Below are positions 1 through 42,175 of a stretch of DNA of 42,175 nt, in pieces. Each line of letters begins with the position of its first letter. The first letter of the stretch is position 1. The stretch is from Hoeflea sp. YIM 152468 (GTDB lineage Bacteria > Pseudomonadota > Alphaproteobacteria > Rhizobiales > Rhizobiaceae), in assembly GCF_029210485.1 (NCBI RefSeq), contig NZ_JARGET010000032.1:1-42175 (forward strand). The letters are read 5' to 3'. The position numbers were made by a program, and so were the translations under genes. Under the pieces are notes generated by a model. That model made no database searches. It was given only the letters and a program-made list of their open reading frames with translations, and had not been told where the DNA came from.

Positions 1-59
1 CCTGCCACCAGTGAATCAGTCCGCAATCCTCACCGCAAGCAATTTAATGGGTCCTGAGC

Positions 60-224
60 CTAGACTTTTCGCACGAAATTCATGATCAGCGAAATGACAA
101 GGAACGCCAGAAACAGGAAGAACAGAATCTGGGCGATTCCAGCGGAAGCACCGGCGATGCCGCCAAATCCAAGAACGCCGGCGACGATGGCCACGACGAG
201 AAACACCAAGGTATAGTACAGCAT
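60..224 (-). CDS. DUF1328 family small membrane protein
   Basis: A 54-residue protein starting [20 protein letters not shown] and ending NFVRKV. It consists of two hydrophobic helices (about residues 4-24 and 31-50) joined by a Gly/Ala-rich turn, with a short basic tail. Length and the [14 protein letters not shown] signature match the DUF1328 (YtjA) family of inner-membrane proteins, whose biochemical role is unknown. The start is set by an AAGGAG ribosome binding site a few bases upstream. A GGAAC-N16-CGTT promoter at 257-281 lies just before the gene, inside the end of phyR, so it is probably a member of the EcfG general stress regulon. The family call is confident. The stress role is inferred from the promoter. 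Confidence 0.9.
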
Positions 225-256
225 TGAAAATCTCCTTTGTCGTCCGATGAAACATC

Positions 257-281
257 AACGTCTGCCGACCTAGTTGGTTCC
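257..281 (-). promoter_or_regulatory. EcfG-type promoter of the DUF1328 gene
   Basis: On the minus strand GGAAC (281-277) is followed after exactly 16 bases by CGTT (260-257), the consensus for alphaproteobacterial EcfG sigma factors. It overlaps the last codons and stop of phyR and lies about 33 bases before the DUF1328 start codon, so the 5' leader would be short. Confidence 0.85.
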
Positions 282-1082
282 GGTCATCCGGGTGGTTTCG
301 GCGGCTGTGTTGAAAAACAGCGCCTGGCTGATCAGAGCCTTGACCATATCGGGATTGAACGGCTTGGTGACGAGAAACGCTGGTTCCGGTTTTTCCCCGG
401 TCAGCAACCGCTCCGGAAAGGCGGTGATGAAAATCACCGGCATGACTTCATCCTTGAGAATGTCGTTGACGGCGTCGATCCCGGAGCTGCCGTCTGCCAG
501 CTGAATATCGGCCAGAACCATTTTCGGTTTGGTCCGCTTGTAGAGTTCAATCGCGTCCGCGTGGGTCCGTGCAATTCCGGTAACCCGGTGCCCGAGCGAT
601 TCCACCATGTCTTCGATATCCATGGCGATCAGCGGTTCGTCTTCGATGATCATGATATCGGTGGCAACCTGGCGGGAAATTTCCGCCGACGCGGTCTCCA
701 GCAGCCTGGTCAAGCCGGCCTCGTCAACGTCGAGAATTTCTGCCGCCTGGGCGGTGCTAAAACCTTCGACTGCGATCAGCAGAAAGGCCTTGCGGGCCTG
801 TGGCGTCACCGCCTCGAGATTGGCGGATGCGCGTTTTTCCCAGCCAAACGGCGTTTCATTGACCGAGACTGGAACCGAAAGGCTGTCAAAGAGTTGAGAA
901 AACAGCCGGTACAGCGCCACTCGATCATCGCTCGCATCGGGAAAGATGCTCAGATCGGCAATCAGGGCCTCCAGCGTGGCTGCGACATAGGCGTCGCCCG
1001 ATGTTTGAGATCCCGTCACCGAGCGCGAGAAGCGACGAAGGTAGGGAAGGTGCGGCGCGATGCGCATGGACAGTGTCGTCAT
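270..1082 (-). CDS. phyR: PhyR, anti-anti-sigma response regulator of the general stress response
   Basis: A 270-residue protein with an ECF-sigma-like N-terminal domain (about 8-138) and a receiver domain (about 142-258). The receiver shows the acidic pocket IIEDEP (145-150), phospho-acceptor D192 in ADIQLADG, conserved T220 and K240 in VTKPF. In this family phosphorylation exposes the sigma-like domain, which sequesters NepR and frees EcfG. The ATG is preceded by AAGGGG. The gene diverges from nepR-ecfG, the usual Hyphomicrobiales arrangement, and has its own consensus EcfG promoter at 1126-1150, which implies positive feedback. No PhyK/HWE histidine kinase is encoded in the window, so the sensor must lie elsewhere or beyond the left edge. 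Confidence 0.97.
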   Translation of the reverse strand: MTTLSMRIAPHLPYLRRFSRSVTGSQTSGDAYVAATLEALIADLSIFPDASDDRVALYRLFSQLFDSLSVPVSVNETPFGWEKRASANLEAVTPQARKAFLLIAVEGFSTAQAAEILDVDEAGLTRLLETASAEISRQVATDIMIIEDEPLIAMDIEDMVESLGHRVTGIARTHADAIELYKRTKPKMVLADIQLADGSSGIDAVNDILKDEVMPVIFITAFPERLLTGEKPEPAFLVTKPFNPDMVKALISQALFFNTAAETTRMTGTN

Positions 1083-1125
1083 TAGGTACCCCTTGGTGGT
1101 CCGCTGGACATAGCAATAAATTCAC

Positions 1126-1150
1126 AACGCATGAGTCAAAAAAAAGTTCC
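1126..1150 (-). promoter_or_regulatory. EcfG-type promoter of phyR
   Basis: On the minus strand GGAAC (1150-1146), a 16-base spacer starting with a run of eight T, then CGTT (1129-1126): a perfect consensus. It lies about 45 bases before the phyR start codon and is the mirror partner of the promoter facing nepR. Confidence 0.9.
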
Positions 1151-1158
1151 CGGCTCTT

Positions 1159-1183
1159 GGAACTTTTTTTCGTGTAGCGCATT
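1159..1183 (+). promoter_or_regulatory. EcfG-type promoter of nepR-ecfG
   Basis: GGAAC at 1159-1163, a 16-base spacer starting with seven T, and CATT at 1180-1183, one base off the CGTT consensus. It lies about 40 bases before nepR. Together with the phyR promoter it forms a palindrome with arms at about 1139-1150 and 1159-1170. Confidence 0.75.
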
Positions 1184-1223
1184 CTAACCATTCTGAGTTC
1201 ATTCTAAAAGAGCTGGCAACTGC

Positions 1224-1421
1224 ATGATTGATCAACGAAACAAAGGCACTCCAAACAAGGCAGGGCGGCAAAGCGAGCCTGTCGCCACTGACGCGATCGC
1301 TTCACAGTTGAAGCGATATTACACGTCGGTCGAGAAAGAGCCGATCCCTGATCATCTGCTCAGCCTGCTCGAACAGCTTGACAAAGCCGAACGCTCCGGT
1401 GGCTCCAATGGCGAAAACTGA
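1224..1421 (+). CDS. nepR: NepR anti-sigma factor
   Basis: A 65-residue protein carrying the NepR core LKRYYTSVEKEPIPDHLL (about residues 29-46), followed by a short amphipathic helix and a disordered end. NepR family members bind EcfG directly and are displaced onto phosphorylated PhyR. The Shine-Dalgarno sequence is poor (an AGAGC-like stretch), which may keep expression low. The stop codon lies inside the start of ecfG, so the two are translationally coupled. Position, size and core motif all agree with the family. Confidence 0.95.
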   Translation: MIDQRNKGTPNKAGRQSEPVATDAIASQLKRYYTSVEKEPIPDHLLSLLEQLDKAERSGGSNGEN

Positions 1422-2007
1422 CATGGCTGCACCTGAGTCAGCCTCTGGTCAGCCTGCCGACCTGTTCTCCTTCAAGCGCGAAATGCTGGCTGTGCTGCCC
1501 AGTTTGCGTGCTTTTGCCGTGTCGCTGTCCCGGCGCCATGACCGCGCCGACGATCTGGTGCAGGAGACGGTGATGAAGGCCTGGGGCAAGCAGGAGAGCT
1601 TCCAGCCCGGCACCAGCATGCGGGCCTGGCTTTTTACAATCCTGCGCAATGAGTTCTACAGCCAGATGCGGCGCAAGGGGCGTGAGCTTCCCGATCCCGA
1701 CGGTGTGTTTGCCGGCAATCTGGCCACCCATCCCGAACAGTATGGCAAGCTCGACATGGGAGACTTCAAGACGGCTCTCGACAGTTTGCCGGACGACCAG
1801 CGCGAGGCGATCGTGCTCATCGGTGCATCGGGGTTTTCCTATGAGGAAGCAGCCGAGATTGCCGGTGTGGCGGTCGGTACGATCAAGAGCCGGGTCAACC
1901 GGGCCCGCGTCAAGCTGCAGGACCTGCTTGGCGTGGACGGCGAAAATGATTACGGCCCCGACGAGACCTCGCGTCCGCTGGTCAACAAGGCCTTTCCCGG
2001 TCGCTAG
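1408..2007 (+). CDS. ecfG: EcfG-type ECF sigma factor of the general stress response
   Basis: A 199-residue ECF sigma factor from this start. Region 2 (about 22-92) has DDLVQETVMKAW and the -10-recognition segment MRAWLFTILRNEFYSQMRRK. Region 4 (about 120-175) has LPDDQREAIVLIGASGFSYE and the helix-turn-helix IAGVAVGTIKSRVNRAR. It should direct RNA polymerase to GGAAC-N16-CGTT promoters, several of which are in this window. The ATG at 1408 overlaps nepR by 14 bases; an in-frame ATG at 1423 and an upstream TTG at 1378 are alternatives, and none has a strong Shine-Dalgarno sequence. A terminator follows at 2074-2102. Confidence 0.95.
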   Translation: MAKTDMAAPESASGQPADLFSFKREMLAVLPSLRAFAVSLSRRHDRADDLVQETVMKAWGKQESFQPGTSMRAWLFTILRNEFYSQMRRKGRELPDPDGVFAGNLATHPEQYGKLDMGDFKTALDSLPDDQREAIVLIGASGFSYEEAAEIAGVAVGTIKSRVNRARVKLQDLLGVDGENDYGPDETSRPLVNKAFPGR

Positions 2008-2073
2008 TGGGATTGGCGTTCAAACGGATGGCTTTGGACGCTGTCGGACACGCATTGATGCAAAAAAGACAGC

Positions 2074-2102
2074 GCCGGGCGGTCCTGCCACGCCTGGCTT
2101 TT
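2074..2102 (+). terminator. Rho-independent terminator after ecfG
   Basis: An 8-bp GC-rich stem (2074-2081 with 2091-2098, one G-T pair), a 9-base loop and four T (2099-2102). It lies 67 bases after the ecfG stop. Confidence 0.6.
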
Positions 2103-2107
2103 AACCA

Positions 2108-2156
2108 GAAACGGCCGGCATGCGCGGAAGCGATTCCGTCGCACGCCGGTCGTTTC
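2108..2156. terminator. Long bulged hairpin with GNRA tetraloop between convergent genes
   Basis: A 49-base inverted repeat: 12-bp outer stem (2108-2119/2145-2156, one G-T pair), a 1x1 mismatch, 4 bp, a T bulge, 5 bp and a GCGA tetraloop (2130-2133). It lies between ecfG and the convergent 72-residue gene. It has no strong T tract on either strand, so it may be a bidirectional terminator, an RNA-stabilising 3' end or a REP-like element. The pairing is plain in the sequence. The role is inferred. Confidence 0.5.
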
Positions 2157-2212
2157 CTGTTCGTCCTTTCAGCCGGCCGGTGCTCAGACATGCTCCGCTG
2201 GCGGCCCAACTG

Positions 2213-2431
2213 CTAGAGTTCGGCGCTTGCCGTTCCTGTGTCGCGCTCGGCGCGGTGGGATTGAGCGCCGTCGCCCATCCCCTGGTTGACCGCCCTCAAA
2301 AGGGCAAGCGCTTGCGCCGCAAGCATTTCGAGTTGCTCTTGCCTGCCTGGCTGCTGATGCGCCGGTTCGCCGGTATCGGCAGTGTCTGCAGGCGGTCGGT
2401 CGGTGATCGTGCGACTGGTTGGGGATGACAT
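2213..2431 (-). CDS. Small hypothetical protein, second gene of a stress operon
   Basis: A 72-residue protein beginning MSSPTSRTITDRPPADTADT, with a Pro/Thr-rich, probably disordered first 30 residues and one predicted helix QEQLEMLAAQALALLRAVNQ (31-50). No membrane segment or known motif was recognised. The start is chosen because AAGGAG lies seven bases before ATG 2431; an ATG at 2438 in another frame sits directly on the ribosome binding site. It begins 20 bases after the PLDc_N gene and is probably transcribed with it from the EcfG promoter at 2762-2786. Confidence 0.65.
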   Translation of the reverse strand: MSSPTSRTITDRPPADTADTGEPAHQQPGRQEQLEMLAAQALALLRAVNQGMGDGAQSHRAERDTGTASAEL

Positions 2432-2451
2432 CGCCCATCTCCTTTTGATGA

Positions 2452-2646
2452 TCAAGCGAGTCTCTTGTTGCCCTTGGGGCCAGCCAGGAACCAGATAATC
2501 AGGCCCAGCACCGGCAGAACGATGATCAGCACAGTCCATAAAACCTTGGCGCCGGTCGAAGCCGTAGATTGAAAGATGCTGAATATCGCCCAAACCATGG
2601 CGACCAGGAGAATAAGCCCAAGAAGGCCTCCAACTTCGATACCCAT
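2452..2646 (-). CDS. PLDc_N domain small membrane protein
   Basis: A 64-residue protein with two membrane helices (about 5-25 and 34-55). The second hairpin, VLWTVLIIVLPVLGLIIWFL followed by GPK, is the signature of the PLDc_N family (the N-terminal membrane region of cardiolipin synthases, here on its own without a phospholipase D domain). Standalone versions are common in rhizobia, and their function is unknown. An AAAGGA ribosome binding site precedes the ATG. A perfect EcfG promoter lies about 115 bases upstream, so a stress-induced envelope role is likely but inferred. Confidence 0.85.
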   Translation of the reverse strand: MGIEVGGLLGLILLVAMVWAIFSIFQSTASTGAKVLWTVLIIVLPVLGLIIWFLAGPKGNKRLA

Positions 2647-2761
2647 TAGATTGATCCTTTTATGGTCGCGCTTCCGTCATCCGAGTTGCCGCAAGGCAGA
2701 TTTCAGGCCGGAAACACGCACGTTGTCAGCGCAGCAGGTGCACATGCGCCTCTGCGGAGTG

Positions 2762-2786
2762 AACGCGCAAAGCCGGTGATCGTTCC
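2762..2786 (-). promoter_or_regulatory. EcfG-type promoter of the PLDc_N operon
   Basis: On the minus strand GGAAC (2786-2782), 16 bases, CGTT (2765-2762): a full consensus match. It lies between the end of the Gfo/Idh gene and the PLDc_N start, leaving a leader of roughly 110 bases. Confidence 0.8.
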
Positions 2787-2802
2787 ATGGCGCGCCGGGC
2801 TT

Positions 2803-2843
2803 CTGGGTCAGCCCCCTGGATCAGCCCCCCTGGATCAGCCCTT
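2803..2843. repeat. Three tandem copies of a 13-14 bp unit at the end of the Gfo/Idh gene
   Basis: CTGGRTCAGCCCC occurs three times in a row (2803-2815, 2816-2829, 2830-2843). On the minus strand each unit contains TGA; the innermost is the stop codon of the oxidoreductase gene. Confidence 0.7.
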
Positions 2844-4022
2844 GTTGTAGCTGGAGAACTTGACCCAGGAACCTCCCCGCCGGGACGAGTCCACGCAGGC
2901 CGTCACAAAGGCAACGCCTGCCAGCCCTTCGTCAATGCCGGGAAACAGGACGCCGTCGGGCGCGGGCTGGCCGGCACGGTGCGCAACAATTGCTTCCGCC
3001 GCCTCCGAGTAGATATTGGCAAACCCTTCCAGATAGCCTTCCGGATGGCCGCCGGGGATGCGGCTCAGGCGTTGGCCGGCAGCGGTTGCACCGGCGCCAT
3101 TTCGGGTCAGCAGCCGTTTGGGCTGCCCCAGCGGCGTGTACCAGAGATAATTCGGGTCTTCCTGGGCCCATTCCAGTCCGCCCTTTTCTCCATAAATCCG
3201 CAGCTTCAGCGCATTCTCGTTGCCCGGCGCCACCTGGGAGCACCACAACATGCCCTTGGCGCCGCCGGAAAACCGCATCAGCACATGGCCGTTGTCGTCC
3301 AGTTGCCGGCCCTCGACAAAGCTGTCGAGATCGGCGCAGAGCTGATCGAGTTCGAGGCCTGAGACGAAGCTTGCGAGGTTGAAAGCATGGGTGCCGATAT
3401 CGCCGGTCGAGCCGCCAAGGCCGGAACGCGCCGGATCAGTGCGCCATCCCGCCTGTTTCTGACCGGTCTCCTCAAGCCTTTCCGACAGCCAGTCCTGGGC
3501 ATATTCGACTTGCACCAGCCGCAAGGCGCCGAGATCGCCCTGAGCGATCATGTCGCGCGCCTGGCGTATCATCGGATAGCCGGTGTAATTGTGGGTCAGA
3601 ACGAATAGCGCGCCGGAGCCAAGGGCAACTTTCCTCAGTTTGCGCGCATCGGCAAGGGTCGAGGTCAGCGGCTTGTCGCAGATGACATGGATGCCGCGCT
3701 TGAGGAATTCGCGCGCCACCGGATAGTGCATGTGGTTGGGCGTGACGATCGCCACCGCCTCGATTCCGCTCTTCAGCCGCGCTTCCCGCCTGGCCATTTC
3801 GACATAATCGCCATAGGCGCGGTCGTCGGCCACCCCGAGATCGGCGGCAGAGGCGCTGGATTTTTCCGGCGTCGAGGAAAACGCACCAGCGACCAGTTCA
3901 TACCGGTCATCGATGCGCGATGCGATGCGGTGCACACCGCCGATGAAGGCGTCACGCCCGCCGCCAACCATGCCGAGACGGATGCGGCGCGAGGATGAGG
4001 TTTTCGAACCTTCGATTGTCAT
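2835..4022 (-). CDS. Gfo/Idh/MocA family NAD(P)-dependent oxidoreductase
   Basis: A 395-residue protein, the usual size for the family. The Rossmann nucleotide-binding loop is GMVGGGRDAFIG (17-28). CDKPLT (115-120) is the family's (E/D)KP motif carrying the catalytic lysine. The C-terminal substrate domain has GDIGTHAF with D208 and H212, the usual catalytic pair. Such enzymes oxidise a sugar or polyol hydroxyl, often to a keto sugar. GGAGG lies seven bases before the ATG. It is the last gene of the left arm, 15 bases after a TIM-barrel isomerase; this pairing is typical of keto-sugar pathways. The substrate cannot be read from the sequence. Confidence 0.9.
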   Translation of the reverse strand: MTIEGSKTSSSRRIRLGMVGGGRDAFIGGVHRIASRIDDRYELVAGAFSSTPEKSSASAADLGVADDRAYGDYVEMARREARLKSGIEAVAIVTPNHMHYPVAREFLKRGIHVICDKPLTSTLADARKLRKVALGSGALFVLTHNYTGYPMIRQARDMIAQGDLGALRLVQVEYAQDWLSERLEETGQKQAGWRTDPARSGLGGSTGDIGTHAFNLASFVSGLELDQLCADLDSFVEGRQLDDNGHVLMRFSGGAKGMLWCSQVAPGNENALKLRIYGEKGGLEWAQEDPNYLWYTPLGQPKRLLTRNGAGATAAGQRLSRIPGGHPEGYLEGFANIYSEAAEAIVAHRAGQPAPDGVLFPGIDEGLAGVAFVTACVDSSRRGGSWVKFSSYNKG

Positions 4023-4037
4023 GGGTGGTCCTCCCGT

Positions 4038-5093
4038 TCAGGAAATGCCGAGCATGCGCCGGTTGGCGGCGTCATCGGTGCCGCCATCGGCAAAATCGTC
4101 AAAGGCCCGCTCGGTAACCCGGATGATGTGGTCGGAGACAAATTGCGCCCCTTCACGGGCCCCGTCTTCGGGATGTTTCAGGCAGCACTCCCATTCGACC
4201 ACGGCCCAGCCTTCGAAATCATTGGCTGCCATCTTGGAGAATATCGCACCGAAATCCACCTGTCCGTCGCCAAGCGAGCGGAACCGTCCGGCCCGGTCCA
4301 CCCAGGGCTGGTAGCCCGAATAGACGCCCTGCCGTCCGGTCGGGTTGAACTCCGCGTCCTTGACGTGGAACATCTTGATCCGGTCCTTGTAGATGTCGAT
4401 GTTGTCGATGTAGTCGAGACACTGCAGCAAATAATGCGACGGGTCATAGAGCATGTTGCAGCGGGCATGATTGCCGACGCGGTCCAGAAACATCTCGAAC
4501 GTGGCCCCGTCATGCAGGTCTTCGCTCGGATGGATTTCGTAGCAGATGTCGACACCACAGTCGTCGGCGTGATCGAGAAGCGGCCGCCAGCGCTTGGCCA
4601 GTTCGTCAAAGGCAGTCTCGACCAGCCCGGCCGGCCGTTGCGGCCACGGATAGATATAGGGCCAGGCCAGCGCGCCGGAAAAGCTTGCCATTGCAGTAAT
4701 GCCCATATTGCGCGAGGCGGTGAGGGCCAGTCTGACCTGATTGACCGCCCATTCCTGCCGCGCCTTCGGGTTGCCGCGCACGCTCGGCGCCGCAAAGCCG
4801 TCAAAGCCCTCGTCATAGGCCGGGTGCACAGCCACAAGCTGGCCTTGCAGGTGAGTGGAGAGTTCGGTGACTTCGATCCCGTTCTCGGCCGCAACCCCCT
4901 TGAACTCGTCACAATAGTCCTTTGACGCCGCCGCTTTCTCAAGATCGATCAGGCGGCCGTCCCAGCTTGGCACCTGAACGCCCTTGTAGCCGCAGTCAGC
5001 GGCCCATTTGGTAATCGATTGCCACGTGTTGAACGGTGCCTCGTCGCCAGCAAATTGTGCCAGGAACAGGGCCGGGCCCTTGATGGTTTTCAT
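4038..5093 (-). CDS. Sugar phosphate isomerase/epimerase family TIM-barrel protein
   Basis: A 351-residue AP-endonuclease-2-like TIM barrel. The four metal ligands typical of xylose-isomerase-like sugar enzymes are visible: E186 (CYEIHP), D217 (YDPSH), H243 (FHVKDAEF) and E300 (VVEWEC). The start ATG at 5093 follows GGAGG by nine bases; a longer frame to 5198 lacks such a site. Family members isomerise, epimerise or cleave keto sugars using a divalent metal. It lies just upstream of the Gfo/Idh gene in the same direction, and the two probably act in sequence on one substrate. Confidence 0.88.
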   Translation of the reverse strand: MKTIKGPALFLAQFAGDEAPFNTWQSITKWAADCGYKGVQVPSWDGRLIDLEKAAASKDYCDEFKGVAAENGIEVTELSTHLQGQLVAVHPAYDEGFDGFAAPSVRGNPKARQEWAVNQVRLALTASRNMGITAMASFSGALAWPYIYPWPQRPAGLVETAFDELAKRWRPLLDHADDCGVDICYEIHPSEDLHDGATFEMFLDRVGNHARCNMLYDPSHYLLQCLDYIDNIDIYKDRIKMFHVKDAEFNPTGRQGVYSGYQPWVDRAGRFRSLGDGQVDFGAIFSKMAANDFEGWAVVEWECCLKHPEDGAREGAQFVSDHIIRVTERAFDDFADGGTDDAANRRMLGIS

Positions 5094-5233
5094 TGTCGCT
5101 TTCCTCCAGAATAACAGTTTGGTTCCGCTGCCAGCGGTTTGGTGTTTCGCAAGGTTCCGGGCAGGCCACGGGGTGGACCATCCTGGCATAGCCGGCACGC
5201 CTGCATGGATGCCGGTTCAACAGCTCCGTTTCC

Positions 5234-6079
5234 TCAATCGGCCCCGAGCGAACGCGAAATATGGGCATAGCCTTCCCGATAAACCGCCTCCGGACTTTCG
5301 GCGAAATCCCTCCATACTTTCGTCGCCGCCGCCAGGTCCGGTAATCCTCTGCCAAAACTTTCGATTGTCAGCCATCCGTCATAGCCAATTTCAGCGATGG
5401 TGGCATAGGTCTTTTGCCACGGAATGTTTCCACGACCGGGAACGCCCCGATCATTTTCCGAAATATGGATATGTGCGACGCTGTCGGCATTGCGTCGCAA
5501 GGCGCCGATCGGGTCGGTTTCTTCGATGTTGGCGTGAAACGTGTCATACATTGCGCGGATGTTGGGATGCGCAATCTCCGCCAGATGTGAAGCAAGCCCG
5601 TCCATGGTGTTGAGCAGATAGCATTCAAAGCGGTTGAGCGCCTCCAGCGCCACGGTAATGCCCAAGCTTGCCGCATGGTCGCCGATCTGGCGCTGCGCCA
5701 CCACCGAGTTGGCAAATTCTTCAGCGGTAGGGCCCTGGCCGCTGAAATGTCCCAGCGTCGAATGCAGCGGACCGCAGATCAGCGTGGCGCCGAGCGCATG
5801 CGACCTGTCGAGCGTGGCGCGCATGCAGTCAAGACCACGCGCGCGCGCCGCAGCATCGCCGATCAGGTTCATCGACGCGTCACCCATCGCTGCAACCGCC
5901 GTCCGTTCCAGCCCGATATCGTCAAGCAGAAGCGCCAACTCCCTGTAGTGGGCCACATCGCCCTCGAAAACCGGGATCTCCACCCCGTCAAAGCCGGTTG
6001 CCTTGATGTCGCGCAGCAACGCCTCGTGGTCGCGGCCGACATGGGTGGTCCACAGGAACATGTTCATTCCGATCTTCAT
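5234..6079 (-). CDS. D-tagatose/D-psicose 3-epimerase-like TIM-barrel protein
   Basis: A 281-residue TIM-barrel protein. Putative metal ligands are E146 (ALEALNRFE), D179 (MYDTFHANIEE), H205 (HIHISENDRG) and E240 (TIESFG). Their spacing of 33, 26 and 35 residues is the same as I recall for D-tagatose 3-epimerase, and LNRFE and DTFHxNIEE are signatures of that subfamily, so a C3 epimerase of a ketose or keto-sugar acid is the best guess. It is the first gene of the left arm, with a TGGTNNNACCA operator at 6101-6111 directly upstream. A 140-base gap separates it from the next gene; no second promoter is evident there. Confidence 0.88.
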   Translation of the reverse strand: MKIGMNMFLWTTHVGRDHEALLRDIKATGFDGVEIPVFEGDVAHYRELALLLDDIGLERTAVAAMGDASMNLIGDAAARARGLDCMRATLDRSHALGATLICGPLHSTLGHFSGQGPTAEEFANSVVAQRQIGDHAASLGITVALEALNRFECYLLNTMDGLASHLAEIAHPNIRAMYDTFHANIEETDPIGALRRNADSVAHIHISENDRGVPGRGNIPWQKTYATIAEIGYDGWLTIESFGRGLPDLAAATKVWRDFAESPEAVYREGYAHISRSLGAD

Positions 6080-6100
6080 GGGCCCTCCAGTCGCTCAATC

Positions 6101-6111
6101 TGGTAATACCA
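6101..6111. promoter_or_regulatory. GntR/FadR-type operator 1, TGGTAATACCA
   Basis: An 11-bp palindrome TGGT-AAT-ACCA, 22 bases before the start of the minus-strand epimerase operon. It fits the TNGTNNNACNA pattern known for FadR-subfamily GntR regulators, one of which is encoded at 8424. The same palindrome recurs at 6240, 16279 and 16444. Confidence 0.75.
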
Positions 6112-6239
6112 AAATAACAATCATTGACACGACACCATGTTTATAAACCCGGCGCAAGTCCCAAACAACTGCCATTGTGGCAGGGAAATTGCGAAAAATG
6201 AAATTCTCCGACTTGATTAGAAGGGAAATTGAGCCTAAT

Positions 6240-6250
6240 TGGTCTAACCA
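6240..6250. promoter_or_regulatory. GntR/FadR-type operator 2, TGGTCTAACCA
   Basis: Palindrome TGGT-CTA-ACCA, 60 bases before the plus-strand epimerase-dehydratase-regulator operon. Because that operon contains the GntR gene, this site would make the regulator control itself. Confidence 0.75.
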
Positions 6251-6309
6251 GAACGATGAATTGCAACGCGCAGCGGGGTTGAGAGGTTCCGCTGCAAGGG
6301 AGGATGATC

Positions 6310-7197
6310 ATGCACCTGTCGACCCATAACTGGATGCGCGCCGAGCCGCTCGAAGTCACGCTTCGCCGGATCAAGCAATTTGGCTACGAAAGCATAGAGA
6401 TTTCGGGCGAGCCGACGCAGTACGACACCAAGGAAACGCGTGCGCTTCTCAAGGAGCACGGCATCCGCTGCTGGGGGGCAGTGACGCTGACGCTGGGCGA
6501 GCGCAATCTTGCCGCCAAGGATGAGGGGCAGCGCGCCCGGACCGTCGATTACGTCAAGAGCGTGCTGACCATGGTCTCGGAACTGGAAGGCGAGGTGATC
6601 ACGCTGGTGCCGGCCACGGTCGGCAAGGTGCAGCCTGACGCCACCGAGGAAGAGGAATGGGCCTGGCTGGTCGAGGCAACAAAGGAGTGCTTTGCCCATT
6701 CCCAGAAAGTCGGCGTCAAGATCGGCATCGAACCGCTCAACCGGTTCGAGACCTATATCTTCAACCGTGCCGCCCAGGCGCTGGCGCTGGCCGATGCGGT
6801 GCACCCCGATTGCGGCGTATGCCTCGACGCCTACCACCTCAACATGGAGGAATCCGACATCTACGAGGCCATCCGGCTGGCCGGCAAACGGCTGTTCGAC
6901 TTCCATGTTGCCGACAACAATCGATTTGCTGCAGGGCTGGGCCACCTCAACTGGCCCAAGATAGTCGAAACCCTCAAGGAGATCGGCTATGACGGCGCGT
7001 TGACCAACGAATTCGTTGCGCCTGTCGACCGCACGCCTGCGGCGATCTATCCCGACATGGTTGAGCGCGAACCCGTTGATATCTCGCCCGAGCAGCTGAA
7101 GTTCATCCAGGATCACGGATCAAGCCTGCTGACCGAAAAGTTCTATTCGGACCAGATGCGGATCACGGCGGAAACGCTGCTGCCCCTGATCAAGTAA
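6310..7197 (+). CDS. D-tagatose 3-epimerase-like TIM-barrel protein (second copy)
   Basis: A 295-residue sugar isomerase/epimerase with ligands E141 (GIEPLNRFE), D173 (CLDAYHLNMEE), H199 (DFHVADNNR) and E234 (TNEFVA). The LNRFE motif and ligand spacing place it beside the product of 5234-6079, but the two are clearly different in sequence, so they probably act on different intermediates. The ATG at 6310 is chosen because GGGAGG lies six bases upstream; the in-frame ATG at 6304 touches that site. It opens the plus-strand operon after operator 2. Confidence 0.87.
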   Translation: MHLSTHNWMRAEPLEVTLRRIKQFGYESIEISGEPTQYDTKETRALLKEHGIRCWGAVTLTLGERNLAAKDEGQRARTVDYVKSVLTMVSELEGEVITLVPATVGKVQPDATEEEEWAWLVEATKECFAHSQKVGVKIGIEPLNRFETYIFNRAAQALALADAVHPDCGVCLDAYHLNMEESDIYEAIRLAGKRLFDFHVADNNRFAAGLGHLNWPKIVETLKEIGYDGALTNEFVAPVDRTPAAIYPDMVEREPVDISPEQLKFIQDHGSSLLTEKFYSDQMRITAETLLPLIK

Positions 7198-7257
7198 CGC
7201 GAAGAGGCGTTTCACCGGGGCGGAGAGATCCGCTGCCGGTGTGCGAGGCTCCCTGCC

Positions 7258-8427
7258 ATGAAAATCAAATCCGTCCACGCCAGGTGGATTCAGATCCCGA
7301 TCGAACAAGCGCGGCAACACACTAGCGATTTCGGCACGTTGCGGACGTTCGACGCCGCCATACTGCGGATCGAGACAAATGACGGCCTGGTTGGCTGGGG
7401 AGAGGGAAAGAACGCTGCCGGCAGCGCGGGAAACTATGCAACGCTGGTGCGGCTGATCAATGAGGATTTCGGGCCGCGCCTCGTCGGGCGCGATCCGGCG
7501 GATATCACCTTCATCTGGGAAGAGCTGTACAACGGCGTCCGCGCCCAAAAGGCCGCCGGCGCCGGGCACGCGATGCCCGAAATGGCGCGGCGCGGGCTGA
7601 CTGTCGCGGCGATCAGTGCCATCGACATTGCGCTGTGGGATATTCTCGGCAAGGCCGAGGGCAAACCGGTCTGGAAGCTTCTGGGCGGGCGCAAATCCGA
7701 CCGTATGCAGGCCTATGCCTCGGGCGGTTGGGCAAGTGCCGACAAGATCGGCGAACAGTTGCAATCCTATATCGACACCGGCGGCTTCCACGCAGTGAAG
7801 ATGCGGGTCGGCGCCATGGATCCGACCCCGCACGCGTCAGCACTGCGGGTTAAGGCTGCCCGCAAGGCGCTGGGGCCGGACATCGAACTGGCTGTCGATG
7901 CACACGGCACCTATACGGTGGCGACGGCGCGGCGGTTCGCCCAGCTTGTCGCCGATTGTGATCTGGCCTGGTTCGAGGAGCCGATCATCGCTGACGACAA
8001 GGCCGGAATTGCGGAAGTGCGCGCCGCAGTCTCCATCCCCGTTGCCACCGGCGAAAGCGAGGCCACGCGGTTTGCCTTTCGCGACCTCGCGGTGCTGCGC
8101 GCAGCCGACATCTTCCAGCCGGACCCGGCCTTCTGCGGCGGAATTTCCGAAGCCATGCGCATCGGCACCATTGCCGCAGCGTTCAATCTGAGATTGGCGC
8201 CGCATTTGTGGGCGGGCGCGCCGTGCTTTTTTGCCGGCCTGCATGTCTGTGCCGCGTCGCCGGCCAGTTTCACGGTGGAGTTTTCCCTTGGTGCGAATCC
8301 GATGATACATGATATCATTGAGGACACAGTCGAAGTACGGGACGGGATGATCGAATTCCCGGACAAGCCCGGCCTCGGCTTCACCATGAACGAAGCCATC
8401 CTGCAGAAATACACAAAATTCCCATGA
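7258..8427 (+). CDS. Mandelate racemase/muconate lactonizing enzyme family protein (probable sugar acid dehydratase)
   Basis: A 389-residue enolase-superfamily enzyme. The capping domain covers about 1-125 and the barrel follows. KMR (181-183) occupies the KxK position, with metal ligands D214 (VDAHG), E240 (WFEEP) and E266 (ATGESE), D289 (QPDP), and H316 (APHLWAG) with E341 at the end of the barrel. The D/H pair suggests the mandelate racemase subgroup, which contains acid-sugar dehydratases. The second lysine of KxK is arginine here, which favours dehydration over racemisation, but that is inference. It follows the epimerase by 60 bases and overlaps the GntR gene by four bases (ATGA). Confidence 0.88.
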   Translation: MKIKSVHARWIQIPIEQARQHTSDFGTLRTFDAAILRIETNDGLVGWGEGKNAAGSAGNYATLVRLINEDFGPRLVGRDPADITFIWEELYNGVRAQKAAGAGHAMPEMARRGLTVAAISAIDIALWDILGKAEGKPVWKLLGGRKSDRMQAYASGGWASADKIGEQLQSYIDTGGFHAVKMRVGAMDPTPHASALRVKAARKALGPDIELAVDAHGTYTVATARRFAQLVADCDLAWFEEPIIADDKAGIAEVRAAVSIPVATGESEATRFAFRDLAVLRAADIFQPDPAFCGGISEAMRIGTIAAAFNLRLAPHLWAGAPCFFAGLHVCAASPASFTVEFSLGANPMIHDIIEDTVEVRDGMIEFPDKPGLGFTMNEAILQKYTKFP

Positions 8428-9155
8428 GCAGATCCGAAAACGAATTTCTCCCCGATCTGGTGGCTTACATTGTCAAAACGGCAAGGGCGAGCGGCGACAA
8501 GGCGCCATCGGAACGCGAGCTTGCCGAGCATTTTTCCGTCAGCCGTGGTCAGGTGCGTGAATCGCTGGCGATCCTGGAAGCCCAGCACCTGATTGAGCGG
8601 CGGGCCAAGTCCGGCATCTATCTGACCATGGACGCTGCCGGATTGAGCTCGATGGCGCTGCTGGCCCGCGCCGGTGTGCAGCTCAAACCCCGTCAGATTT
8701 TCGAGGCCGTCGAGCTGCGCAAGATCCACGAGATCAAGGCCGCCGAACTGGCGGCGCAACGCGCCACCGCGGAAAACCTGGACCGGCTGCGCGACATTCT
8801 CGCCCGCTCGGAGACGCAGATCGCCGACGGGCTCGGACTTCAGCGGCTCGATGGTGAATTTCATCTCGAAATCGTCCGGGCCACCCAGAACGAGATGTTT
8901 TACAAGATCTGTTCGAGCTTTTATGCCGCCAGCGAGCAGCGAATGCCGATCTATTTCGGCAAGCCCGAGCGCAACATCAAGTCGCACACCGAGCACCAGC
9001 AGATATTCGACGCCCTGTATCGCCGTGACAGCATTCTGGCGCAGGCGCTGATGAACACGCATCTGGGCCGCGCGCAAAGCTACTGGACCGAAATTCTCGA
9101 TGGCAACGGTGAGCAGGCGCCCGACGAGGCGGAGCTGCTGCCGGTTCATATCTGA
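8424..9155 (+). CDS. FadR/GntR family transcriptional regulator with FCD domain
   Basis: A 243-residue regulator. The winged helix-turn-helix (about 8-68) has APSERELAEHFSVSRGQVRE and the wing IERRAKSGIYL. The FCD effector domain (about 92-225) has the metal-binding residues D143 and H147 (LDGEFHLEI), H191 and H213. FCD regulators of this kind are usually released from DNA by a sugar acid or other carboxylate. It is translationally coupled to the upstream enzyme gene (ATGA overlap). Four TGGTNNNACCA palindromes, one before each surrounding operon, are its probable binding sites, making it the local repressor or activator of the whole 2835-20256 locus. Confidence 0.93.
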   Translation: MSRSENEFLPDLVAYIVKTARASGDKAPSERELAEHFSVSRGQVRESLAILEAQHLIERRAKSGIYLTMDAAGLSSMALLARAGVQLKPRQIFEAVELRKIHEIKAAELAAQRATAENLDRLRDILARSETQIADGLGLQRLDGEFHLEIVRATQNEMFYKICSSFYAASEQRMPIYFGKPERNIKSHTEHQQIFDALYRRDSILAQALMNTHLGRAQSYWTEILDGNGEQAPDEAELLPVHI

Positions 9156-9184
9156 ACCTTCCGATAGAGCCTGGAGCCGATCCC

Positions 9185-10159
9185 ATGTCTGACAAGATCT
9201 TCTCCACCCATCCGCTTCACCCCAAGGTAACCGCTGAATTGCAGAGCCTCGGAAAGCTGGTTGTCGCCAGCGCGCCGACGGCTGAAGCGATCGTGGCAGA
9301 AAGCGCCGATGCCTCGATAATTGTGGTGCGTGCCCCGATTCCGCCGGAAATTTTCGCCACGCAGCCACGGCTCCGGGCGGCGGTCCGGCATGGGGCAGGG
9401 CTCGATATGATCCCGCTGGATGCGGCCTCGGCCGCCGGCGTGCTGGTGGCCAATGTGCCCGGCGTCAACGCGGTCACGGTGGCCGAGCACTGCATCTGGT
9501 CGGCGCTGGCATTGCTCAGGCGCTATCCCGCCGTCAGGACCGACCTGCGTGCAGCCGGCTGGGCTGTGGCCCGGTCACACTCCGATCATGGCCGCGAGCT
9601 CAGCGGCCGCAGCCTCGGCATCATCGGCATGGGCAATGTCGGCCAGGCGCTGTTCAGGATCGCCCATTTCGGCTTCGGCATGAAGGTGCTCGCGGTCACC
9701 AGCAGGCCCGAGGCGCTGGCAGAAGGCGCCCGCGCCGCAACCTTGCAGCAAGTGCTGTCACAAAGCGATGTCGTCGTGCTTGCCTGTCCGCTCACCGCGA
9801 AGACCCGTGGCCTGATCGGTCCTGCCGAGCTTGCCCGGATGCAGCCGGGCTCCATTCTGGTCAACGTCGCCCGCGGACCGGTGGTCGATGAGGCGGCGCT
9901 GGTTGAGGCACTGCGGTCGGGCGCGATGGGTGGCGCTGTGCTCGATGTCTTCGATGAACAACCGCTGCCTCATTCCCACCCGTATCTGTCGATGCGCAAC
10001 GTCATCCTGACGCCGCACATGGCCGGCATCACCGAGGAAAGCATGTTGCGGATGGGGCAGGGGGTGGTTGGCGAGACCCGGCGCATTCTGGCTGGAGACA
10101 AGCCGCTCAACTTCTGCAATCCGGATGCGTGGACGCGCTATCAAGCCAGATTTGTCTGA
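9185..10159 (+). CDS. D-isomer specific 2-hydroxyacid dehydrogenase
   Basis: A 324-residue NAD(P)-dependent dehydrogenase related to phosphoglycerate dehydrogenase. The Rossmann motif is GMGNVG (148-153). The catalytic triad is R230 (NVARGP), E258 (FDEQP) and H278 (TPHMAG). It should interconvert a 2-hydroxy acid and a 2-keto acid. It lies 29 bases after the GntR gene and ends the plus-strand operon. In the pathway it could reduce or form a 2-keto sugar acid produced by the enolase-family enzyme. The substrate is unknown. Confidence 0.92.
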   Translation: MSDKIFSTHPLHPKVTAELQSLGKLVVASAPTAEAIVAESADASIIVVRAPIPPEIFATQPRLRAAVRHGAGLDMIPLDAASAAGVLVANVPGVNAVTVAEHCIWSALALLRRYPAVRTDLRAAGWAVARSHSDHGRELSGRSLGIIGMGNVGQALFRIAHFGFGMKVLAVTSRPEALAEGARAATLQQVLSQSDVVVLACPLTAKTRGLIGPAELARMQPGSILVNVARGPVVDEAALVEALRSGAMGGAVLDVFDEQPLPHSHPYLSMRNVILTPHMAGITEESMLRMGQGVVGETRRILAGDKPLNFCNPDAWTRYQARFV

Positions 10160-10434
10160 GCCGGCCATAGGGCCGCGGCGAACGCATATTCGATGCAAAA
10201 ACAGCGTCGTAACGCATTCAATTGAAGTGCTTGAATGCCTTCAATCGATTGATCAAAATCGCGGAAAAACAATTCAAATCAAGCATGTATATAAATTACT
10301 TAATTATAATAATGCGCTGCAATGGAGATCTAATTGTTATTGCATGATAAAAACTAAACAGCGTGTGGGTTCGTGCGGATCGCAGTCGGCTGTGAGGCGA
10401 AGCGTGGAGCTGCAGCCCCGTCCCGCTGCCGTGT
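10160..10434. other. AT-rich spacer between convergent operons
   Basis: A stretch of 275 bases without a gene. The section 10200-10370 is strikingly AT-rich compared with its GC-rich neighbours and has several short palindromes such as TTCAATTGAA. No convincing ORF, RNA gene or T-tract terminator was seen. Confidence 0.6.
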
Positions 10435-11505
10435 TTATCCCAGCCCCAGATTGCGCCCCGTTGCCGGATCGAATGAGGAGACCTTTTCCGGCTTCCAGGT
10501 GAACCGCACGGTCTCGTCGATCTTGACCTTCGTCTGCGCCGACACGGTGGCGTGCAGCTGCGTCCCGTCGACGTCAAGTGTCAGGATCTTGATCACGCCG
10601 TGGTTCTCGATATCGAACACACGACCGGCCGCTTCGCCGGCTTCATCGAGCACCACGTCTTCCGCTCTGATGCCGAAGCGGATCCGGGCGCCGTCCGTGC
10701 CATGCCGGCAGGCCAGGGGCAGGGCGAACCTGCCGGCATCGAGTATTGCCGTGTCGGCCGCAAGGGTGCCGTCAAGAAGGTTCATCGGCGGGGTGCCGAC
10801 CGATCGGGCCACGAATGTGTTGAGCGGCCTGGCGTAAATCTCCGAAGGGGTGCCGACCTGGACCAGCTTGCCCCTGTTGAGAACACCGATCTTGTCGCCC
10901 ATCGACATCGCCTCGACCTGGTCATGGGTGACGAACACGAAAGTCGCGCCCAATTCGCTGTGCAGTTTCTTCAGTTCAACCCGCAGCACATCGCGCAGAT
11001 TGGCATCGAGCGCCGACAGCGGCTCGTCCATCAGGAACACCCGCGGCTGGCGGACAATCGCCCGGCCGATCGACACGCGCTGCATCTCCCCGCCCGACAG
11101 CCGTTCAACCTTGCGGTCGAGCAGCCGGGTGATCTGCAGGGTTTCGGCGACGCGGTCGACGCGCTCCCGGATTTCGGCCGCGGTAAGATTGTGTGTCCGC
11201 GATTTCAGCGGAAATTCGAGATTGCCGCGCACCGTCATACGCGGGTAGAGCGAGTATTGTTGCAAAACCAGCGCCACGTCGCGTTCGGCGGCATTCCAGT
11301 TTGTCGCATCCTGCCCGTCGATCATCACCTTGCCCGAATTGGGAACTTCCAGCCCGGCGATCACCCGCAAGGTGGTTGTCTTTCCGGCCCCGGTCTGACC
11401 CAGCAGCACGAAGAACTCGCCGTTCTTGATGTCGAGATCAAGTTCGCGCAATGCCGTGTTGGCGCCGAATTTCTTGGTAACGCGCTGCAATGCGATGTCA
11501 GCCAT
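10435..11505 (-). CDS. Sugar ABC transporter ATP-binding protein (second ATPase)
   Basis: A 356-residue CUT1-type (UgpC/MalK-like) ATPase. Walker A is GQTGAGKT (36-43), the signature LSGGE (136-140) and Walker B VFLMDE (156-161), followed by a C-terminal OB-fold (TOBE) region from about 240. All catalytic elements are intact. Its ATG overlaps the stop of the preceding ATPase gene by one base (TGATG), so it is co-translated as the last gene of the operon. It differs well beyond the motifs from the neighbouring ATPase, so the transporter probably uses a heterodimeric ATPase pair. Confidence 0.93.
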   Translation of the reverse strand: MADIALQRVTKKFGANTALRELDLDIKNGEFFVLLGQTGAGKTTTLRVIAGLEVPNSGKVMIDGQDATNWNAAERDVALVLQQYSLYPRMTVRGNLEFPLKSRTHNLTAAEIRERVDRVAETLQITRLLDRKVERLSGGEMQRVSIGRAIVRQPRVFLMDEPLSALDANLRDVLRVELKKLHSELGATFVFVTHDQVEAMSMGDKIGVLNRGKLVQVGTPSEIYARPLNTFVARSVGTPPMNLLDGTLAADTAILDAGRFALPLACRHGTDGARIRFGIRAEDVVLDEAGEAAGRVFDIENHGVIKILTLDVDGTQLHATVSAQTKVKIDETVRFTWKPEKVSSFDPATGRNLGLG

Positions 11506-12593
11506 CAGTTTGCGCCTCGCATGTTGAGGCCCGTGGCCTTGTCAAAGAAATGTGCCTGCGCCGGGTCCAGCCTGACCCAGACCTGTTGGCCCTCGCCGGA
11601 AACGAACCCGCTGGCGGTGCGGCTGCGAAGCACCGTGCCGCCAAGCTGCACATCGACAATGTCATGACTGCCCAACGGTTCGATGTTGGTTGTGACCACC
11701 GGGACATAGCCTTCGCCTTGATGATGCGCGAGCAGCACGGCTTCGGGGCGCACGCCCAATGTCAGGCCGGCCTCGGCGTGTCGCACAGTGCTAAGGGTTT
11801 CATCGGGAAAGCGAAATCCGGCCTCGGCTCCGTTGAGCCTGACGTTGTTGCCGTCGATACGCACATCGCTGACATTCATCACCGGCGAACCGACGAATTT
11901 GGCCACGAACAGATTGGTCGGCTGCAGATAGACCTGGTCCGGTGCGCCGACCTGCTGCAGCACGCCATCGTGCAGGATGACGATACGGTCGGCCAGACTC
12001 ATAGCCTCGATCTGGTCATGGGTGACGTAAACCGAGGTCGAGCCGCGGGCGATATGCAGCCGCTTGATTTCGGCGCGCATCTGTTCGCGCAGCTTGGCGT
12101 CGAGAACGCCCAACGGCTCATCCATCAGCAGCGCCTGCGGGCGCCGGACCAGCGCCCTGCCAATCGCCACGCGCTGCATGTCGCCGCCTGACAGGGCTGA
12201 AGGCTTGCGATCCAGGTGCTGGGCGATCTGCAGCGTCTCGGCAACCGCCTTGACCGCCCGGTCGCGATCGGCTGCATTCATCCGCACTGCGCGCAGGGGA
12301 AAGGCGATGTTTTCACGGACCGTCATGTGCGGGTAGAGTGAAAACGACTGGAACACGAAAGCGATGTCCCGGTCTGCCGCCTTGCGGTTCTGCACCTCCT
12401 CGCCATTGATCAGGATTTTCCCCGATGTCACCGTCTCGAGCCCGGCAATCGCCCTGAGGGCTGTGGTCTTGCCGCCGCCGGATTGGCCCAGCATGACGAC
12501 AAACTCGCCATCCTCGATTGTCAGATTGAGGTCCTTGAGGACCTGGTGCTGGCCGAAGAATTTCTGCACATTCTGTATGTCGATTTGCGCCAT
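11505..12593 (-). CDS. Sugar ABC transporter ATP-binding protein (first ATPase)
   Basis: A 362-residue MalK-like ATPase: Walker A GQSGGGKT (36-43), signature LSGGD (134-138), Walker B ALLMDEP (154-160), and a TOBE-type C-terminal domain. The ATG at 12593 overlaps the stop of the small membrane protein gene. Longer frames upstream belong to that gene's DNA and are not used. With the next ATPase it energises the permease pair encoded upstream. Two different ATPases in one CUT1 operon recall the rhizobial glycerol (GlpSTPQUV) type of transporter. Confidence 0.93.
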   Translation of the reverse strand: MAQIDIQNVQKFFGQHQVLKDLNLTIEDGEFVVMLGQSGGGKTTALRAIAGLETVTSGKILINGEEVQNRKAADRDIAFVFQSFSLYPHMTVRENIAFPLRAVRMNAADRDRAVKAVAETLQIAQHLDRKPSALSGGDMQRVAIGRALVRRPQALLMDEPLGVLDAKLREQMRAEIKRLHIARGSTSVYVTHDQIEAMSLADRIVILHDGVLQQVGAPDQVYLQPTNLFVAKFVGSPVMNVSDVRIDGNNVRLNGAEAGFRFPDETLSTVRHAEAGLTLGVRPEAVLLAHHQGEGYVPVVTTNIEPLGSHDIVDVQLGGTVLRSRTASGFVSGEGQQVWVRLDPAQAHFFDKATGLNMRGAN

Positions 12594-12865
12594 CAGTTGG
12601 TCCCCGCGATGCCGGAGCCGTTGTTGTCGGACGGGGTGTTGATGTCCAGCACATCGAGGGATTCGTCGACGAAGTCCTCTTCCTGCTCTGGATCGGGCGC
12701 GATTTTCGAGGTGACCATGAAGGCCACCAGCCCGATCAGCGTCAGCGTGACCCCGTACTGATGCAGGATCAGGCTCCAGGGCTGGCAAAGCGAAACAATG
12801 CCGAAGATCATCAGGCTTTGCGCTGCCGGTGCAAGAATGCGTTGGTTGGTGCTGCGAAAACTCAT
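12593..12865 (-). CDS. Small two-helix membrane protein of the ABC operon
   Basis: A 90-residue protein: short N-terminus, two hydrophobic segments (about 13-32 and 36-52), then an acidic tail from PDPEQEEDFVDESLDVLD onward. It overlaps the permease gene by ATGA and the ATPase gene by three bases at its stop, so translation of all three is tightly coupled. Rhizobial CUT1 operons with two ATPases often carry such a small membrane protein (for example glpU of the glycerol transporter), but its role is not established. It may be an accessory subunit. No other family was recognised. Confidence 0.8.
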   Translation of the reverse strand: MSFRSTNQRILAPAAQSLMIFGIVSLCQPWSLILHQYGVTLTLIGLVAFMVTSKIAPDPEQEEDFVDESLDVLDINTPSDNNGSGIAGTN

Positions 12866-13824
12866 TTGCGGATCGCTCCGAAGGACATGCCGCGCAGCAG
12901 ATGGTTGCGCAGAAGGAAGGTGAAGATTGCCACCGGAATCAGGAAGAGCAATGTACCCGCGGCGATCACGGTCCAGTCCGGCAGGCCGCTGCCGACCTGC
13001 GACGGAATATAGGGCGGCGCAGTCTGGGCATTGCGGTTGGTCATGATCAGCGCGAAGGCATATTCGTTCCAGGCGGTGATGAAACAAAACACCGCCGTCG
13101 CCGCCATGCCGGTCAGCGCCTCGGGCAACACCACCTTGAAGAAAGCCTGCATCCGCGTGTAGCCGTCGACCAGCGCCGCTTCCTCGTATTCACGCGGGAT
13201 CTCGTCAATGAAGCCTTTCATGATCCACACCGCGAAACTCAGATTGAAGGCGGTGTAGAGGATGATCAGCCCCAGATGGGTGTCGTTGAGGCCGACGACG
13301 CGGTACATCAGGAACATCGGGATCGCCACGACGACCGGCGGCAGCATGCGGGTCGACAGGATGAAAAACAGCCAGTCGTCTTCGCCGGCCACCTTGAACC
13401 GGCTGAACCCGTAGGCCGTCAGCGTCCCCATCGACACCGCCAATATGGTCGAGATGATCGAGATGATCAGCGAGTTGGTGAACCGGTCGCCATAGCCCGA
13501 AGTTCTGACCTCGCCGGTCTTGCCGTTGCGCACCACCTTCTCGCCGCCGTCAAACACCATCCGTTCCCACCAGGGTGCGGCGGCATATTCTTCCGCCGTC
13601 GGCTGGTCCCGCAATTGCGAGCGCTTGGTAAACAGTTTGACGAACGGCGAAACGGTGGGCTGGAACACCACTGTGGGCGGGATCGTGGTCGCCAGATTGC
13701 GGGGTTTGAACGATGTCGCCGCGATCCAGTAGATCGGCGTCAACATGATGGCGAGGGCGACGAACACGGCGACAATTGCCACCCGGTTCGTCCATTTCTC
13801 CTGGGGAGTGCGAACACCGGCCAT
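12862..13824 (-). CDS. Sugar ABC transporter permease (MalG-like)
   Basis: A 320-residue inner-membrane permease with about six helices and the cytoplasmic EAA loop IPREYEEAALVDGYTR in the second half, which docks on the ATPase. There is a large periplasmic segment between the first and second helices (about 45-115), longer than in many CUT1 permeases. The start lies one base after the stop of the other permease gene. It forms the translocation pore together with the product of 13826-14731. Confidence 0.93.
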   Translation of the reverse strand: MAGVRTPQEKWTNRVAIVAVFVALAIMLTPIYWIAATSFKPRNLATTIPPTVVFQPTVSPFVKLFTKRSQLRDQPTAEEYAAAPWWERMVFDGGEKVVRNGKTGEVRTSGYGDRFTNSLIISIISTILAVSMGTLTAYGFSRFKVAGEDDWLFFILSTRMLPPVVVAIPMFLMYRVVGLNDTHLGLIILYTAFNLSFAVWIMKGFIDEIPREYEEAALVDGYTRMQAFFKVVLPEALTGMAATAVFCFITAWNEYAFALIMTNRNAQTAPPYIPSQVGSGLPDWTVIAAGTLLFLIPVAIFTFLLRNHLLRGMSFGAIRK

Positions 13825-13825
13825 C

Positions 13826-14731
13826 TCAGCGCGCCTTCACTTTGTTGAGGTATTTGACGTAGATATTGGTAATCGCCACCACCATGATCAGCACGATGTA
13901 GGCGAACGCCGAAGACATCCCGGTCTGCCATTCCTGAAATGCCATCTTGTAAAGCCGGATCGCGATCAGTTCGGTCGTCGGCTGTGACGACAGCACATAG
14001 GCGAGGTCAAAGGTCTTGAATGCTTCCATTGTGCGGAAGATGATGGCGATCATCAGGATCGGCGCCACCAGCGGCAGGGTGATGCGGAAGAAGGTGTAAA
14101 GGCCCGATGCACGGTCAATCTCGGCGGCTTCGTACAGATGCTTTGGCACGGCGGAGAGACCGGCAAGGGACAGCAGCATCACAAACGGCGCCCACATCCA
14201 GATATCGACGATGGCGATGGCGTAGAGCGCCATATCCGGATCGGCCAGCCATTCGAACTTTTCCAGCCCGAGAAAATAATTGATGATGCCGAAGTTCGGA
14301 TCGTAGAGCAATTTCCAGAACAGCCCGACAACCGCCATCGACAGCATCATCGGCAGCAGCAGCAAGGTTGTGATCAGCCCCTTGGCCGGAATCGCGCGGT
14401 TGAGCAGCATCGCCAGCCCGAAACCGACAAGCACCTGGCCGGTGACCGAAATCAGCACATATTTCGCGGTGATCGAAAAATTGCTCCAGATGAACGGGTC
14501 GCTGAGCAGATCCCGGTAATTCTGCAGGCCGACAAAATTTGCCGGCGCCCTGGTTGAGGCCCTGAAATCGGTGAATGAATAGGCCAGCGAATACAGCAAC
14601 GGAAAGATGTTGAAGATGATCAGAAACGCAATTGTCGGGATGATGAACAGGTTGCGAATGGTCAGGTCGCTCAGCCCTTTCGCGGCGGCGCGCGATTTCG
14701 GGTCAAGATTGGTCATGACTTGGGACGCCAC
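13826..14731 (-). CDS. Sugar ABC transporter permease (MalF-like)
   Basis: A 301-residue permease with six predicted helices and the EAA loop VPKHLYEAAEIDRASG. The start is GTG at 14731, preceded by AAGGAAG with seven-base spacing; an ATG at 14716 has no ribosome binding site. It follows the binding-protein gene after an 80-base gap that contains a strong hairpin, which probably lowers its expression relative to the binding protein. Confidence 0.92.
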   Translation of the reverse strand: MASQVMTNLDPKSRAAAKGLSDLTIRNLFIIPTIAFLIIFNIFPLLYSLAYSFTDFRASTRAPANFVGLQNYRDLLSDPFIWSNFSITAKYVLISVTGQVLVGFGLAMLLNRAIPAKGLITTLLLLPMMLSMAVVGLFWKLLYDPNFGIINYFLGLEKFEWLADPDMALYAIAIVDIWMWAPFVMLLSLAGLSAVPKHLYEAAEIDRASGLYTFFRITLPLVAPILMIAIIFRTMEAFKTFDLAYVLSSQPTTELIAIRLYKMAFQEWQTGMSSAFAYIVLIMVVAITNIYVKYLNKVKAR

Positions 14732-14766
14732 GGGAAAACTTCCTTGCGCTTCGACAGTCTGGGGAA

Positions 14767-14784
14767 GGGGCGCCGCAGCGCCCC
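14767..14784 (-). terminator. Intra-operon hairpin between binding protein and permease genes
   Basis: A perfect 7-bp GC stem (14767-14773/14778-14784) with a tetraloop and no T tract. Such hairpins after binding-protein genes usually protect the upstream mRNA and reduce read-through, giving excess binding protein. Confidence 0.55.
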
Positions 14785-14811
14785 TGGTTATGTCTTGGTG
14801 ATTGCCCGGAC

Positions 14812-16122
14812 CTACTGGCCGCGACCGTATTTCTTGAAGGTCGCTTCCCAGTCGGATGCCAGCGCATCAAGCGTTTCCTTGGCCGTGCCTTCATTGCCGA
14901 CGATGAACGGATACAGCCGCTGGTTGGCAGCGGTCAGCAATTCGGCAAATTCCGGTACAGCCCAGAAATCCTTGACCTTGAACATGGTCTGGTAGAACGC
15001 CTCATTGTATGGCGTCGCCTTGCGGAATTCCTCCGATTGCAGCACGGCGGCACTGGCGGTGTAGCCGCCAAGTTCAGCCCAGCGTTTCTGGGTTTCGTCC
15101 TTGATGAACCACTCGAGGAACTTCATCGATTCTTCCTGGTAGTCGGAATAGCTGACGATGGAGATTCCCTGCCCGCCAAGCGCTGCGAACTGGTCGCCAT
15201 CCGGTCCTGCCGGGTTGGCGAAGAAGCCGGTATTTGCAGCATGCGGGTTGGAGGCCTCGTTCAAGAGCGCCGGGAAGAAGGCGAAGTAGTTCATCGACAT
15301 GGCCACCAGGCCCTCGGTGATCGCCTGGTTGTTTTCAACAAAGAAGGTCTTGGCCCAGCCTGGAGGCGTGTAGCTGTAGAGCTTCTTGTAGTTTTCCAGG
15401 GCAGCGACTGCCTTGTCGCTGTTGACGTAGCCGTCAACTTCGTAGGTTTCGAAATTGCCGAGTTCCGCCCCATAAGAGAAGATCGCGTTCTCCACGCCCA
15501 TCACCATCGCGTCATAGGAATTGTCGGTGTAGATGGCGATGCCGTAGCGGTTTTCGTCAGGGCGGTGAAAAAACTCGGCTATGTCGGTGAGTTGCTTCCA
15601 GTCGGCCGGCGGCGCCAGATCATAGCCATATTTTTCCTTGAAGGCCGCCATTTCGGCGGGGTCTTCGAACCAGTCCTTGCGATAGGACCAGCCCACCGCA
15701 TCGCCTTCGGCCGGAACAGCCCAGAACTTGCCGGAATTGCCCGGATATTCGGCGTAGTATTTCACAGTCGCCGGCGCCATCACTTCGCCGAGATTGTGCT
15801 TGTTGAAAAACTCGGTCAGGTCGACATAGTGGCCACCCTCGGACGCCGCGCCGAGCCACTGGCTGTCGCCGACGATCATGTCATAGGCGGACCCGCGAGC
15901 ATTGAACTCGGTGAAGGCTTTGGTCTGGAAATCCGACCAGGGCGTGGTTTCCACCGTTACCGTGACGCCGGTTTCGGCCTCGTATTCATTGACAAGTTCC
16001 TGAAGATAATTGGCCGGATCCCATTCCGCCCAGAAGATCGTCAATTCCTGCGCATAGGCCGAAGTGCCGCTTGCCAGGGCAAGGGCCAGTCCTCCGGCGA
16101 TTCCGATGAGTGTGTTGCGCAT
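14812..16122 (-). CDS. Sugar ABC transporter substrate-binding protein
   Basis: A 436-residue extracellular solute-binding protein of the MalE/UgpB (family 1) type. The Sec signal peptide MRNTLIGIAGGLALALASG ends near AYAQ (about residue 25). The mature start, LTIFWAEWDPANYLQELVNE, is typical of the family. Many aromatic residues occur in the cleft region (for example GDSQWL and AEYPG), as expected for a sugar. The ATG at 16122 is chosen because GGAGG lies eight bases upstream; an earlier in-frame ATG at 16146 is less likely. It is the first gene of the transporter operon, under operator 3. Confidence 0.94.
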   Translation of the reverse strand: MRNTLIGIAGGLALALASGTSAYAQELTIFWAEWDPANYLQELVNEYEAETGVTVTVETTPWSDFQTKAFTEFNARGSAYDMIVGDSQWLGAASEGGHYVDLTEFFNKHNLGEVMAPATVKYYAEYPGNSGKFWAVPAEGDAVGWSYRKDWFEDPAEMAAFKEKYGYDLAPPADWKQLTDIAEFFHRPDENRYGIAIYTDNSYDAMVMGVENAIFSYGAELGNFETYEVDGYVNSDKAVAALENYKKLYSYTPPGWAKTFFVENNQAITEGLVAMSMNYFAFFPALLNEASNPHAANTGFFANPAGPDGDQFAALGGQGISIVSYSDYQEESMKFLEWFIKDETQKRWAELGGYTASAAVLQSEEFRKATPYNEAFYQTMFKVKDFWAVPEFAELLTAANQRLYPFIVGNEGTAKETLDALASDWEATFKKYGRGQ

Positions 16123-16278
16123 TATGTTTTCCTCCCATTGATGCACATTCGGTTGTCAGTCGCCGGCTGGTCCGGAGTGTGAATCGGTGGCGGCTGCGCC
16201 GCGATTCCAGGCCATGGCCGGTATGCTTCACATCTGTGGCGTTTTGGGTGACCCTCCACTGTCACGTTGATTTCAAAT

Positions 16279-16289
16279 TGGTATTACCA
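16279..16289. promoter_or_regulatory. GntR/FadR-type operator 3, TGGTATTACCA
   Basis: Palindrome TGGT-ATT-ACCA, about 157 bases before the binding-protein gene. Its core and flanks mirror operator 1: with the adjacent bases both read TTGGTATTACCA or its complement. Confidence 0.75.
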
Positions 16290-16443
16290 AAATCGATTGC
16301 GGTCAAGCGCTTCTGGCCACCTTGTTTCAGCGCCGGAATTGGCTTGGATGCAAAAAAGACCTATGCAATCGAGGATAAATGGTACTTCTTTGCTTATGGC
16401 TGTGCTATTTCGCTGAAAGGCTGGATATGTGAACAATTGCGTT

Positions 16444-16454
16444 TGGTCAGACCA
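16444..16454. promoter_or_regulatory. GntR/FadR-type operator 4, TGGTCAGACCA
   Basis: Palindrome TGGT-CAG-ACCA, 107 bases before the Tm-1-like gene, ties the right-hand operon to the same regulator. Confidence 0.7.
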
Positions 16455-16560
16455 GATTGGTTGCTTTTTGCGTGCAGGAGGATATCGTGCCGTGAGGGCC
16501 GGGGAGTGATGATCTGCGCGGGAGGCGCAGTTCGCCACTTGCAAGACTGCCAGGGAGGAG

Positions 16561-17772
16561 ATGGATTTGCCGGAGGACAATCTAGACCGGGTCTATGTGG
16601 TCGGCACCGCTGACACCAAGGGGTCCGAACTCGCCCATCTGGCCCGTTTGATCGGCGACACCGGGGCGCCGGTGTGTCGGGTCGACGTGGGAACGCGCGC
16701 GCCTGAAATCGAGGTGGATATCAGCGCTGCTGAGGTGGCTGCCCATCATCCCGACGGCGCCGGCGCGGTGTTTGCGGGAGACGACCGGGGCCCGGCTGTC
16801 AGCGCCATGGCTGCCGCGTTCTCGCGGTTTGTCGCCAGCCGTTCGGATATTGCCGGGGTGATCGGCATTGGCGGCGGCGGCGGAACTTCGATCATCACCG
16901 CCGGCATGCGCCGTCTGCCCTATGGATTGCCCAAGATCATGGTGTCGACACTGGCCTCGGGCGATGTCGCCCCCTATGTCGATATTTCCGACATCATCAT
17001 GATGCCCTCCGTCACCGACTTTGCCGGGCTCAACCAGCTCAGCCGCATGATCCTGCACAATGCAGCCCGGGCCATGGCCGGCATGGTGGGAACACCCTAC
17101 CGTGAAACCGGCAAGCAGCGATCCATCGGCCTGACGATGTTCGGCGTCACCACGCAAGGCGTGAGCTCGACCATCGGGCATCTCAAGGACACCTATGACT
17201 GCATGGTGTTTCATGCCACCGGCACCGGCGGGCGGACAATGGAAAAGCTGGTCGCTGACGGCGTGCTTTCCGGCGTGCTCGATCTTACCACCACCGAAGT
17301 CTGCGATCTGCTTCTGGGAGGTGTCTTGCCCGCGTCAGCAGACAGATTCGGCGCGATAGCGCGCTCCGGCGTGCCTTATGTCGGTTCGGTCGGCGCCCTC
17401 GACATGGTCAATTTCTGGGCGCCGGACACCGTGCCGAAAATCTTTGACGGGCGGCGTTTCTACCACCACAATTCCAACGTCACCCTGATGCGCACGACCC
17501 CGGACGAGTGCCGCTTGATTGGCGAATGGATAGGCCGCAAGCTGAGCGCCTGCAAGGGCCCTGTCCGGTTTCTCATTCCCGAAAAGGGCGTTTCCGCGCT
17601 CGACATCAAGGGCGGCGCGTTTTTCGATCCGGAAGCCGATGAAGCGCTGTTTCGCGCCATCGAATCCGCCTTCGTGCCTTCCGCCGGGCGGCGTATCGAG
17701 CGCCTGCCGTTGCACATCAATGACGCTGGCTTTGCCAAGGCCGCCGCCGACGCCTTCTTGTCCATCATCTGA
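16561..17772 (+). CDS. Tm-1-like ATP-binding domain protein (UPF0261)
   Basis: A 403-residue protein, full length for UPF0261. The start [13 protein letters not shown] (12-24), the glycine loop GIGGGGGTS (102-110), the segment [17 protein letters not shown] and the central [20 protein letters not shown] are family signatures. The plant resistance protein Tm-1 has this domain fused to a TIM barrel; here the two are separate adjacent genes. ATP binding is known for Tm-1, but the bacterial reaction is not. GGGAGGAG directly touches the ATG; an in-frame TTG at 16567 would have better spacing and could be the true start. It opens the operon under operator 4. Confidence 0.92.
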
Positions 17773-17782
17773 AGGAGCCCCC

Positions 17783-18631
17783 ATGCCTGCCATCCCACGC
17801 AAGCAAATTCTCAGTCGTCTCAACGCCATGGTTGATGAAGGTGTACCCATCATCGGCGGCGGCGCCGGCACCGGACTGTCGGCCAAGGCGGAAGAAGCCG
17901 GTGGAATTGACCTGATCATCATCTACAATTCCGGTCGCTACCGCATGGCTGGCCGCGGCTCCGCAGCAGGGCTTCTCGCCTATGGCAACGCCAACGAGAT
18001 CGTTAAGGAGATGGCAGTGGAAGTTCTGCCCGTGGTGCGCAGCACGCCGGTGCTGGCCGGCGTCAACGGCACCGATCCTTTCATCCTGATGCCGCAGTTC
18101 CTGGCCGAGCTCAAAACCATGGGGTTCTCCGGCGTGCAGAATTTTCCCACCATCGGCCTGTTTGACGGCGCCATGCGCCAGAGCTTCGAGGAAACCGGCA
18201 TGGGCTATGGTCTCGAGGTCGACATGATCGCGGCCGCGCACGCGCTGGATCTGTTGACCACGCCTTATGTCTTCACTCCGCAGGAAGCCCAGGCCATGTG
18301 CCGCGCCGGCGCCGACATCATCGTTGCACATATGGGCGTGACCACTGGCGGCAGCATTGGCGCGACTTCCGCCAGAAGCCTCGACGACTGCGTCGGCCGG
18401 ATTGACGCCATAGCCGCCGCAGCCCGCGCGATCCGCAACGACATTATCGTGCTGTGTCACGGTGGTCCTGTCTCCATGCCCGACGATGCCGCCTACATTC
18501 TGTCGCGCTGCAATGGCTGCCATGGGTTCTACGGGGCAAGTTCGGCGGAGCGTCTGCCCGCCGAAACGGCGATCCGGGACCAGATTCGAGCCTTCAAAAC
18601 CTTGCCAAACCTGAAAGGAAACCAAGCATGA
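17783..18631 (+). CDS. Phosphoenolpyruvate hydrolase-like TIM-barrel protein
   Basis: A 282-residue protein of the PEP-hydrolase-like family (the C-terminal half of plant Tm-1). Family features visible are [20 protein letters not shown] near residues 21-40, [13 protein letters not shown], and [18 protein letters not shown] precedes ATG 17783, ten bases after the Tm-1-like stop; a longer frame starting at 17639 lies within that gene. Its enzyme activity is not established in the family. The fixed pairing with UPF0261 implies that the two proteins form one complex or catalyse consecutive steps. Confidence 0.9.
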
Positions 18632-19041
18632 GCGAGACATTTTTCGTCTATCCCGAAGCGGTGGACCGGTTCGCCTTCGATTGGGGCCACCTGACCCTGA
18701 CCTGCGGTCCCTCGGTCAATGCAGCCGGCAGGTTTTCGGCCGGAGTGGTTCATGTTCCGCCCGGCCGCGGTCATGCCCGCCACAATCATCCCGGCGCCGA
18801 AGAGATCATCTATGTGCTCGAAGGCAGCGGCGATCAGATGATCGAGGACAAGGATGGCAACCCGGTCACCGAACAGGTCCGCGCCGGCTGCACCATCTTT
18901 GTGCCCGAAAGCCGTTTTCACGCGACGCTCAACACCGGCGAGCAGCCGATGAAGCTGTTTGTTGTCTACAGCCCCGTGGGACCGGAGGAGGTGCTGCGCC
19001 AGCTTCCTGATTTCCGTCTTGTCCCCCCGCCACACGCCTGA
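18628..19041 (+). CDS. Cupin domain protein
   Basis: A 137-residue single-domain cupin. Metal ligands are H52 and H54 (RHNHPG), E58 or E59 ([10 protein letters not shown]) and H98 (RFHATLN), so both cupin motifs are intact. The ATG overlaps the preceding stop (ATGA), with AAAGGAA upstream. Small cupins in sugar operons are usually isomerases, lyases or sensors of sugar acids. The exact role cannot be read. Confidence 0.9.
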
Positions 19042-19056
19042 TCAAGGGAGCCAACC

Positions 19057-20256
19057 ATGCTGCATGATTACCCGCCATTGCACGCGGCCTCGGCCAAGGA
19101 CCTGCCTTACCGTTTCGAGGATCTCGACGCGTCCATGGAGGCCGCCGGTCTCGATGCGATTGTGGCGACGTCCAAGCACAATGTCCGCTATTTGCTTGGC
19201 GGCTATCAGTTCATTTTCTTCTCCGCCATGGATGCCATCGGCCAAAGCCGGTATTTGCCGGCCTTCGTCTATATTCGCGGCGAGTCCGGCAAGACCTGCT
19301 ATCTCGCCAACAAGATGGAGGGGCATGAACACTCGGTGATGCCGTTCTGGGTGCCTCAGTTCAGGCCCGATCACTGGGGCTCGGTCGACACCATGCAGGC
19401 GGCAGCAGACCATCTGCAGAAATGCGGCGTCGCCAGCGGCCGGATCGGCTTTGAACCGGGATTTATGCCCAAGGACGGTTTTGATGCCATCGCCGACGCC
19501 CTGCCACAGGCGCGTTTCGCGGACGCCAGCATGGTGCTGACGCGGCTCAGAATGATCAAGACCAAGCCGGAACTGGACCTGTTGCGCGAGGCAACCGCAC
19601 GGATCAGCGCATCGATGCAGGCGACAATTCAGGCCGCCGGCGAGGGCACCTCAAAATTCGCGATCATCGAACGGTTGCGTCAGGAGGAGACCAGGCGGGA
19701 ACTGGCGTTCGAGTATTGCCTTCTCACCCTGGGGAACAGCCACAACCGCGCCGGCTCGAGCCAGACCTGGAAGAGAGGCGAGGTGATGTCGATTGATTCC
19801 GGCGGCAATCTGCACGGCTATATCGGCGATATCTGCCGCATGGGCGTGCTTGGCGAACCGGACGCGGAACTGTCCGATCTCCTCGCCGAGGTCGAAGCCG
19901 TGCAGCAGGCTGCCTTCGGAGAAATCGCTCCGGGAAAAACCGGCGCGGAGATGATCGCAGCCGGCGAAGCCGAGCTGAGACGCGGCCCGAATTCGGCGCA
20001 TAATGATTTCTTTGCCCACGGCATGGGGCTGATCAGTCACGAGGCGCCATTCCTGATGACCAATCATCCCGTCGCCTATGAGGGCATCGATGCCGGCACG
20101 CCCTTCCAGCCAGGCATGGTGCTGTCTGTGGAAACCACGATGCAGCACCCGACGCGCGGCTATATCAAGCTTGAGGACACGGTTATCCTGACCAAAGACG
20201 GCCACGAGGTGTTCGGCGCCGCTGACCGCGGCTGGATCGTCAGGGATGTGGGGTGA
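19057..20256 (+). CDS. M24 family metallopeptidase-like hydrolase (Xaa-Pro dipeptidase fold)
   Basis: A 399-residue protein with a creatinase-type N-terminal domain (about 1-170) and a pita-bread C-terminal domain. All five metal ligands of active M24 enzymes are present: D247 (SIDSGG), D258 (GDICR), H321 (FAHGMG), E359 (SVETT) and E373 (KLEDT), plus H328. GGGAG precedes the ATG. It is the last gene of the Tm-1 operon. In this setting it may hydrolyse an amide or C-N bond in the substrate, as creatinase does, rather than act on peptides. This is inference from context. Confidence 0.9.
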   Translation: MLHDYPPLHAASAKDLPYRFEDLDASMEAAGLDAIVATSKHNVRYLLGGYQFIFFSAMDAIGQSRYLPAFVYIRGESGKTCYLANKMEGHEHSVMPFWVPQFRPDHWGSVDTMQAAADHLQKCGVASGRIGFEPGFMPKDGFDAIADALPQARFADASMVLTRLRMIKTKPELDLLREATARISASMQATIQAAGEGTSKFAIIERLRQEETRRELAFEYCLLTLGNSHNRAGSSQTWKRGEVMSIDSGGNLHGYIGDICRMGVLGEPDAELSDLLAEVEAVQQAAFGEIAPGKTGAEMIAAGEAELRRGPNSAHNDFFAHGMGLISHEAPFLMTNHPVAYEGIDAGTPFQPGMVLSVETTMQHPTRGYIKLEDTVILTKDGHEVFGAADRGWIVRDVG

Positions 20257-20465
20257 ACGGCCGGTTGTCCGGTCGGTGCAAGGGCCGGGCGGTTCCGGAC
20301 CCGTCGCAACGGTGCACAGGCCGGCCGGCAGGCGAGCCGCGGCGGGAGGGGGCTTCAAGCCAGCCGGTGCTGGTGGTCGCCGCGGTTGAGGCTGGGGCGG
20401 CTCAGTTTTCTGATCTCTGCGGGCCAAAGAAATGCGCGGTGCCCGCAAAACCCGGCAATCGCCGC
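20257..20465. other. GC-rich spacer between convergent genes
   Basis: A stretch of 209 bases with several short GC inverted repeats (CCGG-type) after the M24 gene. No T-tract terminator or gene was seen. Confidence 0.5.
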
Positions 20466-20753
20466 TTATGCAACGCTTTCCAGTCTCAACGAGATTTGGC
20501 TTCCGACAAAGCTGCGCAACCTGACCAGTTCCCGGTCCAGCTCAGCTGCTTCGTCAAGCAACTCGTAATTGGCGGGTTCGCTGGACAGTTCGCCGTAGAG
20601 CACCGCTGAAATCTGGCACATATTGTTCAGACACGCATAGATGAGCTGTTTCTGGCGGGTCGGCGTTTTTTCATGGGATGCGAGGCGAATAATGTCCGCC
20701 TCTTTGGCTGCATGGATTTTCTTGAGATTTGCGAGGCGATGAGAAGCTGTCAT
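20466..20753 (-). CDS. Hypothetical helical protein
   Basis: A 95-residue protein, predicted all-helical and soluble, starting MTASHRLANLKKIHAAKEAD. It has two coiled-coil-like stretches (about 5-30 and 65-85) and a central segment, KQLIYACLNNMCQISAVLYG, with two Cys. No family was recognised. An AGGAAAGCGAT spacing before the ATG supports the start. It stands alone between the M24 gene and a long spacer, and nothing nearby hints at its job. Confidence 0.7.
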   Translation of the reverse strand: MTASHRLANLKKIHAAKEADIIRLASHEKTPTRQKQLIYACLNNMCQISAVLYGELSSEPANYELLDEAAELDRELVRLRSFVGSQISLRLESVA

Positions 20754-21238
20754 ATCGCTTTCCTGACAAAATTGTAGGGAAATAACTCAGATCACGCTTC
20801 TGCAAGACTAAATTGTAGACTTATGAAGCAATATAAAATCATGATTCGCTATAAAATGTCCATTTCGGTTCCGCGCCCGGCAAGCTTGAGGCAAGATTCG
20901 GGGCAAGAACCAGTTAATAGTTGTGGTCTGATCATCTGTTTGGCGCGACAGCGGGCTGCCGCACGCGCCGACCGGACTTGTCAAGACCATGGTAGAGGCA
21001 GCCTTGCATGCAGTGCCGACCGGAGCAATTCAATCGACCGCGTGAGCACGGATGTTTCCACAGTTAAATTCATTTGTCCTTTGGAGCGGGCTTGATTTAG
21101 GTAGGCATTCTGCGACCGCAGGCGCCCGCGATTCGCAGTGGCATGCACCTGCCCAACCAACTATGGTGTGGCCTTCATCCACCCTTTTAACCGGTTTGCT
21201 GTTGCTGGCTGACCCAAATCCATCCATGAGCCAAGGTC
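20754..21238. other. Spacer of 485 bases between divergent genes
   Basis: The left 100 bases are AT-rich and probably hold the promoter of the hypothetical gene. The rest is GC-rich upstream of mgtE. No riboswitch-like conserved stems, RNA gene or convincing ORF was recognised. A GGAAC on the minus strand (20872-20868) lacks the partner CGTT. Confidence 0.5.
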
Positions 21239-22672
21239 ATGACCGATCCCGCTGACCGCGACGACAATCTGACTCCGCCGCCGCCTTCGACGGAGGCGAT
21301 GGATCATGACGAGATTTATGGCGAGGACGGCTCGATCCGGCAGGATTACCTGACCGCTGTTGGCGCCGCGATTTCTGGTCGCGATGTGGAATTTCTGCGC
21401 GAGCACGTCGTTGGCTTGCATGAATCCGAGCTGGGCGACCTGCTCGAATCGTTCAATTCGCAGCAGCGCCAGGCACTGGTGTCTCTGTTGGGCGAGGATT
21501 TCGATTTCGCCTCGCTGACCGAGGTTGATGAGGCCATACGCCTTGAAATCGTCGAGGCGTTGCCCAACACCCGGATTGCCCAGGCTCTGGGCGAGCTGGA
21601 TTCCGATGACGCGGTCTACATTCTCGAGGATCTGGACGAGGCCGACCAGAGAGAAATTCTGGCCGCGCTGCCGTTTACCGAGCGGATACGGTTGCGCCGA
21701 TCGCTGAATTATCCGGAGGATACCGCCGGTCGGCGGATGCAGACCGAATTTGTCGCTGTGCCGCCATTCTGGACGGTGGGACAAACAATCGATTACATGC
21801 GTGACGAGGAGGATCTGCCCGAAAGTTTCAGCCAGATTTTTGTCATTGACCCGACCTTCAAGCTGGTCGGCGCGGTTGCGCTTGACACGATCCTGCGCAC
21901 CAAGCGGCTGGTTCGCATCGAGGAGGTGATGGACGAGACGCGGTATCGCATCAATGCCGAGATGGACCAGGAGGAAGCTGCACAATTGTTTGAGCAGTAT
22001 GACCTGTTGTCAGCCGCGGTGATTGACGAAAACGAGAGGCTTGTCGGCGTATTGACCATTGATGACGTGGTCGATGTAATCCACGAAGAGGCCGAAGAAG
22101 ATATCAAGCGGCTCGGCGGTGTCGGTGACGAAGAACTCTCCGACAGCATTTTGTCGACCGTGCGCTCCCGGTTCAGCTGGCTTCTGATCAATCTCGGGAC
22201 CGCCATTCTGGCGTCAGCCGTCATCAGCCTGTTTGACGCAACAATCGCGCAGATGGTGGCGCTGGCGGTGCTGATGCCGATCGTCGCCTCGATGGGTGGC
22301 AATGCCGGAACCCAGACCATGACCGTTACCGTCCGTGCGCTCGCCACCCGCGATCTCGATATCTACAATGCCGGACGCATCATCAGGCGTGAGGCTGCCG
22401 TTGGCCTGATCAACGGCTTCCTGTTTGCCCTGATCATCGGCCTGGTCGCCGGTGCATGGTTCTTGAGCCCGGGGCTTGGCGGCATCATCGCCGCGGCAAT
22501 GGTGGTCAACATGCTGGCCGCCGCGCTTGCAGGCATCCTTCTGCCCTTGTTGCTCGACAAGGTCGGCGCCGACCCGGCGATTGCGTCCGCGGTGTTTGTC
22601 ACAACGGTGACCGACGTGGTGGGATTCTTCGCCTTTCTCGGCCTGGCTGGATGGTGGTTGTCCTTTGCCTGA
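21239..22672 (+). CDS. mgtE: Magnesium transporter MgtE
   Basis: A 477-residue protein. After a short acidic/proline N-terminus come the MgtE N domain (superhelical, about 30-150), two CBS domains (about 155-285) rich in Asp/Glu that sense Mg2+, a plug helix, and five membrane helices (about 315-475). The pore signature MPIVASMGGNAGTQT is present in the first membrane helices. It is an inner-membrane Mg2+ channel gated by cytosolic Mg2+. Length matches the family, and the start has a modest AAGG site. It is monocistronic as far as can be seen. Confidence 0.95.
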   Translation: MTDPADRDDNLTPPPPSTEAMDHDEIYGEDGSIRQDYLTAVGAAISGRDVEFLREHVVGLHESELGDLLESFNSQQRQALVSLLGEDFDFASLTEVDEAIRLEIVEALPNTRIAQALGELDSDDAVYILEDLDEADQREILAALPFTERIRLRRSLNYPEDTAGRRMQTEFVAVPPFWTVGQTIDYMRDEEDLPESFSQIFVIDPTFKLVGAVALDTILRTKRLVRIEEVMDETRYRINAEMDQEEAAQLFEQYDLLSAAVIDENERLVGVLTIDDVVDVIHEEAEEDIKRLGGVGDEELSDSILSTVRSRFSWLLINLGTAILASAVISLFDATIAQMVALAVLMPIVASMGGNAGTQTMTVTVRALATRDLDIYNAGRIIRREAAVGLINGFLFALIIGLVAGAWFLSPGLGGIIAAAMVVNMLAAALAGILLPLLLDKVGADPAIASAVFVTTVTDVVGFFAFLGLAGWWLSFA

Positions 22673-22783
22673 TCCGCGAGCGCCGCGCCCCCAACGGGAT
22701 GCAGGACGGTCGTCGTCCACATCATCGCATTTGAACGCGCAATGCATTTGAACCGCCGCGCAGTGGTCAAATCGTCGATTCTG

Positions 22784-22803
22784 ACTTATACGTAAAAGTA
22801 AGT
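22784..22803. promoter_or_regulatory. Probable MerR-family operator before the MerR gene
   Basis: ACTTATACGTAAAAGTAAGT has ACTTA/TAAGT palindromic ends and an ACGTAAA(A/C)GT core resembling, as I recall, the TTTACGTNNACGTAAA-like sites of LiuR-type regulators (about 13 of 16 positions). It overlaps the possible TTG at 22803, favouring the later start. Confidence 0.5.
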
Positions 22804-22832
22804 TGTCACTGCGTTTCCAGGATCGATCCCCA

Positions 22833-23219
22833 TTGGATAAATACTACACCATCACCGAGTTGACCCGAGAGTTCGGGATCTCGACACGAACCTTGCGTTT
22901 TTATGAGGACGAAGGGCTGATCCAGCCTGAACGCAGGGGCCGCACTCGGCTGTTCCGCTCCGCCGACCGGCGGCTGATCCTCGAGATCCTGCGCGGACGC
23001 CGCATCGGTTTTACCATCGCCGAAATTCGCGAGATCATCCAGGTCTATAAGGATCCGCCCGGCGAGGCCGGGCAATTGCGGCTGCTGATGCGCAAGGTCG
23101 AGGAAAAACGCGAGGATTTGCGTCAAAAGCGCAAGGACATTGAAGAGACGCTGGTCGAGCTCGACCATGTCGAGGAATCCTGCCTGGCGCGGCTGGCCGA
23201 AATCGGCGTCAACACCTGA
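22833..23219 (+). CDS. MerR family transcriptional regulator (LiuR-like)
   Basis: A 128-residue regulator starting (TTG) DKYYTITELTREFGIST. The MerR helix-turn-helix and wing are ITELTREFGISTRTLRFYED and ERRGRTRLFRSADRRLI, followed by a long coiled coil (about 75-120) for dimerisation. It resembles rhizobial LiuR-like regulators of branched-chain acyl-CoA breakdown, but no such catabolic gene is nearby, so that is tentative. The TTG at 22833 with AGGA upstream is preferred over the TTG at 22803, because family members begin at KYYTITEL and a palindromic operator overlaps the earlier codon. Confidence 0.88.
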   Translation: MDKYYTITELTREFGISTRTLRFYEDEGLIQPERRGRTRLFRSADRRLILEILRGRRIGFTIAEIREIIQVYKDPPGEAGQLRLLMRKVEEKREDLRQKRKDIEETLVELDHVEESCLARLAEIGVNT

Positions 23220-23275
23220 GTGCCTGGCGCCGGTGAGGGGGAGGCTTATAAAACGCCGGCTTGGCGCCGCGTAAA

Positions 23276-23293
23276 CCGCCACCCGCGTGGCGG
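23276..23293 (-). terminator. Hairpin at the end of the methyltransferase gene
   Basis: A perfect 7-bp stem (23276-23282/23287-23293) with a tetraloop, starting four bases after the minus-strand stop and followed on that strand by TTTAC. It is a weak terminator between convergent genes. Confidence 0.45.
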
Positions 23294-23296
23294 GCG

Positions 23297-23761
23297 TCAG
23301 ATCCAGCGCCGGACTTTGCGGCAATAGGCTTCGAAATGATAGCCGAATCGGGCGATGAGGTGGTTTTCTTCGCGCCGGATGGCCAGGAAATGGGTCAGGA
23401 TGCCGTCGACCGGCGCCAGCATCAGCAGCCAGGCATTCGACGAGAAGCACCCCATCCCCAGCATCAGCAGCATGTTCGCGGCATAGATCGGGTTGCGGCT
23501 GTAGCCGAATGGACCATGCGTCACCAGATGGCTCGAACCGCGGTGCGGCAGGATTGCGGTGTGGGATTCATGCAGCGTTCGGATCGCCCACAGGTCGATG
23601 CCAAGTGCCAGCCCGATGAGCGCCAGACCGACAGTCCGGGCGCCGGTAAACTCCAGCGCCGTGGGGATGAAAAGGTTGAGAACAATTGCCACCAGAGTTG
23701 ATCCCACCAGCAGCAATGGCGGCCACGGAATGAAATTGGGTCTGTCCCGATAGGCGTTCAT
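23297..23761 (-). CDS. PEMT/ICMT-like membrane methyltransferase family protein
   Basis: A 154-residue membrane protein with about four helices. The C-terminal part has THGPFGYSRNPIYAANMLLM and later REENHLIARFGYHFEAY, the SAM-binding and catalytic motifs of the isoprenylcysteine/phospholipid methyltransferase family. The start at ATG 23761 has AGGA about nine bases upstream; ATG 23767 and an upstream codon at 23794 are alternatives. The substrate is unknown, since in bacteria these enzymes can methylate lipids, thiols or isoprenoid-like compounds. It lies 36 bases after the DUF1624 gene and may be in the same transcript. Confidence 0.85.
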   Translation of the reverse strand: MNAYRDRPNFIPWPPLLLVGSTLVAIVLNLFIPTALEFTGARTVGLALIGLALGIDLWAIRTLHESHTAILPHRGSSHLVTHGPFGYSRNPIYAANMLLMLGMGCFSSNAWLLMLAPVDGILTHFLAIRREENHLIARFGYHFEAYCRKVRRWI

Positions 23762-23797
23762 CAACATGTGTCCTGTTTTGCGACGTGGCGACAAGGC

Positions 23798-24802
23798 TTA
23801 TTGTTTCGCAAGGGGTTTTGGGTCTTTCGCTACCTGTGTGCACTGGTCGGCTATGGCCGGGATACGCGGATCGGTTTCCGGAATGATCTCGCCGGCCACG
23901 AAAGCCTGGAAAAGCTCTCGGGAAAGCAGTTCATCCGTAACGCAGACGCAGAACCGTTGACAGAACGCCGCGCTGTGGTCGCTGCCGCAGCCGGTCTCGC
24001 ATTCCGCGATGAATCCGGGCAACGGATCAACGGCGGCGGGCGGAGCGATCTGCGACGCGGTCCAGACCAGCGCCAGCAGCACCGGTTGATGGACCAGATA
24101 AAAGGCCAGACTGTGACGACCGCAATATCGAATGGCGGCTGCAACCGGGTTATCCCCGGTATCCACATTCGCCAGCCGCTCGCTCAGTCCGCTTGCCAAG
24201 GCCAGTCGCGCAGCGCCCATGCCAAGCAGGAAGGGCCCGAGCCACGGCATCAGCGGAACGAGGTCATTTGACCGCGGTGGAATCGTGAACAGGCCGATCC
24301 AGGACAAATGGTAAGCGTTGAACAGGTCATTGCGATAAAATCCCGGCAGCATCAGACATGTCACACCTACCAGCAGGATGAACAGCGGTGGCAACCGCAG
24401 GAACAGCAGGCCAATCAGGCTGAAGGCAGCAATCGCATGCAGGATGCCGAAGAAAATGAAGCTGTCGGGCATCGCGAGATAGGTCACCAGACTGATCAGC
24501 GCTGCGGCGCCGGCAACTTGTCCAAGGCGCTTGAGGAAGGCGACCGGATTGACCCCATTCCTGCTCGCAAGCACCAGGCTGATGCCTGCGACGAAAATGA
24601 AACTGCCGGCGATCAAGCGGGCATAGGCCTTGAACAGGCCTGTGGTGGTGGTGCCGCGATCGAGATAGCCGAACAGTTCGCTGTCCCAGGACAGGTGGTA
24701 GCTGGCCATGGCAAACAGAGCCAGGCCACGTGCCAGGTCCAGCACCTCGATGCGCCGTCCTGGTTTTTGCGCTGTCGCTTCCATCCCGGCGCTGTCGCTC
24801 AA
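23798..24802 (-). CDS. DUF1624 heparan-alpha-glucosaminide N-acetyltransferase-like membrane protein
   Basis: A 334-residue polytopic membrane protein with about eight helices. The start LDLARGLALFAMASYHLSWD carries the DUF1624 signature with the conserved His, and ends with HSLAFYLVHQP, shared with membrane acyltransferases. The cytosolic C-terminal 80 residues are unusually Cys-rich (ECETGCGSD, then FCQRFCVCV). The TTG start at 24802 is preferred for its GGAGAGAG site; ATG 24784 is an alternative. The acyl acceptor in bacteria is unknown and is probably an envelope glycan. Confidence 0.87.
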   Translation of the reverse strand: MSDSAGMEATAQKPGRRIEVLDLARGLALFAMASYHLSWDSELFGYLDRGTTTTGLFKAYARLIAGSFIFVAGISLVLASRNGVNPVAFLKRLGQVAGAAALISLVTYLAMPDSFIFFGILHAIAAFSLIGLLFLRLPPLFILLVGVTCLMLPGFYRNDLFNAYHLSWIGLFTIPPRSNDLVPLMPWLGPFLLGMGAARLALASGLSERLANVDTGDNPVAAAIRYCGRHSLAFYLVHQPVLLALVWTASQIAPPAAVDPLPGFIAECETGCGSDHSAAFCQRFCVCVTDELLSRELFQAFVAGEIIPETDPRIPAIADQCTQVAKDPKPLAKQ

Positions 24803-24923
24803 GCGGCTCTCTCCGTTTTCAGATGCCGGTCAATCCCCGACTCACAGCTCCACTGAAGCACGACCGTAGCAAAACCATGGCAGCTTGCATCCTGCAACGG
24901 CAGGCAGACGCAATTTCCGACGC

Positions 24924-25844
24924 TCAGGCCGATTGCCTACCGATGGATTTCCTGCCGCCGCCCGAGACCAGGAGCCCGCTGAGCACCAGCGCCAGAGCAA
25001 GGATCAAGGAGAGCGACAAGGCTTCGCCCAGAACAATCACGCCCAGCGCCACCCCGAACACCGGGACCAGGTTGATCGACAGGGAAAATCGCGAATAGCC
25101 GATGGCGCGGATCAGTGAGAACCGCAAGATATAGGCAAGGCCGGTCGGAAACACGCCCAGATAGATCAGCGATCCCAGCACCGGCAGCGACAGTCCGGTT
25201 TCTGGCATGTCTTCGACAATCAGCGCCAGCGGAACCAGTGCCGCCGTGCCAATGGCCAGCGCCAGGCAGGCCAGACGGACCGGCGGCAGGGTGATCCGCC
25301 TGACCAGAAGGCCTGCCGTGACATAGCAAACCGAGGCGCCAAGTGCTGCCAGCATCGCAGGCAGCGGGCCTGCCAGCAGGCCAGCAAGGATACTCGGTCC
25401 GACCAGCACCAGAATTCCGCTGAAACCGAGCAGCACCGACAGCAGCTTGCGCGCCGACAAGCGGTCATCATCGGTCATGACATGACTGCCGAGCAACGCC
25501 AGGAAGGGTCCCGCTCCCATCAGCAGCGACAATTCACCCGCGCCGATGGTCAGTCCGGCCCAGGCAATCAGAACGAAGGGCACCACCACATTCAGCAAGG
25601 CCATGCCGACAATGAGCAACCATTGCCTGCGGCTGTCGGGCCACACCATGCCGCGCCACAGGGCATAAGGCAGCAACACCAGAAATCCCATGCCGACACG
25701 GCTCGCGGCCAGCCAGACCGGACCTGTTTCAGACACTGCAATGCGAATGGCAATGAAGGCCGACGCCCAGATCAGGGCGGTCAGGACCATCAGGCTCAGG
25801 TCAAGCGGCGTCGGCGTCCTGATCGGATGCAGTGTGCTGTGCAT
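24924..25844 (-). CDS. EamA/DMT family transporter
   Basis: A 306-residue protein with ten predicted membrane helices in two EamA repeats (about 13-145 and 160-298). IWASAFIAIRIAV near the N-terminus and VPVFGVALGVIVLGEAL in the second repeat are typical of drug/metabolite exporters. Its ATG follows the DUF3253 stop directly (TGAATG), so it is the third gene of a coupled operon. The substrate, perhaps an amino acid or metabolite, is not predictable. Confidence 0.92.
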   Translation of the reverse strand: MHSTLHPIRTPTPLDLSLMVLTALIWASAFIAIRIAVSETGPVWLAASRVGMGFLVLLPYALWRGMVWPDSRRQWLLIVGMALLNVVVPFVLIAWAGLTIGAGELSLLMGAGPFLALLGSHVMTDDDRLSARKLLSVLLGFSGILVLVGPSILAGLLAGPLPAMLAALGASVCYVTAGLLVRRITLPPVRLACLALAIGTAALVPLALIVEDMPETGLSLPVLGSLIYLGVFPTGLAYILRFSLIRAIGYSRFSLSINLVPVFGVALGVIVLGEALSLSLILALALVLSGLLVSGGGRKSIGRQSA

Positions 25845-26168
25845 TCAGCGGTCAGCCGGAACTGGAACCGGCGGCGCGCTGGCGGGAAGCGCCAGGCGGT
25901 AGACTCCGCGAAAGCTGGACGCATCAACCACCTTGTTCTTGCGCCGCATTTCAAGTTCGCCGGCCTTGGCCATCTCCACCGCGACAGCCCGCAACGGCTT
26001 CATCAGCCGGCTCCATTGCCGTTCATCGGACCCGGCAAGCGTCCGGGCCGCTTCCGAGGGGCTGATGCTTTTGCCGGGCGCACGCGCGGCAAGCAGCTCA
26101 AGAATGACGGTGCGCAGCAAAGCTGTTCCGGGTGCGGATGCGAATTGGTGTGAAGGAGACGGGGTCAA
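25845..26168 (-). CDS. DUF3253 domain protein
   Basis: A 107-residue protein. ISPSEAARTLAGSDERQWSR followed by LMKPLRAVAVEMAKAGELEM, then the RKNKVVD and FRGVYRLAL region, matches the winged-helix-like DUF3253 family of unknown function. The only workable start is TTG at 26168, overlapping the upstream stop by four bases (TTGA), so translation depends on the DUF599 gene. Confidence 0.85.
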   Translation of the reverse strand: MTPSPSHQFASAPGTALLRTVILELLAARAPGKSISPSEAARTLAGSDERQWSRLMKPLRAVAVEMAKAGELEMRRKNKVVDASSFRGVYRLALPASAPPVPVPADR

Positions 26169-26857
26169 TGGATCGGGGTGTCCTTGAGGATTGCGGCACG
26201 CGCCTTGGAGAAGAATTGGCGGCGGATCAGCACCAGGATCACCAGCGTGGTCGAGCCCATCAGCACAACCGGGTCGACGAACCAGCCGAGATAGCCGATC
26301 GAAAGAAAGATGGCCCTCAGCCCAGCGTTGAAATGTCGCCCGGCAAGAGTGTTAAGCGACGCGGCACGGTTGGCGGCGGCGTTGAGTTCCTGTTCATTCC
26401 GCAGGTCATCCTTCATCGGGATCGCCCCGAACAGGATCGTTGTGTAGTTAAACAGCCGGTAGGACCAGCCGAATTTGAAGAACGCGTAAGCGAAGATCGC
26501 AATCAGCCCGAACACCTTGAGCTCAAACACCGCAGGGTCGGCAACCAGTGGAATCGGCAGGTCGTCAGCAATCGCCAGCACCCTGTCGGTCGCACCAAGC
26601 AGCGCGAAGCATCCGCCGATGGCAAAGATCGTGGTCGAGGCAAAGAATGCGGTGCCATTCTGCAGCCCCGCAAGAATCGCCGTATCAATCATGCGCAAGT
26701 CGCGCCGGGCTGCCACCTGCATCCAGCGCATGCGGTGCTGGTTCATGGCGGTGGTCAGGCTCGCGCGCTTGATCGGCAGGTGATTGTTGGACGCCAGCGA
26801 AAAGCTAAACCAGGACAGGGCGAACCAGGCTATCGCCAGATAATCAAGATGTGTCAT
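26165..26857 (-). CDS. DUF599 family membrane protein
   Basis: A 230-residue inner-membrane protein with four predicted helices (about 4-22, 70-92, 110-135, 190-215). The segment RDLRMIDTAILAGLQNGTAF and the following FFASTTIF are DUF599 signatures. The function is unknown. ATG 26857 is chosen because family members begin about three residues before the first helix, although no clear Shine-Dalgarno sequence is present. It heads the DUF599-DUF3253-EamA operon. Confidence 0.87.
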   Translation of the reverse strand: MTHLDYLAIAWFALSWFSFSLASNNHLPIKRASLTTAMNQHRMRWMQVAARRDLRMIDTAILAGLQNGTAFFASTTIFAIGGCFALLGATDRVLAIADDLPIPLVADPAVFELKVFGLIAIFAYAFFKFGWSYRLFNYTTILFGAIPMKDDLRNEQELNAAANRAASLNTLAGRHFNAGLRAIFLSIGYLGWFVDPVVLMGSTTLVILVLIRRQFFSKARAAILKDTPIH

Positions 26858-27166
26858 GTTCGGGTTTTGGCATGAAGCGGCGCCGGAAGCAAAGCCTCTG
26901 TGGCGCACTCGAACGCAACCAATTCTTCATCTGTGTGGCGGAATTGAGCGGCAGTCGCCAGACTGAAACCGATCCCCTTTTCGGCAAGTCATTGATTATG
27001 TGAGAAGCTATGCAAAAACGCCTCGACAGCCATGAGTGCTTCGCCACTGTATTGCCATTTTTTGCAGTTGCGAAAAGATTGCCATTTGGTTAAACCCCCC
27101 GTTCCTGTGCTGAGCGAGCCCCAAGGGGAAACGCAGCCTGATTGACTGTTTTTTACCGGAGTGATC
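26858..27166. other. Divergent spacer of 309 bases
   Basis: Separates DUF599 from a small membrane peptide gene. It presumably holds two promoters; TTGCGA with TTAAAC 16 bases on (about 27069-27096) is a possible plus-strand promoter, not a strong match. No other feature was seen. Confidence 0.4.
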
Positions 27167-27268
27167 ATGGAAGAGACCGCACAAAAATCATGTTGGGGCA
27201 TCACCGCCCGCGCCGTGATTGGTTTTTCTGGAATTCTCGCACTGGCCTACCTTTTCGGCGGCTTCTGA
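27167..27268 (+). CDS. 33-residue single-helix membrane peptide
   Basis: A small ORF encoding a short polar start (MEETAQKSCWGITARA) and one hydrophobic helix ending AYLFGGF. CGGAG lies about seven bases before the ATG, and a strong terminator begins 23 bases after the stop, so this is a complete one-gene unit and not a chance frame. No family was recognised. Small one-helix proteins of this kind often join larger membrane complexes. The CWGITARAV segment next to the helix looks like a conserved interface, but this is a guess. Confidence 0.7.
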   Translation: MEETAQKSCWGITARAVIGFSGILALAYLFGGF

Positions 27269-27291
27269 GCGACACGATTGAACTGAACAAG

Positions 27292-27327
27292 GCAGCGCCT
27301 GACCAATCCGGTCGGCGCTGCTTTTTT
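27292..27327 (+). terminator. Strong rho-independent terminator
   Basis: An 8-bp GC stem (27292-27299/27314-27321), a one-base bulge, a further 4 bp, a 5-base loop and six T (27322-27327). It ends the small peptide transcript ahead of sdaA. Confidence 0.88.
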
Positions 27328-27446
27328 GTGTCCACCCGCCGCACCTGCCTGGCTATCGTTCCAGCGGCATCGGACGTCGGTGCATTGACGGTCCCGGCCC
27401 GGTCGCGCATGTAATGTGGCGGCAGCCACCGGAGAGACCGCGTTCC

Positions 27447-28847
27447 ATGTTCCTATCTGTTTTTGATGTTTTCAAGATCGGCGTCGGGCCGTCGAGCTCG
27501 CATACCATGGGGCCGATGTCGGCCGCCGTGCGCTTTCTTGACGAGATGGCCGGTTCGGACTGGCCGCGGCCGGCCGGAGCAACGGTCGACCAGATCAAGG
27601 TCAGCCTGCATGGCTCGCTGGCGTTCACCGGGGTCGGCCACGGAACGGGCAGGGCGGTAGTGCTTGGCCTCACCGGCGAACGGCCCGACCAGGTGGATCC
27701 GGACCGCATGGAGGCGATTATCGAGGCGGTCGAGAAAAGCCGCCAAATCAGCCCGCCCGGCCATCCCACCTACAATTTCGATCCCGGCAAAGATCTGGTC
27801 TTCGATAAGAAAGTGCCTTTGCCTGGTCATGCAAACGGCATGATGTTTTCCGCCTTCAACCGCGACGGGGCACTGCTGCTGCGGCGGATCTATTACTCTG
27901 TCGGCGGCGGGTTCGTTGTCACCGACACGGAACTTGAAGCCATGAAGAGCCAGACCAAGGCGACGGTCGACAAGTCCGTGCCCTATCCGTTTGGCAACGC
28001 CAGGCAGATGCTCGAGATGGCGGCGAAGTCCGGGCTGTCCATCGCGCAGATGAAACGGGCCAATGAGGAAAGCCACATGCCCGGCGAAGACCTCGATGCC
28101 GGTCTGGACCTTATCTGGGCCGCCATGAGCGGTTGCATCGACCGCGGACTGGCGGGCGAAGGCGTCATGCCGGGCGGTCTCAAGGTCAAGCGCCGGGCCC
28201 GCATCCTGCATGACAAGCTGCAGGATGAATGGCGGCAGAACCGGCGTAATCCGCTGCTCGCCAATGACTGGCTCAGCGTCTACGCCATGGCGGTCAACGA
28301 GGAGAACGCTTCTGGCGGCCGCGTCGTCACCGCGCCGACAAATGGCGCGGCCGGCGTGATTCCGGCCACCATCCGGTATGTGCTGCAGTTTCACGACGGT
28401 GCTGACCAGCATGCTGTCCGGGAGTACCTGCTGACCGCCGCCGCGATTGGCGGCATCATCAAGCACAATGCCTCCATTTCCGGCGCCGAAGTCGGCTGCC
28501 AGGGTGAGGTGGGCTCTGCCGCGGCGATGTCGGCGGCGGGCCTGGCTGCGGTGATGGGCGGAACACCGGAACAAATTGAAAATGCAGCCGAAATCGCGCT
28601 GGAGCATCATCTCGGCATGACCTGCGATCCGGTCGGTGGGCTGGTTCAGGTGCCCTGTATCGAACGCAACGCGCTGGGCGCGGTCAAGGCCGTCACTGCT
28701 GCATCGCTGGCGATGAAGGGCGACGGGACCCATTTCGTGCCGCTCGACGCCTGCATCGAGACGATGCGGCAGACAGGTCTCGACATGAACGAGCGCTACA
28801 AGGAAACCTCCACCGGCGGATTGGCAGTCAATGTGGTCGAGTGCTGA
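27447..28847 (+). CDS. sdaA: L-serine ammonia-lyase (iron-sulfur type)
   Basis: A 466-residue single-chain L-serine dehydratase that converts L-serine to pyruvate and ammonia using a [4Fe-4S] cluster. The beta domain starts with [12 protein letters not shown] (13-24). The cluster cysteines are C351 (GCQGEVGS), C393 (TCDPVGG) and C404 (PCIERN), with the same 42- and 11-residue spacing as E. coli SdaA. The catalytic-domain segment [18 protein letters not shown] is also present. ATG 27447 fits the family N-terminus [12 protein letters not shown]; the GGAGAG site is somewhat distant. It has its own promoter region after the preceding terminator. Confidence 0.96.
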
Positions 28848-28949
28848 GCCGCCAACTCTGCTCCAGATAGGGGCCCAGACTGTGGACGAGCCGGTCTTTC
28901 CTGCGCCATCGACTTGACCCCGGGCCGGCTGCGCCCGAAGTATCGGGGC

Positions 28950-29387
28950 ATGGCTCTACATCTCCTCAAATTGTGCGTCGGCGCCGAAAGCGTTGAAGAC
29001 CAGCGGCTCTCCGTGGAGCGCCGCCTGGCCATGATGACGGCAGCCGGTCAGGCCTCCGAGCAGTTTCACACCACCCGGATGGTGCCCAAGCGGATGGCCG
29101 AACTGCTCGACGGCGGATCGCTGTACTGGGTGATCAAGGGCAACATTCAGGCACGGCAGCGGTTCCTCGATATCCGCCCCTTTGTCGATGTGGACGGAAT
29201 ATCGCGCTGCAAACTGGTGCTCGAGCCGGTGCTGCATGAAACCTCCTGGGCGCCGCGCCGTCCGTTTCAGGGTTGGCGCTATCTTGCCGCCGAGGATGCA
29301 CCTCCGGATCTGGCGGCATCGGGCGCCGACTTCGATGATCTGCCTGCCGATCTCAGGCGGGAGCTGGCAGGCCTTGGGCTGCTTTAA
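28950..29387 (+). CDS. DUF1489 family protein
   Basis: A 145-residue soluble protein found almost only in alphaproteobacteria. HLLKLCVGAESVEDQ at the start, HTTRMVPKRMAELLDGGSLY and WVIKGNIQARQR in the middle, and the AGWRYL-like FQGWRYL near the end are family features. Function is unknown. The ATG at 28950 is preferred over an in-frame TTG at 28914 because the family begins at this methionine. Confidence 0.9.
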   Translation: MALHLLKLCVGAESVEDQRLSVERRLAMMTAAGQASEQFHTTRMVPKRMAELLDGGSLYWVIKGNIQARQRFLDIRPFVDVDGISRCKLVLEPVLHETSWAPRRPFQGWRYLAAEDAPPDLAASGADFDDLPADLRRELAGLGLL

Positions 29388-29489
29388 CGCCGGCGACACG
29401 CGGTCGTCTCGTCGCACGCACTTGTGTTTGCTGTACAAAGCGCCACATTTGTAAAATCAGCAGCAACCCGTGAATTGATATTTGAAGCG

Positions 29490-30263
29490 ATGGCGAAAGA
29501 CAAAACAGGATCTGACAGGGCAATATCGAAGCGCGGCAAGGTCGCGGCGCCTGATGCCATGCCCGTGTCCTCGTGGTCCGAGATCGCCGAGTTCCTGTCT
29601 GCGGCCAAGGCCGTTGTGCCAGGGGCTGCAGGATCCGGTCGCCTGGTCTTTGCGCTGGACGCCACCATGAGCCGGCAACCAACCTGGGACAGCGCCTGCC
29701 AACTTCAGGCAGAGATGTTTGATGCTGTGGGAAAGACCGGCGGGCTTGCGGTGCAGCTTGTCTATTTCCGTGGGCTTGGAGAATGCCGGGCGTCGCGTTG
29801 GGTCAAGGATGCGCGGCAATTGGCCGATCTGATGACGCGGATCGATTGTCGCGGCGGCCAGACCCAGATCGGGCGGGTATTGCGCCACGTCGCCGAAGAA
29901 GCCCAAAACAAACCGGTGAGCGCTCTGGTCTATATTGGCGATGCGATGGAAGAGAACATTGACCAGCTGGCCACGACCGCCGGCGAACTGGCGCTGCGCA
30001 AGGTTCCCTGTTTCATGTTCCATGAGGGCCATGATCCGGCCGCCGCCACGGGGTTTCGGGAAATTGCCCGGGTGACCGGCGGCGCCTATGTCCGGTTTGA
30101 TCAGAATGCCGCTTCCGAGCTGGCGGCCTTGCTTCGCGCCGTGGCGGCCTATGCCACGGGCGGACGGCTTGCTCTGGAAAAATCAGGTGGGCCAGCCGGA
30201 CGGCTGTTGCTCGAACAAATGAAGCCGGGACGGCCCGGCAGTGCAGGAAGCAAACGTCCATGA
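29490..30263 (+). CDS. VWA-like domain protein paired with a J-domain protein
   Basis: A 257-residue protein with no signal peptide. After a 30-residue basic start there is a von Willebrand A-like fold beginning LVFALDATMSRQP, with D57, T59 and S61 in the MIDAS position (DxTxS). YIGDAMEEN and the final GGAYVRF match the later strands of the fold. The next gene overlaps by ATGA, so the VWA and membrane J-domain proteins are probably partners. The role is unknown; VWA proteins often act with chaperones or ATPases. ATG 29490 is chosen over GTG 29424, which has no support. Confidence 0.8.
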   Translation: MAKDKTGSDRAISKRGKVAAPDAMPVSSWSEIAEFLSAAKAVVPGAAGSGRLVFALDATMSRQPTWDSACQLQAEMFDAVGKTGGLAVQLVYFRGLGECRASRWVKDARQLADLMTRIDCRGGQTQIGRVLRHVAEEAQNKPVSALVYIGDAMEENIDQLATTAGELALRKVPCFMFHEGHDPAAATGFREIARVTGGAYVRFDQNAASELAALLRAVAAYATGGRLALEKSGGPAGRLLLEQMKPGRPGSAGSKRP

Positions 30264-30955
30264 GTGCGATAGCGGTTTTTTTGGGCGGGTTTCTGCTGCT
30301 GCTGGCAGCTCTGGCTGGCGTGCTCAGCGTCAAGCCGGCGGCGCTGGCCAGTACCCTTCGCTATGGTCTGCCGGTGGCGTTGGCTGGCATCGGTGGCGTG
30401 ATGGTCATCATCGGCCGTGGCGCGATTGGCCTTCCCATGCTGGCCTTTGCGCTGGCGTTGTTTTCGCGCGCCCGCAGTGCGGCGCGCGCCACGCGTCAAC
30501 CCGGCGGGCAGTCCTATGTGCGCTCCGCCGCACTCGAAATGGAGCTCGATCTCGATACCGGCGCCATGAACGGCCTGGTTCTGGCCGGCAGCCATGAAGG
30601 CAGCGAACTCAACCAGCTCGACGAAGCGGATCTGATGCACTTGCATGCCGAGCTTGCCGGCGATCCTGAAAGCCTCGGCTTACTCGAGGCGTATCTTGAC
30701 CGCCGCACGCCCGACTGGCGTGCCGGCTTTGACATGGATGACGACCCGGGACTGGGAGCTTCTCCAGGCTCGGGCGCCATGACACAGAAGGAGGCCTACG
30801 AGGTCCTTGGTCTTGGCGCGGGGGCGAGTGAAGCCGAGATCCGCGAAGCGCATCGCCGCCTCATGAAGCGGATGCATCCCGATGCGGGTGGCTCGGCGTT
30901 TCTTGCTGGCCGGATCAACGAAGCCAAAGCTGTTCTCTTGAGTCGACATGACTGA
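30260..30955 (+). CDS. Membrane-anchored DnaJ-domain protein
   Basis: A 231-residue protein with two hydrophobic N-terminal segments (about 3-22 and 36-69), an acidic middle part and a C-terminal J domain (about 176-230) with the essential HPD at 206-208 (KRMHPDAGG). The layout resembles mitochondrial Pam18/Tim14 and rhizobial type III J proteins that recruit DnaK to the membrane. It is translationally coupled to the VWA gene. No T-tract terminator follows, only a hairpin shared with the convergent gene. Confidence 0.88.
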   Translation: MSAIAVFLGGFLLLLAALAGVLSVKPAALASTLRYGLPVALAGIGGVMVIIGRGAIGLPMLAFALALFSRARSAARATRQPGGQSYVRSAALEMELDLDTGAMNGLVLAGSHEGSELNQLDEADLMHLHAELAGDPESLGLLEAYLDRRTPDWRAGFDMDDDPGLGASPGSGAMTQKEAYEVLGLGAGASEAEIREAHRRLMKRMHPDAGGSAFLAGRINEAKAVLLSRHD

Positions 30956-31010
30956 ATTCCCCGAATACGCGGTACAAAAAACGTGGATCTGCCGGAACGG
31001 GACGCTCCGG

Positions 31011-31035
31011 CCGCAGCGTGAAACAAACGCTGCGG
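31011..31035. terminator. Hairpin between convergent genes
   Basis: A perfect 9-bp stem (31011-31019/31027-31035) with a 7-base loop, one base before the end of the carboxypeptidase gene. It has no T tract, so it is probably an mRNA 3'-end structure or a weak bidirectional terminator. Confidence 0.45.
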
Positions 31036-31036
31036 T

Positions 31037-32431
31037 TCAGTTGGCTGTTGCCCAACAGGCATAGCCCTTCTTCTTGAGTGAGTTGCAGGCGTTGGTGGCC
31101 GCGGCCTGGCCGTCAAATCCGCCGAAGCGGGCCCGGTAGAGTTGCTCCTTGTTCTTGGCGTAGGCCATGGTGAACGGCTCCGTTCCCGACAGCGCACTGC
31201 CGCCGTCGCCTTGAGCCCGGGTCAGTAGCTCTATTGCCGCGTTCCGGTCCGGCATGGCGCCGATCTGGATCATCCAGCCGGTGGTGGCCGAGGTCGAAGC
31301 GGTGGTGACCGGATCGACCGTATCCACGGAGGCGGTTTCCACCGGCATCGGCGGAACCAGGGCCGGGGCAGGGGTCGGAATGGCGATTTTCTGGGCGTTC
31401 AACGAGTTGACCAGTGCCGCGCGCCCGACCACCGGCTCGGGTGTCGGGGTGGCATAGGCCAGCGCCAGGCGCTGACTGCCCTGATGCCGGTTTGACGGGA
31501 TCGGTCCGATTTTGGGCAGTTCCAGTCCGGCCACGGCGACATTGGCAGGTGCGCCGCGGGCGACCAGATTGCCACGGCCGCGGGTCGAGGCCTTGAGCAG
31601 ATAGCGGGAGATCAGATCTTTCATCTGCTCGTTGCGGCTGGCGCCGGTGCGTCCCCCCATCACCACGGCAACGATCGAGCGGTCGCGGTCGACAACCGAT
31701 GAGACGAGGTTGAAACCGGAGGCGCGGGTGTAGCCGGTCTTGATCCCGTCGACGCCGCGCACGGCGCCGAGCAAGCGGTTGTGGTTGCCGAAGCGGCTTT
31801 TGCCGAAGGTGAACGAGCGGGTCGAGAAATACTTGTACTGACGCGGAAAGTGTTCGCGCAGTGCAATCCCCAGCGTCGCCATATCGCGGGCGGTGGTGAC
31901 CTGCGCCGAATTCGGCAGCCCGTGGGCATTGCGGAAGGTGGTGCGCGACATGCCGAGCGCGCGGGCCTTTGCGGTCATCATGGCGGCAAACTTGGATTCC
32001 GAGCCTCCCAGATGTTCGGCCATCGCCGTGGACGCATCATTGGCCGACTTGGTCACCAGCGCGTAGATGCCTTGTTCGATGGTGATCGTTTTCCCGGCGC
32101 CGATGCCAAGCTTGGTCGGTGGCTCCTTGGCGGCATTGGCCGAGAATTTGACCCGGGTGTTGAGGTTGATCTTGCCGCGTTCGAGCGCTTCAAACGTCAG
32201 ATACAACGTCATCATCTTGGTCAGGGAGGCCGGATAGCGCAATTCATCCGCATCATGGGCGTAAAGCGTCTTGCCGGTTTTGGCATCGACAACGATGCCT
32301 GCATATTTCGAATTGGCAGCAGCGGGCGCACTTCCCAACATCAAGGCGAGGCCGATAAAAGCAAGCAAGCGGAGCGCGATAGAGGGTAGAACTGCAAGCT
32401 GGGCACATAGTCTGGTTTTACGCTGGTACAC
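31037..32431 (-). CDS. D-alanyl-D-alanine carboxypeptidase (PBP5/6 type) with SPOR domain
   Basis: A 464-residue periplasmic penicillin-binding protein. The signal peptide ends near APAAAN (about residue 40). The three active-site motifs are SLTK (69-72), SAN (129-131) and KTG (231-233). A Pro/Thr/Val-rich linker leads to a C-terminal SPOR domain (about 385-462, WMIQIGAMPDRNAAIELL) that binds denuded peptidoglycan at the septum. It trims terminal D-Ala from stem peptides. The start is GTG 32431 with a GAGTGAG-like site. The SPOR fusion is common in Hyphomicrobiales and replaces the usual membrane-anchoring C-terminus. Confidence 0.93.
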   Translation of the reverse strand: MYQRKTRLCAQLAVLPSIALRLLAFIGLALMLGSAPAAANSKYAGIVVDAKTGKTLYAHDADELRYPASLTKMMTLYLTFEALERGKINLNTRVKFSANAAKEPPTKLGIGAGKTITIEQGIYALVTKSANDASTAMAEHLGGSESKFAAMMTAKARALGMSRTTFRNAHGLPNSAQVTTARDMATLGIALREHFPRQYKYFSTRSFTFGKSRFGNHNRLLGAVRGVDGIKTGYTRASGFNLVSSVVDRDRSIVAVVMGGRTGASRNEQMKDLISRYLLKASTRGRGNLVARGAPANVAVAGLELPKIGPIPSNRHQGSQRLALAYATPTPEPVVGRAALVNSLNAQKIAIPTPAPALVPPMPVETASVDTVDPVTTASTSATTGWMIQIGAMPDRNAAIELLTRAQGDGGSALSGTEPFTMAYAKNKEQLYRARFGGFDGQAAATNACNSLKKKGYACWATAN

Positions 32432-32643
32432 GATAACTCACTCATGAACAGGCGGAAAGGAAGGGTTTCTGACTGACGCCCTCCTGATCAGTCATTGCGA
32501 CGGATATTAATCGGGCGTCGTTACCAATCCGTTTATGATGAACCATTCCTTTCGCAGGCCCTGTGCGTTTTCGAGGCGAGTCTGTGCCATTTCCGGCTTT
32601 GTAAGTGATGTGGTTAACGAATATGGTGCGATGCACAAAATTC

Positions 32644-32670
32644 TTGACAGAATGGTGCGCCGCATATAAA
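32644..32670 (+). promoter_or_regulatory. Probable sigma-70 promoter of the phasin gene
   Basis: TTGACA (32644-32649) and TATAAA (32665-32670) with a 15-base spacer, 40 bases before the phasin start codon. Both hexamers are close to consensus; the spacer is short. Confidence 0.55.
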
Positions 32671-32710
32671 TTTCGGCGATCAGCATCCCCCAACGACAGG
32701 AATTTGTGAA

Positions 32711-33040
32711 ATGATCAACTTTGACAGCACTTCGAAAATGAGCAAGGAAGCCATGGACAGCATGCTGACCACGGTTTCGTCGATGACCAAGGGTTTCCAG
32801 CAGATCGCCGCTGAGGCGACCGACTACTCCCGGAAGTCCTATGAAGACAGCACCGCCGTTGTCGAAAAGCTGACTTCGGCCAAGAGCCTCGACAAGGCCA
32901 TCGAAATTCAGACCGACTATGCCAAGAATGCCTACGAAACCTTTGTTGCCCAGGCCACCAAGATGAGCGAACTTTACGCCGACATGGCCAAGGAAGCTTA
33001 CAAGCCTTTCGAAAAGGCCGCAGCCAAGGTCTCTGCCTGA
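32711..33040 (+). CDS. Phasin family protein
   Basis: A 109-residue, all-helical, amphipathic protein (MINFDSTSKMSKEAMDSMLT at the start, then long Ala/Lys/Glu helices) of the phasin family. Phasins coat polyhydroxyalkanoate granules, and some act as general chaperones. This one is at the short end of the family. AGGAA lies upstream of the ATG. It is monocistronic between a good promoter and a strong terminator, suggesting high expression. No PHA synthesis genes are nearby. Confidence 0.88.
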   Translation: MINFDSTSKMSKEAMDSMLTTVSSMTKGFQQIAAEATDYSRKSYEDSTAVVEKLTSAKSLDKAIEIQTDYAKNAYETFVAQATKMSELYADMAKEAYKPFEKAAAKVSA

Positions 33041-33086
33041 TCAATTCTGGCCTTCTGCCCGGTGTGGCGGATGAGCGAAATTGAGC

Positions 33087-33122
33087 AAACCCGGTCGCAT
33101 CTCCATGCGGCCGGGTTTTTTT
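33087..33122 (+). terminator. Rho-independent terminator after the phasin gene
   Basis: A 12-bp stem (33089-33100/33105-33116, one T-G pair) with a tetraloop and seven T (33116-33122). Confidence 0.9.
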
Positions 33123-33250
33123 GATTCCGCCTGGTGCGCGAAATCTCTTTCCTCTGTGCTCATGGGGGCTTAAAATTGCCGCAGGAACGATTAAGTTAGG
33201 GGCAATGCGTGGTGCTTCGTTTTGGGTGCACCGGCTCTACATGACAGGAA

Positions 33251-33619
33251 ATGGCCGACGTGAACGACAGCATGACTCGGATACGCTTGCAAGCGGACAA
33301 GAAAAGCAGTGGCGGAAATCCCGATCGGGGCACTTCGGTCATCACCCGTACAAAGCCGCAGGTGAAAAAGCCCAGCATGTACCGGGTTCTGTTGCTCAAT
33401 GACGATTACACCCCGATGGAATTTGTCATTCATGTGCTTGAACGTTTTTTTCAGAAGGACCGTGAGCAGGCCACTCGGATCATGCTGCATGTGCACAATC
33501 ACGGGGTCGGCGAATGCGGGGTGTTCACCTACGAGGTGGCCGAGACCAAAGTGACGCAGGTTATGGATTTTGCACGCGAAAATCATCATCCGCTGCAATG
33601 CGTGATGGAAAAGAAATGA
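33251..33619 (+). CDS. clpS: ATP-dependent Clp protease adaptor ClpS
   Basis: A 122-residue adaptor. After a 35-residue flexible start comes the ClpS core: [20 protein letters not shown], with the D-D-Y-T N-degron pocket, then [19 protein letters not shown]. It delivers N-end-rule substrates to ClpAP. AGGAA is close to the ATG; an in-frame ATG at residue 8 is possible. It lies 10 bases before clpA and forms an operon with it, as in most alphaproteobacteria. Confidence 0.95.
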
Positions 33620-33629
33620 GGACCTGAAA

Positions 33630-36176
33630 TTGCCAAGTTTTTCAAACAGTCTCGAAAAGGCGATCCATCAGGCGCTGACTTACGCCAATGAGCGGCATCA
33701 CGAATATGCGACGCTTGAGCATCTCTTGCTGGCGTTGATGGAAGATCCCGACGCTGCGGCGGTGATGGGCGCGTGCAATGTCGACATCGACCAGTTGCGC
33801 CGTACCGTCAGCGATTATGTCGACAAGGAGCTCGGCAACCTGATCACCGGCTATGACGAAGATTCCAAGCCGACATCAGGTTTCCAGCGCGTCATTCAGC
33901 GTGCGGTCATCCACGTTCAATCGTCGGGCCGGGAAGAGGTCACCGGCGCCAATGTGCTGGTTGCAATCTTTGCTGAGCGCGAGAGCCATGCCGCCTATTT
34001 TCTGCAGGAGCAGGAAATGACCCGTTACGATGCGGTCAATTTCATCTCTCACGGCATTGCCAAGCGTCCGGGGTCGGAGGAGACACGCCCGGTGCGTGGT
34101 TCCGACGAGCCCGAGTCCGATTCCATCAAGCCGGATGCGTCTGGCGAGGACTCCGCCAAGAAGAAGGGCCAGGATGCCCTGTCGGCCTATTGCGTCAATC
34201 TCAATGACAAGGCCAAGACCGGCAAGATCGACCCGCTGATCGGCCGTATCGAGGAGGTCAATCGCACCATCCAGATCCTCTGCCGCCGGTCGAAGAATAA
34301 CCCGCTCTATGTCGGCGATCCCGGCGTCGGCAAGACCGCCATTGCCGAAGGCCTGGCCAAGCGTATCGTTGAGGGCGACGTGCCTGACGTGCTGCTGGAT
34401 GCAGTGATCTATTCGCTCGACATGGGCTCGCTGCTGGCGGGAACACGCTATCGCGGCGACTTCGAGGAACGGCTCAAGCAGGTGGTCAAGGAACTTGAGG
34501 ATCTGCCCGGCGCGGTTCTGTTCATCGACGAGATTCACACCGTCATCGGCGCTGGCGCCACCTCCGGCGGGGCCATGGACGCGTCCAACCTGCTCAAGCC
34601 GGCTTTGTCGTCCGGCGCCATCCGCTGCATCGGGTCGACCACTTACAAGGAATACCGCCAGTTCTTTGAAAAGGACCGGGCGCTGGTGCGCCGGTTCCAG
34701 AAGATCGATGTCGCCGAGCCGACAATTCCCGATGCAATCGAGATTCTCAAGGGCCTCAAGCCCTATTTCGAGGACTATCACCGGGTGGCCTACACCGAAG
34801 CAGCGATTAAGGCTGCGGTCGAACTGTCGGCACGCTACATCACCGACCGCAAACTGCCCGACAAGGCCATTGACGTCATCGATGAAACCGGCGCCGCGCA
34901 GATGCTGCTGCCGGAAAAAAGCCGCAAGAAAACACTGACCGAAGCCGAGATCGAGACCACAATCGCCACCATGGCGCGTATACCGGCCAAGACGGTGTCG
35001 AAGGACGACCAGGCGGTGCTGGCCAATCTCGACAAGGAACTCCGCTCGGTGGTGTACGGTCAGGACCTCGCCATCGATGCGCTGACCGCGGCAATCCGCC
35101 TGGCGCGCGCCGGTTTGCGCGAACCCGACAAGCCCATCGGCTCTTACCTGTTCTCCGGACCCACCGGCGTCGGCAAGACCGAAGTGGCCAAGCAGCTTGC
35201 AGCCTCGCTGGGCGTCGAACTGCTGCGCTTTGACATGTCCGAATATATGGAGCGTCACACGGTCTCGCGTCTGATCGGAGCGCCGCCGGGCTATGTCGGT
35301 TTTGACCAGGGCGGACTTCTGACCGACGGCGTCGACCAGCATCCCTATTGTGTGCTGCTGCTTGACGAGATCGAGAAGGCGCATCCTGACCTGTTCAACA
35401 TCCTGTTGCAGGTGATGGATCACGGCTCGCTCACCGATCACAATGGCAAGAAGATCGATTTCCGCAACGTGATCCTGATCATGACCACCAATGCGGGCGC
35501 CTCCGACGCGGCCAAGGCTGCCATCGGCTTTGGCTCCTCCAAGCGCGAAGGCGACGATATGGAGGCGATCAACCGGCTGTTCACGCCGGAGTTCCGCAAC
35601 CGGCTCGACGCCATCGTCCCGTTTGGCTCGCTGCCTGTGAACGTCATTCACATGGTGGTGCAGAAATTCGTCATGCAACTCGAAGCGCAATTGGCTGAGC
35701 GCAACGTGACCTTCGACCTCGGCGAAGACGCCATCGCCTGGCTTGCCGAGAAAGGCTATGACGAGCGCATGGGGGCGCGGCCGCTGGGCCGGGTGATCCA
35801 GGAAAACATCAAGAAGGAGCTCGCCAATGAACTGCTGTTCGGCAAGCTCAAGCATGGTGGCACGGTCAAGGTCACCGTCGGCGACAAGGCCGATGGCACC
35901 CGCGGATTGATCCTTGAGGCGATACCGGCGGAAGTGCCGGTCAAGCCGAAGAAGGAGAAGCTGCCGGCAAAGAAGCGCGCGCCAGCCAAGGCAAAGACCA
36001 AGACCTCGGCAACCACGACAACGCGCAAGCCGCCCGCCGGCAAAGGCCCGGCGAATGCCGGGAAGAAGCCTGAGCCGGAAGCTCCTTCTCCGGCTGAGGC
36101 AAAGGCCGATGTCGCGGAAAAGCCCGCGCCGAAGAAGCCTTCCAGCGCTGTTCCCAAGGTACCGCGCAAGAAATAG
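33630..36176 (+). CDS. clpA: ATP-dependent Clp protease ATP-binding subunit ClpA
   Basis: An 848-residue AAA+ unfoldase. The N domain (1-145) binds ClpS. AAA-1 has Walker A GDPGVGKT (about 229-236) and Walker B VLFIDEIHT. AAA-2 has Walker A GPTGVGKT (about 510-517) and Walker B VLLLDEIEKAH. The ClpP-binding loop is IGFGSSK (about 632). The start is TTG with GAGG eight bases upstream. Unlike the roughly 758-residue E. coli protein it carries an 80-residue C-terminal tail (769-848) rich in Lys, Ala and Pro, of unknown role. A terminator follows. Confidence 0.96.
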   Translation: MPSFSNSLEKAIHQALTYANERHHEYATLEHLLLALMEDPDAAAVMGACNVDIDQLRRTVSDYVDKELGNLITGYDEDSKPTSGFQRVIQRAVIHVQSSGREEVTGANVLVAIFAERESHAAYFLQEQEMTRYDAVNFISHGIAKRPGSEETRPVRGSDEPESDSIKPDASGEDSAKKKGQDALSAYCVNLNDKAKTGKIDPLIGRIEEVNRTIQILCRRSKNNPLYVGDPGVGKTAIAEGLAKRIVEGDVPDVLLDAVIYSLDMGSLLAGTRYRGDFEERLKQVVKELEDLPGAVLFIDEIHTVIGAGATSGGAMDASNLLKPALSSGAIRCIGSTTYKEYRQFFEKDRALVRRFQKIDVAEPTIPDAIEILKGLKPYFEDYHRVAYTEAAIKAAVELSARYITDRKLPDKAIDVIDETGAAQMLLPEKSRKKTLTEAEIETTIATMARIPAKTVSKDDQAVLANLDKELRSVVYGQDLAIDALTAAIRLARAGLREPDKPIGSYLFSGPTGVGKTEVAKQLAASLGVELLRFDMSEYMERHTVSRLIGAPPGYVGFDQGGLLTDGVDQHPYCVLLLDEIEKAHPDLFNILLQVMDHGSLTDHNGKKIDFRNVILIMTTNAGASDAAKAAIGFGSSKREGDDMEAINRLFTPEFRNRLDAIVPFGSLPVNVIHMVVQKFVMQLEAQLAERNVTFDLGEDAIAWLAEKGYDERMGARPLGRVIQENIKKELANELLFGKLKHGGTVKVTVGDKADGTRGLILEAIPAEVPVKPKKEKLPAKKRAPAKAKTKTSATTTTRKPPAGKGPANAGKKPEPEAPSPAEAKADVAEKPAPKKPSSAVPKVPRKK

Positions 36177-36209
36177 CAGCTTCACGCACCTGCGATTGCA
36201 AAATGACAG

Positions 36210-36244
36210 ATCCCGGTCCTGCCAGCAGCAGGGCCGGGATTTTT
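36210..36244 (+). terminator. Rho-independent terminator after clpA
   Basis: A GC-rich stem of about 13 bp (from 36210 to 36240) with a short CAGCA loop and five T at the end. Confidence 0.88.
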
Positions 36245-36500
36245 GCTGCTGCGCCACACCCTCCAGTCACGGCGATCCGGGCCGGCCTGATTCCGATCAG
36301 CGTGGTGATGTGGTGATGTGGTGATGTGGTGATGTGGTGATGTCCATGACCTCGGCGACAACCAAGGTTTGGCCGTCAAATGGTCGCGAAATCACCCCGA
36401 TTGGGATGGGAACGAAACGGGTCGCATCGCAATTGTACGACCATGAACGCCGGGCAGATCAGTCAATCGGCCCAGCTCATGAACCCAAAGGAGATTTCCC
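36245..36500. other. Spacer before the SH3 gene
   Basis: A stretch of 256 bases with an 8-bp tandem repeat and no gene. A GGAAC at about 36409 has CAAT rather than CGTT at the proper distance, so it is not counted as an EcfG promoter. Confidence 0.5.
36302..36343. repeat. Tandem 8-bp repeat, five copies
   Basis: GTGGTGAT is repeated five times without change (36302-36341), followed by GT of a sixth unit. It lies in the spacer between the clpA terminator and the SH3 protein gene. Confidence 0.95.
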
Positions 36501-37160
36501 ATGCGACACGCGATTGCGAACATCACCGCCGCTGGTCTGTGCGCCGCCCTGCTGTCGAGCACCGCAGCCCTTGCCGGTTTCACTGCCACAGCCACCACGG
36601 ATCTCAACATCCGCAGCGGTCCTGGACCGCAACATCAGGTGGTCGGTGCCATCGCCGGCTCAGACACCGCCACCGTCAATGGCTGTATCGAAGGCAGCAA
36701 ATGGTGCCAGGTCACCTACAACGGCACCACCGGCTGGTCCTACTCCGATTATCTTTCCACCGACTTCTCCGGTCAGCAGGCGGTTATCTCGAAGGCGCCG
36801 CAGACGGCGCAGATCCCGGTGCTCGAAAACGATCAGACGTCGACCAACGCGACGGTCGGTATTGCCGGCGGCGTTATCGCCGGGGCCTTGATCGGCGGTC
36901 CTGTCGGTGCAGCCATCGGCGGTGTTGCCGGCGCCGCTGTCGGCACGGCTGTGTCACCGCCGCCAACCGTCAAGACCTATGTCATGGAAAACCGCATCGA
37001 CCCGGTTTATCTCGACGGTGAAGTTGTCATTGGCGCAGGCATTCCCGACACCGTCGAGCTGCGCCCGGTGCCCGATTACGAGTACCGGTATGTCTACATC
37101 AACGGACAGCCGGTGCTGGTTGATGCGGGCACACGTCAGATCGTCCACGTCTACCGCTAA
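36501..37160 (+). CDS. Secreted SH3 and DUF1236 domain protein
   Basis: A 219-residue envelope protein. The signal peptide is cut after ALA (about residue 25). A bacterial SH3 domain (27-85, LNIRSGPGPQHQVVGAI and GWSYSDYL) is followed by a linker, a glycine-zipper hydrophobic stretch (about 117-150) and a C-terminal DUF1236 region (PVPDYEYRYVYINGQPVLVD). AAAGGAG precedes the ATG. It probably binds peptidoglycan or inserts in the envelope. The architecture is typical of rhizobia, and the function is unknown. Confidence 0.9.
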   Translation: MRHAIANITAAGLCAALLSSTAALAGFTATATTDLNIRSGPGPQHQVVGAIAGSDTATVNGCIEGSKWCQVTYNGTTGWSYSDYLSTDFSGQQAVISKAPQTAQIPVLENDQTSTNATVGIAGGVIAGALIGGPVGAAIGGVAGAAVGTAVSPPPTVKTYVMENRIDPVYLDGEVVIGAGIPDTVELRPVPDYEYRYVYINGQPVLVDAGTRQIVHVYR

Positions 37161-37182
37161 GCGAAAAGATCGCTTTGCGTTG

Positions 37183-37214
37183 CGCCTCCGGGGTTTGTCC
37201 TCCGGGGGCGTTTT
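37183..37214 (+). terminator. Terminator after the SH3 gene
   Basis: A 9-bp stem (37183-37191/37202-37210, one T-G pair), a 10-base loop and four T. Confidence 0.6.
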
Positions 37215-37278
37215 GCGGCGGGATGCTTTGCCGTTGCGCGCGCTTTCAATTCATCCCGATTGGCTTTAACAGGGCAGT

Positions 37279-38007
37279 ATGAGTCCTGAACCCGAACCAT
37301 CTGGCATCTATTGGTTTTTCAAGGGAGCGCGCGGCATCGCCTCGCTGCCGGCGATCATCCTGATGAGCGCCTTTGTCGGCTTCTGCGGCTTCGCCGTCGA
37401 GGCAGGCATTCCCCTGGGTGAGACCGTGTTCATGACCGGAATGATCTGGGCATTGCCGGGCAAGGTCTTGCTGGTCGGATCAATCCTGGCTGGCGCCTCG
37501 CTGCCTGCCGCCTTCCTCACGGTGTCGCTGTCCTCGATTCGGCTGATGCCGATGGTGGCGGCGCTGATTCCGGAAATCCGCACCTCCCGGACGCCGACCT
37601 GGCTGCTGCTGCTGCTGTCGCATTTCATTGCCATCACCGCCTACGTCTTCACCATGGAGCGCATCCGCGACGTCCCGCGCGTGCATCGGGTGGCGTTCTT
37701 CGCAGGCTTCGGCATCACCGTCACCTCTGCCAACATCGTGCTTGTGGCGGTGATCTATTCCACCGTCGCCAATCTGCCGGCCATGGTGGCTGGCGCCTTG
37801 TTTTTCCTCACCCCGGTCTATTTCCTCACTTCCATCTGGGCGTCGACGCGCGAGCGGGCCGGGCACATCGCCATGATCTTCGGGCTGGCGCTGGGACCGG
37901 TGTTTCATCAGCTGGCGCCCGAACTCGACATTCTCTATGCCGGAATCGTCGGTGGAACGCTGGCTTTTGCCGCCGACCGGGCGTGGAAAGGCAGGACCGG
38001 GACATGA
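37279..38007 (+). CDS. azlC: AzlC family branched-chain amino acid exporter, large subunit
   Basis: A 242-residue membrane protein with about seven helices. GARGIASLPAIILMSAFVGF near the start and the internal PVYFLTSIWAS correspond to AzlC signatures. AzlC and AzlD together export branched-chain or related amino acids. The downstream azlD-like gene overlaps by ATGA. The ribosome binding site is weak (AGGGCAGT). Confidence 0.88.
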   Translation: MSPEPEPSGIYWFFKGARGIASLPAIILMSAFVGFCGFAVEAGIPLGETVFMTGMIWALPGKVLLVGSILAGASLPAAFLTVSLSSIRLMPMVAALIPEIRTSRTPTWLLLLLSHFIAITAYVFTMERIRDVPRVHRVAFFAGFGITVTSANIVLVAVIYSTVANLPAMVAGALFFLTPVYFLTSIWASTRERAGHIAMIFGLALGPVFHQLAPELDILYAGIVGGTLAFAADRAWKGRTGT

Positions 38008-38357
38008 TCGGCTATGCGGCATTTGACACCTGGTGGTGGCCTTACGTCTTCATCGCCATCGCCGGCTGGCTCGCCACCGATATCTGGCGCTGGATCGGAG
38101 TGCTGGTCGGCAATCGTCTGAAACAGGATTCGGCAGCGCTGACCTGGGTGCGCGCTGTCGCAACCGCGCTGCTGGCAGCCGTGATCGCCAAGCTCATCCT
38201 GTACCCGACTGGAGAGTTGAACAATGTCCCGCTGTCCTTGCGCCTGTTTGCCGCGTCCGCGGGCTTTGCCGCCTTCCTGGCTGGCGGCAAGCGCATCTGG
38301 ATCGGCATCGTGGTGGCTGTCGGGCTGCTGGTTGGCGGTCAGTTCCTGCTCGGCTGA
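38004..38357 (+). CDS. azlD: AzlD family protein, small subunit of the exporter
   Basis: A 117-residue membrane protein with three to four helices (about 12-30, 48-66, 80-95, 98-114). The order and overlap with azlC and the conserved Trp/Arg near the first helix identify it as AzlD-like. A frame starting at 37983 exists, but ATG 38004 overlaps the azlC stop and has GGACC upstream. Confidence 0.85.
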   Translation: MIGYAAFDTWWWPYVFIAIAGWLATDIWRWIGVLVGNRLKQDSAALTWVRAVATALLAAVIAKLILYPTGELNNVPLSLRLFAASAGFAAFLAGGKRIWIGIVVAVGLLVGGQFLLG

Positions 38358-38400
38358 GCCGCATCGGGCGCGGCGGTGAAGCGATTTCAACCAGACGGGC

Positions 38401-38892
38401 CTATTTTTCGAACCGCTGCGCCACCCAGGAATAGCTGTCAGTGACCACATGCGCGGGCTTGCTGACCAGCGCCTTCAGGCTCACAGCCTCCGGCAAGGCC
38501 TCCCTGACCAGGGTGAACACGCGGCTGGTCATGCCCGGATGCTGCTCCATGGCCAGAGTCTCGCCTGCAGCGGTGTCCGGCGCTGCCACAGGGATGTCGG
38601 CCTTCGGCAGCGGCATCTCCTCGGACGCCTTGGCCTGGTCCGGCTGGATGGACACAACGGCGTCTTCCGCAGGTTCGTCGCCCACGTCGGCAAGGCCGGC
38701 GTCGTCGGGGGTCTGGCAGACAGCCACCACCACCGGATAGTTGAGATTGGAATAGCGTCTCAGCCGCGCTTCCGACCCTGCATCGCACGCCTGAATCGAA
38801 ACCCAGCGCTCGTCCAGCATCTCGACGAAATGGCACTGGGTGGCGGTGTCGTCGCAGCCGAGGATCGACATGATGATGAAGGCGGTTTGCAT
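38401..38892 (-). CDS. Hypothetical protein, cysteine-containing
   Basis: A 163-residue protein. The first 60 residues (MQTAFIIMSILGCDDTATQC onward) hold four Cys (12, 20, 36, 59) and look like a small folded domain. Residues 65-120 are acidic and disordered (EPAEDAVVSIQPDQ). A C-terminal helix region follows. GAGG lies five bases before ATG 38892; the longer frame to 39042 is not used. No known family was recognised. The Cys/Met-rich start could be a short signal sequence with disulfides outside the cytoplasm. Confidence 0.7.
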   Translation of the reverse strand: MQTAFIIMSILGCDDTATQCHFVEMLDERWVSIQACDAGSEARLRRYSNLNYPVVVAVCQTPDDAGLADVGDEPAEDAVVSIQPDQAKASEEMPLPKADIPVAAPDTAAGETLAMEQHPGMTSRVFTLVREALPEAVSLKALVSKPAHVVTDSYSWVAQRFEK

Positions 38893-39313
38893 GAAAACCT
38901 CGCAAAATGAGCTGGTACCGGCTCCTGCGCCGACAATGCCGCAAAAACAAGGCAGGCCCATCTTTGCCAGGCTCGAGCGCCGGTTCAGATCCGGACCACA
39001 ACGCCACCAGAATGGCTCGTGCTGATCGCGCGCGGCGCGCATCGGAACGGGACTTGAATCGCCTATTCATGCGCCGTTCATGTACAATTTCATACCTTCC
39101 CCAGCGTCATTTGCAATGAGGTGAGGTCGGGCAAAATAGAGCGTGGCGGATTAAATCCCGTTAATTCTAAGTAGATGTAGACAAGACAGCGGAAGTACTG
39201 TTGTGTTTACGCCTCAGGCAATACCAAAGATGTTTTATTGGCTCGCCGCCCTGCGTTCACTGGCATCGGCGTGGCCTGGCGGGGCGCAACTCCGCAAAAG
39301 GGGAGGAATACCG
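38893..39313. other. Divergent spacer of 421 bases
   Basis: Lies between the Cys-containing hypothetical gene and the large secreted repeat protein. The right half is more AT-rich and probably contains the promoter of the repeat protein. No RNA gene was found. Confidence 0.5.
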
Positions 39314-42175
39314 ATGATCCCGACAGCCAAAATCCCGGCAAGGGGCAGCCAGCGCAAGCGGCTTGGTCTGGCGTCCGCAGCCATATTTGCAACATCGGCG
39401 CTGGTGGCGCCGTCGCTGGCGCAGGAAGCGCTTTCCCCGGGAGAGGCGATCTCGACCCGCTTTTCCGGCACCATCGAGATTACGCTCGGCGACGGCACGC
39501 GTTTGCCGCTGATCAACGAGGATGGCGTTGTCGCCAGTGCGGTCGACCTTCGCAATCCGGGCTTTGCTGCAGACGGCCGTCACTGGTCCAATGAGCCGCA
39601 GCACCTGGCGGTGACGGCCGCCGAGATCGGTCAGGTTTTCGGCATCGCGCTTGACGACGCGACGGCGCCAAATGTCTACCTCACGGCCAGTTCGGCCTAC
39701 GGGCTGCACCGCTTCGACGACGGCTCCGGCTGGCTTCCCGGCCAGTGGGGCGAGGGCGGACCGGGGGGGCTTTACAGGCTTGACGCCCAGAACGGCTACG
39801 CACCGGAACTGTTGACCATCATCACGCTCGACGGACGCCAGAACACCGGCGCGGGACTCGGCAATGTTGCATTCGACCGCAGCTCCGGCCAAGTGTTCGT
39901 CTCCGACCTCGAGACCGGTATGATCCACCGCCTGACACTTGACGGAACCGAGATTGACCGTTTCGACCATGGCGTCGACGGCCGCATCAACTTTACCGAG
40001 GCGGCGACCGGTGCGATCGTGGAACTCGCAGCCATCGCCTTCGATCCCGCGTCACAGGCTCAGTTCGACGACTGTGCGGATAATTCCGGGGCCGGTTCAG
40101 ATTTCACCTCGACACCAAGCTGCTGGAACTATGCCGATTTCCGCCGCCGGGTCTGGGGCCTGGCGCTCCACACGGATCCGGTCACGGCTGACACCCGGCT
40201 CTATTACTCGGTCTCCGGCGCTGACGGCCTCGGTGCCGCCGGCTGGGAAACGGCGGGCGACGATGCAAACAACAGCGTCTGGTCGATCGGATTTGGCGCA
40301 GATGGCGGCTTCAACGCCGCCGACGTCCGCCGCGAGATCATCCTGCCTGCTCTGGGCGGCGGCGACACGACCGCGCGGGCCGTGCCTGACCTTGCCATTT
40401 CGCCAGAAGGGGTGCTGCTGATCGCCGAACGCGGCAGTGTGCGCAATCTTGGCCTTGACCAACCGGAGCCGTTTGCGGCACCGCATGCGGCGCGGGTTCT
40501 GCGCTATTTCGAGAGCGATACCGGCCTGTGGACGCCAGACGGGCGCTATGATGTCGGTTTCAACGATCGCCGGACGCTCGGCCAGCCCTTCATCCGGGCC
40601 AATGCCGCAGGCGGCGTCGATTTCGGCTACGGATACGATCAGGCAGGTGCCATCGACGCCGCGCGCCCGCTTGGCTCTGTCTGGATTTCAGGCGACTCGC
40701 TGTGTTCGTCACAAGGCCCCTGTGTCGATCCCGCAACCGGGCAACAAACGGATACCGATGAGGTGCATGGTCTGCAGGGGACACCCTTTGAGGCAATCGA
40801 CGACTTGCTGCCGGCCGGTGCAACCGCAGCCTATCCCGATGACGGCACGCCTTATCCCGCGGACGCGGTTTTGGCGTCTTACCTGATTGATCTCGATGCC
40901 AATATCGACGAGTCGGGTGCTCCGCTGTTTATTGAATCGCTGAAAAACGACGCGACCAAAATTGGCGATGTCGAGGTCTACAGGGCCGGCGATGCCGGAC
41001 CGGGCGCAGTGCCGCAGCCGACAGGCTATGACCTCGATATCGACAAGAGCGGTGCTGTGGAATGCCTGCCAGGGACCCAGTGCGATTTCACCATCAAGCT
41101 CACCAACAACGGTCCTGCCGCCTTCACCGGCCCGCTTTATCTGTGGGATGTGGTCCAGCCGTTGACGGTGCCGCTGGTCGGCGCGGACGGCGACGGATGG
41201 TCCTGCTTCGATTTCGATACCGGCATTCACTGCGTCAATCCGGGCCTCGAGCTCGGGGCCGGCCTGAGTACACAGTTCGTCCTGTCGCTGGCGATCCCGT
41301 CGGGCTACAATTCCGACATCCTGACCAACTGCGTCGGCATCCAATGGCTTTACAACGAGGCCGGTGGCTTCGATATCCGCGCAGTCCAGATAGCCCTGGC
41401 ACTGCTCGGCTACGATGCAGGCCCGATTGACGGCATCATGGGTGGCAGAACCGCGAATGCGCTGTCCCAGTTCCAGTCCGACAACGGTCTCGACGTCACT
41501 GGCGAAATCGACCTTGCGACCGCGTCGCTGCTCTATCCCGACCATGTCGGTATCGCCGGCGATCTCGATGAAACCAACGATTTTGACTGCCACGATGTGG
41601 GAACACGAGACCCCGATCCGGTGCATTCGAAGTGGAACTCGCACCTGAAAGCCGGCTCACCGCACAAGAAGGCACAGTCGCATCTGAAAATCGGCTCTCC
41701 GCACAAGAAGGTGCAGTCGCATCTGAAGATCGGCTCACCGCACAAGAAGGCACAGTCGCACCTGAAGATCGGCTCACCGCACAAGAAGGCGCAGTCGCAT
41801 CTGAAGATCGGCTCTCCGCACAAGAAGGCGCAGTCGCATCTGAAGATCGGTTCACCGCACAAGAAGGTGCAGTCGCATCTGAAGATCGGCTCGCCGCACA
41901 AGAAGGTGCAATCGCATCTGAAAATCGGCTCTCCGCACAAGAAGGTGCAATCGCATCTGAAAATCGGGTCGCCGCACAAGAAGGCGCAGTCGCATCTGAA
42001 GATCGGCTCTCCGCACAAGAAGGCGCAATCGCATCTGAAGATCGGCTCTCCGCACAAGAAGGCGCAGTCGCATCTGAAGGTCGGGTCACCGCACAAGAAG
42101 GCGCAGTCGCATCTGAAAATCGGCTCTCCACACAAGAAGGCGCAGTCGCATCTGAAAATCGGCTCTCCACACAAG
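39314..42175 (+). CDS. Large secreted protein with DUF11-like, peptidoglycan-binding and 13-residue repeat regions (cut by window end)
   Basis: An open frame of 954 codons reaching the right edge. GGGAGG precedes ATG 39314 by eight bases. A signal peptide ends near SLAQ (about residue 36). Residues 40-560 look like a beta-propeller-type extracellular region with repeated strand motifs (LGNVAFDRSSGQVFVSDLE). A DUF11-like beta-sandwich follows (about 578-675, CDFTIKLTNNGPAAFTG), then a peptidoglycan-binding domain (about 685-742, IRAVQIALALLGYDAGPIDG). From residue 776 it consists only of SHLKIGSPHKKAQ repeats. It is probably exported and wall-associated, with a basic tail. The C-terminus is not visible. 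Confidence 0.88.
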   Translation, partial: MIPTAKIPARGSQRKRLGLASAAIFATSALVAPSLAQEALSPGEAISTRFSGTIEITLGDGTRLPLINEDGVVASAVDLRNPGFAADGRHWSNEPQHLAVTAAEIGQVFGIALDDATAPNVYLTASSAYGLHRFDDGSGWLPGQWGEGGPGGLYRLDAQNGYAPELLTIITLDGRQNTGAGLGNVAFDRSSGQVFVSDLETGMIHRLTLDGTEIDRFDHGVDGRINFTEAATGAIVELAAIAFDPASQAQFDDCADNSGAGSDFTSTPSCWNYADFRRRVWGLALHTDPVTADTRLYYSVSGADGLGAAGWETAGDDANNSVWSIGFGADGGFNAADVRREIILPALGGGDTTARAVPDLAISPEGVLLIAERGSVRNLGLDQPEPFAAPHAARVLRYFESDTGLWTPDGRYDVGFNDRRTLGQPFIRANAAGGVDFGYGYDQAGAIDAARPLGSVWISGDSLCSSQGPCVDPATGQQTDTDEVHGLQGTPFEAIDDLLPAGATAAYPDDGTPYPADAVLASYLIDLDANIDESGAPLFIESLKNDATKIGDVEVYRAGDAGPGAVPQPTGYDLDIDKSGAVECLPGTQCDFTIKLTNNGPAAFTGPLYLWDVVQPLTVPLVGADGDGWSCFDFDTGIHCVNPGLELGAGLSTQFVLSLAIPSGYNSDILTNCVGIQWLYNEAGGFDIRAVQIALALLGYDAGPIDGIMGGRTANALSQFQSDNGLDVTGEIDLATASLLYPDHVGIAGDLDETNDFDCHDVGTRDPDPVHSKWNSHLKAGSPHKKAQSHLKIGSPHKKVQSHLKIGSPHKKAQSHLKIGSPHKKAQSHLKIGSPHKKAQSHLKIGSPHKKVQSHLKIGSPHKKVQSHLKIGSPHKKVQSHLKIGSPHKKAQSHLKIGSPHKKAQSHLKIGSPHKKAQSHLKVGSPHKKAQSHLKIGSPHKKAQSHLKIGSPHK
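41639..42175 (+). repeat. 39-bp in-frame tandem repeat, 13 full copies plus a partial
   Basis: Units begin at 41639 and recur every 39 bases without indels to the window end; the 14th is cut after 30 bases. Each encodes SHLKIGSPHKKAQ, with only A/V at position 12, and A, I or V at position 5, varying. Most base changes are synonymous (for example ctgaag/ctgaaa, ggctct/ggctca). Confidence 0.97.

Follow-up and report, generated by a model that had tools for sequence, protein, structure and literature searches.

In Agrobacterium tumefaciens, the operon GlycDH-AtOGE-AtHYD-Gfo has been described as a non-hydrolytic route of glucoside breakdown, in an account whose relevant sections call the AtHYD assignment preliminary and also supply the role of Gfo (PMC10628242). 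PMC2230225, citing Rigali 2002, gives the consensus operator of FadR-subfamily GntR regulators as TNGTNNNACNA, and a plant Tm-1-like protein is presented in PMC5028733 as a UPF0261 domain fused to a TIM-barrel domain.

Here, we analysed a window, that is, a whole stretch of DNA of 42,175 nt (positions 1 to 42,175) from contig NZ_JARGET010000032.1 of Hoeflea sp. YIM 152468 (GCF_029210485.1), which carries a widespread catabolic cluster for which we found no functional description in the literature. We read this cluster, with a probability of roughly 0.6, as a FadR-type GntR regulon that would import and break down a small polyhydroxy compound through the steps proposed below, on the basis of sequence comparison.

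Gene content of the cluster

The first-pass annotation had counted 14 structural genes around a FadR-type GntR gene in the middle of the cluster. The regulator gene is indeed there, encoding a protein with a GntR helix-turn-helix domain (PF00392, 46.9 bits) and an FCD domain (PF07729, 83.9 bits), both above cut-off, but the structural genes number 16, one of them encoding a 90-aa protein (DUFM) within the transporter operon. The motif residues used for ENO, HADH, the FCD domain of GntR, M24 and the ketose epimerases were assumed, including D-D-H-E-E, which we take to be the M24 ligand pattern. The genes are as follows:

2835..4022, minus strand: GFO, Gfo/Idh/MocA oxidoreductase (Pfam; best PDB match 3v5n, E 2.2e-191)
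4038..5093, minus strand: IOLE, IolE-like TIM barrel (homologue of PDB 8ro4, residues 1-350)
5234..6079, minus strand: EPI1, xylose-isomerase-like TIM barrel of the ketose 3-epimerase type (Pfam; NCBIfam below cut-offs; E-D-H-E residues)
6304..7197, plus strand: EPI2, xylose-isomerase-like TIM barrel (Pfam, NCBIfam, relatives)
7258..8427, plus strand: ENO, enolase superfamily, acid-sugar dehydratase or cycloisomerase type (Pfam, NCBIfam, PDB)
8424..9155, plus strand: GntR, FadR-type regulator (Pfam)
9185..10159, plus strand: HADH, D-2-hydroxyacid dehydrogenase (Pfam, NCBIfam)
10435..11505, minus strand: ABC ATPase 1 (family assignment)
11505..12593, minus strand: ABC ATPase 2 (family assignment)
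12593..12865, minus strand: DUFM (no Pfam match; present in 36 of 50 loci)
12862..13824, minus strand: ABC permease 2 (family assignment)
13826..14731, minus strand: ABC permease 1 (family assignment)
14812..16122, minus strand: SBP, extracellular solute-binding protein (family assignment)
16561..17772, plus strand: UPF0261, homologue of the Tm-1 N-terminal domain (Pfam; PDB 3wry, E 1.9e-90)
17783..18631, plus strand: PEPH, phosphoenolpyruvate-hydrolase-like TIM barrel (Pfam; PDB 2p10, E 2.6e-124)
18628..19041, plus strand: cupin (Pfam)
19057..20256, plus strand: M24 metallohydrolase (family assignment; D-D-H-E-E pattern present)

No Rfam family matched anywhere in the window at gathering cut-offs.

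Predicted operators and their conservation

The annotation had also placed an 11-bp palindrome, TGGTNNNACCA, ahead of each of four operons, and a motif scan confirmed all four positions as exact matches, the window being otherwise free of TGGTNNNACCA. These predicted GntR operators (strand not assigned), with distances to the start codons taken from coordinates, are:

6101..6111: before EPI1 (21 bp); relatives have sites at the same promoter
6240..6250: before EPI2 (53 bp); relatives have sites at the same promoter
16279..16289: before SBP (156 bp); a site precedes SBP in 31 of 31 SBP-bearing loci
16444..16454: op2, 321 bp before SBP and 106 bp before UPF0261

Palindromes arising by chance, or belonging to another regulator, in front of operons that are unrelated neighbours would be a very improbable explanation. 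The looser form TNGTNNNACNA does fit it, with 5 matches against 3.5 expected and 28 of 100 shuffles reaching 5, so that TNGTNNNACNA alone is not significant. Chance is, however, at odds with the four TGGTNNNACCA sites, against a mean of 0.37 in 100 dinucleotide shuffles, none of which reached four, and it was rejected on that count; it also conflicts with the 151 predicted operators across 50 distinct loci of related genomes, where 9.0 would be expected at the rate of this genome. The sites travel with this GntR gene; judged by sequence alone, another regulator might still bind them.

Across the 50 loci, 147 of the 151 sites fall within the cluster's own promoters. Sites were present at every promoter of the operon opposite EPI2 (42/42) and at 48 of 49 EPI2 promoters, the sole miss being L187, whose contig begins inside EPI2. 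EPI2 (72-98% identical across the listed loci), ENO, GntR and HADH all occur in 49 of the 50 loci; these 49 were selected by GntR, and the 50th stretch stops short of all four genes. M24 carries a GntR-type site of its own in all eight loci where it is inverted and in none of the 15 where it is not, the inversions amounting to about two events on the tree. Gene set and operators recur jointly in related genomes, so that the regulon idea withstands the comparative check that had been suggested, and TNGTNNNACNA-form operators sit in the cluster promoters, as in the FadR subfamily. Footprinting across these genomes makes a GntR-controlled regulon a well-supported prediction.

In the whole genome, there are 38 TGGTNNNACCA sites and 15 of the stricter YTGGTNNNACCAR. 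Further regulon members were not supported among the 11 YTGGTNNNACCAR sites outside the cluster, a search that used the strict motif and so covered those 15 sites of the 38: ten lie inside long ORFs, while the remaining one, on a different contig, falls between two genes that read as rsmE and gshA, names given by eye from the translations.

The GntR gene of the cluster was found in 83 of 394 Rhizobiaceae genomes searched (33 of 109 genera); it also occurs in 122 plasmid records, of which 120 belong to Sinorhizobium or Rhizobium, and the catabolic trait is therefore common in these bacteria. In Sinorhizobium meliloti, an orthologous cluster lies on pSymA (at about SMa1329-SMa1354, a placement by length and order), and in Rhizobium johnstonii 3841 one lies on pRL12 (RL_RS35830-RS35905); the literature consulted reports no function for either.

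Proposed local rewiring of the UPF0261 operon

The view that all these genes form one single regulon is supported by the joint recurrence of operators and gene set but needs qualifying for UPF0261-PEPH-cupin, which in 27 of the 29 fetched loci holding both SBP and UPF0261 lies behind a TetR-type gene, situated between the two and divergent from UPF0261. A TetR-like operator, TGAGAC-N22-GTCTCA, covers the TTGACG/TATGAT promoter of UPF0261 in 29 of 44 loci scanned. With this gene and its conserved operator, UPF0261-PEPH-cupin is therefore usually under other control.

In the present genome, neither the TetR gene nor the TetR-like operator was found, and the spacing between op2 and SBP is much as in relatives. 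UPF0261-PEPH-cupin thus appears to have been brought beside the GntR site by a deletion: loss of the TetR gene and operator would have left UPF0261 with a standing GntR site at a distance of 106 bp. The place of this operon in the regulon would then be a local rewiring, and the locus an example of how regulons are rewired.

The same observations raise the alternative of two adjacent systems, with GntR controlling EPI/ENO/HADH/IOLE/GFO, the transporter and M24, and a TetR-type module comprising UPF0261-PEPH-cupin, perhaps for detoxification or salvage, whose regulator has been lost here and which is now constitutive or silent. The TetR gene and its conserved operator speak for such a division, as do their absence from this genome and a Serratia plasmid on which UPF0261-PEPH adjoins a TetR gene away from this cluster. 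We nevertheless consider it unlikely, given that UPF0261 adjoins the transporter in 25 of 35 stretches (the remainder end early or differ in arrangement), that M24, otherwise the last gene of the UPF0261 operon, bears GntR sites when inverted, and that op2 is so close to UPF0261 in this genome.

Proposed pathway

The enzyme set had been said to fit no nameable pathway, which holds in part: two parts of the known glucoside route can be recognised, and the other two were not found. IOLE matches PDB 8ro4 (2-hydroxy-3-keto-glucal hydratase), which we take to be AtHYD, over its full length (E 5.5e-182, a likeness in sequence only), and no second protein of this kind matches in the genome at a cut-off of E 1e-15. 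The adjoining Gfo/Idh protein is probably a 3-keto-sugar reductase or dehydrogenase, judging by Pfam and PDB 3v5n, the reductase role being putative. No PF13618 protein, which we assume to be the TAT protein forming the small subunit of the GlycDH flavin dehydrogenase, was found by a PF13618 search of the genome, with 2 of 14 control genomes positive. The eliminase motif His132-x-His134 is absent from EPI1 and EPI2, where, by eye and for these two proteins, Glu stands on that strand; lacking His-x-His, both were ruled out as known AtOGE-type eliminases. The cluster is accordingly not classed as a member of the A. tumefaciens-type glucoside pathway.

Under the GntR regulon that we favour, a GntR dimer would most likely bind TGGTNNNACCA ahead of each operon and repress it, and repression would be relieved once a carboxylate of the pathway occupied the FCD pocket. 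The ABC transporter would take up the compound, probably a glycoside or keto-sugar acid; IOLE would hydrate a 2-hydroxy-3-keto-glycal and GFO reduce a 3-keto sugar, as in the non-hydrolytic glucoside route; EPI1 and EPI2 would epimerise keto intermediates; ENO and HADH would handle the acid half; and UPF0261, with ATP, and PEPH would probably perform a late cleavage.

A sugar-acid or keto-aldonate pathway devoid of a glycoside step is a possibility that we take seriously while thinking it the less likely one. In such a pathway, EPI1/EPI2, HADH and ENO would interconvert and dehydrate a keto-aldonate and PEPH would cleave it, with IOLE and GFO recruited for a relative that is cyclic or resembles inositol. 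In its favour, the best NCBIfam match of EPI2 is 5-keto-L-gluconate epimerase and the models matched by HADH are those of phosphoglycerate dehydrogenase and of glyoxylate/hydroxypyruvate reductase, all below cut-off; moreover, neither IOLE nor GFO is present in the clusters of R. johnstonii and S. meliloti. Yet of 49 loci, 29 carry IOLE and 27 carry GFO in the operon that lies opposite EPI2 and has a GntR site before it, and the recurrence of this placement in more than one gene order suggests a real link. IOLE elsewhere in the genome, seen in 12 of 12 cases lacking it in the fetched cluster, was dropped as evidence: IOLE was present in all 25 genomes tested, including 13 of 13 GntR-less controls, so its genome-level presence is uninformative on the pathway.

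We regard the UPF0261/PEPH pair, relatives of plant Tm-1, as the most interesting part of the cluster, which gives them a testable metabolic setting. The N and C domains of UPF0261 (PF06792, PF23189) and PEP_hydrolase (PF09370) all score above cut-off, PEPH belongs to the TIM-barrel fold class, and database records label UPF0261 proteins 'Tm-1-like ATP-binding'; literature searches returned no reaction or enzymatic function for the pair. The first-pass annotation had also noted the lack of a kinase or aldolase, which may be only apparent given these features of the two proteins. One speculative and rather doubtful idea is that the two perform an undescribed ATP-dependent step, activation followed by carbon-carbon cleavage, in keto-sugar-acid breakdown, supplying the missing 'kinase and aldolase'.

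Comparison with known systems

The S. meliloti and R. johnstonii clusters share with that of Hoeflea the arrangement of EPI1 divergent from EPI2-ENO-GntR-HADH, six ABC genes, UPF0261-PEPH-cupin-M24 and operators of the same kind, but differ by a TetR gene before UPF0261 and by the absence of IOLE and GFO from the cluster. SMa1334, the UPF0261 gene judging by length, gave normal symbiosis when disrupted and no expression in nodules, according to the passages of PMC3462710 on this gene. Like FadR-subfamily GntR regulons, the Hoeflea locus combines a GntR+FCD protein with the matching palindrome, but in a gene set for which no description was found. It resembles the A. tumefaciens operon in an AtHYD-type hydratase adjoining a Gfo oxidoreductase, and differs from it in several extra acid-sugar enzymes. 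As in the plant Tm-1-like protein, whose C-terminal domain is presumably of the PEPH family, a UPF0261 domain, recognised by sequence, is paired with a TIM-barrel partner, here encoded alongside, as two separate bacterial proteins in a catabolic cluster; if the proposed UPF0261/PEPH step is correct, it would hint, by ancestry, at the role of plant Tm-1.

A conserved, predicted GntR regulon and its operators

Besides its regulator, the cluster has 16 structural genes. Among the matches listed, only UPF0261 passed the NCBIfam cut-offs, with models named 'hypothetical protein'.

Operons of the cluster, from Pfam and NCBIfam scans
GFO-IOLE-EPI1, leftward strand, EPI1 first: Gfo/Idh/MocA oxidoreductase, IolE-like TIM barrel, xylose-isomerase-like TIM barrel
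EPI2-ENO-GntR-HADH, rightward: xylose-isomerase-like TIM barrel, enolase-superfamily protein, FadR-type regulator, D-2-hydroxyacid dehydrogenase
SBP-PER1-PER2-DUFM-ATP2-ATP1, leftward: solute-binding protein, two ABC permeases, 90-aa protein (DUFM), two ABC ATPases
UPF0261-PEPH-cupin-M24, rightward: Tm-1 N-terminal-domain homologue, phosphoenolpyruvate-hydrolase-like TIM barrel, cupin, metallohydrolase

By pattern count, TGGTNNNACCA occurs in the window only at 6101, 6240, 16279 and 16444, exactly where the first-pass annotation had placed its four operator palindromes; 100 shuffles of the window gave a mean of 0.37 copies and never four. The looser TNGTNNNACNA showed no enrichment in the window (5 observed vs 3.5 expected), and the whole genome (4.27 Mb, 40 contigs) held 38 such sites vs 113 for the reversed control pattern. 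For the stricter YTGGTNNNACCAR, the genome-wide count was 15 vs 28 for the control, with 4 sites in the window, 10 within long ORFs elsewhere and 1 where two genes meet on a different contig. The wider palindrome common to the sites is approximately ATY-TGGT-NNN-ACCA-RWT.

With a threshold of E 1e-50, the GntR protein turned up in 11 of 397 genomes sampled across the order and 83 of 394 from the family (33 of 109 genera), the window genome counted in both cases, and in 1 of 385 genomes of a class-wide draw, namely the window genome alone. We compared 50 loci: the 10 other order matches, 35 of the 82 other family matches (about one per genus) and five named loci (L007, L011, L064, L110, L112), excluding close kin of named loci (L008, L111) and duplicates (L010 and L050, from the genomes of L155 and L160). 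These loci (1,015,967 bases) contained 151 sites vs 9.0 at the window genome's rate, and 147 of them lay within 450 bp before SBP, EPI2, the operon opposite EPI2 or an inverted M24. A site preceded SBP in 31/31 loci, EPI2 in 48/49 and the operon opposite EPI2 in 42/42, tallies in which one site may count twice given that the promoters are divergent; the single EPI2 miss, L187, is a contig starting inside EPI2. The four remaining sites were next to an M24 gene that the stretch truncates (L104), inside PER1 (L162), and one each in L161 and L174. In Sinorhizobium meliloti 1021 and Rhizobium johnstonii 3841, the EPI1/EPI2 region carries a single perfect site plus one or two single-mismatch copies, and two loci from other families (L108, L109) have a different transporter, yet keep two sites in the divergent region. 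The window and comparative counts do not fit chance. We regard the combined alternative, chance palindromes or another regulator's sites, as very improbable, the thought of another regulator giving it slightly more weight. The gene-and-operator set is real and conserved, and is probably an uncharacterised GntR catabolic regulon of an ordinary type.

A reversed M24 faces away from its operon and therefore needs its own promoter: it had its own site 24–164 bp upstream in 8/8 loci, compared with 0/15 where M24 follows the operon direction. Two orientation changes suffice on the EPI2+ENO+GntR tree, so that about two events, not eight, lie behind the former count.

The cluster is also present in a Rhodobacterales genome (Lentibacter, L064), placed among Rhizobiaceae rows of the tree; this placement suggests transfer, although the branch is long and its position unsure.

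Proposed rewiring of the UPF0261 operon

A TetR-type gene, assigned by a Pfam TetR_N match on the L007 copy (14265–14903), lies between SBP and UPF0261 in 27 of 29 loci having both in the stretch, divergent from UPF0261 in 27/27; a tally that omitted L160 came to 27 of 28. Upstream of UPF0261, relatives conserve TTGACG...TGAGAC-N22-GTCTCA with TATGAT inside, a predicted operator of this second regulator lying over the promoter. Allowing up to 3 mismatches, a scan of 44 loci recovered the TGAGAC-N22-GTCTCA element in 29. Many of the remaining stretches stop short of the region, and the four loci where UPF0261 has a different setting (L113, L114, L115, L118) lack the element.

The window genome yielded no match to this operator at up to 3 mismatches, and none to the TetR gene in a search run without a positive-control genome, though the same protein finds relatives by tblastn. 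Both are present in the nearest tree relatives, L153–L155 (same genus, 100/100 support). L159 and L160, sister rows in the tree, also lack the TetR-type gene, a loss that appears separate from that in the window genome. The distance from site 16444 to the start of SBP is 321 bp; 21 of 29 relatives have a second site before SBP, at 312–336 bp in 18 and at 216, 347 and 364 bp in the others. As 16444 sits at the relatives' usual distance, the operator kept its position and it was UPF0261 that moved close. The first-pass reading of one operator before each operon thus describes the window correctly, through a deletion that brought UPF0261 to the site; the placement of this operon beside a GntR site is local rewiring.

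UPF0261 adjoins PEPH in 9 of 10 annotated loci inspected, 4 of them instances of this cluster; Salinibacter has PEPH without adjoining UPF0261. The pair on R. johnstonii pRL9 and in Qingshengfaniella is accompanied by a cupin, a Gfo/Idh gene and an ABC transporter for carbohydrates. A conjugative plasmid of Serratia (L115) has UPF0261-PEPH next to a TetR gene, the rest of the cluster being absent from the stretch shown. In plants, UPF0261 and a TIM-barrel domain are joined in a Tm-1-like protein (PMC5028733). Listings of open-licence papers, together with text of PMC5028733 and PMC6867892, gave no enzyme function for UPF0261, Tm-1-like ATP-binding or phosphoenolpyruvate hydrolase proteins. UPF0261/PEPH is an interesting enzyme pair of uncharacterised chemistry.

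Published traces and other features of the window

SMa1334 (398 aa) equals the S. meliloti UPF0261 gene product in length; its disruption left symbiosis unaffected, with no nodule expression (PMC3462710). SMa1353 ('D-tagatose 3-epimerase') appears among the acid-stress proteins tabulated in PMC4941405, and a PhaR study tabulates SMa1354 ('isomerase'; PMC12542648). The pRL12 passages (PMC3333776, PMC1557990, PMC7105596) deal with neighbouring genes. Passages of open-licence articles on pRL12057-60 or SMa133-135 contained no description of the regulon or a substrate.

Other features of the window
270–2007: divergent response-regulator-like and sigma-factor-like genes, reminiscent of the PhyR/EcfG pair of the general stress response
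36302–36343: GTGGTGAT x 5.2, error-free
41639–42175: tandem array, 39-bp unit, 13.8 copies, 92% matches, open in frame and reaching the window end

Comparison with the non-hydrolytic glucoside pathway

Over its full length, IOLE matches PDB 8ro4, a 2-hydroxy-3-keto-glucal hydratase that we take to be the AtHYD structure. In Agrobacterium tumefaciens, one operon encodes GlycDH and a Gfo reductase along with AtOGE (eliminase) and AtHYD (hydratase), the AtHYD role being called preliminary there (PMC10628242). A 2024 paper relevant to the 8ro4–AtHYD link is cited in PMC13273386. The nearest solved relative of GFO, 3v5n, is named just 'oxidoreductase'. EPI1 and EPI2 retain the Glu-Asp-His-Glu pattern of ketose 3-epimerases, and neither has the AtOGE-type His-x-His; a search of the window genome for PF13618 proteins gave no match.

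IOLE was present anywhere in the stretch in 31/50 loci and GFO in 30/50 (>45% identity, including the distant L108 and L109 copies), and the operon opposite EPI2 held them in 29/49 and 27/49 loci, respectively. All 25 genomes tested have IOLE, including 13 that lack GntR. IOLE-GFO pairs also stand beside LacI genes, FGGY or Dak (Dak1/Dak2) kinases and different sugar transporters (L026, L061), or with a PfkB-type kinase and UPF0261 (L018, L082; the L082 kinase by Pfam). Because two of the four parts of the A. tumefaciens-type glucoside pathway were not found, the cluster is not assigned to it; the other two are matched by sequence within the cluster.
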